From: Ignavibacteria bacterium RIFOXYB12_FULL_35_14
GTDB lineage: Bacteria; Bacteroidota; Ignavibacteria; Ignavibacteriales; Ignavibacteriaceae
Reading direction: 5' to 3'
Length of the DNA stretch: 64,000 bases
Assembly (NCBI GenBank): GCA_001803045.1
Contig: MHAR01000064.1
Location: 658-64,657, forward strand
Part shown: positions 1 through 64,000 of the stretch, piece by piece
How the letters are laid out: every line of letters starts with the position of its first letter
Numbering within the stretch: the first letter of the stretch is position 1
Program-made: the position numbers and the translations under genes
Notes under the pieces: model-generated
What the model was told of the DNA's origin: nothing
Databases searched by the model: none
Seen by the model: only the letters and a program-made list of their open reading frames with translations

Positions 1-361
1 GTATTACTTCTGCTACTTCACCAAGCTTATCATTCTTTACTGCTTGCATCGAAGCAATCGGATCAATTGCAACAACAACAGTTTCTTCATTATCGTTTCT
101 ATAAACAATTACATTGCAAGGCAGCATCAGTCCAATTTGTTCTTCAGCTAGTAGAGATTTATAAGCAAACGGCGGATTGCAAGCACCAAGAATTTTGTAT
201 GGCTTGAATTCAACGTCCAATTTTTTCTTCAGTGTTTCTTTGACGTCAATTTCAGTTAGAACGCCGAATCCTTCTTTCTTTAGTTCTTCTGTTACTTTTT
301 CAATTGCTTCTTCGTAGCCGAGATTTACAACTTTTGAGAATCCATAATTTGTTTGTTCCAC
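1..361 (-). CDS. DUF302 domain protein, C-terminus beyond window edge
   Basis: Partial gene; the C-terminus lies beyond position 1. Translation from a GTG codon at 361-359 gives VEQTNYGFSKVVNLGYEEAI, then the DUF302 core with KETLKKKLDVEFKPYKILGA and a CNPP motif. A GGAG ribosome site lies 8 nt before the GTG. It is closely similar to the DUF302 protein at 28931-29320 and to the truncated remnant at 31802-31894. DUF302 proteins are small, have no established reaction, and often sit beside metal or stress genes. Its role here is unknown. It is the last visible gene of the minus-strand metal block. Confidence 0.85.
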   Translation of the reverse strand, partial: MEQTNYGFSKVVNLGYEEAIEKVTEELKKEGFGVLTEIDVKETLKKKLDVEFKPYKILGACNPPFAYKSLLAEEQIGLMLPCNVIVYRNDNEETVVVAIDPIASMQAVKNDKLGEVAEVI

Positions 362-444
362 TTGTATTACTCCTTTTTATTTTAATTTATAATCGTAAGG
401 TGACTTTTTATCTTCAAATTTGTTAAGATCTTATAATTGAACTT

Positions 445-2709
445 TTAATAAGTGAAAGTAATGCCTACCCCTCCGCCCATATCACTATCGTAATGTGTTG
501 AGAGTGAGAAATATTTTGTGGTAACATATCGAAAACCTACCATATACTCGGCATCCGAATTTACCATGAAATTAAACCGCAAGCGGCTGGTTATCGGAAT
601 ATCTTCTCTGCTAAATTGAAAGCGAAACTTACCATCTGTATCAATTCTTGTATCGGCAATTACCAACATCGGTAAAGTATATTGCACACCCACTACGAAT
701 GTTTTCCTATTGTTTTTGTTGCTTATTTGCCCGAGCCAATTATTTTCCTGAGAGTCTACTCTTTTGTAATGATAGTCGAAGCCAACATAGGGAAACCACC
801 ACTGCATTCGGCCAAGGTATCGCCCAAAATTAGCTTCAACTTCGTAACCGTGTCTGTCGTGATAACCCAAATGCCATAAGGTTTGCAGTTTCCAACGTGT
901 ATTGGTATACATGGCTTCACCATCACTTCCATTGCTTTCCAAACCTATGCGCACCATGGGGTGAAACTCACGGTCGTCAGCAAATAATTTTTGAAGTGCA
1001 TTTTTGGGATCTGGTAAATCAGGATTTGGTGGAGAATTTTCGTAACTGAAAACCCTGCCCATTCCTGACATCATGTGATAAAGAATATGGCAATGAAAAA
1101 ACCAATCTCCGCCTGGCTCTGAAGCAGCAAATTCTATTGTATCCCTCTCCATTGGCATAATGTCTATTATGTTTTTCATAGGGGCATATTCGCCTTGTCC
1201 GTTCAACACCCTAAAATCGTGTCCGTGCAGGTGCATTGGGTGCCGCATCATGCTATTATTTAAAAGAATAATTCTAAGGTTTTCCCCTTTTTTAATAAGA
1301 ATCTTATCGCTTTCTGAAAGCGTCTTATTGTCCATCGACCAAACATAGCGATTCATATTTCCCGTCAAATCAAATTTTAATTCTCTCCAGGGACCCTTTG
1401 GCAAAGTTGTTTTTTCCGGTGAACGCAACATGGTATAATTAAGCGTCACAATATCTGAATTATCATTTTCCATACCGGTCATGTTATGGGTGTTATGGTC
1501 CATCTGCATTACATTGTCATTCTCCTTCATATTATCATCGTTCTTCATTTCCGGCATGTTCTCCGTTGTCATAGTATCTTCAGGATTTTCGGGACCTGTT
1601 ATTTCAGGGTACATAACAATGTTCATGTCCATCTCCTGGTTCTGCATTTTCATTCCCTCCATTTCAATTATATTGCCGTTCATATCCATCATGTCGTTCA
1701 TCATCTCCATTCCGGCAAAATATTTCAGCTTTGGTAACTTTGTTGCCGGCACCTTTTCTCCACTTCCCAGCCATAACGAAGCTGATCCGGTACGGTCTTC
1801 TGGAGTTACGAGAAATTCATAACTTTTGTTTTCGGGAATTGTTACAACAACATCATAGGTTTCCGACACGGCTATAATTAACCTATCAACTTCTACCGGT
1901 TCCATATCATTGCCATCGCTGGCTACTACAGTTATTTTACCGCCCGAATAAGTAAGCCAAAAATAATCGGATGCGCCGCCGTTTGCTATACGCAGCCTTA
2001 CTTTGTCTCCCGCCTTAAATTGGGGCTGCTCATTTTGGTTTTTACCGTTTATCAAAAAATTATCGTAATATACATCGCTTACATCCATTGCATTCATCCG
2101 TTTCCATTCATTGGTGAGTTTTGTTCCCAAATTGCCGCTGAACAATGCCTCACCGTAACTTTGGGTAGTGCCCTTTTGAATTGCAAACCAATCGGTGGCG
2201 CTTTTTAAGCTGCGATGCACTTCTTCGGGGTTCATGTCAGTCCATTCACTTAATACAACAGGCAGTGTTGGGATGTCCCATTCATTTCTTTTATTCATTA
2301 TGAAAGCACCATACATGCCTATTTGTTCCTGCAACCGTGAATGACTATGGTACCAATGGGTACCGGACTGAACAATAGGAAATGTATACAAATGTGTAGT
2401 ATGGGGTTTGATTGGCATCTGAGTAAGATTAGGGACACCATCGTACCTGTTAGGCAGAAAGAGGCCATGCCAATGAAGGGATGTTTCTTCGTTTAGATTA
2501 TTGTGCACATATATTTCTGCCGTGTCACCCTGTGTAAATGTTAATGTAGGCATAGGAATGGTTCCATTGACTGCAATAGCCCGTTTTGCTTCTTCTCCGA
2601 ATGTTACGGTAGTATCAGCAATGTATAAATCGTACCGGACGGTTTTTTGTGCAAAGATTGTTGTGAAAGCGATAAGGAGAAGCGATAAAACGAAAGTTGT
2701 TTTTTTCAT
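445..2709 (-). CDS. Multicopper oxidase (CopA/PcoA-like) with Met-rich insert and C-terminal barrel-like domain
   Basis: Secreted multicopper oxidase, probably oxidising Cu(I) in the periplasm or at the outer membrane. The signal peptide is MKKTTFVLSLLLIAFTTIFA. Copper ligand motifs are HWHG and HWYHSHS near the N-terminus, and HPMHLHGHDF and HCHILYH near residue 540. Two Met/His-rich stretches (about residues 335-415) resemble the Met-rich segments of copper-resistance oxidases. The last 170 or so residues, rich in aromatic residues and ending VGITFTY, look like outer-membrane beta strands of the CopB type rather than a cupredoxin domain. An upstream in-frame ATG at 2736 would add nine residues; I prefer 2709 because the signal peptide starts there. 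A DUF3347 gene lies just upstream. Confidence 0.9.
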   Translation of the reverse strand: MKKTTFVLSLLLIAFTTIFAQKTVRYDLYIADTTVTFGEEAKRAIAVNGTIPMPTLTFTQGDTAEIYVHNNLNEETSLHWHGLFLPNRYDGVPNLTQMPIKPHTTHLYTFPIVQSGTHWYHSHSRLQEQIGMYGAFIMNKRNEWDIPTLPVVLSEWTDMNPEEVHRSLKSATDWFAIQKGTTQSYGEALFSGNLGTKLTNEWKRMNAMDVSDVYYDNFLINGKNQNEQPQFKAGDKVRLRIANGGASDYFWLTYSGGKITVVASDGNDMEPVEVDRLIIAVSETYDVVVTIPENKSYEFLVTPEDRTGSASLWLGSGEKVPATKLPKLKYFAGMEMMNDMMDMNGNIIEMEGMKMQNQEMDMNIVMYPEITGPENPEDTMTTENMPEMKNDDNMKENDNVMQMDHNTHNMTGMENDNSDIVTLNYTMLRSPEKTTLPKGPWRELKFDLTGNMNRYVWSMDNKTLSESDKILIKKGENLRIILLNNSMMRHPMHLHGHDFRVLNGQGEYAPMKNIIDIMPMERDTIEFAASEPGGDWFFHCHILYHMMSGMGRVFSYENSPPNPDLPDPKNALQKLFADDREFHPMVRIGLESNGSDGEAMYTNTRWKLQTLWHLGYHDRHGYEVEANFGRYLGRMQWWFPYVGFDYHYKRVDSQENNWLGQISNKNNRKTFVVGVQYTLPMLVIADTRIDTDGKFRFQFSREDIPITSRLRFNFMVNSDAEYMVGFRYVTTKYFSLSTHYDSDMGGGVGITFTY

Positions 2710-2746
2710 AAAAAATAATTCTTTGGATGTAACCATTATTTTAATA

Positions 2747-2776
2747 CCCCTTCTTCTGAAGGGGCTTGGGTGAAGG
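2747..2776. repeat. Palindromic repeat, CCCCTTC...GAAGGGG type
   Basis: CCCCTTC and GAAGGGG form a 7-bp stem around a 4-nt loop, followed by CTTGGGTGAAGG. The same type of unit (hairpin plus a GGGTGAG tail) occurs at 50430-50455 and 50522-50548. It sits in the leader between the DUF3347 gene and the oxidase, touching the region where a ribosome site for the upstream ATG would be, so it could also affect translation. Confidence 0.6.
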
Positions 2777-2785
2777 AAATATATT

Positions 2786-3292
2786 TTATTGTTTTGTTTT
2801 CAATGTTTCTTTTGTTGAACCGCATGTAGGCATTTTTTTAACCATATACGGGTTACTGATCTTAGACTTTTCGCTTATCCAATAAGCATCAGCCATTGGG
2901 CAATACTGATAATATAAATCAATGGTGTTCATTTCCATTGCCTTTACCATTTTGTAAAAGATTGAAGACAGATCGGCGAAATGTTCGCGCTGGTGTTTTA
3001 AATTAGCATTGCTTCCAATCTCCGTTGCATCGTTTATTAATACTTCGTAATACTGGTCCCAAATTTCGTGCTTATCGGCAGAAAGTTTTTGCATCGGCAT
3101 GCTTTGAAGGTCGGCGGAGAGAATTTTTGCATAAACGCTTACGCTGTCGGCGTTATCTTTTGTCAGCGCATTTTTTGCATTAAGATAATCGGTGATTACT
3201 TTTTGCAAATATTGGGCTGTGCTGTCTTGTGCAAAAGTTTTTTGTACTAAGCCAGTTACTATCAGGGCAACTATAAGAATTATTGTTTTCAT
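2786..3292 (-). CDS. DUF3347 domain secreted protein
   Basis: A 168-residue exported protein with signal peptide MKTIILIVALIVTGLVQKTF and an AQD cleavage region. The C-terminal motif YCPMADAYWISEKSKISNPY followed by MPTCGST is the signature of DUF3347, a family common in Bacteroidota and usually found with copper efflux or copper oxidase genes. The conserved Cys, Met and His residues suggest metal binding. No enzyme activity is known. It lies directly upstream of the multicopper oxidase and is probably cotranscribed with it. Confidence 0.82.
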   Translation of the reverse strand: MKTIILIVALIVTGLVQKTFAQDSTAQYLQKVITDYLNAKNALTKDNADSVSVYAKILSADLQSMPMQKLSADKHEIWDQYYEVLINDATEIGSNANLKHQREHFADLSSIFYKMVKAMEMNTIDLYYQYCPMADAYWISEKSKISNPYMVKKMPTCGSTKETLKTKQ

Positions 3293-3341
3293 TTTTTTAC
3301 TTTTGATTGTTCATTAATTACTTGTTACTGTATAACTTATG

Positions 3342-3444
3342 TTACGCATGGTGTCGTAATCTTAATCGTACTCTTAATCGAGTTAAAAATCGAGTCCCCA
3401 CAAAGGGGGGCAACTAAGAGCAAGATTAAGATTTTTCTGCGTAA
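3342..3444. mobile_element. Candidate MITE-like element with long imperfect terminal inverted repeats
   Basis: About 103 bp with terminal inverted repeats. The left end has TTACGCA, then ATCTTAATC and CTCTTA; the right end is the reverse complement, TAAGAG, GATTAAGAT, TGCGTAA. The centre holds a CCCC/GGGG hairpin and an ATCGAG direct repeat. It has no coding capacity and occupies the gap between the DUF2231 and DUF3347 genes. I could not identify a clear target-site duplication, so mobility is inferred from the repeat structure alone. Confidence 0.45.
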
Positions 3445-3508
3445 GGTGAATGTATAAATAATAAAATTTGCTTTAATCTCAACTAGAGTCACCGTTTTAC
3501 TTTACTTT

Positions 3509-4570
3509 TTAAAGAGATTCTACATTAATCATCTTAATACTTACGCTGCCAGTTCCGGAGAACTTCATTCCAACACTGCCTGGTTTTGGCTCATCGCTAT
3601 GTCCATGCACGATCATTTTATTATTTCCATAACCTCTGAAATGATCTCCATCGCTTACAACTTTTATTTCAAGCCAGCCATTACCTTTGAATTTATCTTT
3701 TTCAAAGACTTCTAATTCTCCGTTACTTTTTCTTGAAAGATAAATTTCTCCTTTCTTTAAGCCGAGGAAGTCATAGTTATTTTTATCTTTGAAGTGATGA
3801 ATCAATTCAAGTTCACCATTGAAATCATCTATGTTAATTTTTGCTGTAACCTGAACGCTTTTGATTTTATTATCATAAACAAATACTGCTTCTTTCTCCG
3901 GATGAAGCATTAAAGCAGATTCGTCCTGATCATACATTGGGCTAATTTCTTTGAGCGAACCCTCTATCCACTTGAATTTTTCTGATAGAATTTTATCAAT
4001 ACCTTCAGCAGCGATTAACTTCCAGGAACCATCTTTACTTACAGTAAAAGTCGAATCAGAAATTTGTTCTACCTCTAAAGCTTGTTCCGTCATATTTTCC
4101 GCTGTTAAAATATTACCGGTACCCAATCCATATCCATAGACTAAGTTCGCACCACGATCACCGGTATTATACAAAAAATAAATGCCAGTAAGCCCTATCA
4201 GAATAAGGGGAATTACAATAATTTTTGCGAATGGTATAGACTTAAATCCAAAAGCAAAACCTAAACGAACTATTGTATAAATGATGAAGAACCATAAAGT
4301 AACTTCAGCCCAATCAGCATGGTTGTTAACTGCTGTGATTACATTAGCAGGAATATCAAGCCCATCTGATGCGGCTCTTCCGGTTAGAAAGGCAACTCCT
4401 GCGGCTATAGTTCCTAGCAGGTATAATAAAAGCGCAGACTTTTCTAACCACGAGAATTTTTTAAATATCAATCCTGCAGTATCAAATAATACTGCAATGA
4501 TTAAAAGAACAATAGGGAAGTGAACAATCATTGGATGAATGTTCGGCGCCCAATCAGGTATTAATTGCAT
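3509..4570 (-). CDS. DUF2231 membrane protein with C-terminal beta-sandwich domain
   Basis: A 353-residue protein. The N-terminal part (about residues 1-155) is a four-helix membrane domain of the DUF2231 type, with conserved HPMIVHFPIVLL and NNHADWAE motifs. The C-terminal half (about 160-353) is soluble and beta-rich, resembling LamG/DUF1080-like sandwich domains, with motifs such as NGWLEIKVVSDGDHFRGY. An AGGAG site precedes the ATG. DUF2231 proteins often occur with cytochromes and copper genes, but their function is not established. The fusion to a sandwich domain suggests an extracytoplasmic binding partner. Confidence 0.78.
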   Translation of the reverse strand: MQLIPDWAPNIHPMIVHFPIVLLIIAVLFDTAGLIFKKFSWLEKSALLLYLLGTIAAGVAFLTGRAASDGLDIPANVITAVNNHADWAEVTLWFFIIYTIVRLGFAFGFKSIPFAKIIVIPLILIGLTGIYFLYNTGDRGANLVYGYGLGTGNILTAENMTEQALEVEQISDSTFTVSKDGSWKLIAAEGIDKILSEKFKWIEGSLKEISPMYDQDESALMLHPEKEAVFVYDNKIKSVQVTAKINIDDFNGELELIHHFKDKNNYDFLGLKKGEIYLSRKSNGELEVFEKDKFKGNGWLEIKVVSDGDHFRGYGNNKMIVHGHSDEPKPGSVGMKFSGTGSVSIKMINVESL

Positions 4571-4669
4571 AGTAACTCCTAATTAAATAATTATATAAAT
4601 TGTTTATAGTTCATAATTCATTCCCCCGCTTATTGCGATAGTATCTCCGCCAACTATGGTTAACGCATC

Positions 4670-4772
4670 TTACTTAACTACTTTTTCTTTTTTAAGGTCT
4701 TCTCCGCCGTGCGGAGAAACAACATTTGTAAAGAGCAGTAAAAGAAGAATGAACGCACTTAAGTTTTTTCAT
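4670..4772 (-). pseudogene. Frameshifted small secreted-protein ORF
   Basis: Reading from ATG at 4772 gives MKKLK and then leaves frame. If the A-tract after the start codon had one base fewer, the reading would be MKNLSAFILLLLLFTNVVSP followed by HGGEDLKKEKVVK and a stop at 4670. That is a classic signal peptide with a short charged tail. Either this is a decayed gene or the A-run is miscounted. The HGGE codons lie over a palindrome (TCCGC-ACG-GCGGA). It is located just downstream of the outer-membrane protein gene. Confidence 0.45.
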
Positions 4773-4782
4773 ATATGATAGA

Positions 4783-5673
4783 TCACTCACCAATACGCCA
4801 AGTTATGCCGGTGGAAGCTAACAAACCGGGAGCAAATTTAGTTAACCCAACTCCGCCGATAAGTGTGAGTGTTAGTTTTGAATTTAGCTGATGGTTAAGC
4901 CCAAGCGATAATTGCTGCGGCGCGGCATAACCGGATACAATTTCTGTGTAACCTTGATAGTAGAGCAGAAGAGATGAATTACCATCATTAAAATATTTTC
5001 CAAAACCAACTCCATAGGTAAAAGGATTATTGTAAGTAATTCCGCTTGGATCGCCGATGTTCAGGTATCCCAAATCTGCAATTGCAAGATAAGAATCAAA
5101 TCCTTTGCGCAGAGTTGCGGAAACGCCGTAATCAAATTTGCCGGTGCCGAAGTTTGTCATACCGCTTGCAGTAGGAAATTTAATTTGATAATTGACTGAT
5201 GACGTAAAGCTGCTTTCATAATCGGAATAGATTTGATAATTGCCAGTCATAAAAATATCGCCGAGTCCAACGCTTGAGTTCATAGAAGATGAAGAACCGA
5301 ACATATAAGGATTTGAATTGCTTCCATTACTGCCCATCATTCCGCCGGTGTTATTATCGGGTGAGTTACCTCTCATCATATTATTGCTGTTTGATGAGTT
5401 ACCACCAATCGGCAGCATCATTCCGCCGGACTGGCTGAGCGTATTGTTATTGCTAAAAATAATTGGTGCGGTAACATTCACACTAAAATATTCTGATTGA
5501 TAACGAACTCCACCGTAAAATGAAAGTAGCTTACTGTAGCTATTGTAATAATAATTTCCGCCTGTGTATTGAAGGCCGGTCGAAACCGACCAGCCCTCTT
5601 GAGCAAAAGTTACTCCGCTTAAAGAAATGACGGAAAAAATTAAAAGAAATATGCTTTTAATTTTCATTTGCAT
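4783..5673 (-). CDS. Outer-membrane beta-barrel protein, putative transporter-like
   Basis: A 296-residue exported protein with signal peptide IKSIFLLIFSVISLSGVTFA. It is rich in alternating Tyr, Gly and Ser strands and ends in TGITWRIGE, consistent with an outer-membrane barrel of the phenol-degradation 'MetA-pathway' or DUF3187-like type. A low-complexity Asn/Ser/Met/Gly insert covers about residues 80-135. It follows the Met-rich gene by 10 nt, so it is likely in the same operon. The specific cargo cannot be read from the sequence; metal or organic-ion passage is only a guess from context. Confidence 0.7.
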   Translation of the reverse strand: MQMKIKSIFLLIFSVISLSGVTFAQEGWSVSTGLQYTGGNYYYNSYSKLLSFYGGVRYQSEYFSVNVTAPIIFSNNNTLSQSGGMMLPIGGNSSNSNNMMRGNSPDNNTGGMMGSNGSNSNPYMFGSSSSMNSSVGLGDIFMTGNYQIYSDYESSFTSSVNYQIKFPTASGMTNFGTGKFDYGVSATLRKGFDSYLAIADLGYLNIGDPSGITYNNPFTYGVGFGKYFNDGNSSLLLYYQGYTEIVSGYAAPQQLSLGLNHQLNSKLTLTLIGGVGLTKFAPGLLASTGITWRIGE

Positions 5674-5683
5674 TTTATTATCA

Positions 5684-6166
5684 CTACTTCTTCATTGAGT
5701 TTGGAAGTTTTTGTATTCTGCCGAGCATATCGTCATAATCTTTCATTATAGTTTTCATGTTATCGGTCATGCCTTTCATGTGATCTTTCATTTCCTGGTT
5801 CTCCATCATCTTTTGATCGCCCATCATGGTATTCATTTGATCGAGCATGTTTTTCATGTTCTTCGACATATCGTCCATGTTTTGCATCATGCCGGTCATT
5901 TGAGAACCCAAATTCATGTGATCTTGCTGGTTCTGCATCATAGAAAGCATTTTACCGCTCTTATCCATGAGTTGATTCATTTGAGTCATCATGTTTTGCA
6001 TATCACCCATTTTAGCTCCCATATTTTGCATGTTCTGCATTTGAGAGCCGGTTCCCATATTTCCGCTTCCGCTGCCATGTTGATGTTGAGCAGAAACAGT
6101 AATGCTGAATATAAACATTACTGAAAGCATCATAGCTGCTTTAGCAAATGATTTGATCGTGTTCAT
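5684..6166 (-). CDS. Methionine-rich periplasmic protein, likely copper-binding
   Basis: A 160-residue secreted protein with signal peptide (start MNTIKSFAKAAMML, cleavage near VSAQ) followed by QHQHGSG and then more than 100 residues of Met/Gln/Asp repeats such as MQNMQNMGAKMGDMQNMM. It has no Cys. Such Met-rich helices bind Cu(I)/Ag(I) through thioether sulfur. The ribosome site AAAGGAG lies before the ATG. It may serve as a copper sponge or chaperone for the nearby efflux and oxidase genes. A similar but unrelated Met-rich protein is encoded at 28030-28578. Confidence 0.78.
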   Translation of the reverse strand: MNTIKSFAKAAMMLSVMFIFSITVSAQHQHGSGSGNMGTGSQMQNMQNMGAKMGDMQNMMTQMNQLMDKSGKMLSMMQNQQDHMNLGSQMTGMMQNMDDMSKNMKNMLDQMNTMMGDQKMMENQEMKDHMKGMTDNMKTIMKDYDDMLGRIQKLPNSMKK

Positions 6167-6256
6167 TGTGTTACTCCTTTTTGTTATTGATTGATTATTA
6201 ATTTCACCACTTGAGAAAATGGTGTGAGGGTAAAGATTACTCGTTCATATTCTCCT

Positions 6257-6547
6257 TTATATTTTTGATACATTTTTTTTTAATTCTCCATTATTATTTT
6301 CTTCTAATGAATAAACAAAAAATGCATGGTCTGGCACCTGCCCGCGAGTTCCAATTTTGTGAACAACAGTGCGGACATTCTCAACTAAATTATCTTCACA
6401 CGATAATTCAAACCGCGATATTTGGGAGAGTGGTTTGAAATATTCTGTAACTTCTATTTCTTGAACTCCTAGAGCTTGTAATTCCTCAACTAACCAATGG
6501 ACTCTAGTCGTGTTCACGTAAGCCGTTATCTTTTTCATTTCTTTCAT
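6257..6547 (-). CDS. P-II-like regulatory protein
   Basis: A small P-II fold protein of about 96 residues: MKKITAYVNTTRVHWLVEEL, then RFELSCEDNLVENVRTVVHK and GQVPDHAFFVYSLEE. It keeps the ferredoxin-like beta-alpha-beta pattern of GlnB/CutA-type proteins but has no recognisable uridylylation loop tyrosine. The gene overlaps the end of the YHS gene by about 40 nt, and the GGAG site lies inside that gene, so the two are translationally coupled. A TTG-initiated extension to 6556 is possible; ATG at 6547 or 6538 is more likely. A second P-II-like gene lies next to cusA (46867-47205). Confidence 0.72.
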   Translation of the reverse strand: MKEMKKITAYVNTTRVHWLVEELQALGVQEIEVTEYFKPLSQISRFELSCEDNLVENVRTVVHKIGTRGQVPDHAFFVYSLEENNNGELKKNVSKI

Positions 6548-6749
6548 TTTCTCCAAAATTTATTTCATTGCTTTCTTTTGATCTGTCTTTATTATTAAAA
6601 GTCGCCAAGTATTTTTCCGGTTCGCTAACAAATGTTTTTTTACAAGATGGCGCACAGAAATAATATGTCTCCCCATTGTAAAGCGTTTGTCCCGCGGCAT
6701 CTTCTTTGACAAAGACCATTCCGCATACCGGATCTTTTACAACTAACAT
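6504..6749 (-). CDS. YHS (TRASH-like) domain protein
   Basis: An 81-residue cytoplasmic protein: VKDPVCGMVF, then YYFCAPSCKKTFVSEPEKYL. This is the YHS metal-binding domain with Cys in CGM and CAPSC. The tail (about 52-81) is charged. Its start codon overlaps the stop of the ABC ATPase (TAATG), and a perfect GGAGG site lies in the end of the ATPase gene, showing tight coupling. YHS domains are thought to bind soft metals such as Cu. It may deliver or sense metal for the adjacent transporter. Confidence 0.85.
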   Translation of the reverse strand: MLVVKDPVCGMVFVKEDAAGQTLYNGETYYFCAPSCKKTFVSEPEKYLATFNNKDRSKESNEINFGENERNEKDNGLREHD

Positions 6750-7423
6750 TAGTCACCTCCGTATATTTTTCCATCTTTTAGAAAGATTTTTTTATCTGCA
6801 TACGATTGGTAAACTTTATTGTGAGTAACCAAAAGTATTGTTTTGCTTTCTTCAACAAGAAAGCCAAAAATATCCATGATATCTTCACTTGTCTTCGAAT
6901 CCAGATTACCGGTAGGTTCATCGGCAAGGATTATTAAAGGGTCGTTAATTAATGCGCGCGCTATTGCAACTCTTTGTTGTTCGCCGCCGCTTAGTTCGTT
7001 AATTAGTCTTTTCGATTTTTCTTTTAAGTGAACTTTATCCAAAGTAGCGTGAACAATTTCCTTTTTTTGTATTCTGGTCAGATCGCCAACAGCTAAAGGG
7101 ACCATAACATTTTCTTCAACTGTGAGATAGGGAATCAGATGAAATGTTTGAAAAACGAAACCTAAATACTCCCTGCGAAAATCGGATAAATTATTTTGAG
7201 GAAGAGCATAAATATTTAAATCATCAATCAGCACTTTCCCTTTTGAAGGGACAGAAAGACCGCCTAACATCGTCAGAAGCGTGCTTTTCCCGGAACCGGA
7301 TTCTCCCATAATAGTTATGAATTGACCTCTATCTATTTCCAACGAAATATTATTCACAGCGGTAACGATCTCTGTCCCGGATTTGTATTCTTTACTTACA
7401 TTTTCTATTTCTATTAAACTCAT
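6749..7423 (-). CDS. ABC transporter ATP-binding protein (LolD/MacB type)
   Basis: A 224-residue ATPase with Walker [11 protein letters not shown]-loop VFQTFHL, signature LSGGEQQR and Walker [14 protein letters not shown], plus the switch His in LVTHN. Size and motifs match the LolD/MacB/FtsE group, which energises FtsX-like permeases. The partner permease is encoded immediately upstream (7436-8596), and a DUF2318 protein lies before that. Such modules are often linked to iron or other metal handling, but the substrate cannot be deduced. Confidence 0.9.
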
Positions 7424-7435
7424 ATCTATGCCTCA

Positions 7436-8596
7436 TTAAATAAATCTAAATGCAACTGTTGGATCTAATCGTGATGCTTTTATAGCCGGGTAAATACATG
7501 CCGTTATTCCTACGAATAAAGAGAGTAATACTGCAATTGGAAGTGTTGTAAAATTATAAGTAAATGAAGATAGTCCATGCATGCTTAGGAAGGGTAAAAC
7601 TAATTTTGATGCGGATATACCCGCAAAAAACCCAAGTAAGCCGGCTGTTAAACTTGCAGCAATAACTTCTGTTAAAATGATTTGGAGAATGTGCGAATTT
7701 CTGTAACCAACCGATTTAAATATTCCAATTTCTTTGGTTCTCTCAGTTATAGAAGAGTTTACATTTGCGAATACAATTAAAAAGCTTGTAACTAACATTA
7801 CCAAAGAAATTCCAAGCGAGAACCGCTCAAAACTATGAACAGCCATCATTTTTGATTCAATGTTTTGCTTAATCGGTGTAACATTTGCCGTTGGTAAAAC
7901 AGATGAAGTTTGAGAAACAATATCTTCGATGGGGCAGTCGTAACACAATGCCGCAATTTCGATGAGACTAAGTTTTGAGAGTTTGCGAAAAAGGGTTTGA
8001 GCAGTAAAAATATCCATAAAGATAAGACCATCGTCTTGCGAGCCGGTGTTTGAAAGGATGCCGGAAACGACAAGCCGCTGCTCGTTAATTGAAACTGTAT
8101 CATTTAATTTGATACGCAAAGCTTCTGCGGTGTTTGAACCGACTAAAATATTGTTCGGGGGAAGTGGAGATTTCCCCTTGATTACCCACCACTTTTTAAG
8201 TTTTAGTTCATCCGAAAAACGGACTCCGGCAATTAGAACGTTTTTGCCCTTTAGGTTAACAGTCTCAAAAAGTTTAGGGGCAATGATGGATAAGTTCTTT
8301 CGGTTTTTTATCGTATTTATTTTTTGTAAATCATTATCTGAAAGCTGCGAGTTATTGAATGAAACTTCTCCCAGACTCAACCCTCCATAATTTATCATCA
8401 GTTGATCGGATTTAGGAGTTATGATAATGTTAGCTCCAAACTCATCCAAATTGATTGCAACACTTCTATTTATATTTTCGCTTACGGTAATAAGTGTTAC
8501 AACAGAAGTAACGGATAGAAATAATCCGATAATCAAAAAAATTGTTTTAGTTTTTCTTCGTCTAAGACTTTGAAATGCAATAGAATAGATTTTCAT
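7436..8596 (-). CDS. FtsX-like ABC permease
   Basis: A 386-residue permease with one N-terminal membrane helix (IFLIIGLFLSVTSVVTLITV), a periplasmic MacB-like core domain (about residues 40-260) and three C-terminal helices ending in a conserved ASRLDPTVAFRFI motif. This is the MacB/FtsX/LolC layout. The periplasmic domain contains a CYDC motif near residue 216, which could bind metal or form a disulfide. It is two bases from the DUF2318 stop codon and 12 bases from the ATPase start, so the three form one transport unit. Confidence 0.87.
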   Translation of the reverse strand: MKIYSIAFQSLRRRKTKTIFLIIGLFLSVTSVVTLITVSENINRSVAINLDEFGANIIITPKSDQLMINYGGLSLGEVSFNNSQLSDNDLQKINTIKNRKNLSIIAPKLFETVNLKGKNVLIAGVRFSDELKLKKWWVIKGKSPLPPNNILVGSNTAEALRIKLNDTVSINEQRLVVSGILSNTGSQDDGLIFMDIFTAQTLFRKLSKLSLIEIAALCYDCPIEDIVSQTSSVLPTANVTPIKQNIESKMMAVHSFERFSLGISLVMLVTSFLIVFANVNSSITERTKEIGIFKSVGYRNSHILQIILTEVIAASLTAGLLGFFAGISASKLVLPFLSMHGLSSFTYNFTTLPIAVLLSLFVGITACIYPAIKASRLDPTVAFRFI

Positions 8597-8598
8597 AG

Positions 8599-9300
8599 TT
8601 AAACTCTTCTCTTCCAGTTCTCTACAAGAGATTTTTCAATTTGTATTTCATTACCGACAACAATACTTGGCAACGGATCGGGCGGATATTTTCCGCAAGA
8701 ACCGTTGATAGCTTTGAGATCATTGAGGTTCCATGTTGTTCCGCAGGAATTACAAATTAAATTGCTTCCTTTAATATGAAAAGATTTTGAATCGCAAGGT
8801 TCGCATAAACTAATGGCGGTTACTACTTTTCCATCTTCTGTAAGATACGCTAGCAACGGTATAGTAGTATTACTTCCAGTGTAATCGAACTTCACAAATT
8901 TCTTTTCTTTCACTATATCGAGAGGAAGAATAATTTTCCCATTTTGTGCAAAGGCAATAGTGTAGGAATGATCATACCGGACTGAAGGATAAGTTACATT
9001 ATCACTTACTTTCGGCTGGTTTTCAATTATAGCAGCTTCCTTTGATGGCTTTGCATTGATATAAAAAATTAATGCACCTACAAAAAGAACAGCAGCTAAA
9101 CCAACATATAAACCTTTCTTGCTTGAATTATTGTTTCCTCTTTTAAGAACCTTCTCTCTTTTGCTTTTCCCCTGTAATACGGAATTGGCTTCTGGCTGAG
9201 AAGATATCTCTGAAGTTAATCTGCTTCCGCAGTTAGGGCAGAACTTCACTTTACTGTTTATTTTATTGCCGCAATTTGGGCAGTAATTAATCGTTGTCAT
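8599..9300 (-). CDS. Zinc-ribbon DUF2318 membrane-anchored protein
   Basis: A 233-residue protein. It begins with a zinc ribbon (YCPNCGNKI...FCPNCGSRL), then a basic linker and one membrane helix (about residues 75-95), and ends in a DUF2318 domain with paired motifs CEPCDSKSF and CNSCGTTWNL. DUF2318 proteins are predicted to carry metal or Fe-S centres and are coupled to ABC/FtsX-type or FTR1-type systems. Here it directly precedes the permease and ATPase. It probably captures the metal or redox partner outside the membrane; the cofactor is not known. Confidence 0.8.
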   Translation of the reverse strand: MTTINYCPNCGNKINSKVKFCPNCGSRLTSEISSQPEANSVLQGKSKREKVLKRGNNNSSKKGLYVGLAAVLFVGALIFYINAKPSKEAAIIENQPKVSDNVTYPSVRYDHSYTIAFAQNGKIILPLDIVKEKKFVKFDYTGSNTTIPLLAYLTEDGKVVTAISLCEPCDSKSFHIKGSNLICNSCGTTWNLNDLKAINGSCGKYPPDPLPSIVVGNEIQIEKSLVENWKRRV

Positions 9301-9338
9301 TTTATCACCTGTTAATTTATTTCCATTTTAATTTTACT

Positions 9339-11537
9339 TTATATTTTCCAATTAACTCCAATTACTGGTATTAAAGGCAATACCGTCATTTCACTTCTGC
9401 TTGTATAATCAGCATTATATATCCAGTGAACTACATTCCTGTTATTAATTACATTGAGTACTTCCAAATAAATTTCAAGAGGTTGTATTCCTAAATTAAA
9501 TTGTCTGGTTAATCGGATATCTAATCTGTTGTAATCAGGATATCTTGCAGAGTTTTGAATTTCGAGTATCGGGAAATATTTTTCAGAAGATTGATCAAAG
9601 TAACTTGCCGATACCGGTGTATAAGGTGTACCGCTTCCAAATCTGTACTTTCCGCTAATGTTCCAAACCTCACTAAATCTAAAGTTTATTACTGCACTAA
9701 GAAGATGTGTTCTATCAAAACTAAAGTACTGTTCACTGCGGATTATTCCTTCTTTTCTTTTTGCGATTGAATAAGAATAGGAAAACCAGCCGAATAAATT
9801 ATCATCAGGTTTTATTTGAACATAAAGTTCTACACCTCTTGAAAAACCATAACCCTCACTTAAAAATGAACCGGTTTGATTATTGTTTGTTACTAAGTCA
9901 TACAATTTCTTATTGTACAGTTCAAGATTTACAGCAAGTTCATTGGTTATCTGATGTTTAATACCAATACCAACAGTCTCTGCTTTTTTAAATTTAAGAG
10001 ATGAATTGGCTCCTGCTTCATAAGCCATAGGTGATTGATAATACCAACCATAATCAAAAGATAAGCTCATATGTTCGTTCCAAGCATAAGCGATATTTAA
10101 GCGTGGAGACAATACCCCTTTCTTCAGCTTATCTATATAATCAAACCTTAAGCCGTTATTCATACTTATTTCATCAGTAAGTTTTATTTTATATTCTCCA
10201 TAAAGCGAATAGAGGATATAATTACCGTTTGAATTTATCTTATAGTCTTCTAAAGTATAGAAATTTATTTCACCTGGAAGATTGACAGATACATTATCAT
10301 TCTTGAAGATTACCCATCCGCCTAAATGTATTTCATGACTTTGATAAAGAAGTGAAAGATCATTCTTCAATCCGTATTCAATGAACTTGTAATTTTCAAA
10401 AGAGTTTTGGGGGTATTGAGCTTCTTTATCAGATTTGGAGTAATAAAAATTAAATTCATTAAGGGAGTTGTCTGATAAAATAAGATTTAATCTTGTACCA
10501 AAAGATTGGTTATAACCATCTGAGTTCATCACTCCGTTAAAATGATCGTATTTGTATTCTCCATATAAGTTCTCATAAGAGGAAAGACCGGTAAAAGTTA
10601 ATTTACCATAATCCGAAATATTAAAATCCAATTTCCCATAATAATCATAGAAGTAAGGAATTGTTTCATTATTTCCTTTCAAATCCGGAATAAGTTTGTA
10701 AACAAAATCGAAATAGCTTCTTCTTAGGGATAAAAAGCCGGAGCCATTTAAAGCTTTAACAGGATATTCAATCACACCGTTTAAATCAGTTAAGCTTAAA
10801 GTGACTTCTCCACCTAAATTTTCTTTACTTGCAGTTTTATTATTAATTACTAAAACTGAAGACAAACGGTCCCCATATCTTGCAGGAAATCCACCGGAAT
10901 AGAACTTAACTTCATCCATTAACCTTGAATTGAAAATGCTGAAAAGACCACCACCCATAAACTCGAAATGGTATGGATTAGATATCGTTGCACCATCAAA
11001 AAGGATTAAATTTTCTGCAGCACTTCCACCTCGTACATACAATTTGGAATCATCACTTCCGCTTGAAACACCGGGCAGCGTCTGAAGGGTCCAAAAAATA
11101 TCCTGGGCAGAACCGGGAGAACGCATTATCATATCTCTGTTTAACATTGCGGTCAAGCTGGTGGCATCATATTTTTCTGTTTTAGGAGTTATTACAACAG
11201 ATTCTAAATTGATTGCTTTTTGTCTGAGTGAAGTATCAATCACTGTTGTTTCATTTCCAGCAACAACAATATTATCAATAATCAAATCCTCATATCCCAC
11301 CATAGAAAATTTTATTGAGTAGGTTCCGGATGGAAGTTTTACTTCGAATTTCCCTTTGAGATTAGATGCGGCTCCATAATTGGTATTCATTGCAACAACA
11401 TTCGCTCCAGCAAGAGGTTTATTAGTTTCAAAATCGCGAACTCTGCCTGTTATTTCAGAATATCTACTTTCTGTTTGAGCAATGTTTACACTATAACTGA
11501 TACAAATCAAAAACGATATATTCTTTATTAAGTTCAC
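9339..11537 (-). CDS. TonB-dependent receptor with carboxypeptidase-regulatory-like N-domain
   Basis: A 732-residue outer-membrane receptor. After the signal peptide comes a beta-sandwich domain (ITGRVRDFETNKPLAGANVV, about residues 28-110), a plug domain with LPGVSSGSDDSKLYVRGGSA, and a 22-strand type barrel with many aromatic strand ends, finishing LIPVIGVNWKI. The start is GTG at 11537. The gene follows the CcmH-like gene and precedes the DUF2318-ABC module, so it may import a metal complex used by that module. No TonB/ExbBD genes are in the window, so energy would have to be supplied from elsewhere. Confidence 0.88.
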   Translation of the reverse strand: MNLIKNISFLICISYSVNIAQTESRYSEITGRVRDFETNKPLAGANVVAMNTNYGAASNLKGKFEVKLPSGTYSIKFSMVGYEDLIIDNIVVAGNETTVIDTSLRQKAINLESVVITPKTEKYDATSLTAMLNRDMIMRSPGSAQDIFWTLQTLPGVSSGSDDSKLYVRGGSAAENLILFDGATISNPYHFEFMGGGLFSIFNSRLMDEVKFYSGGFPARYGDRLSSVLVINNKTASKENLGGEVTLSLTDLNGVIEYPVKALNGSGFLSLRRSYFDFVYKLIPDLKGNNETIPYFYDYYGKLDFNISDYGKLTFTGLSSYENLYGEYKYDHFNGVMNSDGYNQSFGTRLNLILSDNSLNEFNFYYSKSDKEAQYPQNSFENYKFIEYGLKNDLSLLYQSHEIHLGGWVIFKNDNVSVNLPGEINFYTLEDYKINSNGNYILYSLYGEYKIKLTDEISMNNGLRFDYIDKLKKGVLSPRLNIAYAWNEHMSLSFDYGWYYQSPMAYEAGANSSLKFKKAETVGIGIKHQITNELAVNLELYNKKLYDLVTNNNQTGSFLSEGYGFSRGVELYVQIKPDDNLFGWFSYSYSIAKRKEGIIRSEQYFSFDRTHLLSAVINFRFSEVWNISGKYRFGSGTPYTPVSASYFDQSSEKYFPILEIQNSARYPDYNRLDIRLTRQFNLGIQPLEIYLEVLNVINNRNVVHWIYNADYTSRSEMTVLPLIPVIGVNWKI

Positions 11538-11546
11538 TTTGGAATA

Positions 11547-12554
11547 CTAAATCTTCTTTCCACCATATTTATTATTTACCATATCGGTAATCTCATTTAC
11601 GGTGTACTTGTTTTCGCTTATTTTTTTATCTACAAATCTCTTTATTTCTTTTGCACCTCCTGGATGATCACAATTGCAATCTTTTAATTCATCTAATCTA
11701 CATTTACCACAAGGACACTTAAACGCTGAGTAAATAGAAATCTTATCTGATATAGTTGCTTTGGTATTTATTAAATTTAAAACTGGTGGTAATACATCTT
11801 TAGTTATCAGAAGCTGATCTGTCTGTCCACTAATCCGGTTAGGATTCCAACCTCTTGAAGGATCTACCTTATAATTTGATGCAAATTCAGCTTTCATCCA
11901 GCCATATTTATTTGCAACTGCAATAACAATATCATCCGGTTTTTGTCCGCCATTTGTGGATTGCTCTAAATAATCGCGAATAAATTGTCGTTCCTCAACA
12001 GCACGCTCGCAAGCGCATACCTCAAGAGATTCCTCGTTGCAAGTACCGCATGAGCAAACAAATTTTGAAGCGATCTCATATACTTTTGCCTCAACTATCG
12101 GATTAGCGCTTTTTTGCTCATCCCGACTTATTAGAACTTTTTTGTCAGTAGAGTTATTAAATATTAAATCAAAAGCAGATGCAATGATTATCGAACCTAT
12201 TACTATACCAACGGTTATCCATAAAAACTTTAAATTGTTAATGTTGGAAGTTTTTCTTGCTGGGTTTCTTTTTAAGTTATTTTTTGATTCTCTTCTAAGC
12301 TGTTTTTTACTTTTCCCGACTTTGTCGGGATGGATGCCCATCTTCTTATGCTGAAGATTATTATTTATAGCGTCTTCTTTTCTAATTAATTGCTTTCCGC
12401 AAGAAACACAAAACTTATTTGCTTCATCATTTTCTTCACCGCAATTAGGACAAGCATTCTGAGATATATTTTCTACCGCAGTTAATTCTTCGCCGCAATT
12501 TGTACAAAATTTGTTCTCTTCGTTGTTATTAGCTCCACAAGAATTACAAATCAT
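11547..12554 (-). CDS. Double zinc-ribbon membrane protein with two CcmH-like Cys modules
   Basis: A 335-residue protein that I cannot assign to a single family. It has two N-terminal zinc ribbons (CNSCGANN...FCTNCGEE and CPNCGEEN...FCVSCGKQ), a basic linker, one membrane helix (about 110-130), and two related C-terminal modules. Module one has FVCSCGTCNEESLEVCACER; module two has FKCPCGKCRLDELKDCNCDH. Both are followed by a helix and an NKYG motif, which recalls the CcmH/CycL redox domain of cytochrome c maturation. A short palindrome (12314-12330) lies inside the coding sequence. A thiol redox or metal role is inferred. Confidence 0.65.
   Translation of the reverse strand: MICNSCGANNNEENKFCTNCGEELTAVENISQNACPNCGEENDEANKFCVSCGKQLIRKEDAINNNLQHKKMGIHPDKVGKSKKQLRRESKNNLKRNPARKTSNINNLKFLWITVGIVIGSIIIASAFDLIFNNSTDKKVLISRDEQKSANPIVEAKVYEIASKFVCSCGTCNEESLEVCACERAVEERQFIRDYLEQSTNGGQKPDDIVIAVANKYGWMKAEFASNYKVDPSRGWNPNRISGQTDQLLITKDVLPPVLNLINTKATISDKISIYSAFKCPCGKCRLDELKDCNCDHPGGAKEIKRFVDKKISENKYTVNEITDMVNNKYGGKKI
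12314..12330. repeat. Short palindrome inside a coding region
   Basis: TCCCGA-CTTTG-TCGGGA, a 6-bp stem with a 5-nt loop, located within the linker of the zinc-ribbon/CcmH-like gene, where it encodes part of PDKVGK. It resembles other CCCG...CGGG palindromes in this window that lie in or at the edges of genes (33471, 34887, 36378, 46598). Confidence 0.5.
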
Positions 12555-12608
12555 GTTGCACCTTAAAAATTTTAGGGAGTTGATTGATTAAACCAGCATT
12601 AACATTTT

Positions 12609-13019
12609 TTAATAATCTTTAACTTCGAACCCATTCTTATACAGATTATATTTGGCTTCATTAATGGTCACTTCTTTTAAAGTCATTTCACAAATAGGGC
12701 ATTTGCCAGGCTCATCAGAAATTACATTCCAATCCATCACATCTTGGTAAACCCTTCCGTCTTTGTTTTTATCAATTGCTTTCAGATCAATTACACCTTC
12801 TCTTACAATTGATTGTTCTTTACTTTTCGAAGAACCCATTTCCATTCCTTTGTGTGAATTCATTTCCCCCTCCATTTTCATTTCGTGGTGCATATCTTTT
12901 CCCATCCCCATTTTATGCTTATGCTCCATTTTGGTTTTGCTGGAATCCTGAGCAAACGACGATACAGTGATCAAAAGAAAGACGGTAAGAAGAAACGATA
13001 AATACGTCATTGTTTTCAT
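12609..13019 (-). CDS. Secreted heavy-metal-binding-domain protein
   Basis: A 136-residue exported protein. The signal peptide ends near SSFAQD. Next comes a Met/His-rich stretch (KMEHKHKMGMGKDMHHEM...) and then a C-terminal domain with VREGVIDLKAIDKNKDGRVY and KCPICEMTLKEV. That domain is strongly similar to the last 65 residues of the CusB-like adaptor at 50615-52321. The CPIC motif matches the heavy-metal-binding domain (HMBD) group. It is probably a periplasmic Cu/Ag carrier, comparable in role to CusF, though not homologous to it. AAGGAAC before the ATG is a reasonable ribosome site. Confidence 0.75.
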   Translation of the reverse strand: MKTMTYLSFLLTVFLLITVSSFAQDSSKTKMEHKHKMGMGKDMHHEMKMEGEMNSHKGMEMGSSKSKEQSIVREGVIDLKAIDKNKDGRVYQDVMDWNVISDEPGKCPICEMTLKEVTINEAKYNLYKNGFEVKDY

Positions 13020-13080
13020 GATAAGTTCCTTATTAGTTTATAATTATTAGTTAGTTGATTTATTAATTTATTTTGAAATT

Positions 13081-13518
13081 TTATGTTTTACTTTTTTCAA
13101 TCTGGGTAGAAGATCTTTCTTTTTTTAAAACATTCCCCGTTAAAGCAATTTTTGTTGTTGGATTCTTTGGATCATTTGTTTCAATGTAAACTGTCTTGTT
13201 TTGCTTCCCTGATCTTTCTTTAGAATCAAATGTAACTTTTATCTCTGTTGATTCACTTGGCATTAACTCATTCTTTCCAGCTACTACGGCAGTGCATCCA
13301 CATGAGGCCCATACTCTGGTTATCTTTAGAACATCATTACCTTCATTTGTAATTACAAATATTTTTGTTACAACAGAGTCCTGAACAATATCGCCATAAT
13401 TATATTCCATCGGGTGAATTACTGCTTTGGGCTGTGCAGAAACAAGTCCCGCAAATACAAAAGCGAACAGAACAAATGAAAATATTTTTGTTTTTTTAGA
13501 ATTCATTTTACTATCCAT
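13081..13518 (-). CDS. DUF1573 secreted protein
   Basis: A 145-residue exported protein with the single immunoglobulin-like DUF1573 domain: FVITNEGNDVLKITRVWASC, then GCTAV, then a TFDSKERSGKQNKTVYI strand and YIETNDP. DUF1573 proteins are common in Bacteroidota; the WASCGCT motif has a vicinal Cys pair that may bind metal or form disulfides. The start could be M1 or M5 (MNSKKTKIF). It lies between the T9SS-tailed protein and the HMBD protein, in a run of exported proteins. Confidence 0.83.
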   Translation of the reverse strand: MDSKMNSKKTKIFSFVLFAFVFAGLVSAQPKAVIHPMEYNYGDIVQDSVVTKIFVITNEGNDVLKITRVWASCGCTAVVAGKNELMPSESTEIKVTFDSKERSGKQNKTVYIETNDPKNPTTKIALTGNVLKKERSSTQIEKSKT

Positions 13519-13529
13519 TATGTTGATTG

Positions 13530-14195
13530 TTATTTGGTTAAAATCATTTTTTTTGTTTCATTAAACTTTGGTGTTTTAATCAAGTAAAGGTAAACGCCCG
13601 ATGAATAGCCGCTCAAATCTATAGCAACTGTATAACTGCCTTTTGCTTTTTCTCCATTCACTAATGTCATAATTTCGTTGCCAAGTACATTGAAAACCTT
13701 TATCAGCACTTTTTGCGCTTCGGGAATAGAGTAATTTATTTTGGTAGAAGGATTAAACGGATTTGGATAATTCTGGTTTAATGAAAATGAAATTGGGTTG
13801 TTCGGTAAATATTCTTCTTTTACATCAGTAATGGTTTGAATATAAATCTCAACCGGGATTGTAATCGGACCGTGATGCGGATCCCCGATATAAATGTTAG
13901 CATATTTAGTTCCGCTTTGCATATTGGCAGCATCATAGCTAATCTCAATTTCAACAGTATCTCTGGCATTTATTGAACCGCTGGTTGAACTGAATGATAT
14001 CCACGGAACATCGGTGCTTAACTGATAAGCAAGTATTGATGTTGAATTAGTAATATGCATTACAGAAATATTGTTGCTTCCCACAGATACAGTATCTTTT
14101 ATAATACCTGGGTGAGCTGAGAGACTTGCCTCTGCTTCTATTGTGAATACTGTTATCACTAACGTTAAGATTAATAAACTGTTGATTTTCTTCAT
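13530..14195 (-). CDS. Secreted protein with BACON-like domain and type IX sorting tail
   Basis: A 221-residue protein with a signal peptide, a BACON/Ig-like domain (about residues 30-125, WISFSSTSGSINARDTVEIE) and a C-terminal Por-type sorting domain: NQNYPNPFNPSTKINYSIPE, then a conserved SGVYLYLIKT strand and a KKMILTK end. Such tails direct export by the type IX secretion system of Bacteroidota-Ignavibacteriota. The presence of the tail is a useful lineage marker. What it binds is unknown; the context of metal proteins is only suggestive. Confidence 0.8.
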   Translation of the reverse strand: MKKINSLLILTLVITVFTIEAEASLSAHPGIIKDTVSVGSNNISVMHITNSTSILAYQLSTDVPWISFSSTSGSINARDTVEIEISYDAANMQSGTKYANIYIGDPHHGPITIPVEIYIQTITDVKEEYLPNNPISFSLNQNYPNPFNPSTKINYSIPEAQKVLIKVFNVLGNEIMTLVNGEKAKGSYTVAIDLSGYSSGVYLYLIKTPKFNETKKMILTK

Positions 14196-14329
14196 ATTTA
14201 TTTTTTAAAATCTTTCTTTAATAATTATTAGAACTTGAACTTGCGCTTAAACTTACACTGATCCTCATTTTGTATTCTTTTAAATTATCCATCTGCTATT
14301 TTACAGCTACCATTTTCCGTTCCTCAATT

Positions 14330-14431
14330 TTAATGTTTGCAGCAGCTTTTCCCCTCGGAAACTTTTTTAAATTTTCTTCTTGCAAGAAGAATGAACAGAA
14401 TTACTACCACAGACAAAATCAAATATTCCAT
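14330..14431 (-). CDS. Small Cys-Cys-tailed membrane protein (33 aa)
   Basis: Starts immediately after the stop codon of the upstream YHS-like gene (TAA then ATG). It encodes MEYLILSVVVILFILLARRK, then FKKVSEGKSCCKH. It has one membrane helix, a basic stop-transfer segment and a C-terminal Cys-Cys-Lys-His. It resembles the small Cys-rich membrane proteins that accompany FeoB in layout but not obviously in sequence. Two other tiny proteins in the window end in CCK (42965-43096 and 41912-41983). It could pass Cu(I) or Hg(II) at the membrane. Confidence 0.6.
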   Translation of the reverse strand: MEYLILSVVVILFILLARRKFKKVSEGKSCCKH

Positions 14432-14728
14432 TTAACTTGCATCCCCTTTAAATTTTTTCAAATAAGCTTGCGGATCATTATTAAAAACCTCAATGCAGGC
14501 GTTGCAACAAAATCCAATTATTTTATTATCAAATATCAGGAGAGGAATTTTGTGATCAATTTTCTTCCCCTCAATCGGACAGACTTCATTAATTGGCTTT
14601 AAAGGATTCCTTTCTTTCATATTCACTTCAACAATTATTTCATTATTTAAAAACATTGGTTCGTTTTGAGGAAAGCTTGTCCCTGCTATTATTAAGGTTA
14701 TTGCTGCAGCCAAAAAAATCTTTTTCAT
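14432..14728 (-). CDS. Exported YHS-like domain protein
   Basis: About 98 residues from ATG 14728, which has an AAGGA site in front; an in-frame ATG at 14743 adds five residues. The signal peptide is MKKIFLAAAITLIIAGTSFP. The mature part has INEVCPIEGKKIDHKIPLLI and IGFCCNACIEVFNNDPQAYL, a TRASH/YHS-type Cys arrangement with an extra vicinal Cys pair. It is the first gene behind the sigma54-like promoter at 14779-14794. It is probably a periplasmic metal-binding protein. Confidence 0.72.
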   Translation of the reverse strand: MKKIFLAAAITLIIAGTSFPQNEPMFLNNEIIVEVNMKERNPLKPINEVCPIEGKKIDHKIPLLIFDNKIIGFCCNACIEVFNNDPQAYLKKFKGDAS

Positions 14729-14778
14729 TTCATCCTTATTCATTTAGAGTAATTAATTTTAAAAACTCGATTATATCA

Positions 14779-14794
14779 ATGAAAATAGAATGCC
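14779..14794 (-). promoter_or_regulatory. Sigma54-like promoter (a)
   Basis: Minus strand TGGCAT-TCTAT-TTTCA. It matches the -24 box well and the -12 box (TTGCA) except for one base. It points at the YHS-like gene about 50 bp downstream. The paired upstream site starts 62 bp further up (14856). One of six such pairs in the window. Confidence 0.55.
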
Positions 14795-14855
14795 AGAATT
14801 AATAGTTGAAAAACATCTGATAAATGAACTTTTTTTTGAAAAAGAGAATGTGGGA

Positions 14856-14892
14856 ATTTAAGTAGTTTAAAAATTTTAAAAGTTCTTAAAAA
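14856..14892. promoter_or_regulatory. Candidate activator-binding site (a), four phased TTAA-type boxes
   Basis: An AT-rich imperfect palindrome: ATTTAAGTAGTTTAAA, then TTTTAAAAGTTCTTAA. TTAA-type boxes recur every 9-10 bp. It shares this layout with sites at 15490, 23972, 28678, 43198 and 53958. It is interpreted as the upstream activating site of promoter (a). Confidence 0.5.
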
Positions 14893-15049
14893 AGAAAGAA
14901 ATTTCTTTGATTTGAGATTGAATATGTACAAGCCAAGGTATTTTAAAATTTAAGGCCCAACTAAGATGCAAACTTGAAAAGAGCGTGTTGACATCGAAGT
15001 TCTTGTATTTTTATGGATTAAAGCAGTGTCTTTTCTATTTCAGGTTTGA

Positions 15050-15325
15050 TTATTCATCTATAGCTGAAAGGTTCAATATCGTTGCTGTTTTAAAATCCTC
15101 TTTGGCTCCCTCAATATCACCAAGATTAAGTTTAACAGTTCCTCTATTAAAAAAACAACCCGCATCTCTTGGATATATTTCTATTGCCTTGCTGTAATCT
15201 TCCATTGCTTCCTTATATTTTCCAATATCGGCGTTTAATGTTCCTCTCTTTTTATATTCGAGAACATTAAAGGGATTTACAGATATAGCTCTTGTGCTAT
15301 TAGCAATGGCATCTGTTTCTTCCAT
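15050..15325 (-). CDS. Small TPR protein
   Basis: A 91-residue protein made of two to three tetratricopeptide repeats (NPFNVLEYKKRGTLNADIGK, then YPRDAGCFFNRGTVKLNLGD). It has no signal peptide or membrane helix, so it is probably cytosolic and acts in protein-protein contacts. AGAGGTG lies before the ATG. It stands alone between two long gaps, behind the sigma54-like promoter (b) at 15411-15426. Its partner is unknown. Confidence 0.78.
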   Translation of the reverse strand: MEETDAIANSTRAISVNPFNVLEYKKRGTLNADIGKYKEAMEDYSKAIEIYPRDAGCFFNRGTVKLNLGDIEGAKEDFKTATILNLSAIDE

Positions 15326-15410
15326 TTTGCACCTCTTGATATATTAACAGAAAATAGTATTTAAGCTTTACATACAGCTTTCCTGAATATTAGAATAGTA
15401 ATGCTGACAG

Positions 15411-15426
15411 TGAAAGAACAATGCCA
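15411..15426 (-). promoter_or_regulatory. Sigma54-like promoter (b)
   Basis: Minus strand TGGCAT-TGTTC-TTTCA, directed at the TPR gene with a leader of about 75-85 nt. The upstream site starts 64 bp further up. The remainder of the 323-bp gap between the TPR gene and merA shows nothing else I can recognise. Confidence 0.55.
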
Positions 15427-15489
15427 GAAGGGAAAACCTCACAAAATGTCTCAATAATGAAACTTTTAATTAAAGAAGAGAGGGACAAA

Positions 15490-15526
15490 TTTTAAGGAGT
15501 TTAAATATTTTTAAAGTTCTTTAAAG
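15490..15526. promoter_or_regulatory. Candidate activator-binding site (b)
   Basis: TTTTAAGGAGTTTAAA then TATTTTTAAAGTTCTTTAA, four TTAA-type boxes in phase. Over the first 26 positions it is identical to site (f) upstream of the cus operon at 53958-53994, which is hard to explain by chance. Confidence 0.55.
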
Positions 15527-15648
15527 TTTAGGCGACGCGGGTAACTCGTTGCTCAGAGCAAGGATTGAGCATGGTTATCAGCCTTTTAATTGAATAGCTG
15601 GATTAAAAATAAGAAATGCACTGATTAAATAGAAAGGAATATTGATAT

Positions 15649-17292
15649 TCACACAGCACAACAACTAAGTTTCTTAACATCTTTATCAAAACTTATAGCT
15701 GCTATTTTCACTCCCTCTGACAAAGTTAAATATGGATGGAACATTTGTTTTAATTCTTTTACTGTAATTCCGTATTTGATTGCAAGAGAAATTTCCATTA
15801 AAAGTTCTGAACCTTCTGAAGCAAGTATTCTTGCCCCGATTAATTTATCATTTTCTTTGTTGCGAATGAGTTTAATAAATCCTTTTGTATTTCTCGCTAC
15901 AAGAGAATGGGGAACATTTTTAAGTTGAATTGTTGAGACTTCGTATTCAATTTTATTTTCGTATGCTTGATTTTCATCCATTCCAACACCGGCTACTTGC
16001 GGGTCGGTAAATATAACCCACGGGAAAACCGAGTAGTCTTTTTTAATTAGACTTTCACCAAACATATTTGCAACTGCCAAAGAACCTTCATAAGCAGCGG
16101 AATAAACAAACAAGAACTCACCGGTTACATCTCCGGCTGAATAAATATTTGGAATTGATGTTTGCATATATTCATTTGTCTTAATGAAATCTTGCTTATG
16201 AAATTCAACTCCTACTTCTTCTAATCCAAAACCTTTAGTATTTCCTTTTCTGCCAGTTGCAACAAAGATATGAGTTCCTTCTATAATTTCGTAGTTATCT
16301 TTAATTGAAGCATTGACAATAACTTTTCCATTTTTATTTTCGACATATTTTATTTTTGCACCGGTTTTTATTTCTATTCCTTCTTCTTCGAAATATTCTC
16401 TTAATGTTTCGGTTACATCCGGCATTTCATCTGGAAGAATTCTGAATGAGCGTTGTAATATTGTAACTTTAGAACCGAGCCGTGCAAACATCTGAGCATT
16501 TTCCAAAGCGATGTATCTCCCACCAATTACAATTAAATGCTCGGGAAGTTCTTTTAAATCATACAAAGTTTCGTTTGTTAAATAGTTAATCTCTTTTAAA
16601 CCGGGAATATCCGGCACAAATGTGAATGAGCCGGTTGCAATCAATAATTTTTCTGCATAATATTTTTTACCATCTGCTTCAATTGTATTTTTGTCTATAA
16701 GCTTTCCGTACGCTTTAAGAATCGTTACATTCGAATCATCTTTTAAAACATTTACATATTTGTGCTCTCTTAACTCTTCCACTAATTCTGTTTTTTGATG
16801 GATAACTTCCTTAAAATTAATTTTATTATTGCCGGATTTTATTGAAGAAAAGTTTGGATGGTTGGCAATGTGAAATTGTTCTGCGGTTCTTATTAAAGTT
16901 TTAGATGGAACACAGCCTACATTTACGCAAGTACCGCCAATAGGTAAACCATCATTTATCATCAAAACTTTTTTCTCAAGTTCACTTGCTTTTATTGCAG
17001 CGGTAAAAGCGGCGGAACCTCCGCCAATGATAATCAAATCATAGTGATAAACTTTATTTTTATTCGATTCTATTTCATCAATTACCTTATAATGTCCGGT
17101 AGAATTAATGGCATCTATAATTTCTGATTTTGATACTTTGTCCGAATCGAACTCAAATTCACCTTTCCTTTCTGGATAATTTACTGCTTTAGAGATTATG
17201 CCCTCTAATTTAGAAACCTTTTTACTAATTGTTTGTGCACAATGTTCACAAGTCATTCCGTTAATTTCTAATTTTATTGTTTGAACAGACAT
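15649..17292 (-). CDS. merA: Mercuric reductase MerA with N-terminal HMA domain
   Basis: A 547-residue flavoprotein that reduces Hg(II) to Hg(0) with NADPH. Residues 1-70 form an HMA domain (GMTCEHC, Cys15 and Cys18). The FAD site IIIGGGSAAFTAA follows, then the redox disulfide GGTCVNVGCVPSK (Cys122, Cys127), the NAD(P) fold near 250 and the dimer domain. The C-terminal vicinal Cys pair (LSCCAV) is diagnostic for MerA and accepts Hg(II) from transport proteins. GGAG precedes the ATG. It is the last gene of the merR-merTP-merA operon. Confidence 0.95.
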   Translation of the reverse strand: MSVQTIKLEINGMTCEHCAQTISKKVSKLEGIISKAVNYPERKGEFEFDSDKVSKSEIIDAINSTGHYKVIDEIESNKNKVYHYDLIIIGGGSAAFTAAIKASELEKKVLMINDGLPIGGTCVNVGCVPSKTLIRTAEQFHIANHPNFSSIKSGNNKINFKEVIHQKTELVEELREHKYVNVLKDDSNVTILKAYGKLIDKNTIEADGKKYYAEKLLIATGSFTFVPDIPGLKEINYLTNETLYDLKELPEHLIVIGGRYIALENAQMFARLGSKVTILQRSFRILPDEMPDVTETLREYFEEEGIEIKTGAKIKYVENKNGKVIVNASIKDNYEIIEGTHIFVATGRKGNTKGFGLEEVGVEFHKQDFIKTNEYMQTSIPNIYSAGDVTGEFLFVYSAAYEGSLAVANMFGESLIKKDYSVFPWVIFTDPQVAGVGMDENQAYENKIEYEVSTIQLKNVPHSLVARNTKGFIKLIRNKENDKLIGARILASEGSELLMEISLAIKYGITVKELKQMFHPYLTLSEGVKIAAISFDKDVKKLSCCAV

Positions 17293-17304
17293 TATCGCTC
17301 CATC

Positions 17305-17934
17305 TTAATTTTCTTTTTCGTTTATTGTTTGAATCTTTTTCACTTTATAGCCAACTTTATTTTCAACTGCTTTCTTCAATTGTTCCGGCTGAACTTTTGT
17401 ATCATCAAATTGAACAAAAGCAATTCCGGTCTTATAAGATGATTCAGCACTCAAAACACCTTTTTCTGATTTAAGTGCATAATCAACCGATTGTTCGCAA
17501 CTTGTGCAGGTCATTCCTTCAATTTCAAGCTTGGCTTTTATTATGTGATTTGAATTAGCTGATAATTCGCTTTGAGATTCCGGGAAGAATGCTTGAGAGT
17601 AATAAGGAAATGTAATTAAAACAACAGCAATCACTGTTACTATCCATAAAAATGATTTAGAATTAATGAAGCTTTTCTTTGTTTCAACGTTTTCATCATC
17701 GCAAGCACATTCTATCTCATTTTTTTTCTTTGGTTTGTATGCATTATAAAAGGCATAACCGAGAATGATTGCCGTAAAAACAATAAAGTAAGGTCGCAGC
17801 GGTTCAAGAAAAGAAAATGTAGACGCAATACCGCTCAATCCGCCAAATATTGCTAATACCGGCGTAATACAGCATAATGAAGCAAGTAACGCTGTTACTA
17901 TTGCACTGTTTCTGAAAAATTTATTTGTTTCCAC
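17305..17934 (-). CDS. merT: Mercuric transport fusion protein MerTP
   Basis: A 209-residue protein from a GTG start at 17934 with AAGGAG in front. The N-terminal half is MerT-like: helix one carries LLASLCCITP (Cys21, Cys22), with two further helices and a cytosolic ECAC motif (Cys76, Cys78). The C-terminal 75 residues form an HMA/MerP domain with GMTCTSC (Cys143, Cys146). In other operons MerT and MerP are separate; MerTP fusions are known in Bacteroidota. It moves Hg(II) to MerA, encoded 12 nt downstream. Confidence 0.9.
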   Translation of the reverse strand: METNKFFRNSAIVTALLASLCCITPVLAIFGGLSGIASTFSFLEPLRPYFIVFTAIILGYAFYNAYKPKKKNEIECACDDENVETKKSFINSKSFLWIVTVIAVVLITFPYYSQAFFPESQSELSANSNHIIKAKLEIEGMTCTSCEQSVDYALKSEKGVLSAESSYKTGIAFVQFDDTKVQPEQLKKAVENKVGYKVKKIQTINEKEN

Positions 17935-17949
17935 AATAATCTCCTTCAG

Positions 17950-18360
17950 CTAAATAATTTTTTGTTCTATTACTTCAAGAATCGGGCATTCTTCGGTTGA
18001 CACTTCTTCGCAAACACACTGATTAATCAATTTTATCAAAACATTTTTAATATTCTTCAAGTCTTTTATTCTTTCTTCGATGTCTGTTAATTTATGTTCT
18101 GCTAAATGTTTTATATCTCCGCAAGTTGCAGTTGATTCAATTTTTAGATTCAATAATTCTTTTATTTCTTTTAATGTAAAACCAAGTTCTTTTGCTCTTT
18201 TTATGAATAATAATCTTCTCAAATCCAGCTCATCATAAAAACGATAGCGTGATTCCTTACGCTTAGGTTTAGGCATAATTTTTATTTTTTCATAATAGCG
18301 TAAAGTCTCTACGTTCACACCGATTTTTTCAGCTATTTCGCCAACTTTGTAATGTTCCAT
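17950..18360 (-). CDS. merR: MerR-family mercury-responsive regulator
   Basis: A 136-residue MerR protein. The N-terminal winged helix-turn-helix is YKVGEIAEKIGVNVETLRYY, followed by a dimerisation helix. Cys80, Cys115 (or Cys117) and Cys125 match the spacing of the three Hg(II)-binding cysteines of Tn501 MerR (82, 117, 126). It is the first gene of its operon and is transcribed with merTP and merA, unlike the divergent arrangement in Proteobacteria. It probably controls the promoter at 18389-18419, including its own gene. Confidence 0.9.
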   Translation of the reverse strand: MEHYKVGEIAEKIGVNVETLRYYEKIKIMPKPKRKESRYRFYDELDLRRLLFIKRAKELGFTLKEIKELLNLKIESTATCGDIKHLAEHKLTDIEERIKDLKNIKNVLIKLINQCVCEEVSTEECPILEVIEQKII

Positions 18361-18388
18361 TTCTAAACCTATTTTTCACTTAATACAA

Positions 18389-18419
18389 ATATAATATCAG
18401 TAGTATAGTACGGAGTCAA
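18389..18419 (-). promoter_or_regulatory. mer operon promoter/MerR operator
   Basis: On the minus strand, -35 TTGACT (18419-18414) and -10 TTATAT (18394-18389) are separated by 19 bp, the long spacing typical of MerR-activated promoters. The spacer contains CCGTACTATACTACTG, an imperfect dyad resembling the classical CCGTAC/GTACGG mer operator. It lies 29 bp upstream of merR. Confidence 0.65.
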
Positions 18420-18575
18420 GTATTTTTTTATGCGAGGTAGATTTTTTCTAAAAATTGAGATTTGCAAAAATTTTAGAAGGTATTTTCGTTACTTATTTTG
18501 TACAAACTTTATGCGCTATTATATGAATTAAAAAGTAATTAGGAAATCTCGTATAGAATGGTTTCTATTTTGAAT

Positions 18576-20411
18576 TTATTCATACGCATTTAAAACATAC
18601 TGCTGAACCATACGATGCGTATTAAAAAAAGAAGCATTGATAGCAATTGCATGACGCATTATATTGATCCAATACTCCCTGCCAACATAAAAAGTAGGAA
18701 TTATTGCAAATTCTAATTTATCATATAAGGAACTTGCATCTTGCTGGTCGTTGCTTTCCGTATTCTGAGGAGTGCCAATAGACCATCCTGTAATGTCCTC
18801 GATGCATCCTTCAATCCACCAACCATCTAAAATACTTAAGGAAGGTACTCCATTATGTGCGGCTTTCATCCCTGATGTACCGGATGCTTCCTGTGGTTTG
18901 CGCGGCGTATTAAGCCATAAATCAACACCAGAAACTAATAGTTTAGCTAGCTCCTTATCGTAATTTTCAAGGTAAACAACTTTTATTTTGCCTTCTAACC
19001 ATTTCGATGCGATAATAATTTTCTTTATCAAGTCTTTACCCATTGCATCCTGTGGATGAGCTTTACCGGAAAAGATAAATTGCATTTTGCCGGCATCTTT
19101 GGCGATTTTTATTAACCTGTCAACGTCGGAAAAGACTAAATCCGCTCTTTTGTAAGCCGCTGCCCTTCGTGCAAATCCTATTGTAAGGGTTTCAGAATCT
19201 ATGTCAATGCCTGTTTTTTTGTTGACATAATCTATGAGTTTGTTCTTCGCTTCCTGGTGAGTATTCCATATTTCATCATTTGGGATGCTCAAGGCATATC
19301 GCAGGCTAAAAGGATCATTCTTCCAATCCGGAATATATTTATCATAGAGCCTTTTAAAACTGTCGCAAACCCAAGTAGAAGAATGTACACCATTTGTTAT
19401 AGATTCTATTGAATATTCGGGAAACATTAATTGAGATATCTCACCGTGTTTTTTTGCCACACCATTTATGTGCTTACTCTGATTTAAGGCAAGTAATGTC
19501 ATATTCAGCCGTTCTTCACCGCCGAGCATTCTTACTATGTCTGAAGGAATAAATTCTCTTAAAGCATTATCTACTAAATCATAAAAAAACTGGTCATGAC
19601 CTGCTGGTACGGGTGTATGAGTAGTAAATACGCAAAGCTCTCTCACTGCATCAAAATTCCATTCCGGATCTTTATTTCTTTTCATCTCATTTAATAATTC
19701 GAGAGTTAGAAAAGAAGCATGTCCTTCATTCATATGATATTTTTTTATTCCTGTATATCCCAGACTGTGAAGCATGCGCACACCGCCAACACCCAAGACA
19801 ATCTCTTGCAGCAATCTATACCATTGATCCCCGCCATAAAGATAATCGTTAAGCCCTTTATCATATTCACTATTTTCTTCTAAGTCCGTATCTAAAAAAA
19901 TTATAGGTATTGTATAACCGCTTACACCTACCACATCATACTGCCATGCCCGGATAAATACATCTCGGGTTTCTATTTTTATGTTGACTTTTTTCAGCAG
20001 GGGTTTTAAAAAATCCTTTGGATTCCATTGGACGGGTAATTCCTGCTGGTTTCCTTGTGCATCCAATCTTTGGATAAAATAACCTTTTTCATATAAAAGA
20101 GTAATCGCTACCAGGGGTACTTTTAGGTCTGCACAGGATTTTATAAAATCTCCCGCTAAAATACCCAGTCCGCCGCTATAAGTTGGGATTGAAGAATCAA
20201 TTCCAATTTCCATAGAAAAATAGGCAATCTTTCTTTCCTTTATTTTCTCAGCATCATACGACCTGTGTCTGTGCTTCAAATATTTATCTGGAGAATTCTG
20301 AAATTCGTTTTTGCATAAGTTTGAGCAGAAATAAAATATCTTACCCTTATATTCAAATTTAAATTCTTCTTTTGCAGTCATTCCACAAATGAGGTCTTTA
20401 ACCATTTTCAT
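18576..20411 (-). CDS. glgP: YHS-domain/alpha-glucan phosphorylase fusion (GT35)
   Basis: A 611-residue protein with two parts. Residues 1-45 are a YHS metal-binding domain (VKDLICGM, then FYFCSNLCKNEFQNSPDKYL). The remainder is an alpha-glucan phosphorylase of the short bacterial type: [49 protein letters not shown] and the PLP-lysine motif GTSGMKA (Lys516). It would phosphorolyse glycogen or maltodextrin to glucose 1-phosphate. A stand-alone homologue without YHS lies at 40166-41875. AAGGATG before the third-codon ATG suggests that Met3 may be the real start. The fusion implies metal-controlled activity; this is inference. Confidence 0.9.
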   Translation of the reverse strand: MKMVKDLICGMTAKEEFKFEYKGKIFYFCSNLCKNEFQNSPDKYLKHRHRSYDAEKIKERKIAYFSMEIGIDSSIPTYSGGLGILAGDFIKSCADLKVPLVAITLLYEKGYFIQRLDAQGNQQELPVQWNPKDFLKPLLKKVNIKIETRDVFIRAWQYDVVGVSGYTIPIIFLDTDLEENSEYDKGLNDYLYGGDQWYRLLQEIVLGVGGVRMLHSLGYTGIKKYHMNEGHASFLTLELLNEMKRNKDPEWNFDAVRELCVFTTHTPVPAGHDQFFYDLVDNALREFIPSDIVRMLGGEERLNMTLLALNQSKHINGVAKKHGEISQLMFPEYSIESITNGVHSSTWVCDSFKRLYDKYIPDWKNDPFSLRYALSIPNDEIWNTHQEAKNKLIDYVNKKTGIDIDSETLTIGFARRAAAYKRADLVFSDVDRLIKIAKDAGKMQFIFSGKAHPQDAMGKDLIKKIIIASKWLEGKIKVVYLENYDKELAKLLVSGVDLWLNTPRKPQEASGTSGMKAAHNGVPSLSILDGWWIEGCIEDITGWSIGTPQNTESNDQQDASSLYDKLEFAIIPTFYVGREYWINIMRHAIAINASFFNTHRMVQQYVLNAYE

Positions 20412-20485
20412 CCTTGTTTTTTAATCAACTTTTTTTCACAAAGGTTCGGAAATAATAATTTTTTCTTTGTACTTCGATACGTTCA

Positions 20486-20980
20486 CTAAAATGCATTAAG
20501 CGGGATGTTCAACGAAAGCATCGCAGTGTTAGTCGGCGCATCGTAGCGCAGCGAGATATTCTGATTGTATCGTTCAGCCGAGTACCCCGCATCAAATGCG
20601 CTAATTATCTTTACTACTACATATCCCGCCAGCAAATAATAGAACTGGATTCGTTCTGCTGTAGTCCATGAAGGGCGATAATCTGAGCCATAATAATTTG
20701 AATAATTATGCATACCCCATGACCAGCCATTGCGTCCTAGCAAAACGGCTGCCGGTATAAAAAGGATAAGTTCTGCAGTTGTGTAGATAATTCCACGTTC
20801 CCAATTGCCAATGTAAAAATTCCCTAAATCAACAGGCAGCGGTTGAATCGAAAGCAGCGCAGCTGTTGCAGGGTCTTTTCTATTAGCATTGTCAACTCTA
20901 CCTCTGCCGTGATGTTGAGCGAAGCCAATGCTTGATGCTAGAACAAGCAATAGCACTACGAAAAAAACAATTCGTTTCAT
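20486..20980 (-). CDS. Exported membrane protein of unknown family
   Basis: A 164-residue protein not assigned to a family. It has a signal peptide (MKRIVFFVVLLLVLASSIGF, AQHHG), a hydrophobic helix IIYTTAELILFIPAAVLLGR, a second one at FYYLLAGYVVVKIISAF and a C-terminal strand MLSLNIPLNAF. The pattern resembles the small P13/DUF5683-type membrane proteins of Bacteroidota. It lies between the YHS-GlgP fusion and a Met/His-rich lipoprotein. No metal ligand cluster is evident apart from HHGRG after the signal peptide. Confidence 0.6.
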   Translation of the reverse strand: MKRIVFFVVLLLVLASSIGFAQHHGRGRVDNANRKDPATAALLSIQPLPVDLGNFYIGNWERGIIYTTAELILFIPAAVLLGRNGWSWGMHNYSNYYGSDYRPSWTTAERIQFYYLLAGYVVVKIISAFDAGYSAERYNQNISLRYDAPTNTAMLSLNIPLNAF

Positions 20981-21031
20981 TGTAACCTCATTGGATATAG
21001 AGTTTCGTACTTAGTTAGTATGTTCTTAAAA

Positions 21032-21646
21032 TCATCTGAACATAAAGAGCATTATTATTGCAATTACACCGGCGCTGATTAAGACGACAGGAGATATTCC
21101 ATATCCTGTCATATTATCACCATTTTCTGAATGTTGATTCACTTGACTTAATAGTTGAATGGTTTGGTCAACTTCGATTGGTGGATCTATCGTAACATTT
21201 CCAACTCTTTCTAAAACAAAAATAAATTTATAAGCGCCCGTGTTTTTGATTGATGGACGAAAAATATACGTCCCATTATTAATTCCGTCCGGTAAAAATT
21301 TCATTTCTTTCATCTTACCGTGATCGGAATGTGAGTCTTGTCCCCGACTATTATCCGTAGTTACAATCAATGAAATTGACGCATCGGAGATAATTAATTT
21401 TTCGCGAACATCATAAAGAGTAACTTTATAAGCCAGTTCATCGCTTAAAGTATATGGCGGAAATTCAGCAGTAATTTTTATCCCATTAACAACAGATTCC
21501 TTTACGATTGTTTGACCGTTCATAGAAGAGCCATGTGAATCTCCATGCATACCGCCGCTTCCTGTGTGCCCCATTCCTCCCATACCGAGCATCATGCAGC
21601 CGCTGAGAAAAAGTGGCGTTAGAAGAGTTAAATAAATTTTGTTCAT
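21032..21646 (-). CDS. Met/His-rich lipoprotein with FixH/YtkA-like domain
   Basis: About 204 residues from ATG 21646, preceded by GGAG; an upstream ATG at 21676 would place ten residues before the signal peptide. The lipobox is LFLSGC (MNKIYLTLLTPLFLSGCMML). Gly/Met/His-rich sequence follows (MGGMGHTGSGGMHGDSHG), then a beta-rich domain (about residues 45-165) like YtkA/FixH, and a C-terminal membrane helix (VVLISAGVIAIIMLFMF). It is probably a membrane-anchored metal-binding protein. Function is not established. Confidence 0.65.
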   Translation of the reverse strand: MNKIYLTLLTPLFLSGCMMLGMGGMGHTGSGGMHGDSHGSSMNGQTIVKESVVNGIKITAEFPPYTLSDELAYKVTLYDVREKLIISDASISLIVTTDNSRGQDSHSDHGKMKEMKFLPDGINNGTYIFRPSIKNTGAYKFIFVLERVGNVTIDPPIEVDQTIQLLSQVNQHSENGDNMTGYGISPVVLISAGVIAIIMLFMFR

Positions 21647-21676
21647 AGCGTCTCCATTATTTAGTTTTTTAAACAA

Positions 21677-21793
21677 TTATTGATGATAAGATTTATGCTC
21701 TGATTCATTAGTCGAATTCTTCATCATATAGTGTTTCATCTTACTACTTTCACCGTTCATCATGTTCATCATCATTTTATACATCTTCGTCAT
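21677..21793 (-). CDS. Small Met-rich peptide (38 aa)
   Basis: An ORF from ATG 21793 gives MTKMYKMMMNMMNGESSKMK, then HYMMKNSTNESEHKSYHQ. GGAGG lies 10 nt and GAGG 2 nt before the start. Twelve Met or Cys-free metal-type residues in 38 codons recall the Met repeats of the larger protein at 28030-28578. It could be a small cytosolic Cu(I) binder or the decayed end of a larger Met-rich gene. The 150 bp upstream of it show nothing clear. Confidence 0.4.
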   Translation of the reverse strand: MTKMYKMMMNMMNGESSKMKHYMMKNSTNESEHKSYHQ

Positions 21794-21945
21794 TGCCTCA
21801 TTTCCTCCTATACATTTTTCCACATCATATTCATCTATTCGATCCTCATATTGTTATCTAATGAAATCTTATCCATACATTTTTCCCAACACAAACTCGA
21901 TTTAATGTAAGCGTAATCTTTTCCGGATAATACCTCAAAGAAAGT

Positions 21946-22899
21946 TTATTTATTTAAATAACTTCCCAAATACATATTTAAGGGCGAAGCACTTTCAAAA
22001 AAACCGGGATTCTGATTTAATAATTTTTCTGCAATTGAGAAGGCTTCGCCGGATTTAGATTTCTCACCCATTATTTTGTATAAGTTACCCAGCAAATAAT
22101 ATGCATCTGCATCATCTGGATTTTTTTCTATTTCAATCATTACAGATTTTACAGCGTCTTTATATCTTCCTTCGAGATATTCTTGATTAGCTTTAATAAG
22201 ATTTAACTGAGGAAGATCGGGTAAAAGTATTTCAAGCTGCTGAATATAACGCATGGATTTTTCCAGCTTGTTTTGACTTTGGTACAAAATGATTAATCCT
22301 TTTCTCGCTTCTATTAAATCAGGACTTACAACTAAAGATTTCTTAAAATAGATTTCAGCTTCAACAGTAAGCTCATTTTGAAGATAGAACATCCCGAGTG
22401 TTTCAAATATCTTCCCGTTTTGAGGCTCTATCTCAGCCGCTTTATTCAATACAATTACTGAATTATATAATTCTCCTGCTGTACCATAAACAATCCCAAG
22501 ATTAAAAAGTGCCATTGCATTATCGGGCTGAATGGTTATGGCCTTATTCAGAAAATCTTTAGCTTTATTAAAATCCCTTTGAATAGAATAGATTACTCCA
22601 AGGATGATTAAAGCATCCACATTATTTTTATCTAAGCTGAGAATTCTTTCATTATAAAATTTTATAGATGGAATATTTTGCTGTGCAATAGCAATTTGAG
22701 AAAGGTATGTTAAAGTTTTAATGTCTTCAGGGAATCGTTCTAGGTAATTTATAAACATTTGCTTGGCTTCATTAAAATTGTTTTCCTTGAAATAAGATTC
22801 ACCTTGGTTAAATAATGCTTCAGCTTTTTTATCACTTTGTGAATACATTCCTACTGAAAAGAAGGAAAGGATAACAAAGATTAAATATTTGTTTTTCAT
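21946..22899 (-). CDS. Exported TPR-repeat protein
   Basis: A 317-residue protein with an N-terminal signal peptide ([20 protein letters not shown]) and about eight tetratricopeptide repeats, e.g. [40 protein letters not shown] and [20 protein letters not shown]. It would be a periplasmic scaffold or assembly factor. It follows the SPFH lipoprotein gene and may be cotranscribed with it from the sigma54-like promoter (c), although a strong hairpin lies in between. No catalytic domain is visible. Confidence 0.82.
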
Positions 22900-22943
22900 C
22901 TTATACCTCTCTTAAATAATTTCTATATACTTTCTAAAAATGT

Positions 22944-22971
22944 AAGCGCAATCCTTCCCCGGATTGCGCTT
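22944..22971 (-). terminator. Strong hairpin, terminator or repeat unit
   Basis: AAGCGCAATCC-TTCCCC-GGATTGCGCTT is a perfect 11-bp stem with a 6-nt loop, located after the stop of the SPFH lipoprotein gene. The minus transcript continues into ACATTTTTAG, a weak T-run. A degenerate copy (AAGCGTAATC...CCGGAT) lies at about 21909-21928 beyond the TPR gene, so it may be a dispersed repeat that also attenuates transcription. Confidence 0.55.
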
Positions 22972-22995
22972 TGCAAATACTCGGTTAACTTTGCA

Positions 22996-23799
22996 TTACT
23001 TTTTTGATCCCATCCCTGTCTCAAGAATAATAGGAATACTATTGGCGCCTACTGGCACAAAATAGAAAGACGCATTGCCACTTTTCGCTAATTCCTTCTG
23101 AATATCAAGAGCGCGATATTGTAAATATGTCGGGGTTAGCGTGCTGTCAATTATTTTTTGAGCCGTCTGTTGACCTTGTGCTTCGATGATCTTGATTGTA
23201 GCATCTTTCTCGGCAATCTTTAGCTCGTATTCCTTCTGCAGCAGTTTTTGTTCAGTTGCCAGTTTTAGATCTGCAGCTTGTTTAACTCGCTCAGGATAAT
23301 CCACATGCTTGATCTCTACAGCATCCAGTTCAAGATGTTTGTTCTCAAGGTTCACTTTAAGCTGCGCTAAGATCGCATTTTGAATCTCGAGACTCTTCTT
23401 GGGGATATCCGTGTATCGGTACTGAGATAATACCGCTCTTGAGATAGAGCGAAATTGCTGCTGCACTACTTGTTCATAATATTGTTGTCCAATTTCTATA
23501 TGCAAGAAATACAGCTCATCAGGTTTTGGTCTCAGCCGAAGTGCCACCTCCACATCCATATGAAGGTCATCGTTCGAAAGAATGTCCACCTTCTCACTCT
23601 GGGTTTTCCAGCGGACGTCATACAATACGACACTGTTCCATACCCATTCCCATTTGAACTCATTACCGTAAACCGTGGTATCAACTCCACTATAGGTTCC
23701 CCAATGGAGCCCCTCATAACCACCCGGAATTGTTGTACCACAGCCTACCAGCAAAACAACTGCAAGCAGGCTAACGATAATTACATATTGTGCTTTCAT
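22996..23799 (-). CDS. SPFH/Band 7 domain lipoprotein
   Basis: A 267-residue protein. The signal is MKAQYVIIVSLLAVVLLVGC with a lipobox Cys, so it is a lipoprotein. The SPFH/prohibitin domain spans about 25-190 (DVEVALRLRPKPDELYFLHI, then SRAVLSQYRYTDIPKKSLEI), followed by a charged coiled-coil (LLQKEYELKIAEKDATIKII). SPFH proteins form large membrane rings and protect membranes or scaffold proteases. GGAGG precedes the start. It sits behind sigma54-like promoter (c). A second SPFH gene (42014-42877) sits behind promoter (e). Confidence 0.85.
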   Translation of the reverse strand: MKAQYVIIVSLLAVVLLVGCGTTIPGGYEGLHWGTYSGVDTTVYGNEFKWEWVWNSVVLYDVRWKTQSEKVDILSNDDLHMDVEVALRLRPKPDELYFLHIEIGQQYYEQVVQQQFRSISRAVLSQYRYTDIPKKSLEIQNAILAQLKVNLENKHLELDAVEIKHVDYPERVKQAADLKLATEQKLLQKEYELKIAEKDATIKIIEAQGQQTAQKIIDSTLTPTYLQYRALDIQKELAKSGNASFYFVPVGANSIPIILETGMGSKK

Positions 23800-23894
23800 A
23801 ATTTTTTTCCTCCAAGTGACATTTCTCTTCTGCTATGTTCTACTAAGTGAACAATTTCTTACAGAAGTTTTATTGTTTCTTTATTTCTTCTGGA

Positions 23895-23910
23895 AGAAAA
23901 TATAGTGCCA
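23895..23910 (-). promoter_or_regulatory. Sigma54-like promoter (c)
   Basis: Minus strand TGGCAC-TATAT-TTTCT. It has a perfect -24 box and a weaker -12 box. It lies about 95 bp upstream of the SPFH lipoprotein gene. The paired upstream site begins 62 bp away at 23972. Confidence 0.5.
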
Positions 23911-23971
23911 AAGAAAAAAGTTGAGAACTGATTAGGTTGAGAAGTTTTTGAAAAAAGTTTGAAGACAGGAA

Positions 23972-24008
23972 TTTTAAAGAGTTTAAATATTTTTAAGATT
24001 TTTAAGAA
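23972..24008. promoter_or_regulatory. Candidate activator-binding site (c)
   Basis: TTTTAAAGAGTTTAAAT then ATTTTTAAGATTTTTAAG. Same four-box layout as sites (b) and (f), with one change in the first 23 positions. It lies in a 340-bp gap that also holds the terminator of the next gene upstream. Confidence 0.5.
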
Positions 24009-24060
24009 AGAAAGTTAAGTCATAAATTTAAAAACTTGATTTGTTTTGATAGTAGTTAAA

Positions 24061-24121
24061 AAAGCAGAGGCTAAAGAGGAGATTTGTTAATCATCCTTTG
24101 CCTTAGCCTCGGTCTTCTGCT
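24061..24121 (-). terminator. Rho-independent terminator after the CsgG-like lipoprotein gene
   Basis: On the minus strand AAGCAG ... GAGGCTAA pairs with TTAGCCTC-TGCTT, with a bulge on the 5' side and a large loop, followed by TTTTTT. It lies just after the stop codon at 24140 and separates that gene from the SPFH transcription unit. Confidence 0.55.
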
Positions 24122-24139
24122 TTAATAAAAAGTCTTTGC

Positions 24140-24763
24140 TTAATAAAAGTATTCAGCTATACTTTGGCCTAAACGCCTAATTAGTTCCTGTGTAAGCTGA
24201 CCTTCGGTGTAGTAGCTGGTTTGGAGAACGCCGTTTGAGTAGTAGTCGGTTGTTTGATAACTATCCTGAATATGTTTTGCCCAGATTACAGTTACGGAAT
24301 CGCAGTCAATTAAACGAACCGTTACGCTTCCCGAAGCAATTCTATTAGAATAGGTGCTGGTGTATTGTATAACACCAATCGAAGAATAAAAATTGCCGGT
24401 TAGAAGGTAGCGGCATTTTAAACCTTCTTTAATGCTATGAATTGAGTGAAAGTCTGGAATTCCATTTACCGGTATATTCGCTGTTAAAAGAAAGCTGCGT
24501 GTTACAGAAGTTGGTACGATCTTGATGTTAGGCACATTTTCAAGAAGATTTGCTGTAACTTCGTCAGAAATAAGTCCGCCTAAATTTGATAAAGCATTTT
24601 CAGATTCAAACGGCATAATTGCTATCGGTTCACCAGGTTTAATAATTGAACTGAGGCTGGAAGAAAAGTCTCTTTTATTCACATTAGATACGGAACAACT
24701 TGTTAAAGAGATGCTCGCCAGCATCAGAAAAATAATTTTCGTTGTTAAAAAATACTTTTTCAT
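24140..24763 (-). CDS. CsgG/LpoB-like lipoprotein
   Basis: A 207-residue lipoprotein: signal peptide with LTSC lipobox at about residue 23, then PGEPIAIMPFESENALSNLG, a motif typical of CsgG/LpoB/DUF799-type periplasmic domains, ending IRRLGQSIAEYFY. It would sit in the outer membrane facing the periplasm. The family includes secretion and cell-wall cofactors; the particular role here is unknown. It is followed by a terminator, so it is probably the last gene of the copA transcription unit or a separate gene. Confidence 0.7.
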   Translation of the reverse strand: MKKYFLTTKIIFLMLASISLTSCSVSNVNKRDFSSSLSSIIKPGEPIAIMPFESENALSNLGGLISDEVTANLLENVPNIKIVPTSVTRSFLLTANIPVNGIPDFHSIHSIKEGLKCRYLLTGNFYSSIGVIQYTSTYSNRIASGSVTVRLIDCDSVTVIWAKHIQDSYQTTDYYSNGVLQTSYYTEGQLTQELIRRLGQSIAEYFY

Positions 24764-24886
24764 TATAAACCTCGTTCAAATTTTGTATTAACTTTTTAAA
24801 AGTAACCTATTCAATAGGAAACCTTAAAGTTTTCATATTTAGATTCATCAGCTCTGCTTAAGAGCAAACAAGATTCCAAAGTATGT

Positions 24887-25264
24887 TTATTGAACAATCA
24901 ATTTCCCTTTAATCATTCCCATTCCGCATTGAAAACCGTATTCACCCGGTTTATCAATTTTCAATTCAACTGGAATTGTTTTAAATGGAGTAAGAGTAGC
25001 TCTTTTATTAAAATCAGAGAATACTACCTCTTCAGTACAGGAAGCTGTTTCTTCTCTTATAAAATTTAATTTTATAGGTTTACCTGTCTCAAAGACTAAA
25101 ACATCGGGCGTATATCCGCCTTTAACTTTAATAACTGCTTCCTGTATTCCACTATCAGATACATCAACCTTTACTGCCTTCTTTTCTGAAAACCAGAAAT
25201 ACCAGGCAACCAAAGTCGATAAACCAAGTCCGCCTATGATTACTAAAATTTGATCGAGTGTCAT
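24887..25264 (-). CDS. Cupredoxin-domain membrane protein
   Basis: A 125-residue protein with one N-terminal membrane helix (LVIIGGLGLSTLVAWYFWF) and a cupredoxin-like domain: GYTPDVLVFETGKPIKLNFI, then ETASCTEEVVF and a closing YGFQCGMGMIKGKLIV. The Cys, Cys-Gly-Met and Met residues resemble a Cu site (plastocyanin-like, with His ligands replaced). GGAG precedes the ATG, and the gene starts 13 nt after copA. Such proteins are frequent partners of CopA ATPases and probably accept exported copper. Confidence 0.85.
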   Translation of the reverse strand: MTLDQILVIIGGLGLSTLVAWYFWFSEKKAVKVDVSDSGIQEAVIKVKGGYTPDVLVFETGKPIKLNFIREETASCTEEVVFSDFNKRATLTPFKTIPVELKIDKPGEYGFQCGMGMIKGKLIVQ

Positions 25265-25276
25265 TTTATCAACTCC

Positions 25277-28000
25277 TTAATTTAATTTTGGTTTTTTAGA
25301 AAGAATCCCTTTAGGGGGAAATCTTCTTAAACGATTTGCATTAGTTACAACTGTTACAGAACTAAATGCCATAGCTGCACCCGCAATTATTGGGGAGAGC
25401 AGAACTCCGAAGAATGGGAAAAGCAAACCAGCAGCTATTGGTAAACCCAATCCATTGTAAAAGAAAGCGCCGAATAAATTCTCTTTAATATTTTTCATTG
25501 TCGCTTTAGAAAGCTGAATTGCAAGCACAACACCTTTAAGACTTCCTTTAATTAAAGTAATGTCAGATGCTTCGATTGCAACGTCAGTTCCGGTGCCAAT
25601 GGCCAGACCGATATCTGCTTGAGCTAATGCTGGCGCATCATTTATTCCATCCCCAACCATTGCAACAATCTTTCCTTCATTTTGCAATTTCTGAACATTG
25701 AAAGCTTTATCTTCCGGTAAAACTTCGGCGAGAACTCTATCTATACCAACCTGTTTACCGATTGCATTTGCAGTCCTTGTATTATCGCCGGTTATCATTA
25801 CTACTTCCAATCCCATTTTTCTAAGCAATGCAATCGCTTCTTTTGAATCCGGTTTAATCGTATCTGCAACGGCAATAATTCCGGCAGCTTTATTATCTAT
25901 TGCAATAAACATTGGTGTTTTACCATCATCTGCAAGTTTTATACTTTTTACTTCAAGGTCACCAAGATCTATAGAAAATTTTTTCATCATCTTTAAGTTG
26001 CCAAGAAATATTTTTCTTTCATTAACATTTGCCTCAACTCCGTATCCGGGCACAGCATTAAAGTTTTGAGCATCAAACAATTCGAGAGATTTATTTTTAG
26101 CTCCGTTAACGATAGCTTCTGCTAAAGGATGTTCAGAAGATTTTTCTACACTCGCACTTAAGCCAAGCACGTCGCTTTCAGAAAATCCATTTGCGGTCAG
26201 AACATCTGTTAATGAAGGCTTGCCTTCAGTTATTGTCCCGGTTTTATCAAGTACAATTGTATTTAGCTTTTGAGCTGTCTCCAATGCTTCGCCGCTTCTA
26301 ATTAATATTCCGTTCTCAGCACCTTTACCGACTCCGACCATCAATGAAATAGGCGTAGCCAATCCAAGTGCACAAGGACACGCAATAACCAATACAGTTA
26401 CAAAAACAATCAGTGCATAAATTAGCTGAGGTGCGGGTCCAAATACATACCATATAACAAATGAAAGAATAGCTGTAATGATAACTGCAGGTACAAAATA
26501 TCCTGAAACCTTATCAACAATTTTTTGGATAGGAGCTTTAGAACTCTGAGCCTGTTCAACCATCTGAATAATTTGTGCGAGCGCTGTATCCTTTCCAACT
26601 TTTGTAGCTTTGAATTTAAAGGAACCGGTTTTGTTAATTGTAGCGCCGATTACTTCATCACCCTCGTGCTTTTCAACAGGAATAGATTCGCCAGTAATCA
26701 TCGATTCATCTATTGATGATGATCCCTCTACAAGAATACCATCTACAGGAATTTTTTCTCCGGGTCTTACGATAATTATATCGTCAAGTACAACTTCTTC
26801 TACAGGCAGATCAATTTCATTTCCATTACGCAATACTCTTGCAGTTTTAGCTTGCAATCCAATTAATTTTTTTATTGCTTCCGAACTTTTGCCTTTTGCC
26901 CTAATCTCAAGAGCCATTCCTAGAACAACCAATGCCACTACAACAAAAATCACATCAAAAAACTGATCGGCTAATTCAGCTACGGGAAATATTTGTGGAA
27001 AATAGGTGGCGATCATCGAATAGATCCACGCTGCCGAAATTCCGGTTGCAATTAATGTGTGCATATTTGCCGAACGATTTTTAAACGCGGCTAATGCACC
27101 CGTATAAAACTGTGAGCCGGACCAGAACATCACGGGCAGAGCCAAAATTCCCATTGCCATCCAGATGTATCTTAAAACAGAAGAACCCATTTGGAATTGT
27201 TCGGGTAATCCCCAAACGGTTGGATAACTGAAGAAAATGACAGGCAGAGCAAGTATCGCAGCAAAGATAAATTTATTCATCAAAGTTTTATATTCTTTTG
27301 CACGGGCAAGCTGGTTCTCATCAACAGGTTCTGCTGCTACGGTTTTCATTTCTACTTTTCCTTCTCCCGTTTTGGGAGATTCTTTTTCGGCCTTTATACC
27401 GGCAGTGTCAAAAGTTTTATATCCGAGCTTATCAATTACATTCTTTATTTCATTAACATTAATTAATCCAGGGATGTAATTTATTATAGCAGATTCAGTT
27501 CCCATATCAACGCTTGCAGTAATGACTCCGTTTTTTAGTTTAAGCTCTTTTTCAATTTTAGAGACACACGACCCGCAATGCATTCCTCTTATTCCAATCT
27601 TTAGAGTTGACTGCCCGGTTTGATAACCGGCATTTTTAATTGCGCTTATTATTTCTTCCGTTGTGGTTTCACCGCTCTTAAACTCAATGTGTGCAGTTTC
27701 TGTTGCATAATTTACGTGTGCTACCTTTATCCCTGGCAACTTCTTTATTTCTTTCTCAATCGTATTTACACAAGAAGTGCAGTGAAGTCCGTTTATCGGC
27801 AAAGAAAGCTTTTCTATTCCATAGCTTGTTGTTTTATATGACGGCTCTACATTATTCATCTTTTCTATGTATTTATTAGGGTCAAGAACAAATTTATCCT
27901 CGCAGTTCTCAGAGCAGAACTCGTATCTTTTTCCATCTAAATCAATGTAATATTTAGATTGTGATTTCACTTCCATTCCGCAAACGGGGTCGCGTGTCAT
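25277..28000 (-). CDS. copA: Copper-translocating P1B-ATPase with N-terminal YHS domain
   Basis: A 907-residue Cu(I) export ATPase. Order: YHS domain (residues 1-47, DPVCGMEV and [10 protein letters not shown]), two HMA domains (GLHCTSC about 71-77 and GMHCGSC about 140-145), eight membrane helices, the CPC metal site ([11 protein letters not shown], Cys541 and Cys543), phosphorylation motif DKTGT, HPLAEA and the hinge [16 protein letters not shown]. The CPC plus the NGLG and GAAMAFSS motifs in the last helices mark the Cu(I) subgroup. It follows the Met-rich gene and precedes the cupredoxin gene; all three probably depend on sigma54-like promoter (d). Confidence 0.95.
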
Positions 28001-28029
28001 TTTATTTTGTTCCTTTCACTAATTGTCAT

Positions 28030-28578
28030 TTACTTTTTCTGCTGATGAGACTCGTGTTCAGGTCTACCCATTGTCTTAGTAGAATCATTCATCATATTCA
28101 TATTATGATTCATCATTCCACCCTCCATCATTCCATCATTGTGCATCATCTTCATCATCATTTTGTGCATTTCGGGGTTGTCCATCATCATTTTGCACAT
28201 TTGCATCATACTTTCATTATCACCTTCAGCATGATCCATCATTTTATTCATCATCTGCATTCTCATTGTGCTATCAGCAGCAATTTTATCCATGCATTTT
28301 TGCATATCCTCATGCTGCATTGTCATTTTTGTTTCTTTCTTTTCGATCGGTTTTTCCTGGGCATTTACAGAAGCCACAAACGTGAAAAGAAATCCAAGAA
28401 TAAAAATTGCAATTAAATTTTTCTTTAGCATTATATCACCTTTTTGTTTTGGTTTGTAAAAAAATATTGTTTGAAAATTCATTACTGATTGCTTCAGGTT
28501 TCTTAATGTTTGCATTCTATATAGGGTTAAAACTAACATTAGAATACTTAGCCCTAAGATTAAAATCTCAGAAAACAT
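28030..28578 (-). CDS. Met-rich exported copper-binding protein with upstream in-frame membrane segment
   Basis: The core protein starts at MLKKNLIAIFILGFLFTFVA (ATG 28431, with an AGGTGA site) and has a signal peptide followed by very Met-rich repeats (MQMMNKMMDHAEGDNESMMQ, MMMKMMHNDGMMEGG). An in-frame ORF runs upstream to ATG 28578, which has an excellent AAGGAG site and lies just downstream of sigma54-like promoter (d). Its product begins MFSEILILGLSILMLVLTLY, a membrane helix. Either the two are made as a fusion or translation restarts at 28431. A periplasmic Cu(I) sponge for CopA is likely. Confidence 0.75.
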   Translation of the reverse strand: MFSEILILGLSILMLVLTLYRMQTLRNLKQSVMNFQTIFFYKPKQKGDIMLKKNLIAIFILGFLFTFVASVNAQEKPIEKKETKMTMQHEDMQKCMDKIAADSTMRMQMMNKMMDHAEGDNESMMQMCKMMMDNPEMHKMMMKMMHNDGMMEGGMMNHNMNMMNDSTKTMGRPEHESHQQKK

Positions 28579-28612
28579 TATCTCAACTCCTTTTTAATTG
28601 TTTAAAAGATAA

Positions 28613-28628
28613 CGCAATAGAGGTGCCA
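28613..28628 (-). promoter_or_regulatory. Sigma54 promoter (d), best match
   Basis: Minus strand TGGCAC-CTCTA-TTGCG. It is a near-perfect match to the sigma54 consensus (TGGCAC, 5 nt, TTGCW). The expected transcript would begin about 10 nt before the AAGGAG site of the ORF at 28578, so the leader is very short. It drives the Met-rich/copA/cupredoxin genes. Confidence 0.7.
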
Positions 28629-28677
28629 TTAAAAAGTTGTGTTTAATGCACATAATAAAGTTTTTTCTGGTGGTAGG

Positions 28678-28714
28678 ATTTAAGATTCTTAAAAATTTTT
28701 AAATATGTTAAGCG
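28678..28714. promoter_or_regulatory. Candidate activator-binding site (d)
   Basis: ATTTAAGATTCTTAAAA then ATTTTTAAATATGTTAAG, four TTAA-type boxes. It starts 50 bp upstream of the -24 box, about one helical turn closer than in the other five copies. The following sequence up to 28930 shows nothing else I can recognise. Confidence 0.45.
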
Positions 28715-28930
28715 ATTCGGTGAAAAGAATTTTGGTTATTTGCCTATCTTAAATAGATATTTCTAAATAAACCTGGCTCAATACGGTGAAACTACCGAGA
28801 AAATATTTTTAGAAAGAGAGAAAAGATTAAAAAAAGTAAAAAACGAAGTAAAAAAAATTGAGCTTTTCGCTGAAACAATTTGCACTTAACCAATAATTAT
28901 TTCTTCTTTTGTCGCGTTCTGATTCTATGT

Positions 28931-29320
28931 CTAAGCAAGACTATCAACGGCTTTTTTTAGCTTTGTCTTTATTTCTTCTGCAATTGAAGAAAGATTAACA
29001 TTTTCAACAACTTGCATCGATGATACCGGATCAACGGCTGCCACCTCGATTTTATTTTCTTCCTGCTCAATAACAATAACATTACAAGGCAGCACAGCGC
29101 CTATCTTGTCTTCTGCCAGTAAGGCCTTATAAGCATAAGGGGGATTGCAAGCACCCAATATTTTATACTTCTTGAAATCAACATCTAATTTTTTCTTTAA
29201 GGTCTCCTTTACGTCAATTTCAGTTAAAATACCGAAACCCTCCTGTTTAAGAGCAACTTCTGTTTTACGCAATGTGTTCTCAAAGCTGTCCTCTATTATT
29301 TTACTATAATAGTAGCTCAT
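28931..29320 (-). CDS. DUF302 domain protein
   Basis: About 129 residues from ATG 29320, which has a GGAGG site. Sequence MSYYYSKIIEDSFENTLRKT leads into the DUF302 core (VKETLKKKLDVDFKKYKILG, ACNPPYAYKALLAEDKIGAV, LPCNVIVIEQ). An apparent 53-residue upstream extension overlaps the methyltransferase gene and is not supported. The function of DUF302 is not known; the conserved Cys in ACNPP and LPCN could bind metal. It follows the methyltransferase gene at 29346. A truncated relative lies after the second methyltransferase (31802-31894). Confidence 0.83.
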   Translation of the reverse strand: MSYYYSKIIEDSFENTLRKTEVALKQEGFGILTEIDVKETLKKKLDVDFKKYKILGACNPPYAYKALLAEDKIGAVLPCNVIVIEQEENKIEVAAVDPVSSMQVVENVNLSSIAEEIKTKLKKAVDSLA

Positions 29321-29345
29321 TATTTCCTCCGGTTTTAATTGGAAT

Positions 29346-29966
29346 TTATTTCTTGTTATTAATAATAAACATTCTAAAAATATTAAGTAGTAGGTTTTTA
29401 TCCTGATAATCATGAAATCCAGAATTAATAACATTATTTTCGGTATCTCTATTAATGTTAAAACCAAGCAGTCCGACAATCAGCGGATTAAGAAAGTCCA
29501 TCAACAAACCGATGAATTTATTATCACTCCTAACGTGTTCTAATATAATTATTTTCCCGTCATTTTTACAGATTCGTTTAATTTCCTTCAATCCTTTAAT
29601 AGGGTCAGGTACGGAACAAAAAACGAATGATGCAATAACGGTATCGAATTCATCTGTTTCAAATTCTGTTTTTTGAATGTCGGCATTAGTGAAATTAATA
29701 TTATTTAGATGACCGAATTTTTTTATTGCCTTATGAAGCATGCCGCTGCTGAAATCAATAACGGTGAGATTTGTATTTGATTGATAATAAGGAATATTCT
29801 TGCCTGTTCCTACGCCTACTTCTAACACTTTACCGGAGCTATATTTTACAAGCTCTTTTCTCCACTTACTGGAAGGTATTTCCATTGGAGCTTCCAGAAT
29901 ATCATAAAATTTTGAATATCTATTATATCTGTATCGTATCAACTCAGTGTTATCAATTTCTTTCAT
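29346..29966 (-). CDS. Class I SAM-dependent methyltransferase
   Basis: A 206-residue UbiE/phospholipid-methyltransferase-type enzyme. The SAM-binding motif is VLEVGVGTGKNIPYY, then TVIDFSSGMLHKA, FDTVIASFVFCSVPDP and KIIILEHVRSDN. An N-terminal YNRYSKFYDILEAPMEI motif is typical of the phosphatidylethanolamine or arsenite-type methyltransferase group, but there are no arsenite-binding cysteines. A close paralogue is encoded at 31922-32542 in a duplicated segment. The substrate is unknown; lipid methylation or a metalloid are options. Confidence 0.85.
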   Translation of the reverse strand: MKEIDNTELIRYRYNRYSKFYDILEAPMEIPSSKWRKELVKYSSGKVLEVGVGTGKNIPYYQSNTNLTVIDFSSGMLHKAIKKFGHLNNINFTNADIQKTEFETDEFDTVIASFVFCSVPDPIKGLKEIKRICKNDGKIIILEHVRSDNKFIGLLMDFLNPLIVGLLGFNINRDTENNVINSGFHDYQDKNLLLNIFRMFIINNKK

Positions 29967-30103
29967 TACTATTTCTTTCAGTATTAATTTAACATAAGGA
30001 CAATTAATTCTTAAAGTTTCATAAAATGAATACGGTACCGGAATTTAATAGTATGCTGAAAATGGTTGTGAGTTTTCAATTAGTTGACATCCGTTATTAA
30101 TTT

Positions 30104-30373
30104 CTATTTATTTTCATTTCTTTTATAAATCCTCATGAAAATGGACCCGAGTAGAAATCCAATTAACGCTCCATCGAAAAATGCGAAGGTAAAACCGGTT
30201 GTAACAGTGCTTAGTTTGGTATTGAATATACGAGCTATAAAAAATATAAAGTCTTCATTGAACATTTTCGTCATACCGTGAAAACTTGAAAAAAACAAAA
30301 AAACTAAAGCCCAAACAATACCATATACCAATGTAGTTGTTAACAGAATCAGAAAGTGGTTACCTTTAATCAT
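30104..30373 (-). CDS. Small two- to three-helix membrane protein (DUF5676-like)
   Basis: An 89-residue protein with hydrophobic segments LLTTTLVYGIVWALVFLFFS and TGFTFAFFDGALIGFLLGSI. The layout (two helices plus an IYKRNENK tail) is shared with the proteins at 39658-39924 and 45735-46007 and with each half of the protein at 46004-46630. I compare it to the DUF5676 membrane family. In the second duplicated segment this gene is reduced to nine codons by an in-frame deletion (32681-32710). Confidence 0.65.
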   Translation of the reverse strand: MIKGNHFLILLTTTLVYGIVWALVFLFFSSFHGMTKMFNEDFIFFIARIFNTKLSTVTTGFTFAFFDGALIGFLLGSIFMRIYKRNENK

Positions 30374-30391
30374 TTCTTTAGTCCAAAATAT

Positions 30392-30583
30392 TTAATGATG
30401 CTGATGCTCATTTTCTTTTTTAGAATCTGCAACGGATTCATCATCTTTTTGTCCGTGTCCTTTATGTGAACCGTGCGAATGACCACCGCAGCCACCCATT
30501 CCGCCGCCGTGAGCACCGTGTCCTCTATGCATAAAAAACATTACGGCAGCAAATATTACTATATATATTAATGTTTCAGACAT
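30392..30583 (-). CDS. His/Gly-rich small membrane protein
   Basis: A 63-residue protein: a membrane helix (LIYIVIFAAVMFFMHR) followed by GHGAHGGGMGGCGGHSHGSH and a charged tail ending EHQHH. The His, Cys and Met-rich segment is well suited to bind Cu, Ni or Zn. AAGGAG precedes the ATG. A paralogue at 32729-32923 is 80-90% similar. It lies between the small DUF5676-like gene and the permease gene, suggesting a role in metal hand-off at the membrane. Confidence 0.72.
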   Translation of the reverse strand: MSETLIYIVIFAAVMFFMHRGHGAHGGGMGGCGGHSHGSHKGHGQKDDESVADSKKENEHQHH

Positions 30584-30631
30584 TTTATCATCTCCTTTTT
30601 TATATAATCATAAATAAGGCAATAGAAATCC

Positions 30632-31735
30632 TTATTCATTTTGGTGTTGATGTTCTTTACTGGCACTTTTAGCCAGGATGAATAATGTTATAGCAATACC
30701 GATAGCACAGACATTTAACCAGAAAGTATAATCAAATTGAAATGTTGTTAACTCACTAATTTTCTTAATTTCTGTTGGTAATATTCCAAACAAACTGAAG
30801 AGTATGTGTACTGATATACCAGTTAATATCGCTGACGCCGCTGTAATTACGGCAATGTAAATGGCAAAAGGCCAGCCATAAAAATTAGCATTTATCTTAA
30901 CTGCTGGTGGAACATTAAAGTCAGCATATAAAAAAGCCATAATTGCACCGAATACAACTCCGTTATTTGTCAAAATTGCTGCAAGCGGACCATTTCCCAT
31001 TGAGCCAATTACCGTGATAATGGCAAGTACCGGTGCCATCATTGATTGAATGGGTACTATTAACCATTTTGGTAAATCTGTTGGAAATATAGCTTGAAAG
31101 AAGGATTCCGGTACAAATGTTGCCACAAAACCGGCTACTAGAAAACCGATGGCAATTTCTTTATATACCATTTTCCATTCAGCTTTATATGCCTTGCCGA
31201 CACGCTGCCAAACGAGTTTATTACGTAACATTTTTATAAAAGAATTTGGTAAACCTTCGGACGGTTCCATATTGTGTTCAGTTTTTTCTTTAGCATGTTC
31301 TAAAGCTTTTTGGGTAAGCTTTTTAGGCATGGTTAACCTTACTAATATTGCTTGTATAGTAATAATAATTGGAGCGCCAACAAAAAGCCCCAGAGCGTAT
31401 TGCCAGCCAAGAAAGATGTAGGCCAGTGCTGCCACTTCAATAGCCAGGTTTGTTGACGCAAACATATAAGCTAGTGCCGAGATAAGTGAGGCTCCCTTGG
31501 TGTACAAACTACGAGTAGCAGAGAGAGCTGCAAATGAACATGATGATGAAACGAATCCTAACATAGCTGCAATAAAGAGCTCTTTAGGTGTTCCTTTTCC
31601 TAAATATGTAGCAGCAGATTTTTTTGAAATGAATACCTGTATAATTGAAGAAAATGCATAACCAATACCAAGAGCCCAAAGTGCCTTCCATAATAGTAGG
31701 AAGGTTGTATACAGCGATTGTATGATTGCTTCCAT
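30632..31735 (-). CDS. ArsP/YraQ-type permease
   Basis: A 367-residue polytopic permease of the PF03773 (DUF318) family. Motifs: FVSSSCSFAALSATRSLYTK and VIGSMGNGPLAAILTNNGVV, each near a membrane segment; a His-rich KEHQHQNE tail ends the protein. Members include ArsP, which exports trivalent organoarsenicals, and other relatives of unknown substrate. The SSSCS motif may provide a thiol ligand in the pore. It lies in the duplicated region between the His-rich and methyltransferase genes; a methyltransferase next to an ArsP-like permease could hint at methylated metalloids, but that is speculative. Confidence 0.82.
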   Translation of the reverse strand: MEAIIQSLYTTFLLLWKALWALGIGYAFSSIIQVFISKKSAATYLGKGTPKELFIAAMLGFVSSSCSFAALSATRSLYTKGASLISALAYMFASTNLAIEVAALAYIFLGWQYALGLFVGAPIIITIQAILVRLTMPKKLTQKALEHAKEKTEHNMEPSEGLPNSFIKMLRNKLVWQRVGKAYKAEWKMVYKEIAIGFLVAGFVATFVPESFFQAIFPTDLPKWLIVPIQSMMAPVLAIITVIGSMGNGPLAAILTNNGVVFGAIMAFLYADFNVPPAVKINANFYGWPFAIYIAVITAASAILTGISVHILFSLFGILPTEIKKISELTTFQFDYTFWLNVCAIGIAITLFILAKSASKEHQHQNE

Positions 31736-31801
31736 GTAGGTTTGTAACCTTTATTTATATGTTATCGTTATTTTACTCATTAAGACAATATTTTGAAACT
31801 T

Positions 31802-31894
31802 TTAATTATAACAATAGTGCTTTGGCGATTTCCCTGTTTTATTCAGAGTATTCTCAAAACTATCCCTTATAATTTTACTATAATAATAATTCAT
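31802..31894 (-). pseudogene. Truncated DUF302 remnant
   Basis: ATG 31894 with a GGAGT site gives MNYYYSKIIRDSFENTLNKT, then unrelated codons to a stop at 31802. It matches the first 20 residues of the DUF302 protein at 28931-29320 (MSYYYSKIIEDSFENTLRKT) and has lost the rest. It occupies the equivalent place after the second methyltransferase gene, so it marks a duplicated segment whose DUF302 gene decayed. Confidence 0.75.
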
Positions 31895-31921
31895 TTTTTA
31901 CTCCGATCTTTTAATTTAAAA

Positions 31922-32542
31922 TTATTTCTTGTTATTTATAATAAACATTCTAAGAAAATCGTACCATAAATATCTAACCTGGTAAGAATCAAACCCGGAA
32001 TTAACAATATTATTTTCGGTATCTCTATTAATGTTAAATCCAAACAGTCCGACAATCAGCGGATTAAGCAAGTCCATCGACAAACCGATTAATTTGTTAT
32101 CACTCCTGACGTGTTCTAATAGAATTATTTTCCCGTCATTTTTGCAGATTCGCTTAATTTCTTTCAACCCTGTAACAGGATCCGGAACAGAACAAAATAC
32201 ATATGAGGCAATAACTGTATCGAAGGTGTCAGTTTCAAAGTCAGTTGCCTGAATATCCATTTGTATGAACTTAACGTTAGGTTTCCTTTTATATTTCTTA
32301 ATTGCCTTTGAAAGCATTCCCTCGCTGAAATCAATTGCCGTTAGATCAATATCATTAGGATAATACTCGATATTTTTCCCGGTACCAACGCCCACTTCCA
32401 ACACCTTACCCGAACTATATTTTATCAGTTCTCTTCTCCATTTACCTAAAAACATTTCCATTGGCGCTTCAAAGACATCATAGAATTTTGAATATCTATT
32501 ATATCTATGTCGTATTACCTCAATGCTATAAATTTCTTTCAT
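31922..32542 (-). CDS. Class I SAM-dependent methyltransferase (paralogue)
   Basis: About 206 residues from ATG 32542; a TTG codon at 32557 is a less likely start. It is highly similar to the protein at 29346-29966 over its full length (YNRYSKFYDVFEAPMEMFLG, EVGVGTGKNIEYY, FCSVPDPVTGLKEIKRICKN). It keeps the SAM motif intact and is therefore probably functional. It is part of a second copy of the methyltransferase/DUF302/His-rich segment. Divergence from the first copy is mostly conservative. Confidence 0.85.
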   Translation of the reverse strand: MKEIYSIEVIRHRYNRYSKFYDVFEAPMEMFLGKWRRELIKYSSGKVLEVGVGTGKNIEYYPNDIDLTAIDFSEGMLSKAIKKYKRKPNVKFIQMDIQATDFETDTFDTVIASYVFCSVPDPVTGLKEIKRICKNDGKIILLEHVRSDNKLIGLSMDLLNPLIVGLFGFNINRDTENNIVNSGFDSYQVRYLWYDFLRMFIINNKK

Positions 32543-32680
32543 TACTATTACTTTCAATATTAATTACACATAAGGACAATTAATTCCTAAAGTTTCATAA
32601 AATGAATGCAGTACGGAATTAAATAGTATGCTGAAAATAATGTTGTGAGTTTTCAGTTGGCTGACATGTGTTATCAATTT

Positions 32681-32710
32681 CTATTTATTTTCAATTCTTG
32701 TATAAATCAT
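32681..32710 (-). pseudogene. Nine-codon remnant of the DUF5676-like gene
   Basis: In this second copy of the segment the sequence reads MIYTRIENK and stops. It corresponds to the start codon of the intact gene at 30104-30373 joined in frame to its C-terminal IYKRNENK. The missing stretch of about 240 bp is bordered in the intact copy by AATC on both sides, a likely microhomology used for deletion. Confidence 0.7.
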
Positions 32711-32728
32711 TTCTTTAATTCAAAATAT

Positions 32729-32923
32729 TTAGTGATGCTGATGTTCGTTTTCTTTTTTAACATCTGGAGAGGCTTCATCGTTCTTTTGACCATGTCCTTT
32801 ATGCGAACCGTGTGAGTGCCCTCCGCAGCCGCCCACTCCACCACCACCATGTGCACCGTGCCCTCTGTGCATGAAAATCATTATTGCAGCAAATATTATT
32901 ATATAAATTAATGTTTCTGACAT
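32729..32923 (-). CDS. His/Gly-rich small membrane protein (paralogue)
   Basis: About 64 residues from ATG 32923 (MSETLIYIIIFAAIMIFMHR), after AAGGAGATGAG; an ATG at 32944 adds seven residues. It is a copy of the protein at 30392-30583, with GHGAHGGGGVGGCGGHSHGS and an EHQHH tail. It lies downstream of the Rieske gene, whose protein also begins MSETL, probably because of shared sequence at the start. A metal-binding role at the membrane is likely. Confidence 0.7.
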   Translation of the reverse strand: MSETLIYIIIFAAIMIFMHRGHGAHGGGGVGGCGGHSHGSHKGHGQKNDEASPDVKKENEHQHH

Positions 32924-32971
32924 TTTCTCATCTCCTTTATCCAAACAACTACCATTTAATTTTTGATTTTT

Positions 32972-33427
32972 CTAACTTTCTTTCGAAACGAAAATCTGAT
33001 CTCCTTTAAGATTCACTTTGAAAGGCGTTAATGGTCTTGGTGGTGGTCCGGCAACATTTATTCCTCTAAGATCATAATGCCCATTATGACACGCACACCA
33101 AATATGTTGGAAATCATCACGATATTGTACGGTGCAGTCTAAATGTGTGCATACTGCCGTAAAAGCTCTCAACTCGCCCTCTGGAGTATTTATAAGTATC
33201 CCGGGCTTTTCTCCAAATCTGAAAATTTTTCCACTGTTTGGTTTTAGTTCACCAACCTTACCAGCCATAACCAAAGTTGGTACGGGCTCAGAAGATTTCG
33301 GTGGAATTAAATATTTTAGAACCGGGTATATAATAGAAAAAGCAAATCCGACCAGACCACCACCTAAGAAATATTTTAGAAAATTCCGCCGCGATTTATT
33401 ACTACTACTATTTAAGGTTTCAGACAT
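32972..33427 (-). CDS. Rieske [2Fe-2S] protein with Tat-like signal
   Basis: A 151-residue protein. The N-terminus SRRNFLKYFLGGGLVGFAFS resembles a twin-arginine signal anchor. The Rieske motifs are CTHLDC and CACHNGHYD, with the following GPPPRPL proline loop, as in QcrA/PetC subunits of bc complexes. No cytochrome b gene is adjacent; the next gene upstream encodes an FAD-dependent oxidoreductase, which may be the electron partner. It could act in an oxidase or reductase at the membrane rather than in a full bc complex. Confidence 0.88.
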   Translation of the reverse strand: MSETLNSSSNKSRRNFLKYFLGGGLVGFAFSIIYPVLKYLIPPKSSEPVPTLVMAGKVGELKPNSGKIFRFGEKPGILINTPEGELRAFTAVCTHLDCTVQYRDDFQHIWCACHNGHYDLRGINVAGPPPRPLTPFKVNLKGDQIFVSKES

Positions 33428-33470
33428 TTTCTCATCTCTTTTCTACAACTAACAATTTTCTTCTGATGCG

Positions 33471-33500
33471 TCCCGCGAGACGGGATTTCACTTCGTTCAA
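33471..33500. repeat. Palindromic repeat unit providing a stop codon
   Basis: Plus strand TCCCG-CGAGA-CGGGA followed by TTTCACTTCGTTCAA. The TTGA at its end supplies the TGA stop (33497-33499) of the FAD oxidoreductase gene. The same extended unit is found at 34887, 36378 and 46598, where it supplies start codons and the first dozen codons. Confidence 0.65.
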
Positions 33501-34636
33501 TGTGCTAGTTTACCGTGCCTGCACCAAACACAATCGCAATGCACATGCATACATTTTTTATCTATAAGTCTTGTTTTGTACCATCGTTTAGCCATTTTAT
33601 AAACTAATCGTTTGCTCAGTGAAGTATTGTAATGCTTTCTTAAAGCCGGAATTACATCTTCTATTCTTCCAATTTTATTAAGAATTATATTATATCCTGT
33701 GTTAAATAAATGTACAAATAACCACCGGTTGGCAAGTGACGTTTGAAGTTTTGGAAAAAGTTGTTTTTTACACAGTTCAAAATAATTGAGTTCGTGAATG
33801 ATGCTCTGCGCAGCATAATAACCGGAAAGCATGGCATACTTAATTCCAAATCCCCAAAGCGCATCCTGAAAACCGGCATTCTCACCTACATATAAAATTT
33901 TATCATTTTTAGAGATGATTGGTTCATTAAAATAATTTACAAACCCGCCAAACTCTTTCGGTTTAATGATATTAATATCTATTACAGAATTTAATACGCT
34001 TAAAGATCTTGTATAGTATATATTTTCATTTTTAAAATCTTCAAACATACATGTTGCAAAAGTAGCTTTACCATTATTTACGAGTAAGTAAGCATACGCT
34101 TTGGGAGCAATCTTGTTATTTACAAATCCAATAAAAATATTCTTATGAGATGTTTCAAATACAATTCCTTTTGCAATTGCATCTGCTGCTTTTGGTCCTG
34201 TACCAACAATAGCAGATTGGTTATGTAGTGAATCTAATTTCTGCCCCCACAAAAAATTTACACCCAAATCCTCAGCCTGTTTCCGCAAACCCTGGTCTAA
34301 TGAATTAGTATTTGAACCTCGTTCAATAAGATAAAAAAGCGGGCGTGAAGTTTTGACACTAATTTTTTGCAGTTTTGGACCAACAAAATGACCATCATTA
34401 CCATTATACGGATAACACAAAAAATTTGTGTTGATGCCGATCCGTTTTAGAATAACTAAAGTGTCTTCTTCATCAGCCCAATTCTCCAACCCTTGAAAAT
34501 CACCGTTAAATCTTAATCCCACATCATTGTTCTGTTCATACAAATTTACATCGTAACCATTTTTAGCCAGAGAAATTGCTGCTGTTAAGCCACCCGGACC
34601 GGCACCAACAATTGTAACAGTTTTGTCACTGCTCAT
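33497..34636 (-). CDS. FAD-dependent oxidoreductase (geranylgeranyl-reductase-like) with Cys/His tail
   Basis: A 379-residue flavoprotein. The N-terminal FAD motif is VTIVGAGPGGLTAAISLAKN, and a second FAD motif GFQDALWGFGIKYAMLSGYY lies near residue 255, as in geranylgeranyl-reductase-type proteins. The last 17 residues (KKCMHVHCDCVWCRHGKLAH) contain four Cys and three His and look like a metal or cluster site. The gene directly precedes the Rieske gene. The final stop codon is supplied by a palindromic repeat. The substrate is unknown. Confidence 0.72.
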   Translation of the reverse strand: MSSDKTVTIVGAGPGGLTAAISLAKNGYDVNLYEQNNDVGLRFNGDFQGLENWADEEDTLVILKRIGINTNFLCYPYNGNDGHFVGPKLQKISVKTSRPLFYLIERGSNTNSLDQGLRKQAEDLGVNFLWGQKLDSLHNQSAIVGTGPKAADAIAKGIVFETSHKNIFIGFVNNKIAPKAYAYLLVNNGKATFATCMFEDFKNENIYYTRSLSVLNSVIDINIIKPKEFGGFVNYFNEPIISKNDKILYVGENAGFQDALWGFGIKYAMLSGYYAAQSIIHELNYFELCKKQLFPKLQTSLANRWLFVHLFNTGYNIILNKIGRIEDVIPALRKHYNTSLSKRLVYKMAKRWYKTRLIDKKCMHVHCDCVWCRHGKLAH

Positions 34637-34706
34637 AAATTATCCATTATAACCTGTAAAGTTCCAAAATATTGACGACATACTAAACCCAAAGGTTCTT
34701 CATGCA

Positions 34707-34919
34707 TTAATGATGGTGATGATGTTTGTGTTCATCGCTGTCATCTCTCTTCACATACTTTTCGGGATTTTGTTCAAATTGAATCCTACAAAGTGTAGTG
34801 CAGAAATAATAAGTCTTATCATTGTGCTCCATTCTTTCATCTTTGGAAATATCTTTTATTTCCATTCCGCAAACAGGGTCGTGTATTCCCGCAGAGCGGG
34901 ATTTCTCTTCGTTCAACAT
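34707..34919 (-). CDS. YHS domain protein with His-rich tail
   Basis: A 70-residue protein: repeat-derived N-terminus MLNEEKSRSAGI, then YHS core HDPVCGMEIKDISKDE and YYFCTTLCRIQFEQNPEKY, and a tail ending EHKHHHHH. The YHS Cys positions and the poly-His tail both fit metal binding. A near copy lies at 36204-36410. The first twelve codons are encoded by a palindromic repeat (34887-34916) found in other genes, so the N-terminus is probably not part of the ancestral domain. Confidence 0.85.
   Translation of the reverse strand: MLNEEKSRSAGIHDPVCGMEIKDISKDERMEHNDKTYYFCTTLCRIQFEQNPEKYVKRDDSDEHKHHHHH
34887..34916. repeat. Palindromic repeat unit inside the YHS gene start
   Basis: Plus strand TCCCGC-AGA-GCGGGA followed by TTTCTCTTCGTTCAA. 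On the minus strand it encodes LNEEKSRSAG directly behind the ATG. The same unit is at 33471, 36378 and 46598. Confidence 0.7.
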
Positions 34920-34973
34920 TTTACACCTCGTTATTTTTACTGAGTAATCAGTTAATTAGATGAATATTATTTT

Positions 34974-35330
34974 TTAATCAATCTTTTCTACAACAAAATC
35001 AATTTTATTAGCATTAACAGTTTGCTTTAGCCACTTAAGTGCTGTATCAGACATTGACTGAGTTTGGGCCATTATATTCATAGCATCCCTAATAAAGAAT
35101 TGTGCAATAAGCTCATTTGAAAAGACAGATGGCATTTCGGATATATACTTGTTTTCCATCAGATGCTCAAATGATTTCTGACAAAACCCTTCTTCAAAAC
35201 CGAAATACTTCCCGATTATTGAAAACATTGTCTTCTCATCCTGATTACTACAATTATTTTTTCGGATAATTGTAGCAAAACCTCGTAAGAATTCGCTGCG
35301 ATCTTTATAAGTTATATCATCTATATTCAT
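34974..35330 (-). CDS. Unrecognised small helical protein (possible TerB-like)
   Basis: About 118 residues from the ATG at 35330, chosen because a paralogue (36497-36821) starts at the equivalent point; ATGs further up (35363 and 35378) are possible. Sequence: YKDRSEFLRGFATIIRKNNC, MFSIIGKYFGFEEGFCQKSF, KWLKQTVNANKIDFVVEKID. I do not recognise the family. The all-helical pattern with spaced acidic and Cys residues may resemble the TerB tellurite-type fold, but this is uncertain. The paralogue is frameshifted. Confidence 0.55.
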   Translation of the reverse strand: MNIDDITYKDRSEFLRGFATIIRKNNCSNQDEKTMFSIIGKYFGFEEGFCQKSFEHLMENKYISEMPSVFSNELIAQFFIRDAMNIMAQTQSMSDTALKWLKQTVNANKIDFVVEKID

Positions 35331-35460
35331 TTTTTTATAAGAGATAGTAAGTTTTTCTAACATTTTGTAAATCTGCAATAGAATGTTTCATAACAATCAG
35401 TTTGGATGATAATTAGAAATAAACGTAATGTTTATTGAGGCAGCATTATACATAACTAAA

Positions 35461-36135
35461 TCAACCGGACCGCTGCGTATCATCCGAAGAGACATTGGAA
35501 CTTTCAACAAGCTGCTGCCATTTCCCTTTAATTGGAATAAACATAGGTACATGTCTCTTGTATTCGAGATATTTCTCTCCGAACTGCTCAATCACTTTCT
35601 GTTCTTCCTTGCGTGCAAGACAGTAGTATGCAAATACAATAATCGGAAACAATCCTACGGAGAATAATGTTGGCCAATGCACAACACCTTCTCCGAAAAG
35701 CCCGATGAATAGCCCCGTATATTGAGGATGCCGCACCAAACTGTATAAACCTTCTGTCGCAAGCCGGTTTTCTTGATGAGCACGATAAAGTTCTCGCCAG
35801 CCTTGAAGAAAAACGCCAAAGCCTGCGAAGAGGAGTAAATAACCTACGATCATCGAGATCATCATACCGGTTTCACCAATACCCAACAGAGTGGACCAGA
35901 GATTTGCATTAAGGTAACTGCTATCTAGTCCAAAAAACCGAACAAGCAGGTAAATTGTAAGCGGGAAACCATACATCTCCGCATATAATGCTATGATGAA
36001 CGCTTGAATTAGTCCTGCGCCTGCCCACTCCCTCCAGGTTTTAGGAGCCAGATAACGGTATAATAACCAGGACGCGATAACAATAAAGATAAGTGCAAGC
36101 GCCCAGGCACCGGAATGTTCTATACCTCTTTCCAT
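35461..36135 (-). CDS. Isoprenylcysteine/phospholipid methyltransferase-type membrane enzyme
   Basis: A 224-residue protein with five to six membrane helices. The C-terminal part has the ICMT/PEMT signature LVRHPQYTGLFIGLFGEGVV and EEQKVIEQFGEKYLEYKRHV with PMFIP. Members methylate carboxyls or lipid amines with SAM in the membrane. AAAGGAG precedes the ATG. It lies between two copies of the YHS and helical-protein unit. Similar genes are often found near metal operons, with unknown substrate. Confidence 0.8.
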   Translation of the reverse strand: MERGIEHSGAWALALIFIVIASWLLYRYLAPKTWREWAGAGLIQAFIIALYAEMYGFPLTIYLLVRFFGLDSSYLNANLWSTLLGIGETGMMISMIVGYLLLFAGFGVFLQGWRELYRAHQENRLATEGLYSLVRHPQYTGLFIGLFGEGVVHWPTLFSVGLFPIIVFAYYCLARKEEQKVIEQFGEKYLEYKRHVPMFIPIKGKWQQLVESSNVSSDDTQRSG

Positions 36136-36203
36136 TTTTTTACTCCTTTCACTATTGTATAATAAAGATATCTGATTCTATACCGCTATCCATCCAATTT
36201 ATT

Positions 36204-36410
36204 TTAGTGATGGTGATGCCCCATATGTTCATCATCCTTTTTAAGGTACTTTTCAGAACTTTGCTGGAATTTATTCTTACAGTCATTACTGCAGAAATAA
36301 TAAATCTTCCCTTTATAATCTGTTTTTTCTGCTTTGAAAATATCTTTTATTTCCATTCCACAAACAGGATCCTGTATTCCCGCAGAGCCGGATTTCTCTT
36401 CGTTCAACAT
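36204..36410 (-). CDS. YHS domain protein with His tail (paralogue)
   Basis: A 68-residue copy of the protein at 34707-34919: MLNEEKSGSAGI, then QDPVCGMEIKDIFKAEKTDY, IYYFCSNDCKNKFQQSSEKY and a tail ending GHHHH. The upstream 40 bp are also nearly identical between the two copies, so the duplication was recent and included the leader. Its repeat-derived start contains one mismatch in the palindrome stem. Confidence 0.85.
   Translation of the reverse strand: MLNEEKSGSAGIQDPVCGMEIKDIFKAEKTDYKGKIYYFCSNDCKNKFQQSSEKYLKKDDEHMGHHHH
36378..36407. repeat. Palindromic repeat unit inside a YHS gene start (mutated stem)
   Basis: TCCCGC-AGA-GCCGGA followed by TTTCTCTTCGTTCAA; one base of the stem differs from the copy at 34887. 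On the minus strand it encodes LNEEKSGSAG. Confidence 0.65.
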
Positions 36411-36496
36411 TTTACACCTCGTTATTTTTATTGCGTAATCAGTTAATTAGCGGATAAAGTTGAAAAGACTGCCGGTTCATCTTAGAAGATTATTTT

Positions 36497-36821
36497 TTAA
36501 TCAGTCCTTTCTACATAAAAATCAACTTTATTAGCTTCAGCAGTTTTCCGCAGCCATTCTTTAGCTGCATTGGACATAGAATTGGTATTCAGCATTATTT
36601 TAGTAACGTCATTAATAAAAAATACTGCATGAGATATACTTGTTCCTCATAAGATATTCAAAAGATTCTTTGCAAAATTCTTCTTCAAAACCAAAATATT
36701 TCCCTATTATTAAGAACATTATTTTTTCATCCGGGTTTCCGCAATTATTTTTTCGGATAATTGCAGCAAAACCTCTTAAGAATTCACTGCGGTCTTTATA
36801 AGCAATTTCTTTTAACTCCAT
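36497..36821 (-). pseudogene. Frameshifted copy of the helical protein at 34974
   Basis: From ATG 36821 (AAGGAG site) it reads MELKEIAYKDRSEFLRGFAA, then YFGFEEEFCKESFEYLMRNK, YIS and stops early at 36612. A second frame then continues with INDVTKIMLNTNSMSNAAKE, WLRKTAEANKVDFYVERTD up to a stop at 36497, matching the C-terminus of the intact paralogue. About ten codons are missing at the junction. It is probably non-functional unless only the N-terminal half is used. Confidence 0.75.
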
Positions 36822-36836
36822 TTTCTTATTCTCCTT

Positions 36837-37529
36837 TCAGGCTTTAATTATCTTATACCATAAAATATGTTCATATAGACTTGACCAAAGCATTCCGAAA
36901 GAAAAAGCAAACAGTAATTCTTCAATCGGGATACCGAGGAAAATAATTCCGGTTAGTACTTCTAAATTCCATACGTGAGTTACATAATAAGGAACGACTG
37001 TTAGTAAGCTAAGGAAGAAAACAAAATAATAGACTAAGAATAATAATCCGCCAACCCATATTTTCCACTTCAAATCAGGTCTGCAATACAATGTTAGCAA
37101 TGCACCGGCAAACATTGCAATTACTCCGCAATAAATATGGTTCAACTCTGTAAATACGGCAAGAAAAAGAAAAATTGGAATAGGCGAAGTCAGAATGTAA
37201 ATATGAAATCTGTGGCGGCTATGCCCCATTTCAGTAATTTCCATTTTGGCAACATTCCTTTTGTAAATAGCTTTGTACAAAACAGAGCCGGTTCCACCAA
37301 TAGCAAATGTAAAGATCAGGCTTTCGATATCGAATCCTGTTCGCTGCGCTAAATCAAAAAGAGTTGGGGGATTCCAGTATTCGGGAACAAACAACGGTTC
37401 CGTAAAACCTAATAACATTGTACCCAAACTAATAGACATCATTTCTTTTCTGAAAGCTGGTTTTGATAAATATAGAATTAACCAAACCAGCAAAGTGAAT
37501 AAAGACCATATTAACCAGACATACTGCAT
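36837..37529 (-). CDS. Lycopene-cyclase-domain-like membrane protein
   Basis: A 230-residue polytopic protein with seven hydrophobic segments. The conserved end motif GIPIEELLFAFSFGMLWSSL is typical of the heterodimeric lycopene cyclase domain family (CrtY-c/d type), including the acidic pair in IPIEE. No other carotenoid gene (crtB, crtI) is in the window, so a carotenoid role is unproven. Overall length is that of two short cyclase subunits fused. It lies between the frameshifted helical gene and the type II GAPDH gene. Confidence 0.65.
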   Translation of the reverse strand: MQYVWLIWSLFTLLVWLILYLSKPAFRKEMMSISLGTMLLGFTEPLFVPEYWNPPTLFDLAQRTGFDIESLIFTFAIGGTGSVLYKAIYKRNVAKMEITEMGHSRHRFHIYILTSPIPIFLFLAVFTELNHIYCGVIAMFAGALLTLYCRPDLKWKIWVGGLLFLVYYFVFFLSLLTVVPYYVTHVWNLEVLTGIIFLGIPIEELLFAFSFGMLWSSLYEHILWYKIIKA

Positions 37530-37541
37530 TTTATTATTTCT

Positions 37542-38585
37542 TCATTTAATTAAAAAATCCTTCCGCATTCCCATTGCTTCATCGGTGATACGGATAGATT
37601 CACTACCATCTTTAATCGTACTCATCAGAGCACGGATTGCATCAATACTTTCAGGAACCACAATCGCTTCATTATAAACCTGATAAGTATAATAAACTTC
37701 GTTGCCGTTAACGGTTAATACATCTTCCCATAAAGCAACCTCCCACATATCGCCCCGCGGTCGTCCCAAATCTTTCATTAATTCAATAGTGCTGTTAAGC
37801 GCAACAATCCCATCGCTCATTCTTATAAAGGCAATGCGCGGTGCTGTTTTAAATGCTGCTAATACTTCTTCTCTACTTGCATCGCGTGTAAGTTCCACAA
37901 CCCAATAATGATTATGCGTTTGTGTGTGAGCCGCTTTGACTGCCATTGTTATTACATCAAGTTCTGGTACAACAGTTTGAGCATCGGGACCCTGATGACT
38001 TGGAATATGCGGTTCGGGCACAACTGTGTTCATAATACCGCTATGGTCTGATTCCCAGGGGTCTGTAGCGCGTCTGATTAAAACACCGCGTGCTTTTTTT
38101 AGCAAGCCGGCGTTACGCAAAGCTGTGAGTGTACGAACTGTACTTGTAGTATTGCAGGAAACAACACGCGTAGCATCAAGTCCCAACGCTGTTTCATAAT
38201 TAGCCTGTGCAACAAAAGAATGACCGGTTAGAGTATGCTTTTCGCCACCCTGATAAATTGCCTTTACACCGGCTTTTTTATAAAGCTCAAGATTTTTAGC
38301 TCCAATTCCTTTTGGAGTGCAATCTACTATTACGTCAATTTGCTTTAGTAAGTCATCCAGATTTCCTGCTATTGGAATATCTGAATCCCTCATTTCATTT
38401 GATTTTTCGGATAGCGATGCATAGACCGGCAATCCCAGTACAACTGCGGCTTTAACACGGTAGTCACTAACTACATCGGCAACGCCCACCAGTTCCATAT
38501 CCGGCTGAATTTTTATTGCATCGGCAACACGTTTGCCAATAACACCGTAACCATTTACTGCTGCTTTTATTTTTTTATTTAACAT
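37542..38585 (-). CDS. Type II (archaeal-type) glyceraldehyde-3-phosphate dehydrogenase
   Basis: A 347-residue dehydrogenase of the archaeal GAPDH family: nucleotide motif AVNGYGVIGKRVADAI, catalytic Cys144 in RVVSCNTTSTVRTL, and a phosphate-binding HTQTHNHYWVVEL region. Type II GAPDH is usual in archaea and rare in bacteria, so transfer is likely. GGAG precedes the ATG. It is followed by a PfkB kinase gene and, further along, two alpha-glucan phosphorylases, giving a glycogen-to-triose module inside the metal island. Confidence 0.9.
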   Translation of the reverse strand: MLNKKIKAAVNGYGVIGKRVADAIKIQPDMELVGVADVVSDYRVKAAVVLGLPVYASLSEKSNEMRDSDIPIAGNLDDLLKQIDVIVDCTPKGIGAKNLELYKKAGVKAIYQGGEKHTLTGHSFVAQANYETALGLDATRVVSCNTTSTVRTLTALRNAGLLKKARGVLIRRATDPWESDHSGIMNTVVPEPHIPSHQGPDAQTVVPELDVITMAVKAAHTQTHNHYWVVELTRDASREEVLAAFKTAPRIAFIRMSDGIVALNSTIELMKDLGRPRGDMWEVALWEDVLTVNGNEVYYTYQVYNEAIVVPESIDAIRALMSTIKDGSESIRITDEAMGMRKDFLIK

Positions 38586-38634
38586 ATTTATTACTCCTCA
38601 ATTTTAATTGATTTATTTTAAATCGTTTCACTTC

Positions 38635-39567
38635 TCAATTAAGTGAATTCATATTTAAGTATAATCTTTCTGTATCTTCTCTTCCACATAATTCTGTTCC
38701 CGAAGACATTACTGCGGCAGCTCCCGCAGCCACACCAAATTTAACAGCCTCATAAACAGATTTACCACGTTCAAGACTTAGCACAATACCGGCTGTCATA
38801 CTATCGCCTGCTCCAACTTTGCTTCTAATAGGAACAGTAGGAGATTTCACTTGTAATACTTTTTCATTTGAAATTAACAATGCCCCGCCTGCACCGAGTG
38901 ATATAACCACATTCTCAGCTTTTTTGTTTTTCAATAAATGCCTGGAAAATTCTATCAAATCCTTTTCATTATGAATTGGTTTTTCTGCTATATCATTTAT
39001 TTCTCTCATATTTGGTTTGATTAAAAAAACACCTTCTTCAACAGCTTTGTAAAGTGCCTTCCCTGAAGTATCTACAATTACTCTTATATTTTTCGCGGTT
39101 CCAATTTTTGCAACTCTTGCATAAAAATCTTCCGGAACTCCCTTTGGAAGACTACCGCTTGCAACGATATAATCAAGTTTTTCATTAAGATTATTTAAGA
39201 TTTCAAAACATTTTTCCCATTCATCTTTATTTAATTCAGGACCAGGCATAACAAAACGATACTGTTGATTACTAATTTCTTCAGAAACAGTAATATTTTC
39301 TCTTGTCATTCCTTTAATTTGAATAACTACCTGATTAATTTCTTCTTTATCGAGTAGCTGGTTAAGAACTTTTCCATTGGCACCGCCTGCAAGATAGATT
39401 GCAAGAGAGTTACCACCTAATTTTTTAATTGCACGTGATACATTTAGCCCGCCTCCACCCGCATCATAATTAGGAACTCTACAGCGTAATTTATTTTCTG
39501 CAATTACATGATTAACACTTGTATTTAAATCGATAGTCGAATTAAGTGTAATAGTTACGATTTTCAC
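38635..39567 (-). CDS. PfkB-family sugar-phosphate kinase (1-phosphofructokinase type)
   Basis: A kinase of about 310 residues starting at GTG 39567 (VKIVTITLNSTIDLNTSVNH), with GAGG in front; a TTG further up at 39591 is less likely. PfkB motifs: GGGGLNVSRAIKKLGG at the N-terminus and SKVGAGDSMTAGIVLSLERG (catalytic Asp in GAGDS) at the C-terminus. The pattern GGLNVSRAIKKLGG and PNMREIND fits the 6-/1-phosphofructokinase branch. It probably works with the adjacent GAPDH and the alpha-glucan phosphorylases. Confidence 0.87.
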   Translation of the reverse strand: MKIVTITLNSTIDLNTSVNHVIAENKLRCRVPNYDAGGGGLNVSRAIKKLGGNSLAIYLAGGANGKVLNQLLDKEEINQVVIQIKGMTRENITVSEEISNQQYRFVMPGPELNKDEWEKCFEILNNLNEKLDYIVASGSLPKGVPEDFYARVAKIGTAKNIRVIVDTSGKALYKAVEEGVFLIKPNMREINDIAEKPIHNEKDLIEFSRHLLKNKKAENVVISLGAGGALLISNEKVLQVKSPTVPIRSKVGAGDSMTAGIVLSLERGKSVYEAVKFGVAAGAAAVMSSGTELCGREDTERLYLNMNSLN

Positions 39568-39657
39568 TAATACCTCTTTTAGTATAAACAATGATTAACG
39601 TTTTCACAAATTCAAAATTTTCTCCATTATTTTCGAAGAATAGATTTTTAGTTAGAA

Positions 39658-39924
39658 TTATTTAGCTATTATTTCCCATCTTTTATAAAAGAAATTGTAT
39701 ATAGGTACAAAAACCAAACCCGCATAAACGCCATAGAGAAAACTTTCTATTAGCCCGAGGAGAAATCCCCACCATGTCAGCCATTTGAAAGCCGGAAGCA
39801 CTAATTCCAAAAATGTATGCATGTGAATGCTCTCCGGAGTTATCAGACCATAAATAACACAGACAATAAAGCTTACAGCAGTAAAAAGCCCTAGCGACCA
39901 GGTTACAATTTTTATGTTCAGCAT
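39658..39924 (-). CDS. Small membrane protein, DUF5676-like
   Basis: An 88-residue protein with two or three hydrophobic helices (LGLFTAVSFIVCVIYGLI, then WWGFLLGLIESFLYGVYAGL) and a VPIYNFFYKRW end. It resembles the DUF5676 family and each half of the protein at 46004-46630. The role is unknown. It occurs between the PfkB gene and a His-rich small membrane protein gene, near the second alpha-glucan phosphorylase. Confidence 0.68.
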   Translation of the reverse strand: MLNIKIVTWSLGLFTAVSFIVCVIYGLITPESIHMHTFLELVLPAFKWLTWWGFLLGLIESFLYGVYAGLVFVPIYNFFYKRWEIIAK

Positions 39925-39956
39925 TTTAATTTTCCTTATTTATTTTACATAAGTTG

Positions 39957-40133
39957 TTAATGATGTCTATGATCGGAATCGCGGGTTTGGCTTTTTCGTT
40001 GTTTATCCCCCTCATCGTAATCATTATGTTTTCCATGTCCGCCGTGTCCGCCATGCCCACCATGACCAAGGTGCATGGCAATAAAAACAACACCTATCAG
40101 CACCCAAAGCCAATTTTCTGCCAGCCATTCCAT
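39957..40133 (-). CDS. His-rich small membrane protein (58 aa)
   Basis: From ATG 40133 (AGGAG site): MEWLAENWLWVLIGVVFIAM, then HLGHGGHGGHGGHGKH and an acidic/basic end DSDHRHH. One membrane helix plus a (HGG)n repeat recalls DUF2933-type and other His-rich metal proteins. Not listed by standard length cut-offs because it is below 60 residues. The repeated His is suited to binding Ni, Cu or Zn. It lies 32 nt upstream of the next minus gene end. Confidence 0.7.
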   Translation of the reverse strand: MEWLAENWLWVLIGVVFIAMHLGHGGHGGHGGHGKHNDYDEGDKQRKSQTRDSDHRHH

Positions 40134-40165
40134 ATTAATTTCTCCTTGTTTAATTAATAAAACAT

Positions 40166-41875
40166 TCAGCTAAAATATGCTTTCAGAACATACTGCTGCA
40201 GCATTCTTTGTGTATTAAAAAATGATCCATTCATTGCAATAGCATGCCTCATTACATCAATCCAGCGATCACGTTGATTATAAAAAAGCGGCAGGATTTG
40301 GTTTTCCAATTTATCATACAATTGTAATGCATCACTAGTATCGCTAAATGAATCTTTATTTATATTTTCCTTATCGCCAATTGCCCAGCCGGTTATACCT
40401 TCAATGCAGCCTTCAATCCACCATCCATCTAAAATGCTTAAAGAAGGGACGCCGTTTAATGCAGCCTTCATTCCGCTTGTTCCCGAAGCTTCCATAGGTG
40501 GATGAGGCGTGTTAAGCCAGAGATCTACCCCCGAGGTAATTAGCCCCCCTAACTCCATATCATAATTTTCAAGAAAAATAACTTTTACAAAATCTTTAAG
40601 TTCATTTCTTACTTGAATTATATGTTTAATAATTTCTTTCCCCTGCTGGTCATTAGGATGGGCTTTCCCTGCAAAGATTATTTGAAAAGTTCCGGCTTTA
40701 GCAGCGATACTTTTTAAACGGTTTAAATCGGAGAAAATCAGGTATGGTCTCTTATATGCAGCTACTCTGCGTGCAAAACCAATTGTAAAAATATTCAAGC
40801 CCAATCCATCGTTGGTCTCATGATTAACATAATCTATTAATTGCTCTTTGGCTTTTTGATGTGCATTCCAAATAGAATCTCCCGGAATGTTTAGTGCATA
40901 ACGCAAGGCAAAATTATCGGTTTCCCAGCCGGGAATATAACCGTTTAATAATTCTTTAAAAGGTTTGGACATCCAGGTATTAATGTGAACCCCATTTGTA
41001 ATATAATCAATACGATATTTAGCAAACAGATCTTTAGAAATTTCACCATGCTTTTTAGCAACACCATTAATAAAGTGACTAAGATTAAGAGCGAGATAGG
41101 TCATGTTAAGCAAATTTCCATGGCAAAAGACTTCTTTAAGATTATCGAATTCTTCTCTTGGTCCAAGTACTTGCTTGACCAAATCCATTGGGAACTGATC
41201 ATGCCCCGCAGGAACAGGTGTGTGCGTAGTAAACACGCATTTTTTTCTTACAGGTTCAATATCGTCCTTGGTTATATAGTTTCGTTTATGTTTTGCTGCC
41301 TCTCTATCTAATAATTCCAACCCTAAAAGAGCGGCGTGTCCTTCATTCATGTGGTATCTCTCCAAGTTAACATATCCAAGTTCCTGCAGCATTCTAATAC
41401 CACCAATACCAAGAATGACTTCCTGGCAAAGACGGTAATGTGGATCCCCGCCGTAAAGTGAGTCTGTAAGATGCCTATCCCACTCAGAATTTTCAGGTAA
41501 GTTTGCATCCAGAAAATAAACCGGAACTTTAAATCCGCTGACTCCAATCATTTCAAACTTCCAGGCACATAAAACAACCTCTCTTCCTTCTATAGTAACA
41601 GATGCTCTTGCAGGTACTTTTTGCAAGTGATCTTCCGGTAGCCATTCAACAGGCTCTTCTTGCTGCCAGCCGTTTATATCCAGCTTTTGATAATAATAAC
41701 CTTTACGGTAAAGAAGCGTTACAGCAACAACTGGAACTTTTAAATCTGCGGCGGAGCGAATTGTATCACCAGCCAGAATTCCTAATCCGCCGCTGTATGT
41801 TGGTATATCCGGGTTAATTCCAATTTCCATCGAAAAGTATGCTACTGAAATCTGATTGTTTAATAACTCTTTCAT
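40166..41875 (-). CDS. glgP: Alpha-glucan phosphorylase (GT35)
   Basis: A 569-residue enzyme homologous to the C-terminal part of the YHS fusion at 18576-20411 but without a YHS domain. Motifs: [71 protein letters not shown] and the PLP-lysine motif [14 protein letters not shown]. It would release glucose 1-phosphate from glycogen. No strong ribosome site is seen. It belongs to the same run as PfkB and type II GAPDH. Two copies in one metal island are unusual. Confidence 0.92.
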
Positions 41876-41911
41876 TTAAATGATACTTTCTTTTTTGTTT
41901 ACAATTCTAAA

Positions 41912-41983
41912 TTATTTGCAGCAGTCATGACCACTTTTATCATTATGTTTGTGAGATTTTTTTATGAATATGACTGCCATCAT
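41912..41983 (-). pseudogene. Remnant of a Cys-Cys-tailed membrane peptide
   Basis: An ORF from ATG 41983 (or the adjacent ATG 41980) gives MMAVIFIKKSHKHNDKSGHD and CCK. The last part matches the C-terminus of the peptide at 42965-43096 (KSGHGCCK), but the membrane helix is shortened to a few hydrophobic residues. It is probably a decayed copy, although translation of a tiny peptide cannot be excluded. Confidence 0.45.
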
Positions 41984-42013
41984 TTATTTCCAGGTTTTGG
42001 TTATTACTTTTTT

Positions 42014-42877
42014 TTACTCTTGTTTGTTTTTCTGCGGTAAAATGCCAGCCAGATCTCCAATAACATTTACAAGCTGTTGATTGGCAGGAACGATTATCTT
42101 CGCATTGTTCTCAAGCGCTGCCTGCGCTGTTTCGAGTCTTTTTAATAACTGGGAATTTCCGACGAAATATTTATCTGCCGCTTCATTCACTAATTTAATT
42201 GCAGCAGCATCCCCTTCGGCTTGCAGTATCTTTGATTGCTTGTAGCCTTCAGCTTCTTTAATTTTGGCGCGCTTTTCTCCGTCTGCTACTGTTTCTCTTG
42301 CTGAAGCAAAGTCAATTGCAGCGACCTTTTCATTCTCTGCTTTCACAACCTTGTTCATTGTTTCCTGTACATCCGGCGGCGGGTCAATCTCTTTTAATTC
42401 CGTACGGACTATTTCAATACCCCAACTACGAGTTTCTTCAAGGAGCGTTCTATGCAGCTCCGAATTTATTTTACCTCTTTCACTGTTGGCAGACTTTAAG
42501 GTTAATGTCCCGATAATATTTCTCAATGTTGTCCGGGCTAAATTGACAATCTGACTCATATAATTATTCACATTGTAAATTGAACTTTTTACACTTTCTT
42601 CATCGGACTTTACTTTAAAATAAACCTGAGCGTCAACCCTTGCATTTAAATTGTCGTTAGTTATAATTTCCTGGGGTTCAGCGTCTATCATCATTTCTGT
42701 GATGTTAACTTTGTGCATATGTTCAATAAATGGGATAATCCAGTGATATCCGGGGTTTGCAAACCGATTGTATTTACCAAGTCGCTCTGTCAATGCTCGC
42801 TGAGTTGGTCTTACAATTCTACTACCGAGAAGGAATATCAATACGATAGGAATAAGGATATAAATAATAATTTCCAT
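42014..42877 (-). CDS. SPFH/stomatin-like protein
   Basis: A 287-residue stomatin/prohibitin-type protein: N-terminal membrane anchor (IYILIPIVLIFLLGSRIV), SPFH domain from RPTQRALTERLGKYNRFANP to about residue 200, with the conserved EIVRTELKEIDPPPDVQETM and a long coiled-coil ending IVPANQQLVNVIGDLAGIL. It matches the paraslipin group, which often sits next to NfeD; no NfeD gene is adjacent here. AAAGGAG precedes the ATG. It follows the 43-residue Cys-Cys peptide and the sigma54-like promoter (e). Confidence 0.9.
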   Translation of the reverse strand: MEIIIYILIPIVLIFLLGSRIVRPTQRALTERLGKYNRFANPGYHWIIPFIEHMHKVNITEMMIDAEPQEIITNDNLNARVDAQVYFKVKSDEESVKSSIYNVNNYMSQIVNLARTTLRNIIGTLTLKSANSERGKINSELHRTLLEETRSWGIEIVRTELKEIDPPPDVQETMNKVVKAENEKVAAIDFASARETVADGEKRAKIKEAEGYKQSKILQAEGDAAAIKLVNEAADKYFVGNSQLLKRLETAQAALENNAKIIVPANQQLVNVIGDLAGILPQKNKQE

Positions 42878-42964
42878 TTCTAACTCCTTTTATTAATATT
42901 AATTTTGATTGTTCAATAACTCTTTAATTTAACCGGTCCTTCTTTTTTATTTACAGTTCAAAAA

Positions 42965-43096
42965 TTATTTGCAGCAGCCATGACCACTTTTATGATTATG
43001 ATCATTTGGTATTGGCTGCGGTTTTGGTCTCTTTGAATTAAAGTAAACATAAAAACCTACAACGATTGCTGCTGTTGTTATAATTAACCAAAGCAT
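42965..43096 (-). CDS. Cys-Cys-tailed membrane peptide (43 aa)
   Basis: From ATG 43096, preceded by AAAGGAG: MLWLIITTAAIVVGFYVYFN, then SKRPKPQPIPNDHNHKSGHG and CCK. One membrane helix, a Pro-rich linker, a DHNH segment and a final Cys-Cys-Lys. It resembles the peptide at 14330-14431 in layout and the remnant at 41912-41983 in sequence. It is the first gene behind sigma54-like promoter (e), directly before the SPFH gene. The histidines and paired cysteines suggest metal binding on one side of the membrane. Confidence 0.65.
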   Translation of the reverse strand: MLWLIITTAAIVVGFYVYFNSKRPKPQPIPNDHNHKSGHGCCK

Positions 43097-43119
43097 TTTA
43101 AGTCTCCTTTCTTGATTAG

Positions 43120-43135
43120 TAGATTATGAATGCCA
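43120..43135 (-). promoter_or_regulatory. Sigma54-like promoter (e), weak -12 box
   Basis: Minus strand TGGCAT-TCATA-ATCTA. The -24 box matches the other copies, the -12 box is poor. It is included because a full upstream site starts 63 bp away and the distance to the AAAGGAG site of the 43-residue gene is similar to that in copy (d). Confidence 0.4.
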
Positions 43136-43197
43136 AAAAACAAGCCAAAGGAGATGTTTGTTTTTTATAGTGAAATGGGTCTTAATATATTTTTGTC

Positions 43198-43234
43198 TTT
43201 TAAGGAATTTAAATTCTATTAAAAATTTTAAGAG
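43198..43234. promoter_or_regulatory. Candidate activator-binding site (e)
   Basis: TTTTAAGGAATTTAAA then TTCTATTAAAAATTTTAAG; four TTAA-type boxes as in (a)-(d) and (f). It lies in the 221-bp gap between the membrane spermidine-synthase-like gene and the peptide at 42965. Confidence 0.5.
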
Positions 43235-43317
43235 GGAGAAGGCTATTCTGAATGGGTTCTTTCGGTGTATACTTAGCTAGCACTGAGAGAAGTTTTACCT
43301 TAGTTTATAAGAATATA

Positions 43318-45723
43318 CTAAGCACGTTGTGGAATCATTTTGATTGCAGCTAATACAAGTATCAGAATTATATATACAGTAAATGCGACATAAAGAACTA
43401 AATTATAACCAGCAAGAATCGCTACGGAAATCGTGAAAATTGATCCGATAAAACCAGCTATTCCTGAAATACTTAGCAGCACTGCAATCCCATTTTTTAT
43501 TTTATGTTCATTCATTTCGGCTAACAGCAATGGGAATGGTATTCCGATTATTATTGCAGGAATAAAGATAAAAAGAAACAAATAAAGTTCAGAAACACTT
43601 GTTATTAATCCGGGTAATATTACAAAAGCATCTATGGCGAGAATTAAAATTATTCCTATAACACTTAATCCAATTACACGGATACGAGCTTTTTTGATAA
43701 AGCTTGTTAAATAACTGCCAACACCATTACCGAGTAAAAATGCAAACAGCAGTAATGAAAATGATTTTAAAGGATTGTTCAATTGCAGATTCATTGCCTG
43801 AAAGAGATAAGATTCGCTGAGTATGTAAGTAAAACCTAATAGAAAAGCCACTATGGTTAATGTTCTTAAATTTTTCATGCTCTGTTCAGTTTCTTTATGG
43901 CTGTTAATGCTCATTCCCCAACTTGCCTGACCGCCAGGCAGGTTCTTCTTAAACATATAGATGGACAAAACCAATAAAATAATTCCTGCAAAAATCAGAA
44001 CATTCAAATTATCAGGAAGGCCTAATTCATAATTAAAAAAGAATGGAGAATTATCTGTAACGGGATGAAGATTAATTGAAGCTTTTTCTGTTAAATCGTG
44101 AAAGTTGTATTTGTTTTTAGATACATCGTACAAAACATTATCGAACATACTCCATTCAACATTCAACCCCTGAACAACAGTATCTATTTCAATTTGTTTT
44201 GTAAAAGGAAAGAATGTAACACCTCTATCGAATCCTGTTTGATGAGACACAAAGTGCCTTGCATTTATTTCTTCTTTTGTAAAAGGTGTTTTTTTAATAA
44301 CAAGCAAAGGCATCATTCCTTGATCAGCAACGTAAAAGTATTTTGATGCTTCAGGATTAATTATACCGGATCTGTTTTGTGAATCAAAGTAGTTTGATAT
44401 AATCTTGTAAACTTCTTCCCTGTTGTGTAATGTAAAAACTATCCTTCCCTCATTTGTTAAAATGTGCAGATAATCTTTTAATGCTTCCGTTGTAAACAAA
44501 TAATTCTCAGTAAGGTTAACAAAATCAGTTGAGCGCCCTCCTTTTGTAATAGGAATTGTAAGAAATATTAAATCATATTTTCTGGATGAGTTCCGTACAA
44601 AATTTCTTCCTTCGCCAACGATTACATTAATATTTGGTTTATCAACGAATGTTGATTTGTTGTATTCTTTCATTAAATCAATAAAGGTGGGATTAACTTC
44701 CACTGCGTCTATCTGCTTTGCATCGCCAAAGTAAGCCACAGCAATGTCAATACCCCCACCGGGTCCGATAATTAAAGCAGAATCTTTCTCATTATCTTTT
44801 AGAAAGTTAAAAGGAAAGAAAAGATTTGAATGCATTAAAGTATGAAATAATTTAACCGAATCTTTTTCTAATTCAGAAATTGATACAACCTGGGTTCCAG
44901 CAGCGCCGTCAATGAACATAAACATTGAAGTAGTGGAATCTGGATAGAAAAATTTAATCAGGTCTGTTCTTCCAAATGAATTCCATCTGCTTTCTACAGT
45001 AGTTGTTTTGACCGATGGATTACTTTTTAGCCTTAGCAAATCCTTGTCTGATGATTTTGCAATGTTTATTTCAATATCAGGGGTCATAAAGATTATTAAA
45101 AGGGAAACAAATATTGCAGATGCTGTTGTTATCACCTGTCCTTTTTTGATGTCGGGACCAAGCTTGAGTGCGATTAACGAAGCGATAGAAAAAACAACCA
45201 AAATTATTGCAAGAGTTTGAACTATACTAAATGTGTTTAGTAAGAATAATCCCAATAAAGAACCTACTGCTGCACCCATCATATCCAGTGCATAAAGTAT
45301 ACTGCTTTTATCTCCGTTAGCTTGAAATATGGAAGCAGTAATTACTCCGACTATAAAGAAAGTAATGCTGGAAAGAATAATGTAAATAATTAAACCAACC
45401 GAGCCGCTGCCAATGCTCTCAACAGAGGGTAAAATAAAAACCGCAGCAAGACTAACCGGAAAAATCAATTGAAGAATTATAAAATATTTTCCGAACGAAT
45501 CTCCTTTTGTTGATGTATCGGCAAATAAAAAAGGATTTTTTGCCGCAAGACGTGAAGCATAAAGCTGTCCTAAGGCAAGCGCCAGTATAGCAAATGCAAT
45601 AATGATGAAAACAAAATGATATGCAAGCATATAGGAAAAAATTCTCGCAAGAATTATCTCAAAACTTAAAGTTGAGAGTGAGAGAAGAAATATTATCCAG
45701 TATGGTTTTAGATTTTTTGTCAT
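43318..45723 (-). CDS. Membrane-embedded spermidine-synthase-like protein
   Basis: An 801-residue protein with an N-terminal membrane domain of about six helices (residues 1-215), a SpeE-like methyltransferase-fold domain (SALIIGPGGGIDIAVAYFGD, IDAVEVNPTFIDLMKEYNKS, YDLIFLTIPIT) and a C-terminal membrane domain of about seven helices. Such fused spermidine-synthase-like membrane proteins are common in environmental bacteria; enzymatic activity is unproven. A palindrome (43921-43942) lies in the coding sequence, encoding LPGGQAS. It follows three small membrane protein genes. Confidence 0.8.
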   Translation of the reverse strand: MTKNLKPYWIIFLLSLSTLSFEIILARIFSYMLAYHFVFIIIAFAILALALGQLYASRLAAKNPFLFADTSTKGDSFGKYFIILQLIFPVSLAAVFILPSVESIGSGSVGLIIYIILSSITFFIVGVITASIFQANGDKSSILYALDMMGAAVGSLLGLFLLNTFSIVQTLAIILVVFSIASLIALKLGPDIKKGQVITTASAIFVSLLIIFMTPDIEINIAKSSDKDLLRLKSNPSVKTTTVESRWNSFGRTDLIKFFYPDSTTSMFMFIDGAAGTQVVSISELEKDSVKLFHTLMHSNLFFPFNFLKDNEKDSALIIGPGGGIDIAVAYFGDAKQIDAVEVNPTFIDLMKEYNKSTFVDKPNINVIVGEGRNFVRNSSRKYDLIFLTIPITKGGRSTDFVNLTENYLFTTEALKDYLHILTNEGRIVFTLHNREEVYKIISNYFDSQNRSGIINPEASKYFYVADQGMMPLLVIKKTPFTKEEINARHFVSHQTGFDRGVTFFPFTKQIEIDTVVQGLNVEWSMFDNVLYDVSKNKYNFHDLTEKASINLHPVTDNSPFFFNYELGLPDNLNVLIFAGIILLVLSIYMFKKNLPGGQASWGMSINSHKETEQSMKNLRTLTIVAFLLGFTYILSESYLFQAMNLQLNNPLKSFSLLLFAFLLGNGVGSYLTSFIKKARIRVIGLSVIGIILILAIDAFVILPGLITSVSELYLFLFIFIPAIIIGIPFPLLLAEMNEHKIKNGIAVLLSISGIAGFIGSIFTISVAILAGYNLVLYVAFTVYIILILVLAAIKMIPQRA
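43921..43942. repeat. Palindromic repeat inside the spermidine-synthase-like gene
   Basis: ACTTGCCTG-ACCG-CCAGGCAGGT, imperfect stem. It encodes NLPGGQAS in the linker before the last membrane domain. Comparable CCTGCC...GGCAGG units occur in many Bacteroidota genomes; a similar one lies at 50934. Confidence 0.55.
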
Positions 45724-45734
45724 TTAGTTTATCC

Positions 45735-46007
45735 TTAATCATTTGTTTGCTTAGGACTAGACTTCTTATCAAACCAATGATAGAAGATCATAAAGAAGTA
45801 ACCTAAAACCCAACCCCATAAAAACGATACTGCAATTCCTCCAATTACATTTACAGCATTAACAGAATTAAAGAATGGGATAAAGGGCTTTAAATAAGTC
45901 GTGTAATCTTCATTGGAAAAAATCATTTTTATTGCTGCAAGAATAAAAACAAATGCAGCGAATACTCCTGTGGCAACTCCAAAATATTTTGCATCATATT
46001 TTTTCAT
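45735..46007 (-). CDS. Small membrane protein, DUF5676-like
   Basis: A 90-residue protein with two hydrophobic helices (FGVATGVFAAFVFILAAIKM and NVIGGIAVSFLWGWVLGYFF) and a basic end. The ATG overlaps the stop of the preceding gene (ATGA) and has an AAGGAG site inside it. It belongs to the small membrane family also seen at 30104, 39658 and twice in 46004-46630. Role unknown; probably part of the cus operon's tail. Confidence 0.68.
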   Translation of the reverse strand: MKKYDAKYFGVATGVFAAFVFILAAIKMIFSNEDYTTYLKPFIPFFNSVNAVNVIGGIAVSFLWGWVLGYFFMIFYHWFDKKSSPKQTND

Positions 46008-46630
46008 CTTATTACTCCTTTAAGAGAATCCTCTTCTGATTTATTTAACTCCGATTTTTCAAAATTGTTAATGGTCTTAGAAAAAATAATAGCTATGTAA
46101 GCACTATAAATTATAATTTCTGCGAGCCCAAGCAGATAATTAGGAAATGTTAGACTTGTAAAACCGGGCAATAGCAGTTTCCATAAAGCCAGCATTTGAT
46201 ATTCGGCAGGTACAAACAAATCATATACTAAGCAAAGTGTGAAAAGTATTGAAACATAAACAGCAAATGTTACGAACAGAGTTTTGAATCTGACTATGAT
46301 TGGTTTTACTTCAATCTTGTGTTCACTTACTTTTTTTCTGGTTAGGTAGTTATATACAGGAACAATAACATAACCGATTAAATATGATCCTAAAGACACC
46401 TCAAACAAACCAATAACAATGCTTAAGGAATTTAATCCACTAAACCAGGGCAAGATTATCTGCCATATTTTGTGCATATGCCAGAATCCTACAATACCGA
46501 GTTTTGGAAGAATAAGACCGATACCAATGCATACCACGTACAAAATAGTAAAGATGAAAAATAATGCGCTGGCAATCGGGTAAGGTTCTAACTTTTTTCC
46601 CGTGGTGCGGGATTTCGTTTCACTCAACAT
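46004..46630 (-). CDS. Internally duplicated DUF5676-like membrane protein
   Basis: About 208 residues from ATG 46630, preceded by GGAG with good spacing; an ATG at 46654 overlaps the YHS stop codon and is less likely. Two related halves, each with paired hydrophobic helices: IASALFFIFTILYVVCIGIG with VIGLFEVSLGSYLIGYVIVP, and TLFVTFAVYVSILFTLCLVY with YLLGLAEIIIYSAYIAIIF. A palindromic repeat encodes the N-terminal LSETKSRTTG. It looks like a fusion of two genes of the 88-90-residue family. Confidence 0.65.
   Translation of the reverse strand: MLSETKSRTTGKKLEPYPIASALFFIFTILYVVCIGIGLILPKLGIVGFWHMHKIWQIILPWFSGLNSLSIVIGLFEVSLGSYLIGYVIVPVYNYLTRKKVSEHKIEVKPIIVRFKTLFVTFAVYVSILFTLCLVYDLFVPAEYQMLALWKLLLPGFTSLTFPNYLLGLAEIIIYSAYIAIIFSKTINNFEKSELNKSEEDSLKGVIR
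46598..46627. repeat. Palindromic repeat unit at a gene start
   Basis: TCCCG-TGGTG-CGGGA followed by TTTCGTTTCACTCAA; on the minus strand it encodes LSETKSRTTG directly after the ATG at 46630. It is the most diverged of the four copies (33471, 34887, 36378, 46598). Confidence 0.6.
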
Positions 46631-46650
46631 TTTATACTCCAAAGAAAATT

Positions 46651-46824
46651 TCATTTTCTTAAATTGTTAATAAATTTTTGAGGATTTTTCTCAAACTCTA
46701 CCTGACAAATCGGACAGCATAAGTAGTAAGTTTCTTTTCCGTACTTTACTTTTGCATAAGCTTTGTTTGGATTAATCTTTTTCCCGCAAACCGGATCTCG
46801 AAGAATATGAGTATTTGATTTCAT
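46651..46824 (-). CDS. YHS domain protein (57 aa)
   Basis: From ATG 46824, with AGGAG: MKSNTHILRDPVCGKKINPN, then AYAKVKYGKETYYLCCPICQ and VEFEKNPQKFINNLRK. It is a single YHS domain with four Cys including CCPIC. A mutated copy with an early stop lies on the plus strand at 57728-57899. The ATG of the next gene overlaps its stop. It falls below a 60-residue cut-off. It probably binds copper or silver for the CusA/P-II neighbourhood. Confidence 0.8.
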   Translation of the reverse strand: MKSNTHILRDPVCGKKINPNKAYAKVKYGKETYYLCCPICQVEFEKNPQKFINNLRK

Positions 46825-46866
46825 TTTATTTTTCTCCTTTCCATAGAGCTTATTATTTAATTTCCA

Positions 46867-47205
46867 TTAAAGCGCTTCAGCTCCGCGTTGTTTTCTTCGG
46901 ATGCTAATTGCTTCAGATATATCCGAAACAAAAATTTTACCGTCACCTTTGCTTCCGGTATGCGCGTTATCAAGAACTACTTTTACAAATTTTTCAAGAT
47001 CATCATCCTCACAAACAAGCTCAATTTTTATGCTGCTGCTGTATCTTTCGCAGTATTTAATTGAAAGCTTTGAATTTTCCGGATCAGACCAGCCGCCAAT
47101 CATGGATACATCAATTACCGTCATTCCTCTCGCTCCGGCTGTTTCCAATGCTGCAATAACTTTATCGGCTACTGATGGTCTTATATATGCTTTTATTTCT
47201 TTCAT
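46867..47205 (-). CDS. P-II-like regulatory protein next to cusA
   Basis: A 112-residue P-II protein: MKEIKAYIRPSVADKVIAAL, GARGMTVIDVSMIGGWSD, ELVCEDDDLEKFVKVVLDNA, KIFVSDISEAISIRRKQRG. It keeps the GDGKIFV strand and the C-terminal RRKQRG region of GlnB/GlnK, but the T-loop is shortened and lacks the uridylylation Tyr. A CusA-linked P-II protein recurs in metal-RND operons of many Bacteroidota. It may gate the efflux pump in response to a nucleotide or metal. AGGAAG precedes the start. Confidence 0.82.
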   Translation of the reverse strand: MKEIKAYIRPSVADKVIAALETAGARGMTVIDVSMIGGWSDPENSKLSIKYCERYSSSIKIELVCEDDDLEKFVKVVLDNAHTGSKGDGKIFVSDISEAISIRRKQRGAEAL

Positions 47206-47226
47206 TTTAATCTTCCTTCCTTATTT

Positions 47227-50200
47227 TTAATTTTCTAAAACTCTTCCTTCTAACTTTGCCTGCTTTTTCATTTCCCACGATCTCCACAGATAGTAAATAA
47301 CAGGATAGACAGCCAACTCCATCATAACAGAAGTGACTACACCGCCAACCATCGGGGCAGCGATGCGTTTCATTACATCTGCACCTGCACCGGTACTCCA
47401 CATTATTGGAAGAAGTCCGGCTATTATAACTGAAGCAGTCATAATTTTAGGTCGAACCCGTTTAACAGCTCCATAATGGATAGCGTCTTTCAGTCCTTTC
47501 AATCCGGTTAGCAATCCTTTTTCTTTCCATTCTTTTAAGGCGACATCAAGATAGAGTAACATAACTACGCCGGTTTCCGCATCTAATCCCGCAAGGGCAA
47601 TTATACCCACCCAAACAGCAATACTTATATTGTAACCGAGCAGATAGAGAAGCCAAAAAGCACCGACAAGAGAGAATGGAACGGCAAGAAATACGATTCC
47701 AACTTTTACTAAAGATTTTGTATTCAGATAAATGATTACGAAGATAATAAACAGAGTCATCGGTATAACATATAATAGTCTTTCCTGAGCACGCAACATA
47801 TATTCGTATTCGCCGCTCCATGTAATGTTATAGCCTGCAGGAAGTTTAATTTTTTCTAATATAATTTTTTGTGCATTTTTTACATAAGTACCAACGTCAA
47901 TATTTTTTATATCAACATAGACCCAAGCGTTGGGGCGTGTATCTTCACTTCTAACAACCATAGGACCTTTGCGCGGTGTAATAGTTGCAAGTTGCCCAAT
48001 TGGAACTTGCTCACCGATTGGTGTAGGCACCAACACTTTCTTCATCGCTTCGATATTATCTCTTAGCTCCCGGCTGTAACGAAGATTAACAGTGTATCTT
48101 TCCAATCCTTCAACCGTAGTTGTAACAGCCATGCCGCCCATAGCAGTTTGAATAACATTTTGAATGTCATCAATAGTTAAGCCATAACGGGCTGCTTCTT
48201 TTCTGTTGATTTCTATATCGAGATAATTTCCTCCGACAGCTCTTTCAGCAAAGGCACTTAAAGTTCCGGGAACGGTTCGCATCACGGATTCAACTTCTTT
48301 ACCAATATCCTGCAACGTTAATAAATCAGGTCCGGATATTTTTATTCCAACTGGAGTTTTGATTCCCGTGCTGAGCATGTCCGTTCTTGTTTTGATTGGC
48401 ATTGTCCAGGCATTAGTAACACCGGGGAACTGAATAGCTCTGTCCATTTCATCAATTAATTTTTGAACAGTCATTCCGGAGCGCCATTCATTTTCGGGCT
48501 TCAACATTATTGTAGTTTCGACCATGTCAAGCCCTGCCGGATCGGTTGCTGTTTCTGCACGTCCTATTTTTCCAAATACGTGGTGAACTTCGGGAAATGT
48601 TTTAATGATTTTATCGGTCTGTTGTAATATTTCTTTTGCCTTAGTGATTGACATACCGGGCATTGTTGTGGGCATGTAAAGTAAATCGCCTTCATAAAGC
48701 GGGGGCATAAATTCAGAGCCAATATTTTTGAAAGGGATTATTGTTATACCGAGAATAATTAAAACAGCAACGAGAACAGCTTTATTGTGCTTGATTACAA
48801 AATCAACAACAGGATGATATATTTTAATAAGAAATCTATTTATAGGATTTCTTTCTTCCGGTAAAATCTTTCCGCGAATCCAGTATCCCATTAAAATAGG
48901 AACAAGAGTAACTGAAAGAATTGCGGCGGCTGCCATTGAATATGTTTTTGTAAATGCCAGCGGTTTAAATAATCTTCCTTCCTGCGCTTCGAGTGTGAAT
49001 ACCGGGATGAACGAAACAGTTATAACTAACAGGGAATAGAAAAGGGAAGGTCCGACTTCCTTTGATGCATCAATTATAAGCTGCCATCTGTCTTTTCTTT
49101 CTTCAGGTGGTTTAAGTGCTTCGTGTTCGATGTGCTTATGTGCGTTTTCAATCATGATTATTGCAGCATCCACCATTGCGCCTATTGCTATTGCAATTCC
49201 ACTCAAGGACATTATGTTAGCATTAATACCCTGCCAGCGCATAACGATAAATGCCATGAGTATAGCTGTGGGAAGCGTAATGATTGCCACAAAAGCACTT
49301 CGGGCATGAAGCAAAAATAAAATACATATCAACGCTACAAAGAGAATTTCTTCTACGAGTTTTTCTTTTAGGGTATCTATTGCTCGTTCAATTAAACCAG
49401 CGCGGTCATAAACAGCTTCAATTTTTACATCTGAAGGAAGACCGGGTTTTAGTTCTTCCAATTTTTGTTTTACTTGTTCGATTACCTTGAGTGCGTTCTG
49501 TCCGTACCTCATGACAATAATTCCACCGACAACTTCGCCCTCGCCATTCGATTCAGCCAATCCTCTTCTCATCAAAGGACCAATCGTAACATCTGCAACA
49601 TCCTTCAGATAAACTGGTGTGTTCGTCATTTTATTTACCATTAAAGGAATGTTCTGGATATCTTCAACAGATTTGATGTATCCGAGTCCACGCACCATAA
49701 ATTCCATTTCGCCCATTTCAATTACTTCGCCGCCGACGTCGTTATTGGATTTTTTAATTGCCATATCAATCATAGAAAGCGGAATGTTGTAAGCAAGTAA
49801 TTTTGTTGGGTCAACAGTAACTTGATATTGTTTAACATATCCGCCAATGCTTGCAACTTCTGCAACTCCATCTACAGCCGATAGAGCATATTTAAGATAC
49901 CAATCTTGAATAGAGCGAAGCTCCTGAAGCGATCTTGTATCGGAAGTAATTTTATATTCGTAAACCCAGCCAACGCCTGTAGCATCCGGTCCTAAAGTAG
50001 GAACAATATTATTTGGAAGCCGCTGCTGTGCATAGTTTAAATACTCAAGCACTCTGCTTCTTGCCCAATAGATATCTGTCCCGTCTTCGAAGATTACATA
50101 AACTAACGAATACCCAAAGAAGGAATATCCTCGCACTACTTTAGAACCCGGTACTGAAACCATGGCTGTTGTTAAAGGATAAGTAACCTGATCTTCGACT

Positions 50201-50379
50201 ATTCTTGGCGATTGCCCCGGATATTGCGTATAAATAATAACCTGAACATCGCTTAAATCCGGTATGGCATCTACCGGTGTGCTTAGCATTGAATAGATTC
50301 CGACACCAATTAAAAATAAAGTCGCAAGGATTACCATGAACTTATTTCTAATGGAAAACTCTATAATTTTTTCTAACAT
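47227..50379 (-). CDS. cusA: Heavy-metal RND efflux transporter, CusA type
   Basis: A 1050-residue inner-membrane RND pump of the HME family. Twelve helices are arranged in the usual 1+5 pattern, with two large periplasmic loops. Motif GAMVDAAIIMIENAHKHIE in helix 4 carries the proton-relay Asp. Met residues around TDMLSTGIKTPVGIKI and a PIGEQVPIGQLA stretch agree with the Cu(I)/Ag(I) subgroup. It ends with a basic KKQAKLEGRVLEN. Upstream partner genes encode the adaptor (cusB) and outer-membrane factor (cusC). Confidence 0.95.
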   Translation of the reverse strand: MLEKIIEFSIRNKFMVILATLFLIGVGIYSMLSTPVDAIPDLSDVQVIIYTQYPGQSPRIVEDQVTYPLTTAMVSVPGSKVVRGYSFFGYSLVYVIFEDGTDIYWARSRVLEYLNYAQQRLPNNIVPTLGPDATGVGWVYEYKITSDTRSLQELRSIQDWYLKYALSAVDGVAEVASIGGYVKQYQVTVDPTKLLAYNIPLSMIDMAIKKSNNDVGGEVIEMGEMEFMVRGLGYIKSVEDIQNIPLMVNKMTNTPVYLKDVADVTIGPLMRRGLAESNGEGEVVGGIIVMRYGQNALKVIEQVKQKLEELKPGLPSDVKIEAVYDRAGLIERAIDTLKEKLVEEILFVALICILFLLHARSAFVAIITLPTAILMAFIVMRWQGINANIMSLSGIAIAIGAMVDAAIIMIENAHKHIEHEALKPPEERKDRWQLIIDASKEVGPSLFYSLLVITVSFIPVFTLEAQEGRLFKPLAFTKTYSMAAAAILSVTLVPILMGYWIRGKILPEERNPINRFLIKIYHPVVDFVIKHNKAVLVAVLIILGITIIPFKNIGSEFMPPLYEGDLLYMPTTMPGMSITKAKEILQQTDKIIKTFPEVHHVFGKIGRAETATDPAGLDMVETTIMLKPENEWRSGMTVQKLIDEMDRAIQFPGVTNAWTMPIKTRTDMLSTGIKTPVGIKISGPDLLTLQDIGKEVESVMRTVPGTLSAFAERAVGGNYLDIEINRKEAARYGLTIDDIQNVIQTAMGGMAVTTTVEGLERYTVNLRYSRELRDNIEAMKKVLVPTPIGEQVPIGQLATITPRKGPMVVRSEDTRPNAWVYVDIKNIDVGTYVKNAQKIILEKIKLPAGYNITWSGEYEYMLRAQERLLYVIPMTLFIIFVIIYLNTKSLVKVGIVFLAVPFSLVGAFWLLYLLGYNISIAVWVGIIALAGLDAETGVVMLLYLDVALKEWKEKGLLTGLKGLKDAIHYGAVKRVRPKIMTASVIIAGLLPIMWSTGAGADVMKRIAAPMVGGVVTSVMMELAVYPVIYYLWRSWEMKKQAKLEGRVLEN

Positions 50380-50429
50380 TTTTTCTCCAATATTAAATTC
50401 GAAATACTACTTCTAAAGAAACTCATCCC

Positions 50430-50455
50430 AGCCCTTCTCTTGTTAGAGAAGGGCT
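50430..50455. repeat. Hairpin repeat, inverted pair unit 1
   Basis: AGCCCTTCTCT-TGTT-AGAGAAGGGCT, a perfect 11-bp stem. It is preceded by ACTCATCCC and is inverted relative to the unit at 50522-50548, whose tail reads AGGGTGAGTT. Both lie in the 235-bp gap between cusB and cusA and could attenuate cusA expression. Confidence 0.65.
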
Positions 50456-50521
50456 TATTGTCAACAATATTAATCATAATTTTTCCTGTCAGGACGTTTC
50501 ATGTAAAATTGTACTCCAACA

Positions 50522-50548
50522 AATCCCTCTCTTTGTAAGAGAGGGATT
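50522..50548. repeat. Hairpin repeat, inverted pair unit 2
   Basis: AATCCCTCTCTT-TGT-AAGAGAGGGATT, a perfect 12-bp stem followed by AGGGTGAGTT. Same type as 2747-2776 and 50430-50455. Confidence 0.65.
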
Positions 50549-50614
50549 AGGGTGAGTTCAATTAGCATAATGATAGGATATGAAATTCGTGACTTCATTC
50601 TGAGCATTTCATTT

Positions 50615-52321
50615 TTATTTAACTTTAAATCCATTCTCAATTAGATTACTCTTTGCTTTCTCAAGAGAAACTTCTTTTAATTCCATATTACATATCGGGC
50701 ATTTGCCCGGCTTATCTGATATAACATTCCAATCCATTTGATCTTGAAAAACTTTTCCATCTTTATTCTCGTCTATTGCGCTTAAGTCGATTACACCTTC
50801 ACGCACAAGGGTACGATCCTCATGGTTTATTTCAGTTTTATTTGGTTTTGTTTTTTCGTTCTTCTTAGGTTCATCTTTCCCGCGCATTTCCATCTTGCTG
50901 TGATCTTGCGGTTTTTGTTCATCCTTAGGTTTGCCTGCCGTGCCGGTAGGTAAACTCATATCCATTCCTTCGTGACCTCTCATCTGTTGTATCGCCGCTT
51001 TAAGATTGCTTTCCGAATCAATTAAGAACTGAGAAGAGACAACTATTTTTTCGCCGTCTTTAATACCTTCAAGCACTTGCACCAATCCATCGGAGGCTAC
51101 TCCTAACTTAACATCTCTAGGATCGAAATAACCACCGCCGAGGGACATTACAGCAATTGTCCTTTCACCGGTGCGGATGATTGCTTGATCCGGCACAACA
51201 ACTGCTTCAACTGAAATTGGCGAAACGAGTTTTACAGTTGCAAACATTCCCGGTTTAAAATCGTAATTCGAAGTGTTCCTCACTTCCGTTCTAACTTTTA
51301 TCGTTTTAGTTTCTTCATTTAGGTAGGGATAGATGTACGTTACTATTCCTTTATAAGTTTTGCCCGGCAGATAGGAAAGCTCTAGATCAACTTTTTGACC
51401 GAGTTTAATCCAGGGTAAATCAACTTGATAAACATCCGCCATCACCCAAACATTTGAAAGATCGGCTACTTTATAGAGTTCCATTCCAGCCATAATTTGC
51501 TGCCCCAGAAAAACCATCTTATCTACAACCGTTCCATTTACCGGCGAATAAATTGTAAGCGTCTTCTTTGGTGCATTATTTTTTTCAATTTCGTTAATGT
51601 CTTTTTCCGAAATATCCCAATACAGCAATCTTCGTTTAGCGCTGTTGACTAATTCCTGCGCGCCATTTTTAACGTTGTCTGAACTATTAGAAACTTTCTT
51701 TAAGTAACGAATTGCTTGCAGATATTCTTCCTGTGTACTAACAAGTTCCGGGCTGTAAATTTCAAACAGCGACTGTCCTTTGCTTATATATTTGCCGGTG
51801 TAATCAACGAACAATTTTTCTACCCAGCCCATAACTTTGGTCGTAACAGTAGTAACTTTTGTTTCGTCGTAATCAACTTTTCCCGTAGTTCTAATTACAT
51901 TATTTAGTTTTTGTTTTTTTACCGTTTCTATTTTTACACCAATATTTTGAATGGTAACCGGATCAATCTTAATGCCTTCGACATTTTCATCACCCTCATA
52001 AACAGGTACTAAATCCATCCCGCAATCGGGCGCGGTTCCTGGTTTATCTGAAGTAAACCAGGGATGCATCGGATCTTGATAGTAAGCAATTTTCTTCTGA
52101 CCGCTTCCGCTTTTTTGCTCTTCATAAACCGGAACGAAGTCCATTCCATCCGGAGCTTTTTTCGGGGTGGGGGAGGTATTCTCGGGATTCATAGGATCCT
52201 GATAGTATAAAATTTTTCTTTCTTTATCATCCGAAGATGAGCTTATTCCTCCAAGGAAAAATTTTCCAATTGCTAAGCCAATTACTAAAAAGATGATTCC
52301 GCTAATAATTATTTTTTTCAT
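50615..52321 (-). CDS. cusB: RND periplasmic adaptor CusB with three heavy-metal-binding modules
   Basis: A 568-residue membrane-fusion protein. After a membrane anchor come two HMBD motifs (YYQDPMNPENTSPTP and YYQDPMHPWFTSDKPG, with CGMDLVPVYEG), a barrel-sandwich and alpha-hairpin (about residues 150-300), beta-barrel domains, a Met/His linker (MRGHEGMDMSLPT, DHSKMEMRGKDE) and a third C-terminal module VREGVIDLSAIDENKDGKVF with KCPICNMELKEV. That last module is a near copy of the secreted protein at 12609-13019. A palindrome at 50934-50950 lies in the linker. It links CusA to CusC and presents metal to the pump. Confidence 0.93.
   Translation of the reverse strand: MKKIIISGIIFLVIGLAIGKFFLGGISSSSDDKERKILYYQDPMNPENTSPTPKKAPDGMDFVPVYEEQKSGSGQKKIAYYQDPMHPWFTSDKPGTAPDCGMDLVPVYEGDENVEGIKIDPVTIQNIGVKIETVKKQKLNNVIRTTGKVDYDETKVTTVTTKVMGWVEKLFVDYTGKYISKGQSLFEIYSPELVSTQEEYLQAIRYLKKVSNSSDNVKNGAQELVNSAKRRLLYWDISEKDINEIEKNNAPKKTLTIYSPVNGTVVDKMVFLGQQIMAGMELYKVADLSNVWVMADVYQVDLPWIKLGQKVDLELSYLPGKTYKGIVTYIYPYLNEETKTIKVRTEVRNTSNYDFKPGMFATVKLVSPISVEAVVVPDQAIIRTGERTIAVMSLGGGYFDPRDVKLGVASDGLVQVLEGIKDGEKIVVSSQFLIDSESNLKAAIQQMRGHEGMDMSLPTGTAGKPKDEQKPQDHSKMEMRGKDEPKKNEKTKPNKTEINHEDRTLVREGVIDLSAIDENKDGKVFQDQMDWNVISDKPGKCPICNMELKEVSLEKAKSNLIENGFKVK
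50934..50950. repeat. Palindromic repeat inside cusB
   Basis: CCTGCCG-TGC-CGGTAGG with one mismatch in the stem. It encodes LPTGTAGK in the Met/His linker. Related to the palindrome at 43921-43942. Confidence 0.45.
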
Positions 52322-52341
52322 TTGATCTCCAATAAATAGAA

Positions 52342-53619
52342 CTATTTTAATTTATCATTTACTTGTTCAAGGGTTAAACCAACAGCTTGTTCAAGCTGTG
52401 CCTGACTTTGAAGAAAATTCATTTTAGACATGTAAAAATCAAGTTCAGACATCAGAAGCATTCTGTAGGCATCAATGAGCATTAAGAATTCTGTTTTACC
52501 TGTTTGATATGCAGCAATGGTGGATTGTAGTGTTTGTTCAGCTTGAGGAATAACAGAGTTTTTATATAGCTCGGTTAAGTTTCTATTAGTTTCAATATTT
52601 ACTAAAGAGTTCTGAACATCAGAAGCAACCATATTTTTCATAAGATTATACTGTTCTTCGGCAGTTTTAATATTAAGTTCGTTCTCTTCGACTTTACCTG
52701 TGTATTTAGAACTTGACCAAAATGCAAGCGGTACATTTACTCCAACCATGAATGACCAGAAATCTTTGGTAGTTTCAGTCATATCTTTATACATCAATCT
52801 TGCCATAATATCCGGGTAGTATTCTAATTTAGAAGCATCCAATTCTGATTTATACATATCAATATTGTAATTCATGCTTTTTAATTCGGGGCGATTTTCA
52901 ACCGCCAGTTGAAACAACTGATCAAAATTCCATCGTGGTAATGTATCAGCCGGTTCGGGAACATAACCTAATTGATCATTAGCGGGTCGGCTTAAAATTG
53001 TATTTATCATTGTTTGAATATCGGTTCTTTCCTTTTCAAGATTGACTCCTTCATTTATCAAAACAGAAAGTTCTGTTTGAGCTCTTAAGATATCCGGTTG
53101 TTTGCCCATCCCCAGTTCATATTGTTTTCTCGTAATTTCTAAAAACTGCCTTAATAAATCCTGGTTCTCCAGATTGATTTCTATTTTCTTTTGCACCAGA
53201 TACAACTCGTAATAATAATTTTTTAATTGTTTGATAATTTGTTTTTCTAATGCAAAGTATTGCTGCTCAACCATGTTAGCATTGTTTGAAGCTGCTGTTG
53301 TCATTGCATTTATCTTGCCGGGAAAAGGAAACATCTGCTGAACGAAGTAATCGGTTTCCATATTATTTTTTATTGGATTAGGGAATGATTGAATTGGAAG
53401 TTGAAAAAATTCAATTCCAACTTGCGGAGCATCCCAGGATGATGATTGATCAATTTTTGTTCTTGCAGCATTGGTTGTATTACGTGCAGCTTTTAATTGT
53501 GGATTGTTTTGAAGAGTCTCTTTTATCAACTCATCCAGACTAATGTAGTTTTTAGTCTGAGGATAGGCAATAAACGTGAATAGAATTAACAAAGTAAAAA
53601 ATCTCAAAAAAAAATTCAT
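52342..53619 (-). CDS. cusC: Outer-membrane efflux factor, TolC/CusC type
   Basis: A 425-residue TolC-family protein with signal peptide (MNFFLRFFTLLILFTFIAYP) and two repeats rich in helical heptads (SLDELIKETLQNNPQLKAAR and WNFDQLFQLAVENRPELKSM), ending in LTLEQVNDKLK. This forms the trimeric exit duct for CusBA. TATGGAG precedes the ATG. It is the first large gene of the cus operon behind the sigma54-like promoter (f), after a 31-residue ORF. Confidence 0.92.
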   Translation of the reverse strand: MNFFLRFFTLLILFTFIAYPQTKNYISLDELIKETLQNNPQLKAARNTTNAARTKIDQSSSWDAPQVGIEFFQLPIQSFPNPIKNNMETDYFVQQMFPFPGKINAMTTAASNNANMVEQQYFALEKQIIKQLKNYYYELYLVQKKIEINLENQDLLRQFLEITRKQYELGMGKQPDILRAQTELSVLINEGVNLEKERTDIQTMINTILSRPANDQLGYVPEPADTLPRWNFDQLFQLAVENRPELKSMNYNIDMYKSELDASKLEYYPDIMARLMYKDMTETTKDFWSFMVGVNVPLAFWSSSKYTGKVEENELNIKTAEEQYNLMKNMVASDVQNSLVNIETNRNLTELYKNSVIPQAEQTLQSTIAAYQTGKTEFLMLIDAYRMLLMSELDFYMSKMNFLQSQAQLEQAVGLTLEQVNDKLK

Positions 53620-53749
53620 TTTATCTCCATAAAGAATTTGTTTAATCGAACTGACTGATATAAAAATAAAATAATAAGTATTAAGCTCATACTGTTATTT
53701 CTCAAAGGTGTGAAGAAACCATTTTGAACCAAATTGATATAGTCAGCAT

Positions 53750-53845
53750 TCATTTATTTTTTTTAAGAATTACAATAAAAATCTTAGCCAAAATTGCTGT
53801 AAATATTAAGTAACACACTAACCATATAAAACCATTTTCAAACAT
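53750..53845 (-). CDS. Small hydrophobic membrane peptide (31 aa)
   Basis: From ATG 53845: MFENGFIWLVCYLIFTAILA, then KIFIVILKKNK. A single helix with one Cys and a basic end. It is the first ORF behind sigma54-like promoter (f), as are small peptides behind promoters (d) and (e). The ribosome site is weak (AAGTGATG). It could be a small regulator or a leader peptide for the cus operon. The remainder of the 411-bp gap shows nothing else. Confidence 0.45.
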   Translation of the reverse strand: MFENGFIWLVCYLIFTAILAKIFIVILKKNK

Positions 53846-53881
53846 TTTTATAACATCACTTTTCAATTTTTGATATTCTTA

Positions 53882-53897
53882 TGAAACTATAATGCCA
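53882..53897 (-). promoter_or_regulatory. Sigma54-like promoter (f) of the cus operon
   Basis: Minus strand TGGCAT-TATAG-TTTCA, same form as copies (a) and (b). The upstream site starts 61 bp further up. It lies about 265 bp before cusC and 37 bp before the 31-residue ORF, just downstream of the regulator gene end (54031). Confidence 0.6.
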
Positions 53898-53957
53898 AAC
53901 GGAAATGTGGTGTTTTTTAATGGAAACGAGCTTTTGGATTTAATTTTAGAATAGAGT

Positions 53958-53994
53958 TTTTAAGGAGTTTAAATATTTTTAAAATTCTTAAAAA
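53958..53994. promoter_or_regulatory. Candidate activator-binding site (f), most symmetric copy
   Basis: TTTTAAGGAGTTTAAA then TATTTTTAAAATTCTTAA. TTAA boxes begin at positions 3, 12, 22 and 31 of the site, giving two adjacent dyads. It is identical to site (b) over the first 26 positions. It lies 37 bp beyond the stop codon of the NtrC-type regulator gene. Confidence 0.6.
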
Positions 53995-54030
53995 GAAGTA
54001 AGCGAGGCTTAATTTGAGAACAGATGTAAA

Positions 54031-55422
54031 CTATTCCGTTTTCTCCTCAAACGGTGAAAGTTTATAAGTTTCAATCTTGCTATATAAAGTCGGCAATGAT
54101 ATACCGAGAATTTTATGCGCTTTATTCTTATCCCATTGAACAGCGTCAAGAATACATTTTATATGATTTCGTTCATTTTCTGCCAGCGTTATAAATTTAA
54201 CCACTTCTTCTTTTATTTCACCAGGTTCCGGTTTTCTTAGAAGCACATTTTCTTTATTTAAAATATCATCGCTGGAAAGGACTACAGCTTGCAACAAAGT
54301 ATTTTCTAATTCCCTAACATTACCAACCCAGTAATGGTTTTTCAGCATTTCCATTACATCAGCCGGAACTTTAGTAACATTTTTGTGAAGTTCTTTATTA
54401 ATTTTTATGAGAAAATGACTTACTAATAGCGGTATGTCCTCTAATCGTTTGCGAAGAGGAGGTAGATTAATTGATACTACTTTTAACCGGAAATATAAAT
54501 CTTCCCTAAATTTTCCTTCCTGGACAAGCTGGTGTAAATCTTTATTCGTAGCGGCAATAATTCTTGCTTTCATAGGGATTAAAGTTTCACCTCCCACACG
54601 TTCAAATTCTTTCTGCTGCAATACCCTAAGTAATTGTACTTGAAGGTTGGGAGATATTTCGGAAATTTCATCGAGAAAAATTGTCCCTTTTTCTGCTAAC
54701 TCAAACTTTCCTTTTTTATCTCTTATTGAACCGGTGAAAGAACCTTTAACATGACCGAATAATTCGCTTTCTAATAAAGATTCGGTTAGTGCCGTGCAGT
54801 TAACCGGAATAAAAGGATTATCTTTTGTAATTCCGCTGTAGTGAATTGCTCTTGCAACCAATTCTTTTCCGGTTCCGCTTTCACCTTCAATAAGAACAGT
54901 AACACGGCTTGATGATGTCTGTCCAATTTTTTTATAAACCTCTTTCATTGAAGGAGCTTTGCCAATTAAGGTGTTTTCTAACTGGTACTTATCAGCTTCA
55001 TCAGAAATAAAAGAAGAGAGCTTTTCGCTCATTCTTTTATTTTCGAGCGCACGGTTTATGGTGATTTTTAGTTTATCAATCTCGAGTGGTTTTTCAATAT
55101 AATCATAGGCGCCTTGCTGCATTGCTTTAACTGTGCTATGCATATCATCAAAAGCGGTAATCATTATAACGTGAATATGATTATCTATTTCTTTTATTCT
55201 TTCCAATACTTCAAAGCCATCTGCTTCAGGCATTTTAATATCGGTTATCACTAAATCGGGAATTTCCTTTTTGGCGATTTCAATTCCTTCAATTCCATTC
55301 TCTGCCGAATAAACTTCATAATTTAATTTTTTGAGATAGCTCGAAAGGGTTTTTAGTATTGATTTATCATCATCAATTACTAAAATTTTATTTTCTTCGT
55401 TTTTTGGTTTTATTTCACTCAA
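54031..55422 (-). CDS. NtrC-family sigma54-dependent response regulator
   Basis: A 463-residue regulator starting at TTG 55422 with AAGGAAG in front. REC domain (residues 10-125): acidic pocket Asp17-19, phospho-acceptor Asp61 in VITDIKMP, Lys111. AAA+ domain (about 148-385): Walker A GESGTGKE (180-187), Walker B TIFLDE. The sigma54 contact loop is GSFTGS (227-232) instead of the usual GAFTGA. A Fis-type HTH (about 430-455) ends the protein. It is cotranscribed with the kinase upstream and abuts promoter (f). It is the likely activator of the six sigma54-like promoters. Confidence 0.92.
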   Translation of the reverse strand: MSEIKPKNEENKILVIDDDKSILKTLSSYLKKLNYEVYSAENGIEGIEIAKKEIPDLVITDIKMPEADGFEVLERIKEIDNHIHVIMITAFDDMHSTVKAMQQGAYDYIEKPLEIDKLKITINRALENKRMSEKLSSFISDEADKYQLENTLIGKAPSMKEVYKKIGQTSSSRVTVLIEGESGTGKELVARAIHYSGITKDNPFIPVNCTALTESLLESELFGHVKGSFTGSIRDKKGKFELAEKGTIFLDEISEISPNLQVQLLRVLQQKEFERVGGETLIPMKARIIAATNKDLHQLVQEGKFREDLYFRLKVVSINLPPLRKRLEDIPLLVSHFLIKINKELHKNVTKVPADVMEMLKNHYWVGNVRELENTLLQAVVLSSDDILNKENVLLRKPEPGEIKEEVVKFITLAENERNHIKCILDAVQWDKNKAHKILGISLPTLYSKIETYKLSPFEEKTE

Positions 55423-55467
55423 AATTCTCTTCCTTCTGCAATTTACTTCTTACCATTATTTCCGGAA

Positions 55468-57582
55468 CTACATTAGTGGTATTATAATTTCAAAAATTGT
55501 TCTTCCTGGTTCGGATGATACCAGCCGAATTGTTCCTTTATGCTGTTCAATAATTTTTTGTGCTATTAATAAGCCCAGCCCGGTACCGGAAGATTTGGTT
55601 GTGAAAAATGGTTCAAAAATTTTTGTATCAGCGCTTATTCCATTACCGTTGTCTATAACCAAAATTTTAATATTATTTTGTTCTTCGTCCATAACTGATG
55701 TTAATTCTATTCTGCCATTGTTGTTTACTGCTTCAATTGAATTATCAATTAAGTTTAAGAATACTTGCATCAATTTATGCTTATCTGCATTCAATTCAAT
55801 TTTATCTACATTATTAATAAAAGAAATGCTCTTAGTTTTTAGTTTATTAAGAAGTTGAGATTTTATATTGTCTATCAATTCGAATAGATTAAATACCGAG
55901 TAATCTAATTCCATTTGCCTGGAAAATTGTAAAACATCCTTAACCAAATTATTTAATCTATTTATTTCAGTTTGAATAATCGCCAGATTTTCTTTTTCAG
56001 CTTCATTTAACTGCAATTCTTCTGCAATAATATCAGCATTCATTTTAATAGATGTTAAAGGCGTTTTTATTTCGTGTGCAAGCACTGCAGCCATTTTACC
56101 AAGAGCTGCAAGCTTTTCCGATTTAACTAATTGCTCTTCCAGTTTTTTTTGCTCGGTTATATCGACCTCAATAAATAAAAACCCGTTGAATTTATTACCG
56201 GTTGAAGAAGGAGTAACATACATTAAAAGAACTTTATCGTCGCAATTTAGTTCCCCTCTGAACTTTGAATACAACTGAAGTTCATTTTTAATCATATTAA
56301 AATATTCATTTAGATCATCTTTAAATTGAACGGCCATTATACTCTTGTTTAATATTTCACTTCTGTCATTACCAACTATTTCTGAAAACTGAGGATTAGC
56401 CTCGATAATTCTGAATTCTTCATCAACTATTGCAATTGCAGCGGATGATTCTTCGAAGGCATTCAGTAAAAGGGAAATTCTGTTTTCCCTTTTCTTCAAT
56501 TCGGCTGAATTATTTTGTAGGGTTTCCGACATATGATTAAAAGCTTTTGTCAATTCACCAAATTCATCACTTGATGAAAAATCAATCTTTGTTCCATAGT
56601 TGCCTTTTTCTATTTCGATAGCATTATTCTTCAGTTTATTTAATGGATTTGAAATAATTTTTACTATCACAAAGGCGATACTTATGCTTACTATTAACCC
56701 GCCAAATACGCTTATTGCAAAAAATCTATAAAGCTCTCTGTTACTTTCAGGTTGAAAAATAAACCTGATCAAAGGAATCTGCACCAACAAGATTATTATG
56801 GGGACAAGAATAAGAGAGCTTAAAAGGATTTTTTTCGAGATGCTAAAGCTGTGAATTCTTTTCATCGAATACTGGAACATATCATACCGGTTTACAGCAA
56901 CCGTAGTAAATAGAATGACGCCAACTAAAAAAGAAAGAGGACTAATTTCTACCAAATAATAGAAGCCAAGATACCAGGGAAGAAACAAACCGAAGATAAA
57001 GGAGGCAAGATTTGTAATTATTAAACCAATAAATAATAAAAGTATTTGTTTATGTTGTGTTGGGTCAGATTCACCATAATACTTTTTAAATAACCAATAA
57101 AAGTTAAGGGCAACCAGAAAAGCGTACCATAAGAGGAATATCGGATAAGTTGAAGAATAACTAACGTTAAATATAAGATTGTGTGCGTGAGATTCTTCTA
57201 TAAAATATCCGCTCCACAAAAATCCCAATAATGTAACCGATGGTAATATAATCAAGAGACTTCGAAGTAAACCAATTCTATGGGGAACCGGAAAATTCCA
57301 GGTAAAAAATGTGACGGTTACTATAATCATTAATAGAAATGAATGACAGGACCTATCTAATATTGTAACATCTGCCGAATGCATTATTAAAAAATGAAAT
57401 GCGTGCGATATTAAATAACCAATTACTAAAAATAAAATAAGGATGAACAAACGGCTCTTAATTGATTCACGGTTTCTGGAATAAATAATGATAATAAGTC
57501 CAATAGCAGCTAATAAGGTTGCTAATAAAAAAATGGACTGTGTTAAATCGAGGTCAAATACTGAATGAGTAAGTAATTTCAT
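55468..57582 (-). CDS. Membrane-bound sensor histidine kinase
   Basis: A 704-residue kinase. About seven to eight membrane helices fill residues 15-310, with His-rich loops (SHAFHFLIMHSADV and SHAHN) that may bind metal. Then HAMP (about 300-350), PAS (about 370-475), HisKA with LAHEIKTPLTS (His503), and the ATPase with NLIDNSIEA, DNGNGI and GTGLGL boxes. It is the partner of the NtrC-type regulator, encoded 45 nt downstream. The sensed signal is not known; metal stress is inferred from gene order. No sigma54-like site was found in front of this gene. Confidence 0.9.
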   Translation of the reverse strand: MKLLTHSVFDLDLTQSIFLLATLLAAIGLIIIIYSRNRESIKSRLFILILFLVIGYLISHAFHFLIMHSADVTILDRSCHSFLLMIIVTVTFFTWNFPVPHRIGLLRSLLIILPSVTLLGFLWSGYFIEESHAHNLIFNVSYSSTYPIFLLWYAFLVALNFYWLFKKYYGESDPTQHKQILLLFIGLIITNLASFIFGLFLPWYLGFYYLVEISPLSFLVGVILFTTVAVNRYDMFQYSMKRIHSFSISKKILLSSLILVPIIILLVQIPLIRFIFQPESNRELYRFFAISVFGGLIVSISIAFVIVKIISNPLNKLKNNAIEIEKGNYGTKIDFSSSDEFGELTKAFNHMSETLQNNSAELKKRENRISLLLNAFEESSAAIAIVDEEFRIIEANPQFSEIVGNDRSEILNKSIMAVQFKDDLNEYFNMIKNELQLYSKFRGELNCDDKVLLMYVTPSSTGNKFNGFLFIEVDITEQKKLEEQLVKSEKLAALGKMAAVLAHEIKTPLTSIKMNADIIAEELQLNEAEKENLAIIQTEINRLNNLVKDVLQFSRQMELDYSVFNLFELIDNIKSQLLNKLKTKSISFINNVDKIELNADKHKLMQVFLNLIDNSIEAVNNNGRIELTSVMDEEQNNIKILVIDNGNGISADTKIFEPFFTTKSSGTGLGLLIAQKIIEQHKGTIRLVSSEPGRTIFEIIIPLM

Positions 57583-57727
57583 TAAAAATCTTAGATAAAT
57601 TTAAATTTTTTAATTCGTCTATCAGTTTTATACTTTCTTTTTTTATTCTTTCCCAAAATTATTAAAAGACGCACAAGTTGTCTTTTCACAAAAGGACTAA
57701 TGCAAATTAAAGTAATATGGTTATAAA

Positions 57728-57899
57728 ATGAAGAACAATAATCATTCCCTCCGACATCCGGTTTGCGGTAAAAAGATTAATCCAAACAAAGCCTATGCAA
57801 AAGTAAAACATGGGAAGGAAACTTAATACGTATTCTGTTCACTTGTACTGGTAGGATTTAAGAGAGCACAAAAAATTTATCAGTAATTTTAAAAAATGA
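57728..57899 (+). pseudogene. Decayed YHS-domain gene
   Basis: Plus-strand reading MKNNNHSLRHPVCGKKINPN, then KAYAKVKHGKET and a stop (TAA) where the intact paralogue at 46651-46824 has Tyr. The following 75 bp still resemble that gene (Cys-Cys region and EFEKNPQKF equivalent), with several changes, and end in AAAAAATGA. It lies in the 501-bp gap at the edge of the minus-strand metal block, oriented opposite to all genes of the block. The rest of this gap (57583-57727 and 57900-58083) shows nothing recognisable. Confidence 0.75.
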
Positions 57900-58083
57900 G
57901 ATTTTCATTAGTAAAATCAATTTCTTCTTCATAACTGGGGTCGACCATAAAAGTTTTAATGATTAAAAGCAATCGATATGCCAAGCCACCAAATTAAAAT
58001 TTGATTAAATTCACATCGTAAGAATTATTGTTGTGATGCAAATTCTTCCTCAAGAACATTATCTACCATAAATAAGTTCCGGT

Positions 58084-58863
58084 ATGAAAAAAATAATTTT
58101 ACTGGTTACATCTTCTTTGGTAGGGGTTATCCTGCTTTTTGGTGTTTTGTTCTACGGCGAAATCAACTTGGAGAGATTGAATTTCGTGCATCGTTGGATA
58201 GCAAAAAGTGTGTTTGATTCCTGGCATAAACATCTTTCCAATATCCCTAAAGCAGATGGGGCAATAGTTGATTACGACACTCTGATGAGTCAGCTAAATT
58301 TTCTTGAAAGAAATTTTGCTGAAAGAATATTCGCAATAAATCCGAGAGACTTGGGATTTAAAGGTCCGAAATACTCGAAGGAAAAACCGGAAAAGTTAAT
58401 AATGGTTGAATCGGTTAAGGTAGGCGATAGGGGAACAGGAATTCAGTACTGTCCGGAGCATTCTTACAACGATTATCTTTTGATGATGGAGAAGATGAAA
58501 AAAGATATTGGTAAACAGTTATTCGTTGACAGCGGCTATCGGTCACCTGGAAGACAGGCATATCTGGTATTTTATTATTTAACTTCAAGCAGTGATTATT
58601 CTCTGAAGGAAAATGTAAAGTGGATTGCTATGCCCGGTTTCAGCGAGCATGGAAATCCAATTAACAATGCAATTGACTTCACGAGCGAAAACGGAATGAA
58701 CGGTTTTAGCGATGGTCAATCTGCAAAAGATTTTGAAGCATTACCTGAGTTTGATTGGTTGATGAAAAATGCAAACCAATTTAATTTTTATCTGTCCTAT
58801 CCTAAAGACAATCCGTTTGGAGTCGCATTTGAGCCATGGCATTGGCATTGGGAGAAGAAATAG
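58084..58863 (+). CDS. VanY-like D-alanyl-D-alanine carboxypeptidase (peptidase M15)
   Basis: A 259-residue protein with an N-terminal membrane anchor (IILLVTSSLVGVILLFGVLF). The M15B zinc motifs are GFSEHGNPINNAIDF (SxHxxxxxxD) and FEPWHWHW (ExxHxH type). It would cut the terminal D-Ala of peptidoglycan stem peptides, with the catalytic part outside the cell membrane. It is the first gene on the plus strand after the metal block and looks chromosomal. No resistance genes (vanHAX) are next to it. Confidence 0.85.
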   Translation: MKKIILLVTSSLVGVILLFGVLFYGEINLERLNFVHRWIAKSVFDSWHKHLSNIPKADGAIVDYDTLMSQLNFLERNFAERIFAINPRDLGFKGPKYSKEKPEKLIMVESVKVGDRGTGIQYCPEHSYNDYLLMMEKMKKDIGKQLFVDSGYRSPGRQAYLVFYYLTSSSDYSLKENVKWIAMPGFSEHGNPINNAIDFTSENGMNGFSDGQSAKDFEALPEFDWLMKNANQFNFYLSYPKDNPFGVAFEPWHWHWEKK

Positions 58864-59048
58864 TAGTATTACCACAATTAAAAGCCAAATGTTTGAAAGA
58901 GTTTCTTCCAAATAGAGTACACAGTGAGGCGTTTTATTTTAAGATTTTCTATTGTTGATTAAATAATATTAGCTTCAAAAAGAATTTAAATTCTTTGTTG
59001 GATTCGTAAATTGACTAAAGTGATTTTCAATTAAGGTAAAATAATCAA

Positions 59049-60383
59049 ATGGAGACGTGGTATAAATTTAGTATTCCAAATAAAAGGAATAAGAGAAAAA
59101 ATCTAAATAAATTTAAACGAGAATTTAATAATCTTAAAAGGTTAAATACTGACAAACAAGAAGTAACAGTGTTTGCCAACCAAAATGAAGGAGGTTATGA
59201 AGTTTTTATTTCACCAAAAGCTGCAACAATAGCGATGGGTTTACTAGACAAATATTCAGCAGTTGAATGTGCTAAACCTAGTACCCTAAAAGAATCTAAT
59301 ATTATTTTTTTGACAGGAGCACAATACTTTACTGTACTTTTATCACCAAAAGAACTTGATTTTAAAACAAAAATTAAATCATATCTTATACAAATACATT
59401 CATTTTTTTTAAATCATAAAAAATTATTTATAAGTCTCATTACCGTTTTACTACCGCTTTATTTTCTTCTACGTCCAACTGTTCAAATAACTTACTTTAA
59501 ATTGTTGAATCCAATCGATCCTTTCTCCGCTTTATTTGAATTTAATAATCATTCTAATTTGCCTATAGAAAATATTGACTATGAATTTTTCATTTCTTTA
59601 AATACACGCGGAATTAATTTTGAAAGAGTTGGATCTAGTCACAATAATGATGGACCTAATTACCAGTCAATTATTCCTAGGATCAAATCACATGAAAAGG
59701 CAACGTTAAGTAAAGCAGGAATAAAAATTGATTTTAACCCAGGTGCCGTGAATTATGCTTCAATTATAATTGCTTATAGTTATGATTATCTTATTTTTAA
59801 TTTAAGGGATAGTGTGCTTTTTAAAACGAACATGACTTCGAAAGGTGAATATGAATGGTCGCAATATTCCTTTGATAGTGGTAAAGATAACCAAACCCCA
59901 GAAACATCAAAACAACTAAGAAATGAGGGTTTCGTACAATATACTTATGAGAATAATTTTATAACAGTTAGACCACCTGATGGTTGGATGAAAGATGATT
60001 CAAGTGGTTTTATTTATCCTATTGGAGATAACAAAGCTGAATCTAAAACTGTTATGTACGTCAACATGATTGATAAAAGTGTTAAAGTAAATGAATCAAT
60101 TGATAAAGTGATCGATAATGACATTTATTACTTTAAATCTAGAAACCCTGATCTTAAAGTCATCTCATCACCAGACTTAGTCATTAATGAGAATAAGATA
60201 GCAATAGTTAAGAAATTTGTTTATACAAAACTTCAGTACACAAACTATGAAGCTGTTGCATACATTAATGAGCCAACTGTGGTTGGCGTAGTAGTTATTA
60301 CTTCGAGAAGCAAGGATGATTTGGAACAAAAACTTCCAAAGTTCGAAGAATTACTAAATACATATTCATTTTACCATCATTAA
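59049..60383 (+). CDS. Unrecognised single-pass membrane protein
   Basis: A 444-residue protein I cannot assign. Residues 1-115 are basic and soluble, a membrane helix lies at about 125-145 (LFISLITVLLPLYFLLRPTV), and the rest (150-444) is a beta-rich domain with PPDGWMKDDSSGFIYPIGDN. The C-terminal part resembles domains that handle lipoprotein-type 'PsbP-like' folds only weakly. An AAGGTAAAA site precedes the ATG. It has no obvious link to the metal genes. Confidence 0.6.
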   Translation: METWYKFSIPNKRNKRKNLNKFKREFNNLKRLNTDKQEVTVFANQNEGGYEVFISPKAATIAMGLLDKYSAVECAKPSTLKESNIIFLTGAQYFTVLLSPKELDFKTKIKSYLIQIHSFFLNHKKLFISLITVLLPLYFLLRPTVQITYFKLLNPIDPFSALFEFNNHSNLPIENIDYEFFISLNTRGINFERVGSSHNNDGPNYQSIIPRIKSHEKATLSKAGIKIDFNPGAVNYASIIIAYSYDYLIFNLRDSVLFKTNMTSKGEYEWSQYSFDSGKDNQTPETSKQLRNEGFVQYTYENNFITVRPPDGWMKDDSSGFIYPIGDNKAESKTVMYVNMIDKSVKVNESIDKVIDNDIYYFKSRNPDLKVISSPDLVINENKIAIVKKFVYTKLQYTNYEAVAYINEPTVVGVVVITSRSKDDLEQKLPKFEELLNTYSFYHH

Positions 60384-60595
60384 TGCATCACTAAATTTCA
60401 TAATCACTAAAAAATTGTAAACTTATAATTTACTAAATAAGTTCTTGCAGTTCATTTTATACTTATTAAAAAATATGTTAAAAAACTAGTCAAGGATTTT
60501 TTGAATTAGATAACGGGCTTAATTTATCATATTCTTTGAATTCTATACCCCTATTTTTATATTTGGCAAGCAATTTTTCAAACGTCGTCATCTGA

Positions 60596-61891
60596 ATGCA
60601 GAAAACATACATCAAAGATCTCTCAAATCACGTCGGTGAGGAAGTTTCCTTAAAAGGTTGGATATTCAACAAAAGATCAAGCGGGAAAATCAAGTTTATA
60701 ATTTTACGCGATGGAACTGGACTGCTTCAATGCGTTTATTTCAAAGGAAATATTTCTGAAGAAGTTTTTAATCTAGCTGACCGTCTCGGACAGGAATCAT
60801 CCATCGAAGTTAAAGGCAAAGTGAAAGGTGAACCTCGTGCTGTAGGAGGCTATGAACTTGATGCCAGCGATTTAAAAGTGATCGGTGAAGCTCATGATTA
60901 TCCAATTACTCCTAAAGAACATGGTGTAGAGTTTCTAATGGATAACCGTCATCTCTGGCTGCGATCGAGCAAACAGATAGCAATTATGAGAATTAGACAT
61001 AGAATTGTGAAAGCTATCCGTGATTTTTTTGACGACCGCGGTTTTACTTTAATGGATCCTCCAATTCTTACTCCCGCCGCTTGCGAAGGCACATCTACTT
61101 TATTTGAAACTGAGTATTTTGATTTGGGTAAAGCATATCTCACTCAGTCGGGACAACTTTACGCCGAAGCTGGCGCAATGGCATTAGGGAAGGTTTATAC
61201 TTTTGGTCCAACTTTCCGTGCAGAAAAATCAAAAACCAGAAGACACTTAACAGAATTCTGGATGGTTGAACCGGAAGTCGCTTTTGCTGATTTGAATGAC
61301 GATATGGATCTTGCTGAAGAATTTTTGGAGTGCATTGTTCAAACCATTTTAAAGGAAAAGCAAGAAGAGTTAATAGCTCTCGAACGTGATACGACTAAAT
61401 TGGCAAACGTTAAAAGACCTCTGCCAAGAATAAGTTATGATGAAGCGGTTGAAATCCTAAAAAGGAATGGAATCGATTTTCAGTGGGGGAATGACCTCGG
61501 TGGAACTGATGAAACAGTTATATCAAATCAATTCGATAAACCTGTGATGGTTCATCGTTATCCTGCTGAAGTGAAAGCATTCTACATGAAGCGTGATCCA
61601 AATAATGATAAGCTAGCGCTTGCAGTCGATGTTTTAGCTCCTGAAGGTTACGGCGAAATAATTGGCGGCAGCCAAAGAGAAGATAATCTCGAAGTTTTAC
61701 AGGCAAGAATTAAAGAACAGAATCTTCCACAACAAGCTTTTGAATGGTATTTGGATTTAAGAAGATATGGTTCTGTTCCTCATGCGGGTTTTGGATTAGG
61801 ATTAGAAAGAACAGTAGGATGGATTTGCGGACTCGAGCATTTGAGAGAAACAATTCCTTTCGCAAGAATGATTTATCGTAATACGCCGTAG
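60596..61891 (+). CDS. asnS: Asparaginyl-tRNA synthetase
   Basis: A 431-residue class II aminoacyl-tRNA synthetase. OB-fold anticodon domain ([20 protein letters not shown]), motif 2 ([20 protein letters not shown]) and motif 3 ([18 protein letters not shown]). The residues following motif 1 and the Asn-specific pocket fit AsnRS rather than AspRS. It is essential for translation. Its last 156 bp are repeated at 62853-63008, flanking a toxin-antitoxin module. Confidence 0.95.
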
Positions 61892-62010
61892 TTATATATG
61901 TTCAAAAGAACATGCGAGCTATATGTATAAGTTGACTCCCAAATAATAATTCAAGTTGAGCGCTTTAAAAAAACCGTTAAAAAGGTTATTAAATTATGTT
62001 TTGGATCTCG

Positions 62011-62036
62011 TTCTCAGCGGGATTAATCCCGCTGAG
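62011..62036. repeat. Perfect 26-bp palindrome, REP-like
   Basis: TCTCAGCGGGATT followed by its exact reverse complement. A second hairpin (AACCGT-TTCA-ACGGTT) lies at 62061-62076. They occupy the 259-bp gap between asnS and the PIN toxin and could terminate asnS transcription. Confidence 0.6.
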
Positions 62037-62150
62037 AATAGGAAAATTTAAAGGATGATGAACCGTTTCAACGGTTTACAAGAATAGACGGATCACTTGA
62101 GTTAATAAAGAACATATTGTTTTTTAATGTGGTATTGAATATAATACCTT

Positions 62151-62579
62151 ATGAAAATATTTAGAATAGTAATTGACACGAATGTTATCGTTTCAGCATT
62201 GAAATCGCGAAATGGTTTTTCATTTGATTTGCTGTCGTTAATTGATGATAAAAGATTCACAGTTTCCATTTCTGTTCCACTTATTCTTGAGTATGAAGAT
62301 GCAGCTAAAAGAAATAAATCGAAAATTAAATTAACCAAATCGGAAATTGATGCGATTATTGATTACATCTGTTTAACATCAGAACAAAGAAAAATATTTT
62401 ATCTATGGCGTCCATTTCTGAAGAATCCTAAAGATGATATGGTCTTAGAGTTAGCAGTTGAATCTGAAAGTGACTATATAATTAGTTTTAATAAAAAAGA
62501 TTTTATTGGAGTAGATAAGTTTAATTTACAAGTAAAAACTCCTAAAGAGTTTTTGAAAATAATTGGAGAAATAAAATGA
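62151..62579 (+). CDS. PIN-domain toxin
   Basis: A 142-residue PIN-domain RNase of the 'putative toxin-antitoxin' type: RIVIDTNVIVSALKSRNGFS (catalytic Asp9), then LRPFLKNPKDDMVLELAVES (acidic pair) and DYIISFNKKDF. Such toxins cleave RNA and are held off by a cognate antitoxin. The stop codon overlaps the start of the antitoxin gene (ATGA), a typical arrangement. The pair lies between two copies of the asnS 3' end. Confidence 0.85.
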   Translation: MKIFRIVIDTNVIVSALKSRNGFSFDLLSLIDDKRFTVSISVPLILEYEDAAKRNKSKIKLTKSEIDAIIDYICLTSEQRKIFYLWRPFLKNPKDDMVLELAVESESDYIISFNKKDFIGVDKFNLQVKTPKEFLKIIGEIK

Positions 62580-62809
62580 GCACAATCAGCTTAAGACTAC
62601 CAGAATCATTACATAAAAAAGCGCGTCATTTAGCTAAAAAAGAAAATACCTCTATCAATCAATTAGTGTCATCAGCTTTAGCAGAAAAAGTATCCGCCTT
62701 AATGACTGAGGAGTACATTGAAATGCGAGCAAAACGGGCGAGTAAAAGTAAATTTGTAAAAGCTATGAAAAAGGTAGTTGATGTTGAAGCAGACGAATTT
62801 GATAAATAA
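62576..62809 (+). CDS. Antitoxin, ribbon-helix-helix (CopG/HicB-like)
   Basis: A 77-residue protein: [20 protein letters not shown], then [20 protein letters not shown], a ribbon-helix-helix DNA-binding start followed by an acidic, helical tail that likely wraps the PIN toxin. ATGA overlap with the toxin gene implies translational coupling. It would repress its own operon together with the toxin. Confidence 0.82.
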
Positions 62810-62852
62810 TGGTATGGGTGTATTAAATGTGGCTAAAGCCAATTATCAATCC

Positions 62853-63008
62853 GCTTTTGAATGGTATTTGGATTTAAGGAGATTTGGTTCTGTGCCTCAT
62901 GCAGGCTTTGGGTTAGGATTAGAGAGAACTGTTGGATGGATTTGCGGACTCGAACATGTGAGAGAAACTATTCCATTCGCGAGGATGATTTATCGTAATA
63001 CGCCATAG
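62853..63008 (+). pseudogene. Second copy of the asnS 3' end
   Basis: 156 bp aligned without gaps to 61736-61891, with 16 differences, 14 of them synonymous and two amino-acid changes (Tyr to Phe, Leu to Val), ending in the same MIYRNTP and stop. There is no asnS upstream part here. An open frame runs into it from inside the antitoxin gene (62778), but that N-terminus has no asnS similarity, so it is not a working synthetase. It is a copy of a 3' end, as left by site-specific or homologous integration. Confidence 0.8.
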
Positions 63009-63127
63009 TTGTATTTATGAAAAGAATACTTTCAATTGGAAGGTATATGTTCCCAATTAACAAACCGTGTAAAGTATATCTATGAGTTCTATGCTTACAT
63101 TAAAAAGTAAATTGGAATAAAAACCAA

Positions 63128-63934
63128 ATGAAAACAATAATACTTATAGCACTTTTATTATTTATCAATGCGGAGATTAATTTATCACAAGAAGTAATAT
63201 TTGTGCAAAAGAATAAAGCACTCTCATCCTATGGTTATTCAAATGTCACGAAAAATATTTCTGGAATTAGAAATGGTGTTTCATATAATGAATATGTTGG
63301 CAAAAAAGGTAAAATAATCGGGGAGAGAACTAATGGATTTTCCGATTTTTATGAAATAAAACTTGATAGTGGAGAGACTGTTTTTTCAACTTATAATGAC
63401 GATGAATATGATATACGAAAAGGGAAGTATCATTCGATGGATGATTTTTATTTCGTTGAAGATTTTGAAATGGCAAATAGCTGGATAAATAAGAATGTAT
63501 ACCTTGTTAATAAATATCATTGGGATATTGAACTTATGGATTATGATGACAAGGATGTTTTTAACGGAAAAATACCAGTAGGTAATTTTGAAAAAGTAAA
63601 AGTTTTAAAAGTTGTCCCCAAAATATTCGGAGAGGGTAAAGGCATCTCTTCATTTTATGTACTAGTCGAAAAAGAAAATGGTCAAAAAGGTTACGTTCAA
63701 TTTGAGATGTTATCAGAAAAAAATCTTATTTCAAAGTTTAGCAAGAAAATTCAAAATATGGTTAAAGAAAGAAAAATTGCTGTTGGTATGACTTCTGAGC
63801 AAGCAATCCTTTCTTGGGGAAAACCAGATGATATTAAAAGAACTATTGGTTCTTGGGGAAAGCATGAACAATGGATTTATGGTAGTAATTATTTGTACTT
63901 TGAAAATGGGAAATTAACAAGTTGGCAAGATTAA
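63128..63934 (+). CDS. Exported protein with BamE-like C-terminus
   Basis: A 268-residue exported protein (signal MKTIILIALLLFINAEINLS). The C-terminal stretch VGMTSEQAILSWGKPDDIKR and EQWIYGSNYLYFENGKLTSW matches the BamE/SmpA-type fold. The remaining part is beta-rich and unrecognised. No ribosome site of note precedes the ATG. Its role is unknown. The final 65 bp of the window show nothing clear. Confidence 0.6.
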   Translation: MKTIILIALLLFINAEINLSQEVIFVQKNKALSSYGYSNVTKNISGIRNGVSYNEYVGKKGKIIGERTNGFSDFYEIKLDSGETVFSTYNDDEYDIRKGKYHSMDDFYFVEDFEMANSWINKNVYLVNKYHWDIELMDYDDKDVFNGKIPVGNFEKVKVLKVVPKIFGEGKGISSFYVLVEKENGQKGYVQFEMLSEKNLISKFSKKIQNMVKERKIAVGMTSEQAILSWGKPDDIKRTIGSWGKHEQWIYGSNYLYFENGKLTSWQD

Positions 63935-64000
63935 ATATTCAAGACACATATAACGCAACGCTCAACATGAACAGCGTTTTAAATACGGTATTGTTCCAAT

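Follow-up and report, generated by a model that had tools for sequence, protein, structure and literature searches.

Are the metal genes of this Ignavibacteria genome, spread over six minus-strand transcription units, switched on together, and by which regulator? The original prediction was that TGGCA elements before these units make them a coordinated sigma-54 regulon under the NtrC-type regulator beside cus. We followed this up in the window (the whole 64,000-nucleotide stretch of DNA that was analysed), in the 4.1-Mb genome of 95 contigs of which the window is one stretch, and in relatives. The sequence supports the prediction: an upstream activator site (UAS) is restricted to the cluster, linked to the regulator gene and helically phased with the promoters, the same gene types lie behind it in other species, and the genome encodes RpoN. 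Taken together, the six elements are very probably the enhancer and promoter units of one sigma-54 regulon run by this regulator.

Six units share a two-part element

The proximal part of the element, TGGCAY-N5-TT[TG]C on the minus strand, precedes six transcription units, and all six TGGCA elements lie where they had been predicted (the fifth at 43135-43120). Gaps start where the 43-bp UAS window ends and run to the T of TGGCA.

14780..14795, minus strand: predicted sigma-54 promoter, gap 58
15411..15426, minus strand: predicted sigma-54 promoter, gap 61
23895..23910, minus strand: predicted sigma-54 promoter, gap 59
28613..28628, minus strand: predicted sigma-54 promoter TGGCACCTCTATTGCG, gap 47
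43120..43147, minus strand: two overlapping sigma-54 candidates, gaps 60 and 48
53882..53897, minus strand: predicted sigma-54 promoter, gap 58

Behind the 14780 promoter lie a YHS-like 103-aa gene (14432-14743), a Cys-Cys peptide (14330-14431) and Por-secretion protein, DUF1573 and HMBD genes; behind 15411, a TPR gene (15050-15325); and behind 23895, an SPFH gene (22996-23799) and a second TPR gene (21946-22899). The 28613 promoter precedes a Met-rich gene (28030-28578), copA (25277-28000) and a cupredoxin gene (24887-25264), and the 43120 candidates precede a His-rich Cys-Cys peptide (42965-43096) and an SPFH gene (42014-42877). Behind the 53882 promoter are a 31-aa hydrophobic ORF (53750-53845), cusC (52342-53619), cusB (50615-52321), cusA (47227-50379) and a PII-like gene (46867-47205).

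Five of the six elements fit TGGCAY-N5-TTKCN (TGGCATTCTATTTTCA, TGGCATTGTTCTTTCA, TGGCACTATATTTTCT, TGGCACCTCTATTGCG and TGGCATTATAGTTTCA). A -24/-12 element, with its GG and T[TG]C a fixed distance apart, is clear in five units and ambiguous in the sixth, and four of the five clear window promoters have TTT, not TTG, at -12. At the 43120 unit, the predicted element is present in its place (43135-43120, TGGCATTCATAATCTA, gap 60) but has a poor -12, and a second register overlaps it 12 bp upstream (43147-43132, TGGCTTGTTTTTTGGC, gap 48) with a better one. Both registers are in phase, and at the orthologous sites in loci L003 and L004 the sigma-54 candidates are doubled in the same way.

Compared with shuffles of the downstream DNA, the top sigma-54 match reached p ≤ 0.015 in five of the six units (p = 0.315 at 43120). 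We also compared the DNA 20-85 bp away with shuffles at 22 places, namely the matches of a window-only UAS model in the window and relatives, using the general sigma-54 consensus, which is independent of UAS training. A sigma-54 partner was found at p ≤ 0.03 in 14 of the 22, including five of the window's six (0.315 at 43120). The motif had been expected to be non-random, which holds for the UAS, strong only in the cluster, but not for the -24/-12 motif alone, which shows no enrichment in the window (14 matches with at most one mismatch vs 11.1 ± 2.8 in shuffles). Genome-wide, exact -24/-12 matches number 23, five of them in the window, vs 11 for the reversed pattern. On the window counts and the commonness of the pattern in the genome, the -24/-12 consensus alone was rejected as a criterion.

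The upstream site is a conserved pair of palindromes confined to the cluster

In regulons of sigma-54 and enhancer-binding proteins (EBPs), UAS with dyad symmetry usually lie about 80-150 bp upstream, and dyad-symmetric upstream sites at phased gaps were found in all six units. A single AT-rich site had been predicted upstream of each element; a site is present at all six, but it consists of two tandem palindromes, YTTAA-N5-TTAAR, whose starts are 19 bp apart. Each of the 12 palindromes fits in 9 or 10 of 10 letters. The UAS matrix and the genome search place them as follows.

14857..14890, minus strand: UAS, two tandem palindromes
15491..15524, minus strand: UAS, two tandem palindromes
23973..24006, minus strand: UAS, two tandem palindromes
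28679..28712, minus strand: UAS, two tandem palindromes
43199..43232, minus strand: UAS, two tandem palindromes
53959..53992, minus strand: UAS, two tandem palindromes

Mean identity among the six UAS is 78%, with a composition expectation of 0.40. It is 0.32-0.36 in the spacers, 0.30 in the upstream flanks and 0.35 in post-promoter DNA, where chance is 0.31. With the UAS at 0.78 and spacers and flanks near chance, it is therefore pieces and not the whole promoter that are conserved, and the units are not recent whole-promoter copies.

When a model of the six UAS was run against the whole genome (150 of 6355 first-look candidates scored), the window's six were the sole strong matches, at 30.3-36.6 bits, all inside the cluster and each on the same strand as, and directly before, a gene. 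The best match after these and their reverse-complement views scored 15.6 bits and lies outside the window. In the window scan, a matrix from all six scored them at 34.6-47.2; the next scores, 21.7 and 18.5, came from two of the six read as reverse complement. In leave-one-out tests, the held-out UAS ranked 4th-10th among all window positions on both strands, and the held-out -24/-12 site anywhere from 4th to 1445th among window positions. Additional regulon members outside the cluster were rejected, as a phased sigma-54 element was found at 0 of 20 weak UAS places elsewhere in the genome (from the 30 of 63 listed matches that had loci). A UAS that is strong at only six places in the genome, with none of the 20 weak places phased, argues against random occurrence in non-metal DNA.

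Two spacings differ by one helical turn

To examine the spacing between UAS and promoter, we extended the scan to 33 relative loci besides the window, leaving out L015 as a duplicate locus. Of the window's six units, five were included; the sixth fell below the sigma-54 threshold of 12 and was left out. The scan yielded 54 UAS/sigma-54 pairs, a few of which are two views of one UAS because deduplication was per strand. Gaps of 46-50 and 58-61 bp accounted for 48 of the 54 pairs and for 24 of the 30 whose UAS was unused in training, where a uniform distribution over gaps of 30-100 predicts 3.8 of 30. The two classes have means of 47.6 and 58.8, which puts them 11.2 bp, or about one helical turn, apart. 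For the 30 non-training pairs, a Rayleigh test at period 10.5 gave p ~1.5e-6, a value that is generous because the pairs come from related species and are non-independent. At equal thresholds, the reversed sequence gave 1 pair vs 68 raw counts for the unreversed sequence, a figure that includes training sites, L015 and overlapping registers.

The neighbouring regulator, its kinase and RpoN

The candidate activator and its partner adjoin the copper genes.

54031..55422, minus strand: candidate activator, NtrC-type response regulator with receiver, Sigma54_activat and HTH_8 domains
55468..57582, minus strand: partner histidine kinase with HAMP, PAS, HisKA and HATPase domains

The regulator's output part is Sigma54_activat plus HTH_8, with no OmpR/PhoB-type winged-helix output domain among its Pfam matches, and its closest named relatives are from Ignavibacteriales assemblies, at 90% identity at best. 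A CorSR-type kinase has one TM helix and a periplasmic sensor domain; in the present kinase the first ~300 residues are strongly hydrophobic by eye, and its Pfam matches include no sensor domain. The kinase start is overlapped by a stretch that weakly resembles the UAS (score 12.9). The genome encodes RpoN, seen as one PF00309 match with ARRTVAKYR, presumably the RpoN box, in the same frame. It also encodes 15 further strong Sigma54_activat proteins (16 in total), so the assignment to this regulator rests on linkage and on a recognition-helix correlation confounded by phylogeny. The L1 loop of the regulator reads GSFTGS, not the GAFTGA given as the conserved signature of this loop in sigma-54 activators in the available part of PMC7175178; orthologues at least 72% identical to the regulator have GAFTGS or GSFTGS. 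Autoregulation of the window's kinase/regulator operon was considered and rejected: TGGCATATCGATTGCT lies at 57983-57968, but a strong UAS was not found before it.

A matrix built on nothing but the six units of the window found the phased pair at 14 of 18 loci with a regulator of the recognition-helix class S[LIV]PTLY[ST]KI, vs 4 of 61 other loci, 21 of which had no helix matching the pattern. In all four of these latter cases the pair is no more than about 110 bp beyond the regulator gene, which makes the border of the helix class soft. An off-phase control was positive in 7 of the 18 and 1 of the 61, and scored below the in-phase pair in six of the seven. The phased pair was not found in 4 of the 18 loci with this helix. 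Stygiobacter electus (L014), the sole named isolate represented in the regulator loci, has the helix class, and no phased pair was found there. Nor was the in-phase pair found with Bacteroidales orthologues that have a different recognition helix, and the sigma-54-like matches in 24 such Bacteroidales loci showed no shared UAS by eye.

The site is linked to the regulator in relatives

The window-only UAS model was run against 59 genomes, our own included, and gave 57 UAS places at E ≤ 0.05 in the 58 others; phylogeny is a confounder of these and all other cross-species counts here. A regulator orthologue, defined by at least 56% identity, is present in 24 genomes and absent in 34. Within 30 kb of an orthologue, a limit set after the tables had been seen, lie 21 of the 57 places; 14 are elsewhere in orthologue-carrying genomes and 22 in genomes without one. 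Among places of at least 20 bits, 13 are near an orthologue (from 5 genomes), 1 is elsewhere in orthologue-carrying genomes and 1 is in a genome without. A linked place occurs in 9 of the 24 orthologue-carrying genomes.

UAS presence alone at E ≤ 0.05 was rejected as a cross-genome test, being seen in 15 of 24 genomes with the orthologue and 16 of 34 without. Because presence at this threshold does not track the orthologue, most of the unlinked matches look like background. The place relative to the regulator gene discriminates where presence alone does not. Among the 27 UAS places checked for it, a phased sigma-54 element accompanied 4 of 6 orthologue-linked places vs 2 of 21 others, and several relatives have the site immediately after the regulator gene and before cus. 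The sole other genome of the same genus among the 59 has neither the regulator orthologue nor the site.

The genes behind the element in relatives are cusC-cusB in 12 loci, a Met-rich gene with copA in 4, a His-rich Cys-Cys peptide in 6, an SPFH gene in 2, and a small YHS-like ORF with a DUF5676 gene, divergent from the kinase, in 3. The 91-aa TPR gene and the 103-aa YHS-like gene are behind it in one relative only, L171. At L002/L172, L004 and L051/L177, the UAS lies before the kinase/regulator genes, and the sigma-54 element points to the divergent YHS-like ORF and DUF5676 gene.

The metal and the small proteins

The metal of the regulon is probably Cu+/Ag+, judging from CusA and CopA. The best PDB matches of CusA are named CusA, and Met is aligned at three positions of E. 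coli CusA that we take to be its Cu/Ag relay; the best matches of CopA are Cu ATPases, and the CPC motif is present. Two of the peptides in the proposed regulon are as follows.

42965..43096, minus strand: 43-aa peptide with hydrophobic N-terminus, ending HNHKSGHGCCK; similar peptides lie behind the same switch in relatives
14330..14431, minus strand: 33-aa peptide with hydrophobic N-terminus, ending KSCCKH; sub-threshold PF12669 match

A broader and more tentative proposal, which we hold somewhat less likely to be right than wrong, is that a single dedicated sigma-54 activator, acting through a phase-locked tandem enhancer, controls Cu/Ag homeostasis across Ignavibacteriales, and that the regulon holds undescribed metal-handling microproteins: a family of membrane-anchored His-rich Cys-Cys peptides and a ~32-aa hydrophobic peptide before cusC, a possible small Cus pump subunit.

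Proposed mechanism and alternatives

Because the same two-part switch stands at six units and also in relatives, one neighbouring regulator probably turns on the whole Cu/Ag defence. We infer the identity of the binding regulator, the looping, the metal and the expression behaviour as follows. A metal signal, most likely Cu+/Ag+, would activate the membrane kinase (55468-57582), which would phosphorylate the NtrC-type regulator (54031-55422). Dimers of the regulator would then occupy both tandem palindromes, whose centres are at about -84/-103 or -95/-114 relative to the predicted start, and DNA looping would bring the AAA+ ring into contact with RpoN-RNA polymerase at the -24/-12 element. In this way cusCBA, the Met-rich/copA/cupredoxin genes, the SPFH, TPR and YHS/DUF1573/HMBD genes and the Cys-Cys peptides would be switched on jointly.

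The elements could be sigma-54 promoters whose UAS is bound by one or more others of the genome's activators, the neighbouring regulator merely adjoining them. The genome does have 16 strong Sigma54_activat proteins, and 14 of the 35 UAS places in orthologue-carrying genomes are far from the orthologue. We nevertheless consider this unlikely: UAS matches cluster near orthologues of the neighbouring regulator, the site stands directly between the regulator gene and cus in several relatives, and its presence tracks this regulator's recognition-helix class.

That the AT-rich pair is instead the site of a sigma-70-type activator or a nucleoid protein, with TGGCA a part of the same non-sigma-54 element, would agree with the very high AT content of the palindromes and with TTT in place of TTG at -12 in four of the five clear window promoters. 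It is quite improbable, however, given that TGGCA-N5-TT keeps to two quantised distances in different species, some copies being almost perfect (TGGCATATTGATTGCA and TGGCATCTAAATTGCA, for example), that an AAA+ activator is linked and that RpoN is in the genome. We give hardly any credence to the idea that the six look alike because one promoter cassette was recently duplicated, with no bearing on co-regulation. All six units do lie within one cluster, but spacers and flanks share only 0.30-0.36 identity against 0.78 in the UAS, there are two spacing classes, and in other species, too, the element stands before these gene types.

One sigma-54 regulon under the neighbouring regulator is thus the reading we prefer. 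It offers a concrete, testable regulon with defined activator sites in a little-studied lineage and suggests that small genes whose function is unknown probably encode copper/silver proteins. Moreover, its two quantised spacings provide a natural setting in which to test how helical phasing affects enhancer-dependent transcription.

Comparison with known systems

CusRS of E. coli is a two-component system beside cusCBA, OmpR-type and working with sigma-70. A two-component system likewise adjoins cusCBA here, but its regulator has an AAA+ sigma-54 domain where that of E. coli is OmpR-type. The systems below are compared as described in the available parts of the reports cited. ZraSR (HydHG) of E. 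coli is, like the present regulator, a metal-linked sigma-54 response regulator, and one of the PDB matches of the present regulator is a ZraR fragment of solved structure. It differs in its targets (zraP, zraSR and mgtA) and in responding to zinc and envelope stress, and Cus and CopA are not among the targets named there (PMC7657598).

Sigma-54 two-component control of copper is already known from CorSR of Myxococcus xanthus, whose receiver-Sigma54_activat-HTH_8 regulator was shown to control copper genes by a deletion mutant; its curA operon includes a YHS-bearing copA and a cupredoxin gene and has four putative sigma-54 promoters along it (PMC3707914). No description of such a Cu/Ag regulon had been known at the outset, which stands for Ignavibacteria, where a full-text search covering part of the literature found no description of a sigma-54 Cu/Ag regulon, but not for sigma-54 copper control as such. 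Within the literature searched, what appears to be new is the occurrence of the regulon in the Ignavibacteriales lineage, the UAS with its spacing rule, and the microproteins. CorSR shares with the present system a regulator of the same domain order and copper genes. It differs in belonging to another phylum, in controlling one operon where we find six separate units including cusCBA, in resting on mutant evidence where ours is from sequence, and in that a UAS is not mentioned in the available part of that report, as against the tandem-palindrome UAS here (PMC3707914).

Closest in approach are the EBP regulons of Clostridiales, in which inverted-repeat UAS and -24/-12 elements were likewise identified by comparative genomics. 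There, fifteen groups have TGT-N10-12-ACA motifs, mostly 100-250 bp from the promoter (PMC6615313), whereas the present system has TTAA-N5-TTAA pairs at two short, quantised gaps.

Further features of the metal-resistance cluster

The window carries the following additional features:

14330-14431, Cys-Cys peptide gene
15649-18360, merR-merT-merA-like operon, within the cluster
18576-20411 and 40166-41875, genes encoding carbohydrate phosphorylases, both within the cluster
42965-43096, Cys-Cys peptide gene
46867-47205, PII-like protein gene (PF00543), immediately downstream of cusA
53750-53845, small ORF upstream of cusC
57575-57617, weak UAS-like stretch overlapping the start codon of the partner histidine kinase gene

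Cys-Cys peptide genes were also found in related genomes (loci L175, L177, L185, L004, L007, L019, and L171), and in several species they sit downstream of the same UAS/sigma-54 switch as those in the window. The peptides are short, with an N terminus that appears hydrophobic by eye and a C-terminal tail of the GHGCC, GYGCC, or DCCK-like type; several are His-rich. The only Pfam match for the window's two peptides was a subthreshold one to PF12669, in 14330-14431.

One of the two carbohydrate phosphorylases has an N-terminal YHS domain. For the merR-merT-merA-like operon, no UAS of its own was found among the top UAS matches in the window. At the place corresponding to the kinase start, relatives have a UAS serving a divergent YHS-like/DUF5676 operon, and the window's weak stretch is possibly a relic.

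The interval between promoter and cusC holds an ORF of 31-38 aa in the window and at seven relative loci (L172, L174, L176, L179, L180, L182, and L184). Its product, which by eye has a single hydrophobic stretch, may belong to the Cus pump as a small subunit.

Follow-up and report, generated by a model that had tools for sequence, protein, structure and literature searches.

Glycogen phosphorylase serves in textbooks as an example of allosteric control, which is exerted by AMP, by phosphorylation and by HPr. Its relatives in the GT35/TIGR02094 family include the maltodextrin phosphorylase of Thermococcales and the glycogen phosphorylase of Segatella copri (PDB 9l6i), with which the enzyme described here has in common the whole catalytic model, the PLP lysine, the phosphate-site motifs and the fold. 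While family members of about 850 residues carry an N-terminal part of ~100 residues and a long C-terminal part, our enzyme lacks both and instead has a YHS domain in front. On the YHS side, an adenylyl cyclase of Mycobacterium phlei is turned on by 1-10 µM Cu2+ through a YHS domain that has been proposed to act as a copper-sensing switch, with one Asp and three Cys as proposed ligands (PMC4626032). This cyclase likewise joins an enzyme to a YHS domain with the same Asp and three Cys set, but the enzyme is a different one, its YHS domain is C-terminal and it has been tested experimentally, whereas the fusion reported here has an N-terminal YHS domain and is known from sequence. The YHS domains of P1B copper ATPases and of stand-alone YHS proteins in metal islands belong to the same family and have the same ligands, but no sugar enzyme is attached to them. 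Searching open-licence PMC papers, we found none that pairs a YHS domain with a (glycogen) phosphorylase, none that combines phosphorylase, phosphoketolase and copper resistance, and no description of metal control of a phosphorylase via YHS; public records label the fusion proteins "alpha-glucan (family) phosphorylase" without comment. Both domains belong to known families; their combination is new, and the regulation probably so. If true, metal sensing by an N-terminal domain would add a new input to the control of phosphorylase and tie metal stress to central carbon metabolism in an unusually direct way.

The fusion is encoded on the minus strand of the window (the whole stretch of DNA that was analysed, 64,000 nucleotides from Ignavibacteria bacterium RIFOXYB12_FULL_35_14) by an ORF at 18576-20411. 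The 611-residue protein consists of an N-terminal YHS domain, a flexible linker and a short-form alpha-glucan phosphorylase:

20271-20402, minus strand: YHS domain, residues 4-47 (Pfam PF04945), with putative ligands D6, C9, C29 and C33
20229-20270, minus strand: flexible linker, residues 48-61, pLDDT below 50 at residues 48-52, dN/dS roughly 0.7 between this genome and its nearest relatives (a rough value, since the stretch is short)
18582-20228, minus strand: short-form alpha-glucan phosphorylase, GT35/TIGR02094, residues 62-610, PLP lysine K516 (TIGR02094, Foldseek)

A first-pass annotation had recognized a YHS domain and a complete GT35 enzyme with its PLP lysine in one ORF, and this is confirmed by matches to PF04945, PF00343 and TIGR02094 and by K516. 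It had also described the two parts as directly joined, which is not the case, as ~14 residues (48-61) with pLDDT falling below 50 intervene. Its "full GT35 enzyme" is accurate in that the TIGR02094 model is covered whole, but the enzyme is the short form (~550 residues), its start coinciding with that of the family model; in the host's order, ordinary phosphorylases have ~850-870 residues. The first ATG of the ORF lies at 20411 and a second at 20405 (residue 3), which has an AAGGAT better spaced upstream of it and may be the true start. Since other, independent assemblies and complete circular plasmids contain the fusion too, a gene-calling or assembly artefact is ruled out.

The assignment of the enzyme to the phosphorolytic alpha-glucan family, as predicted from model and motifs, rests on a TIGR02094 (NCBIfam) match of residues 62-610 to model positions 1-598 of 600 (E 2.9e-173, 577.9 bits against a cut-off of 191.7), on a further match to Pfam Phosphorylase (PF00343, E 2e-36) and on the PLP lysine motif EASGTSGMK, which together with FARRAxxYKR is invariant in an alignment of seven fusions. 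In the AlphaFold model (mean pLDDT 87.9, 35-row alignment) the catalytic part adopts the glycogen-phosphorylase fold, the best PDB match found by Foldseek being the Segatella copri enzyme (20yr/9l6i, TM 0.84). The putative metal-binding domain matches PF04945 over residues 4-47 (E 1.1e-11, 44.9 bits against a cut-off of 30.3) and forms a beta-beta-alpha module of two strands and two short helices, with pLDDT ~91-92 at residues 11-40. Scanning other fusions with Pfam gave a YHS domain above the cut-off in eight of nine, the remaining one (L048) falling slightly under it (27.4 bits). Asp6, Cys9, Cys29 and Cys33 are invariant in the seven-fusion alignment, and the predicted ligand set D/C-x2-C...C-x3-C is kept in every further fusion that was read. 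In five archaeal fusions (L171-L175) the first ligand is Cys rather than Asp, giving C-x2-C and a four-Cys site, which suggests that these sites may be of the zinc type. Comparison of this genome with its two nearest relatives (G029 and G017) yields dN/dS values for the YHS part of 0.25 and 0.13, and 0.09 between those two, values that are rough as they rest on 45 codons; the enzyme part gives 0.14, 0.11 and 0.10 for the same three pairs. With its ligands invariant and its dN/dS low, the YHS part of the fusion is maintained, under clear purifying selection.

The first-pass annotation had proposed to look for the same domain pair in other genomes and for the context in which it occurs. Many carriers were found, so that absence of the fusion from all relatives is ruled out. 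Within the host's order its distribution is accessory: it is present in three of the 146 genomes sampled, namely this one, G029 (87% identical; an Ignavibacteriales MAG, L038 in the second collection) and G017 (78%; L039), and is absent from the same-genus relative. Plasmid records of the cyanobacteria Aulosira, Chroococcidiopsis, Leptolyngbya and Stanieria contain matches over residues 3-610 with 56-59% identity. A scan of 84,980 species genomes, in which matches were read through to their N-termini, adds bacterial fusions in anammox Planctomycetota (Loosdrechtia, Kuenenia), Gemmata, Omnitrophota, two Nitrospirota, Blastocatellia and Nostoc, along with three archaeal ones (two Bathyarchaeota and Borrarchaeum). 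In total 15 bacterial fusions are distributed over Ignavibacteriota/Bacteroidota, Omnitrophota, Planctomycetota, Nitrospirota, Acidobacteriota and Cyanobacteria, some of them on circular plasmids. Among Bathyarchaeia, the match extends through the YHS part in 15 of 151 genomes, several of which also carry an unfused copy. Phage records hold only unfused or unrelated phosphorylases, and a phage origin was rejected on these grounds. Two apparent second phosphorylases in tandem with a fusion were discarded: that of Nitrospira sp. RCA (L047, 8392-8838) is really a truncated YHS-phosphorylase copy upstream of the intact one, and that of L044 is a false panel match, really an exported YHS-like protein.

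The fusion has arisen at least twice independently, once in bacteria and again in Bathyarchaeota/Borrarchaeota. In a tree of the catalytic part the 15 bacterial fusions group together, with three unfused rows from Omnitrophota/Atribacterota among them, and the archaeal fusions are placed elsewhere. A single clade of all fusions, and with it a single origin, is rejected by the AU test (p = 1.1e-10), while a single clade of the bacterial fusions is not rejected (p = 0.87). The junction differs as well. It comprises ~14 residues in the window protein and two in the modelled archaeal fusion, whose YHS helix (37-45) runs straight into the first catalytic strand (48-52). Given the flexibility and low conservation of the bacterial linker, no docking of the YHS domain is predicted for the window protein.

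Bacterial fusions are recurrently linked to copper and heavy-metal efflux genes. We compared neighbouring ORFs with a protein panel drawn from the window and from annotated plasmids, a strict list comprising a P1B-ATPase, CusA, a multicopper oxidase or a four-helix copper protein within ~10 kb. Such a neighbour is present for 11 of the 15 bacterial fusions. Among unfused relatives the count is six of 52 (fused versus unfused, Fisher p = 9e-6, relatedness ignored), and among ordinary phosphorylases it is none of 20. All 15 bacterial fusions have at least one metal-island gene nearby once accessory families (ICMT, DUF2933, CusB-like/HMBD, mer) are counted. Because the bacterial fusions are essentially one clade, the association rests on few independent events, and a sign test of fused domain against metal context has only two or three independent pairs, a number at which it has no power; the metal-island context is thus strong as a description and weak as a statistic. 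The context anticipated from the domain pair is borne out for the bacterial fusions but not for the archaeal ones: no metal island was found in the archaeal neighbourhoods inspected, several of which contain genes for GH57, debranching enzymes or glycosyltransferases, the rest being plain. It is therefore possible that the fusion is linked to a general metal or redox signal rather than to metal resistance.

The island in the window comprises, besides the fusion, the following genes, all on the minus strand, and contains at least six YHS modules:

25277-28000, minus strand: P1B-type copper ATPase with its own N-terminal YHS domain and two HMA domains (Pfam E1-E2_ATPase, HMA, YHS)
36204-36410, minus strand: stand-alone YHS protein, 62% identical to the fused YHS (match G000:C64:36891-37034)
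34707-34919, minus strand: stand-alone YHS protein (paralogue)
46651-46824, minus strand: stand-alone YHS protein adjoining the CusAB genes
47227-52321, minus strand: CusA-type RND pump (47227-50379) and CusB-type adaptor with HMBD (50615-52321)
40166-41875, minus strand: second short alpha-glucan phosphorylase, unfused, 60% identical, on a different tree branch
38635-39591, minus strand: PfkB-family phosphofructokinase (1-PFK/PFK-II type)
37542-38585, minus strand: type II (archaeal-type) phosphorylating GAPDH (E 3.6e-139, above the equivalog cut-off)
15649-18360, minus strand: MerR-MerTP-MerA cassette (family matches) between the phosphorylase and a TPR gene, not the fusion's own unit

The stretch 37542-41875 on the minus strand, with the unfused phosphorylase, DUF2933-like and DUF5676-like small proteins, PfkB and type II GAPDH, reads by family assignment as a glycolytic module interleaved with small proteins of the copper island. 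The mer genes belong to a ~3.1-kb insertion (~15434-18566, from comparison with G029). In G029 and G017 the phosphorylase is followed directly by the TPR gene, and the homologous cassette of G029 (89-95% identical) lies tens of kb off, adjoining its copper ATPase. Since the cassette occupies this place only in the window genome among the three compared, its proximity is no argument for a mercury-specific role of the fusion, a reading that was rejected, and a conserved linkage to mer genes was not found in this comparison. A MerR-type promoter-like stretch (TTGACTCCGTAC...) is found just upstream of merR, near 18400. Other observations on the island concern a stretch at 20401-21777 with 95.6% identity to G029, most flanks being at 74-88%, which suggests recent exchange or recombination within the island; an exported protein of 103 residues (14432-14743) with a YHS-like CPIEG...FCCNACIEVF motif, no Pfam match and a homologue in G029 that is encoded after the TPR gene, on its downstream side; and an FtrD-like membrane protein (PF10080, 8599-9300) behind a zinc ribbon and adjoining FtsX/MacB-type ABC transporter genes.

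Sugar-catabolic genes also accompany fusions elsewhere. L-lactate dehydrogenase and 6-phosphofructokinase (PfkA) genes lie immediately upstream of the L048 fusion, acetate kinase (AckA) and phosphoketolase genes neighbour that of L045, a phosphoketolase gene is near the Leptolyngbya fusion (L033) and a TreT-like synthase gene near that of L040.

What, then, might the YHS domain do for the enzyme? It is about an even call, in our judgement, whether the fusion is a metal-responsive glycogen (alpha-glucan) phosphorylase, borne by a mobile copper/heavy-metal island, that turns glycogen into ATP and reductant under metal stress. Through Asp6, Cys9, Cys29 and Cys33 the N-terminal YHS domain would bind a soft transition metal, with Cu(I)/Cu(II) as the likeliest candidate, and metal occupancy would shift its position against the catalytic core and alter phosphorylase activity, probably raising it. 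Stored glycogen would then be phosphorolysed to glucose-1-phosphate at no expense of ATP and feed glycolytic or phosphoketolase enzymes, sometimes themselves encoded on the island, the output being substrate-level ATP for P-type ATPases, and reductant, while the metal poisons normal carbon metabolism. We infer the identity and binding of the metal, the allosteric effect (by analogy with the M. phlei cyclase) with its direction, and the physiological role of the fusion. In Staphylococcus aureus copper binds and inhibits GAPDH, blocking glycolysis (PMC6350627), and in Synechocystis the transcripts of the housekeeping glgP and glgX fall at high copper (PMC4182526), so that a dedicated phosphorylase copy makes sense. 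The context of metal genes, the recurrence in several phyla and the separate archaeal origin together indicate that cells may use the fusion to mobilise their sugar reserves when they meet metals. A bolder version, which we regard as tentative and rather doubtful, is that the islands bear a portable module leading from glycogen to ATP. Besides the phosphorylase it would contain phosphofructokinase, type II GAPDH or phosphoketolase and acetate kinase, and the phosphorylase, as its point of entry, would be switched on by the toxic metal via YHS, an arrangement that would have been invented separately in bacteria and archaea.

Instead, the metal site of the YHS domain, for zinc perhaps, could have a structural or targeting role, stabilizing the enzyme or tethering it to partners such as the copper ATPase without any switching. 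The four Cys of some archaeal fusions, as in zinc-type TRASH domains, and the archaeal contexts unrelated to metal would fit such a site, as would the fact that small zinc-finger-like domains frequently bind proteins. Ordinary and unfused short phosphorylases, on the other hand, manage without a YHS domain, the bacterial D/C/C/C set is that of the copper-sensing cyclase and of the island's own copper ATPase, and the bacterial fusions are concentrated in copper islands, all of which leaves a purely structural or targeting role unlikely, if still a serious contender. It is less probable again that the switch works in the opposite direction, the phosphorylase being inhibited by metal and the glycogen store kept back for as long as the metal blocks glycolysis. 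Activation and inhibition look alike in the sequence evidence, and the lowered glgP and glgX transcripts of Synechocystis (PMC4182526) would agree with sparing, but the experimental precedent is one of activation through YHS (PMC4626032), the neighbours are catabolic or energy-conserving enzymes and ATP-driven pumps, and it would be odd for a resistance island to carry an enzyme that metal inhibits.

Two further readings deny the pairing a regulatory purpose altogether. Islands that are rearranged and hold as many YHS genes as the one in the window could generate such a fusion as a recombination product, a passenger with no function of its own. Conservation of the fused YHS domain, with ligands invariant across phyla and dN/dS of 0.09-0.25 (rough values, as above), largely excludes this, and the independent archaeal fusion also speaks against it, so that we consider a mere passenger very improbable. 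We find it just as hard to credit that the protein is a metal buffer or metallochaperone to which the phosphorylase part merely gives abundance: stand-alone YHS proteins are indeed found throughout the islands, but the catalytic residues of the fusion are fully conserved, its catalytic part evolves at dN/dS 0.10-0.14 and a glycolytic module is among its neighbours. Both the metal control of phosphorylase and the wider pattern of sugar-catabolic enzymes in metal islands can be put to direct test, as Leptolyngbya boryana, a cultivable cyanobacterium, bears the fusion on a plasmid (NIES2135_63130).

The fusion points to this wider and apparently undescribed pattern: in several phyla, chromosomal and plasmid-borne copper and mercury islands combine pumps with enzymes of sugar catabolism, and some of these enzymes duplicate a step (GAPDH) that copper is known to poison. 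Unfused short phosphorylases, close homologues without the YHS domain, are found in the same kind of island, both in the window (40166-41875) and on plasmids (L035, L037, L176, L178, L179), among them those of Simkania, Criblamydia, Ancylobacter, Roseomonas and Pseudorhizobium; the YHS domain is therefore dispensable for that role. A metal pump lies near nine of the 12 plasmid short phosphorylases inspected, the fused cyanobacterial ones included. Of the unfused plasmid copies (L176, L035, L177, L178, L179 and L037), those of the five genera just named have CusA, heavy-metal or other cation ATPases, cueR or merA as neighbours, that of the Simkania plasmid coming right after cusA. Indioceanicola has type II GAPDH, phosphoglucomutase, GlgX and a YHS gene. 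Cassettes for glycogen use are found on a plasmid of Methylophaga thalassica (L183: aldolase, isoamylase, PGM, PGI, transketolase, glgP, AckA, phosphoketolase) and on one of Meiothermus (L181: GH57, glgP, a stand-alone YHS gene, pfkA, type II GAPDH). On the Criblamydia plasmid (L035, 14946-17356) a PRPP synthetase gene and a gene of the thymidine phosphorylase family adjoin CusA, phosphoketolase, glgP and acetate kinase. As copper is reported to be linked to PRPP metabolism in S. aureus (PMC10249872), such islands may hold duplicates of enzymes that are sensitive to copper.
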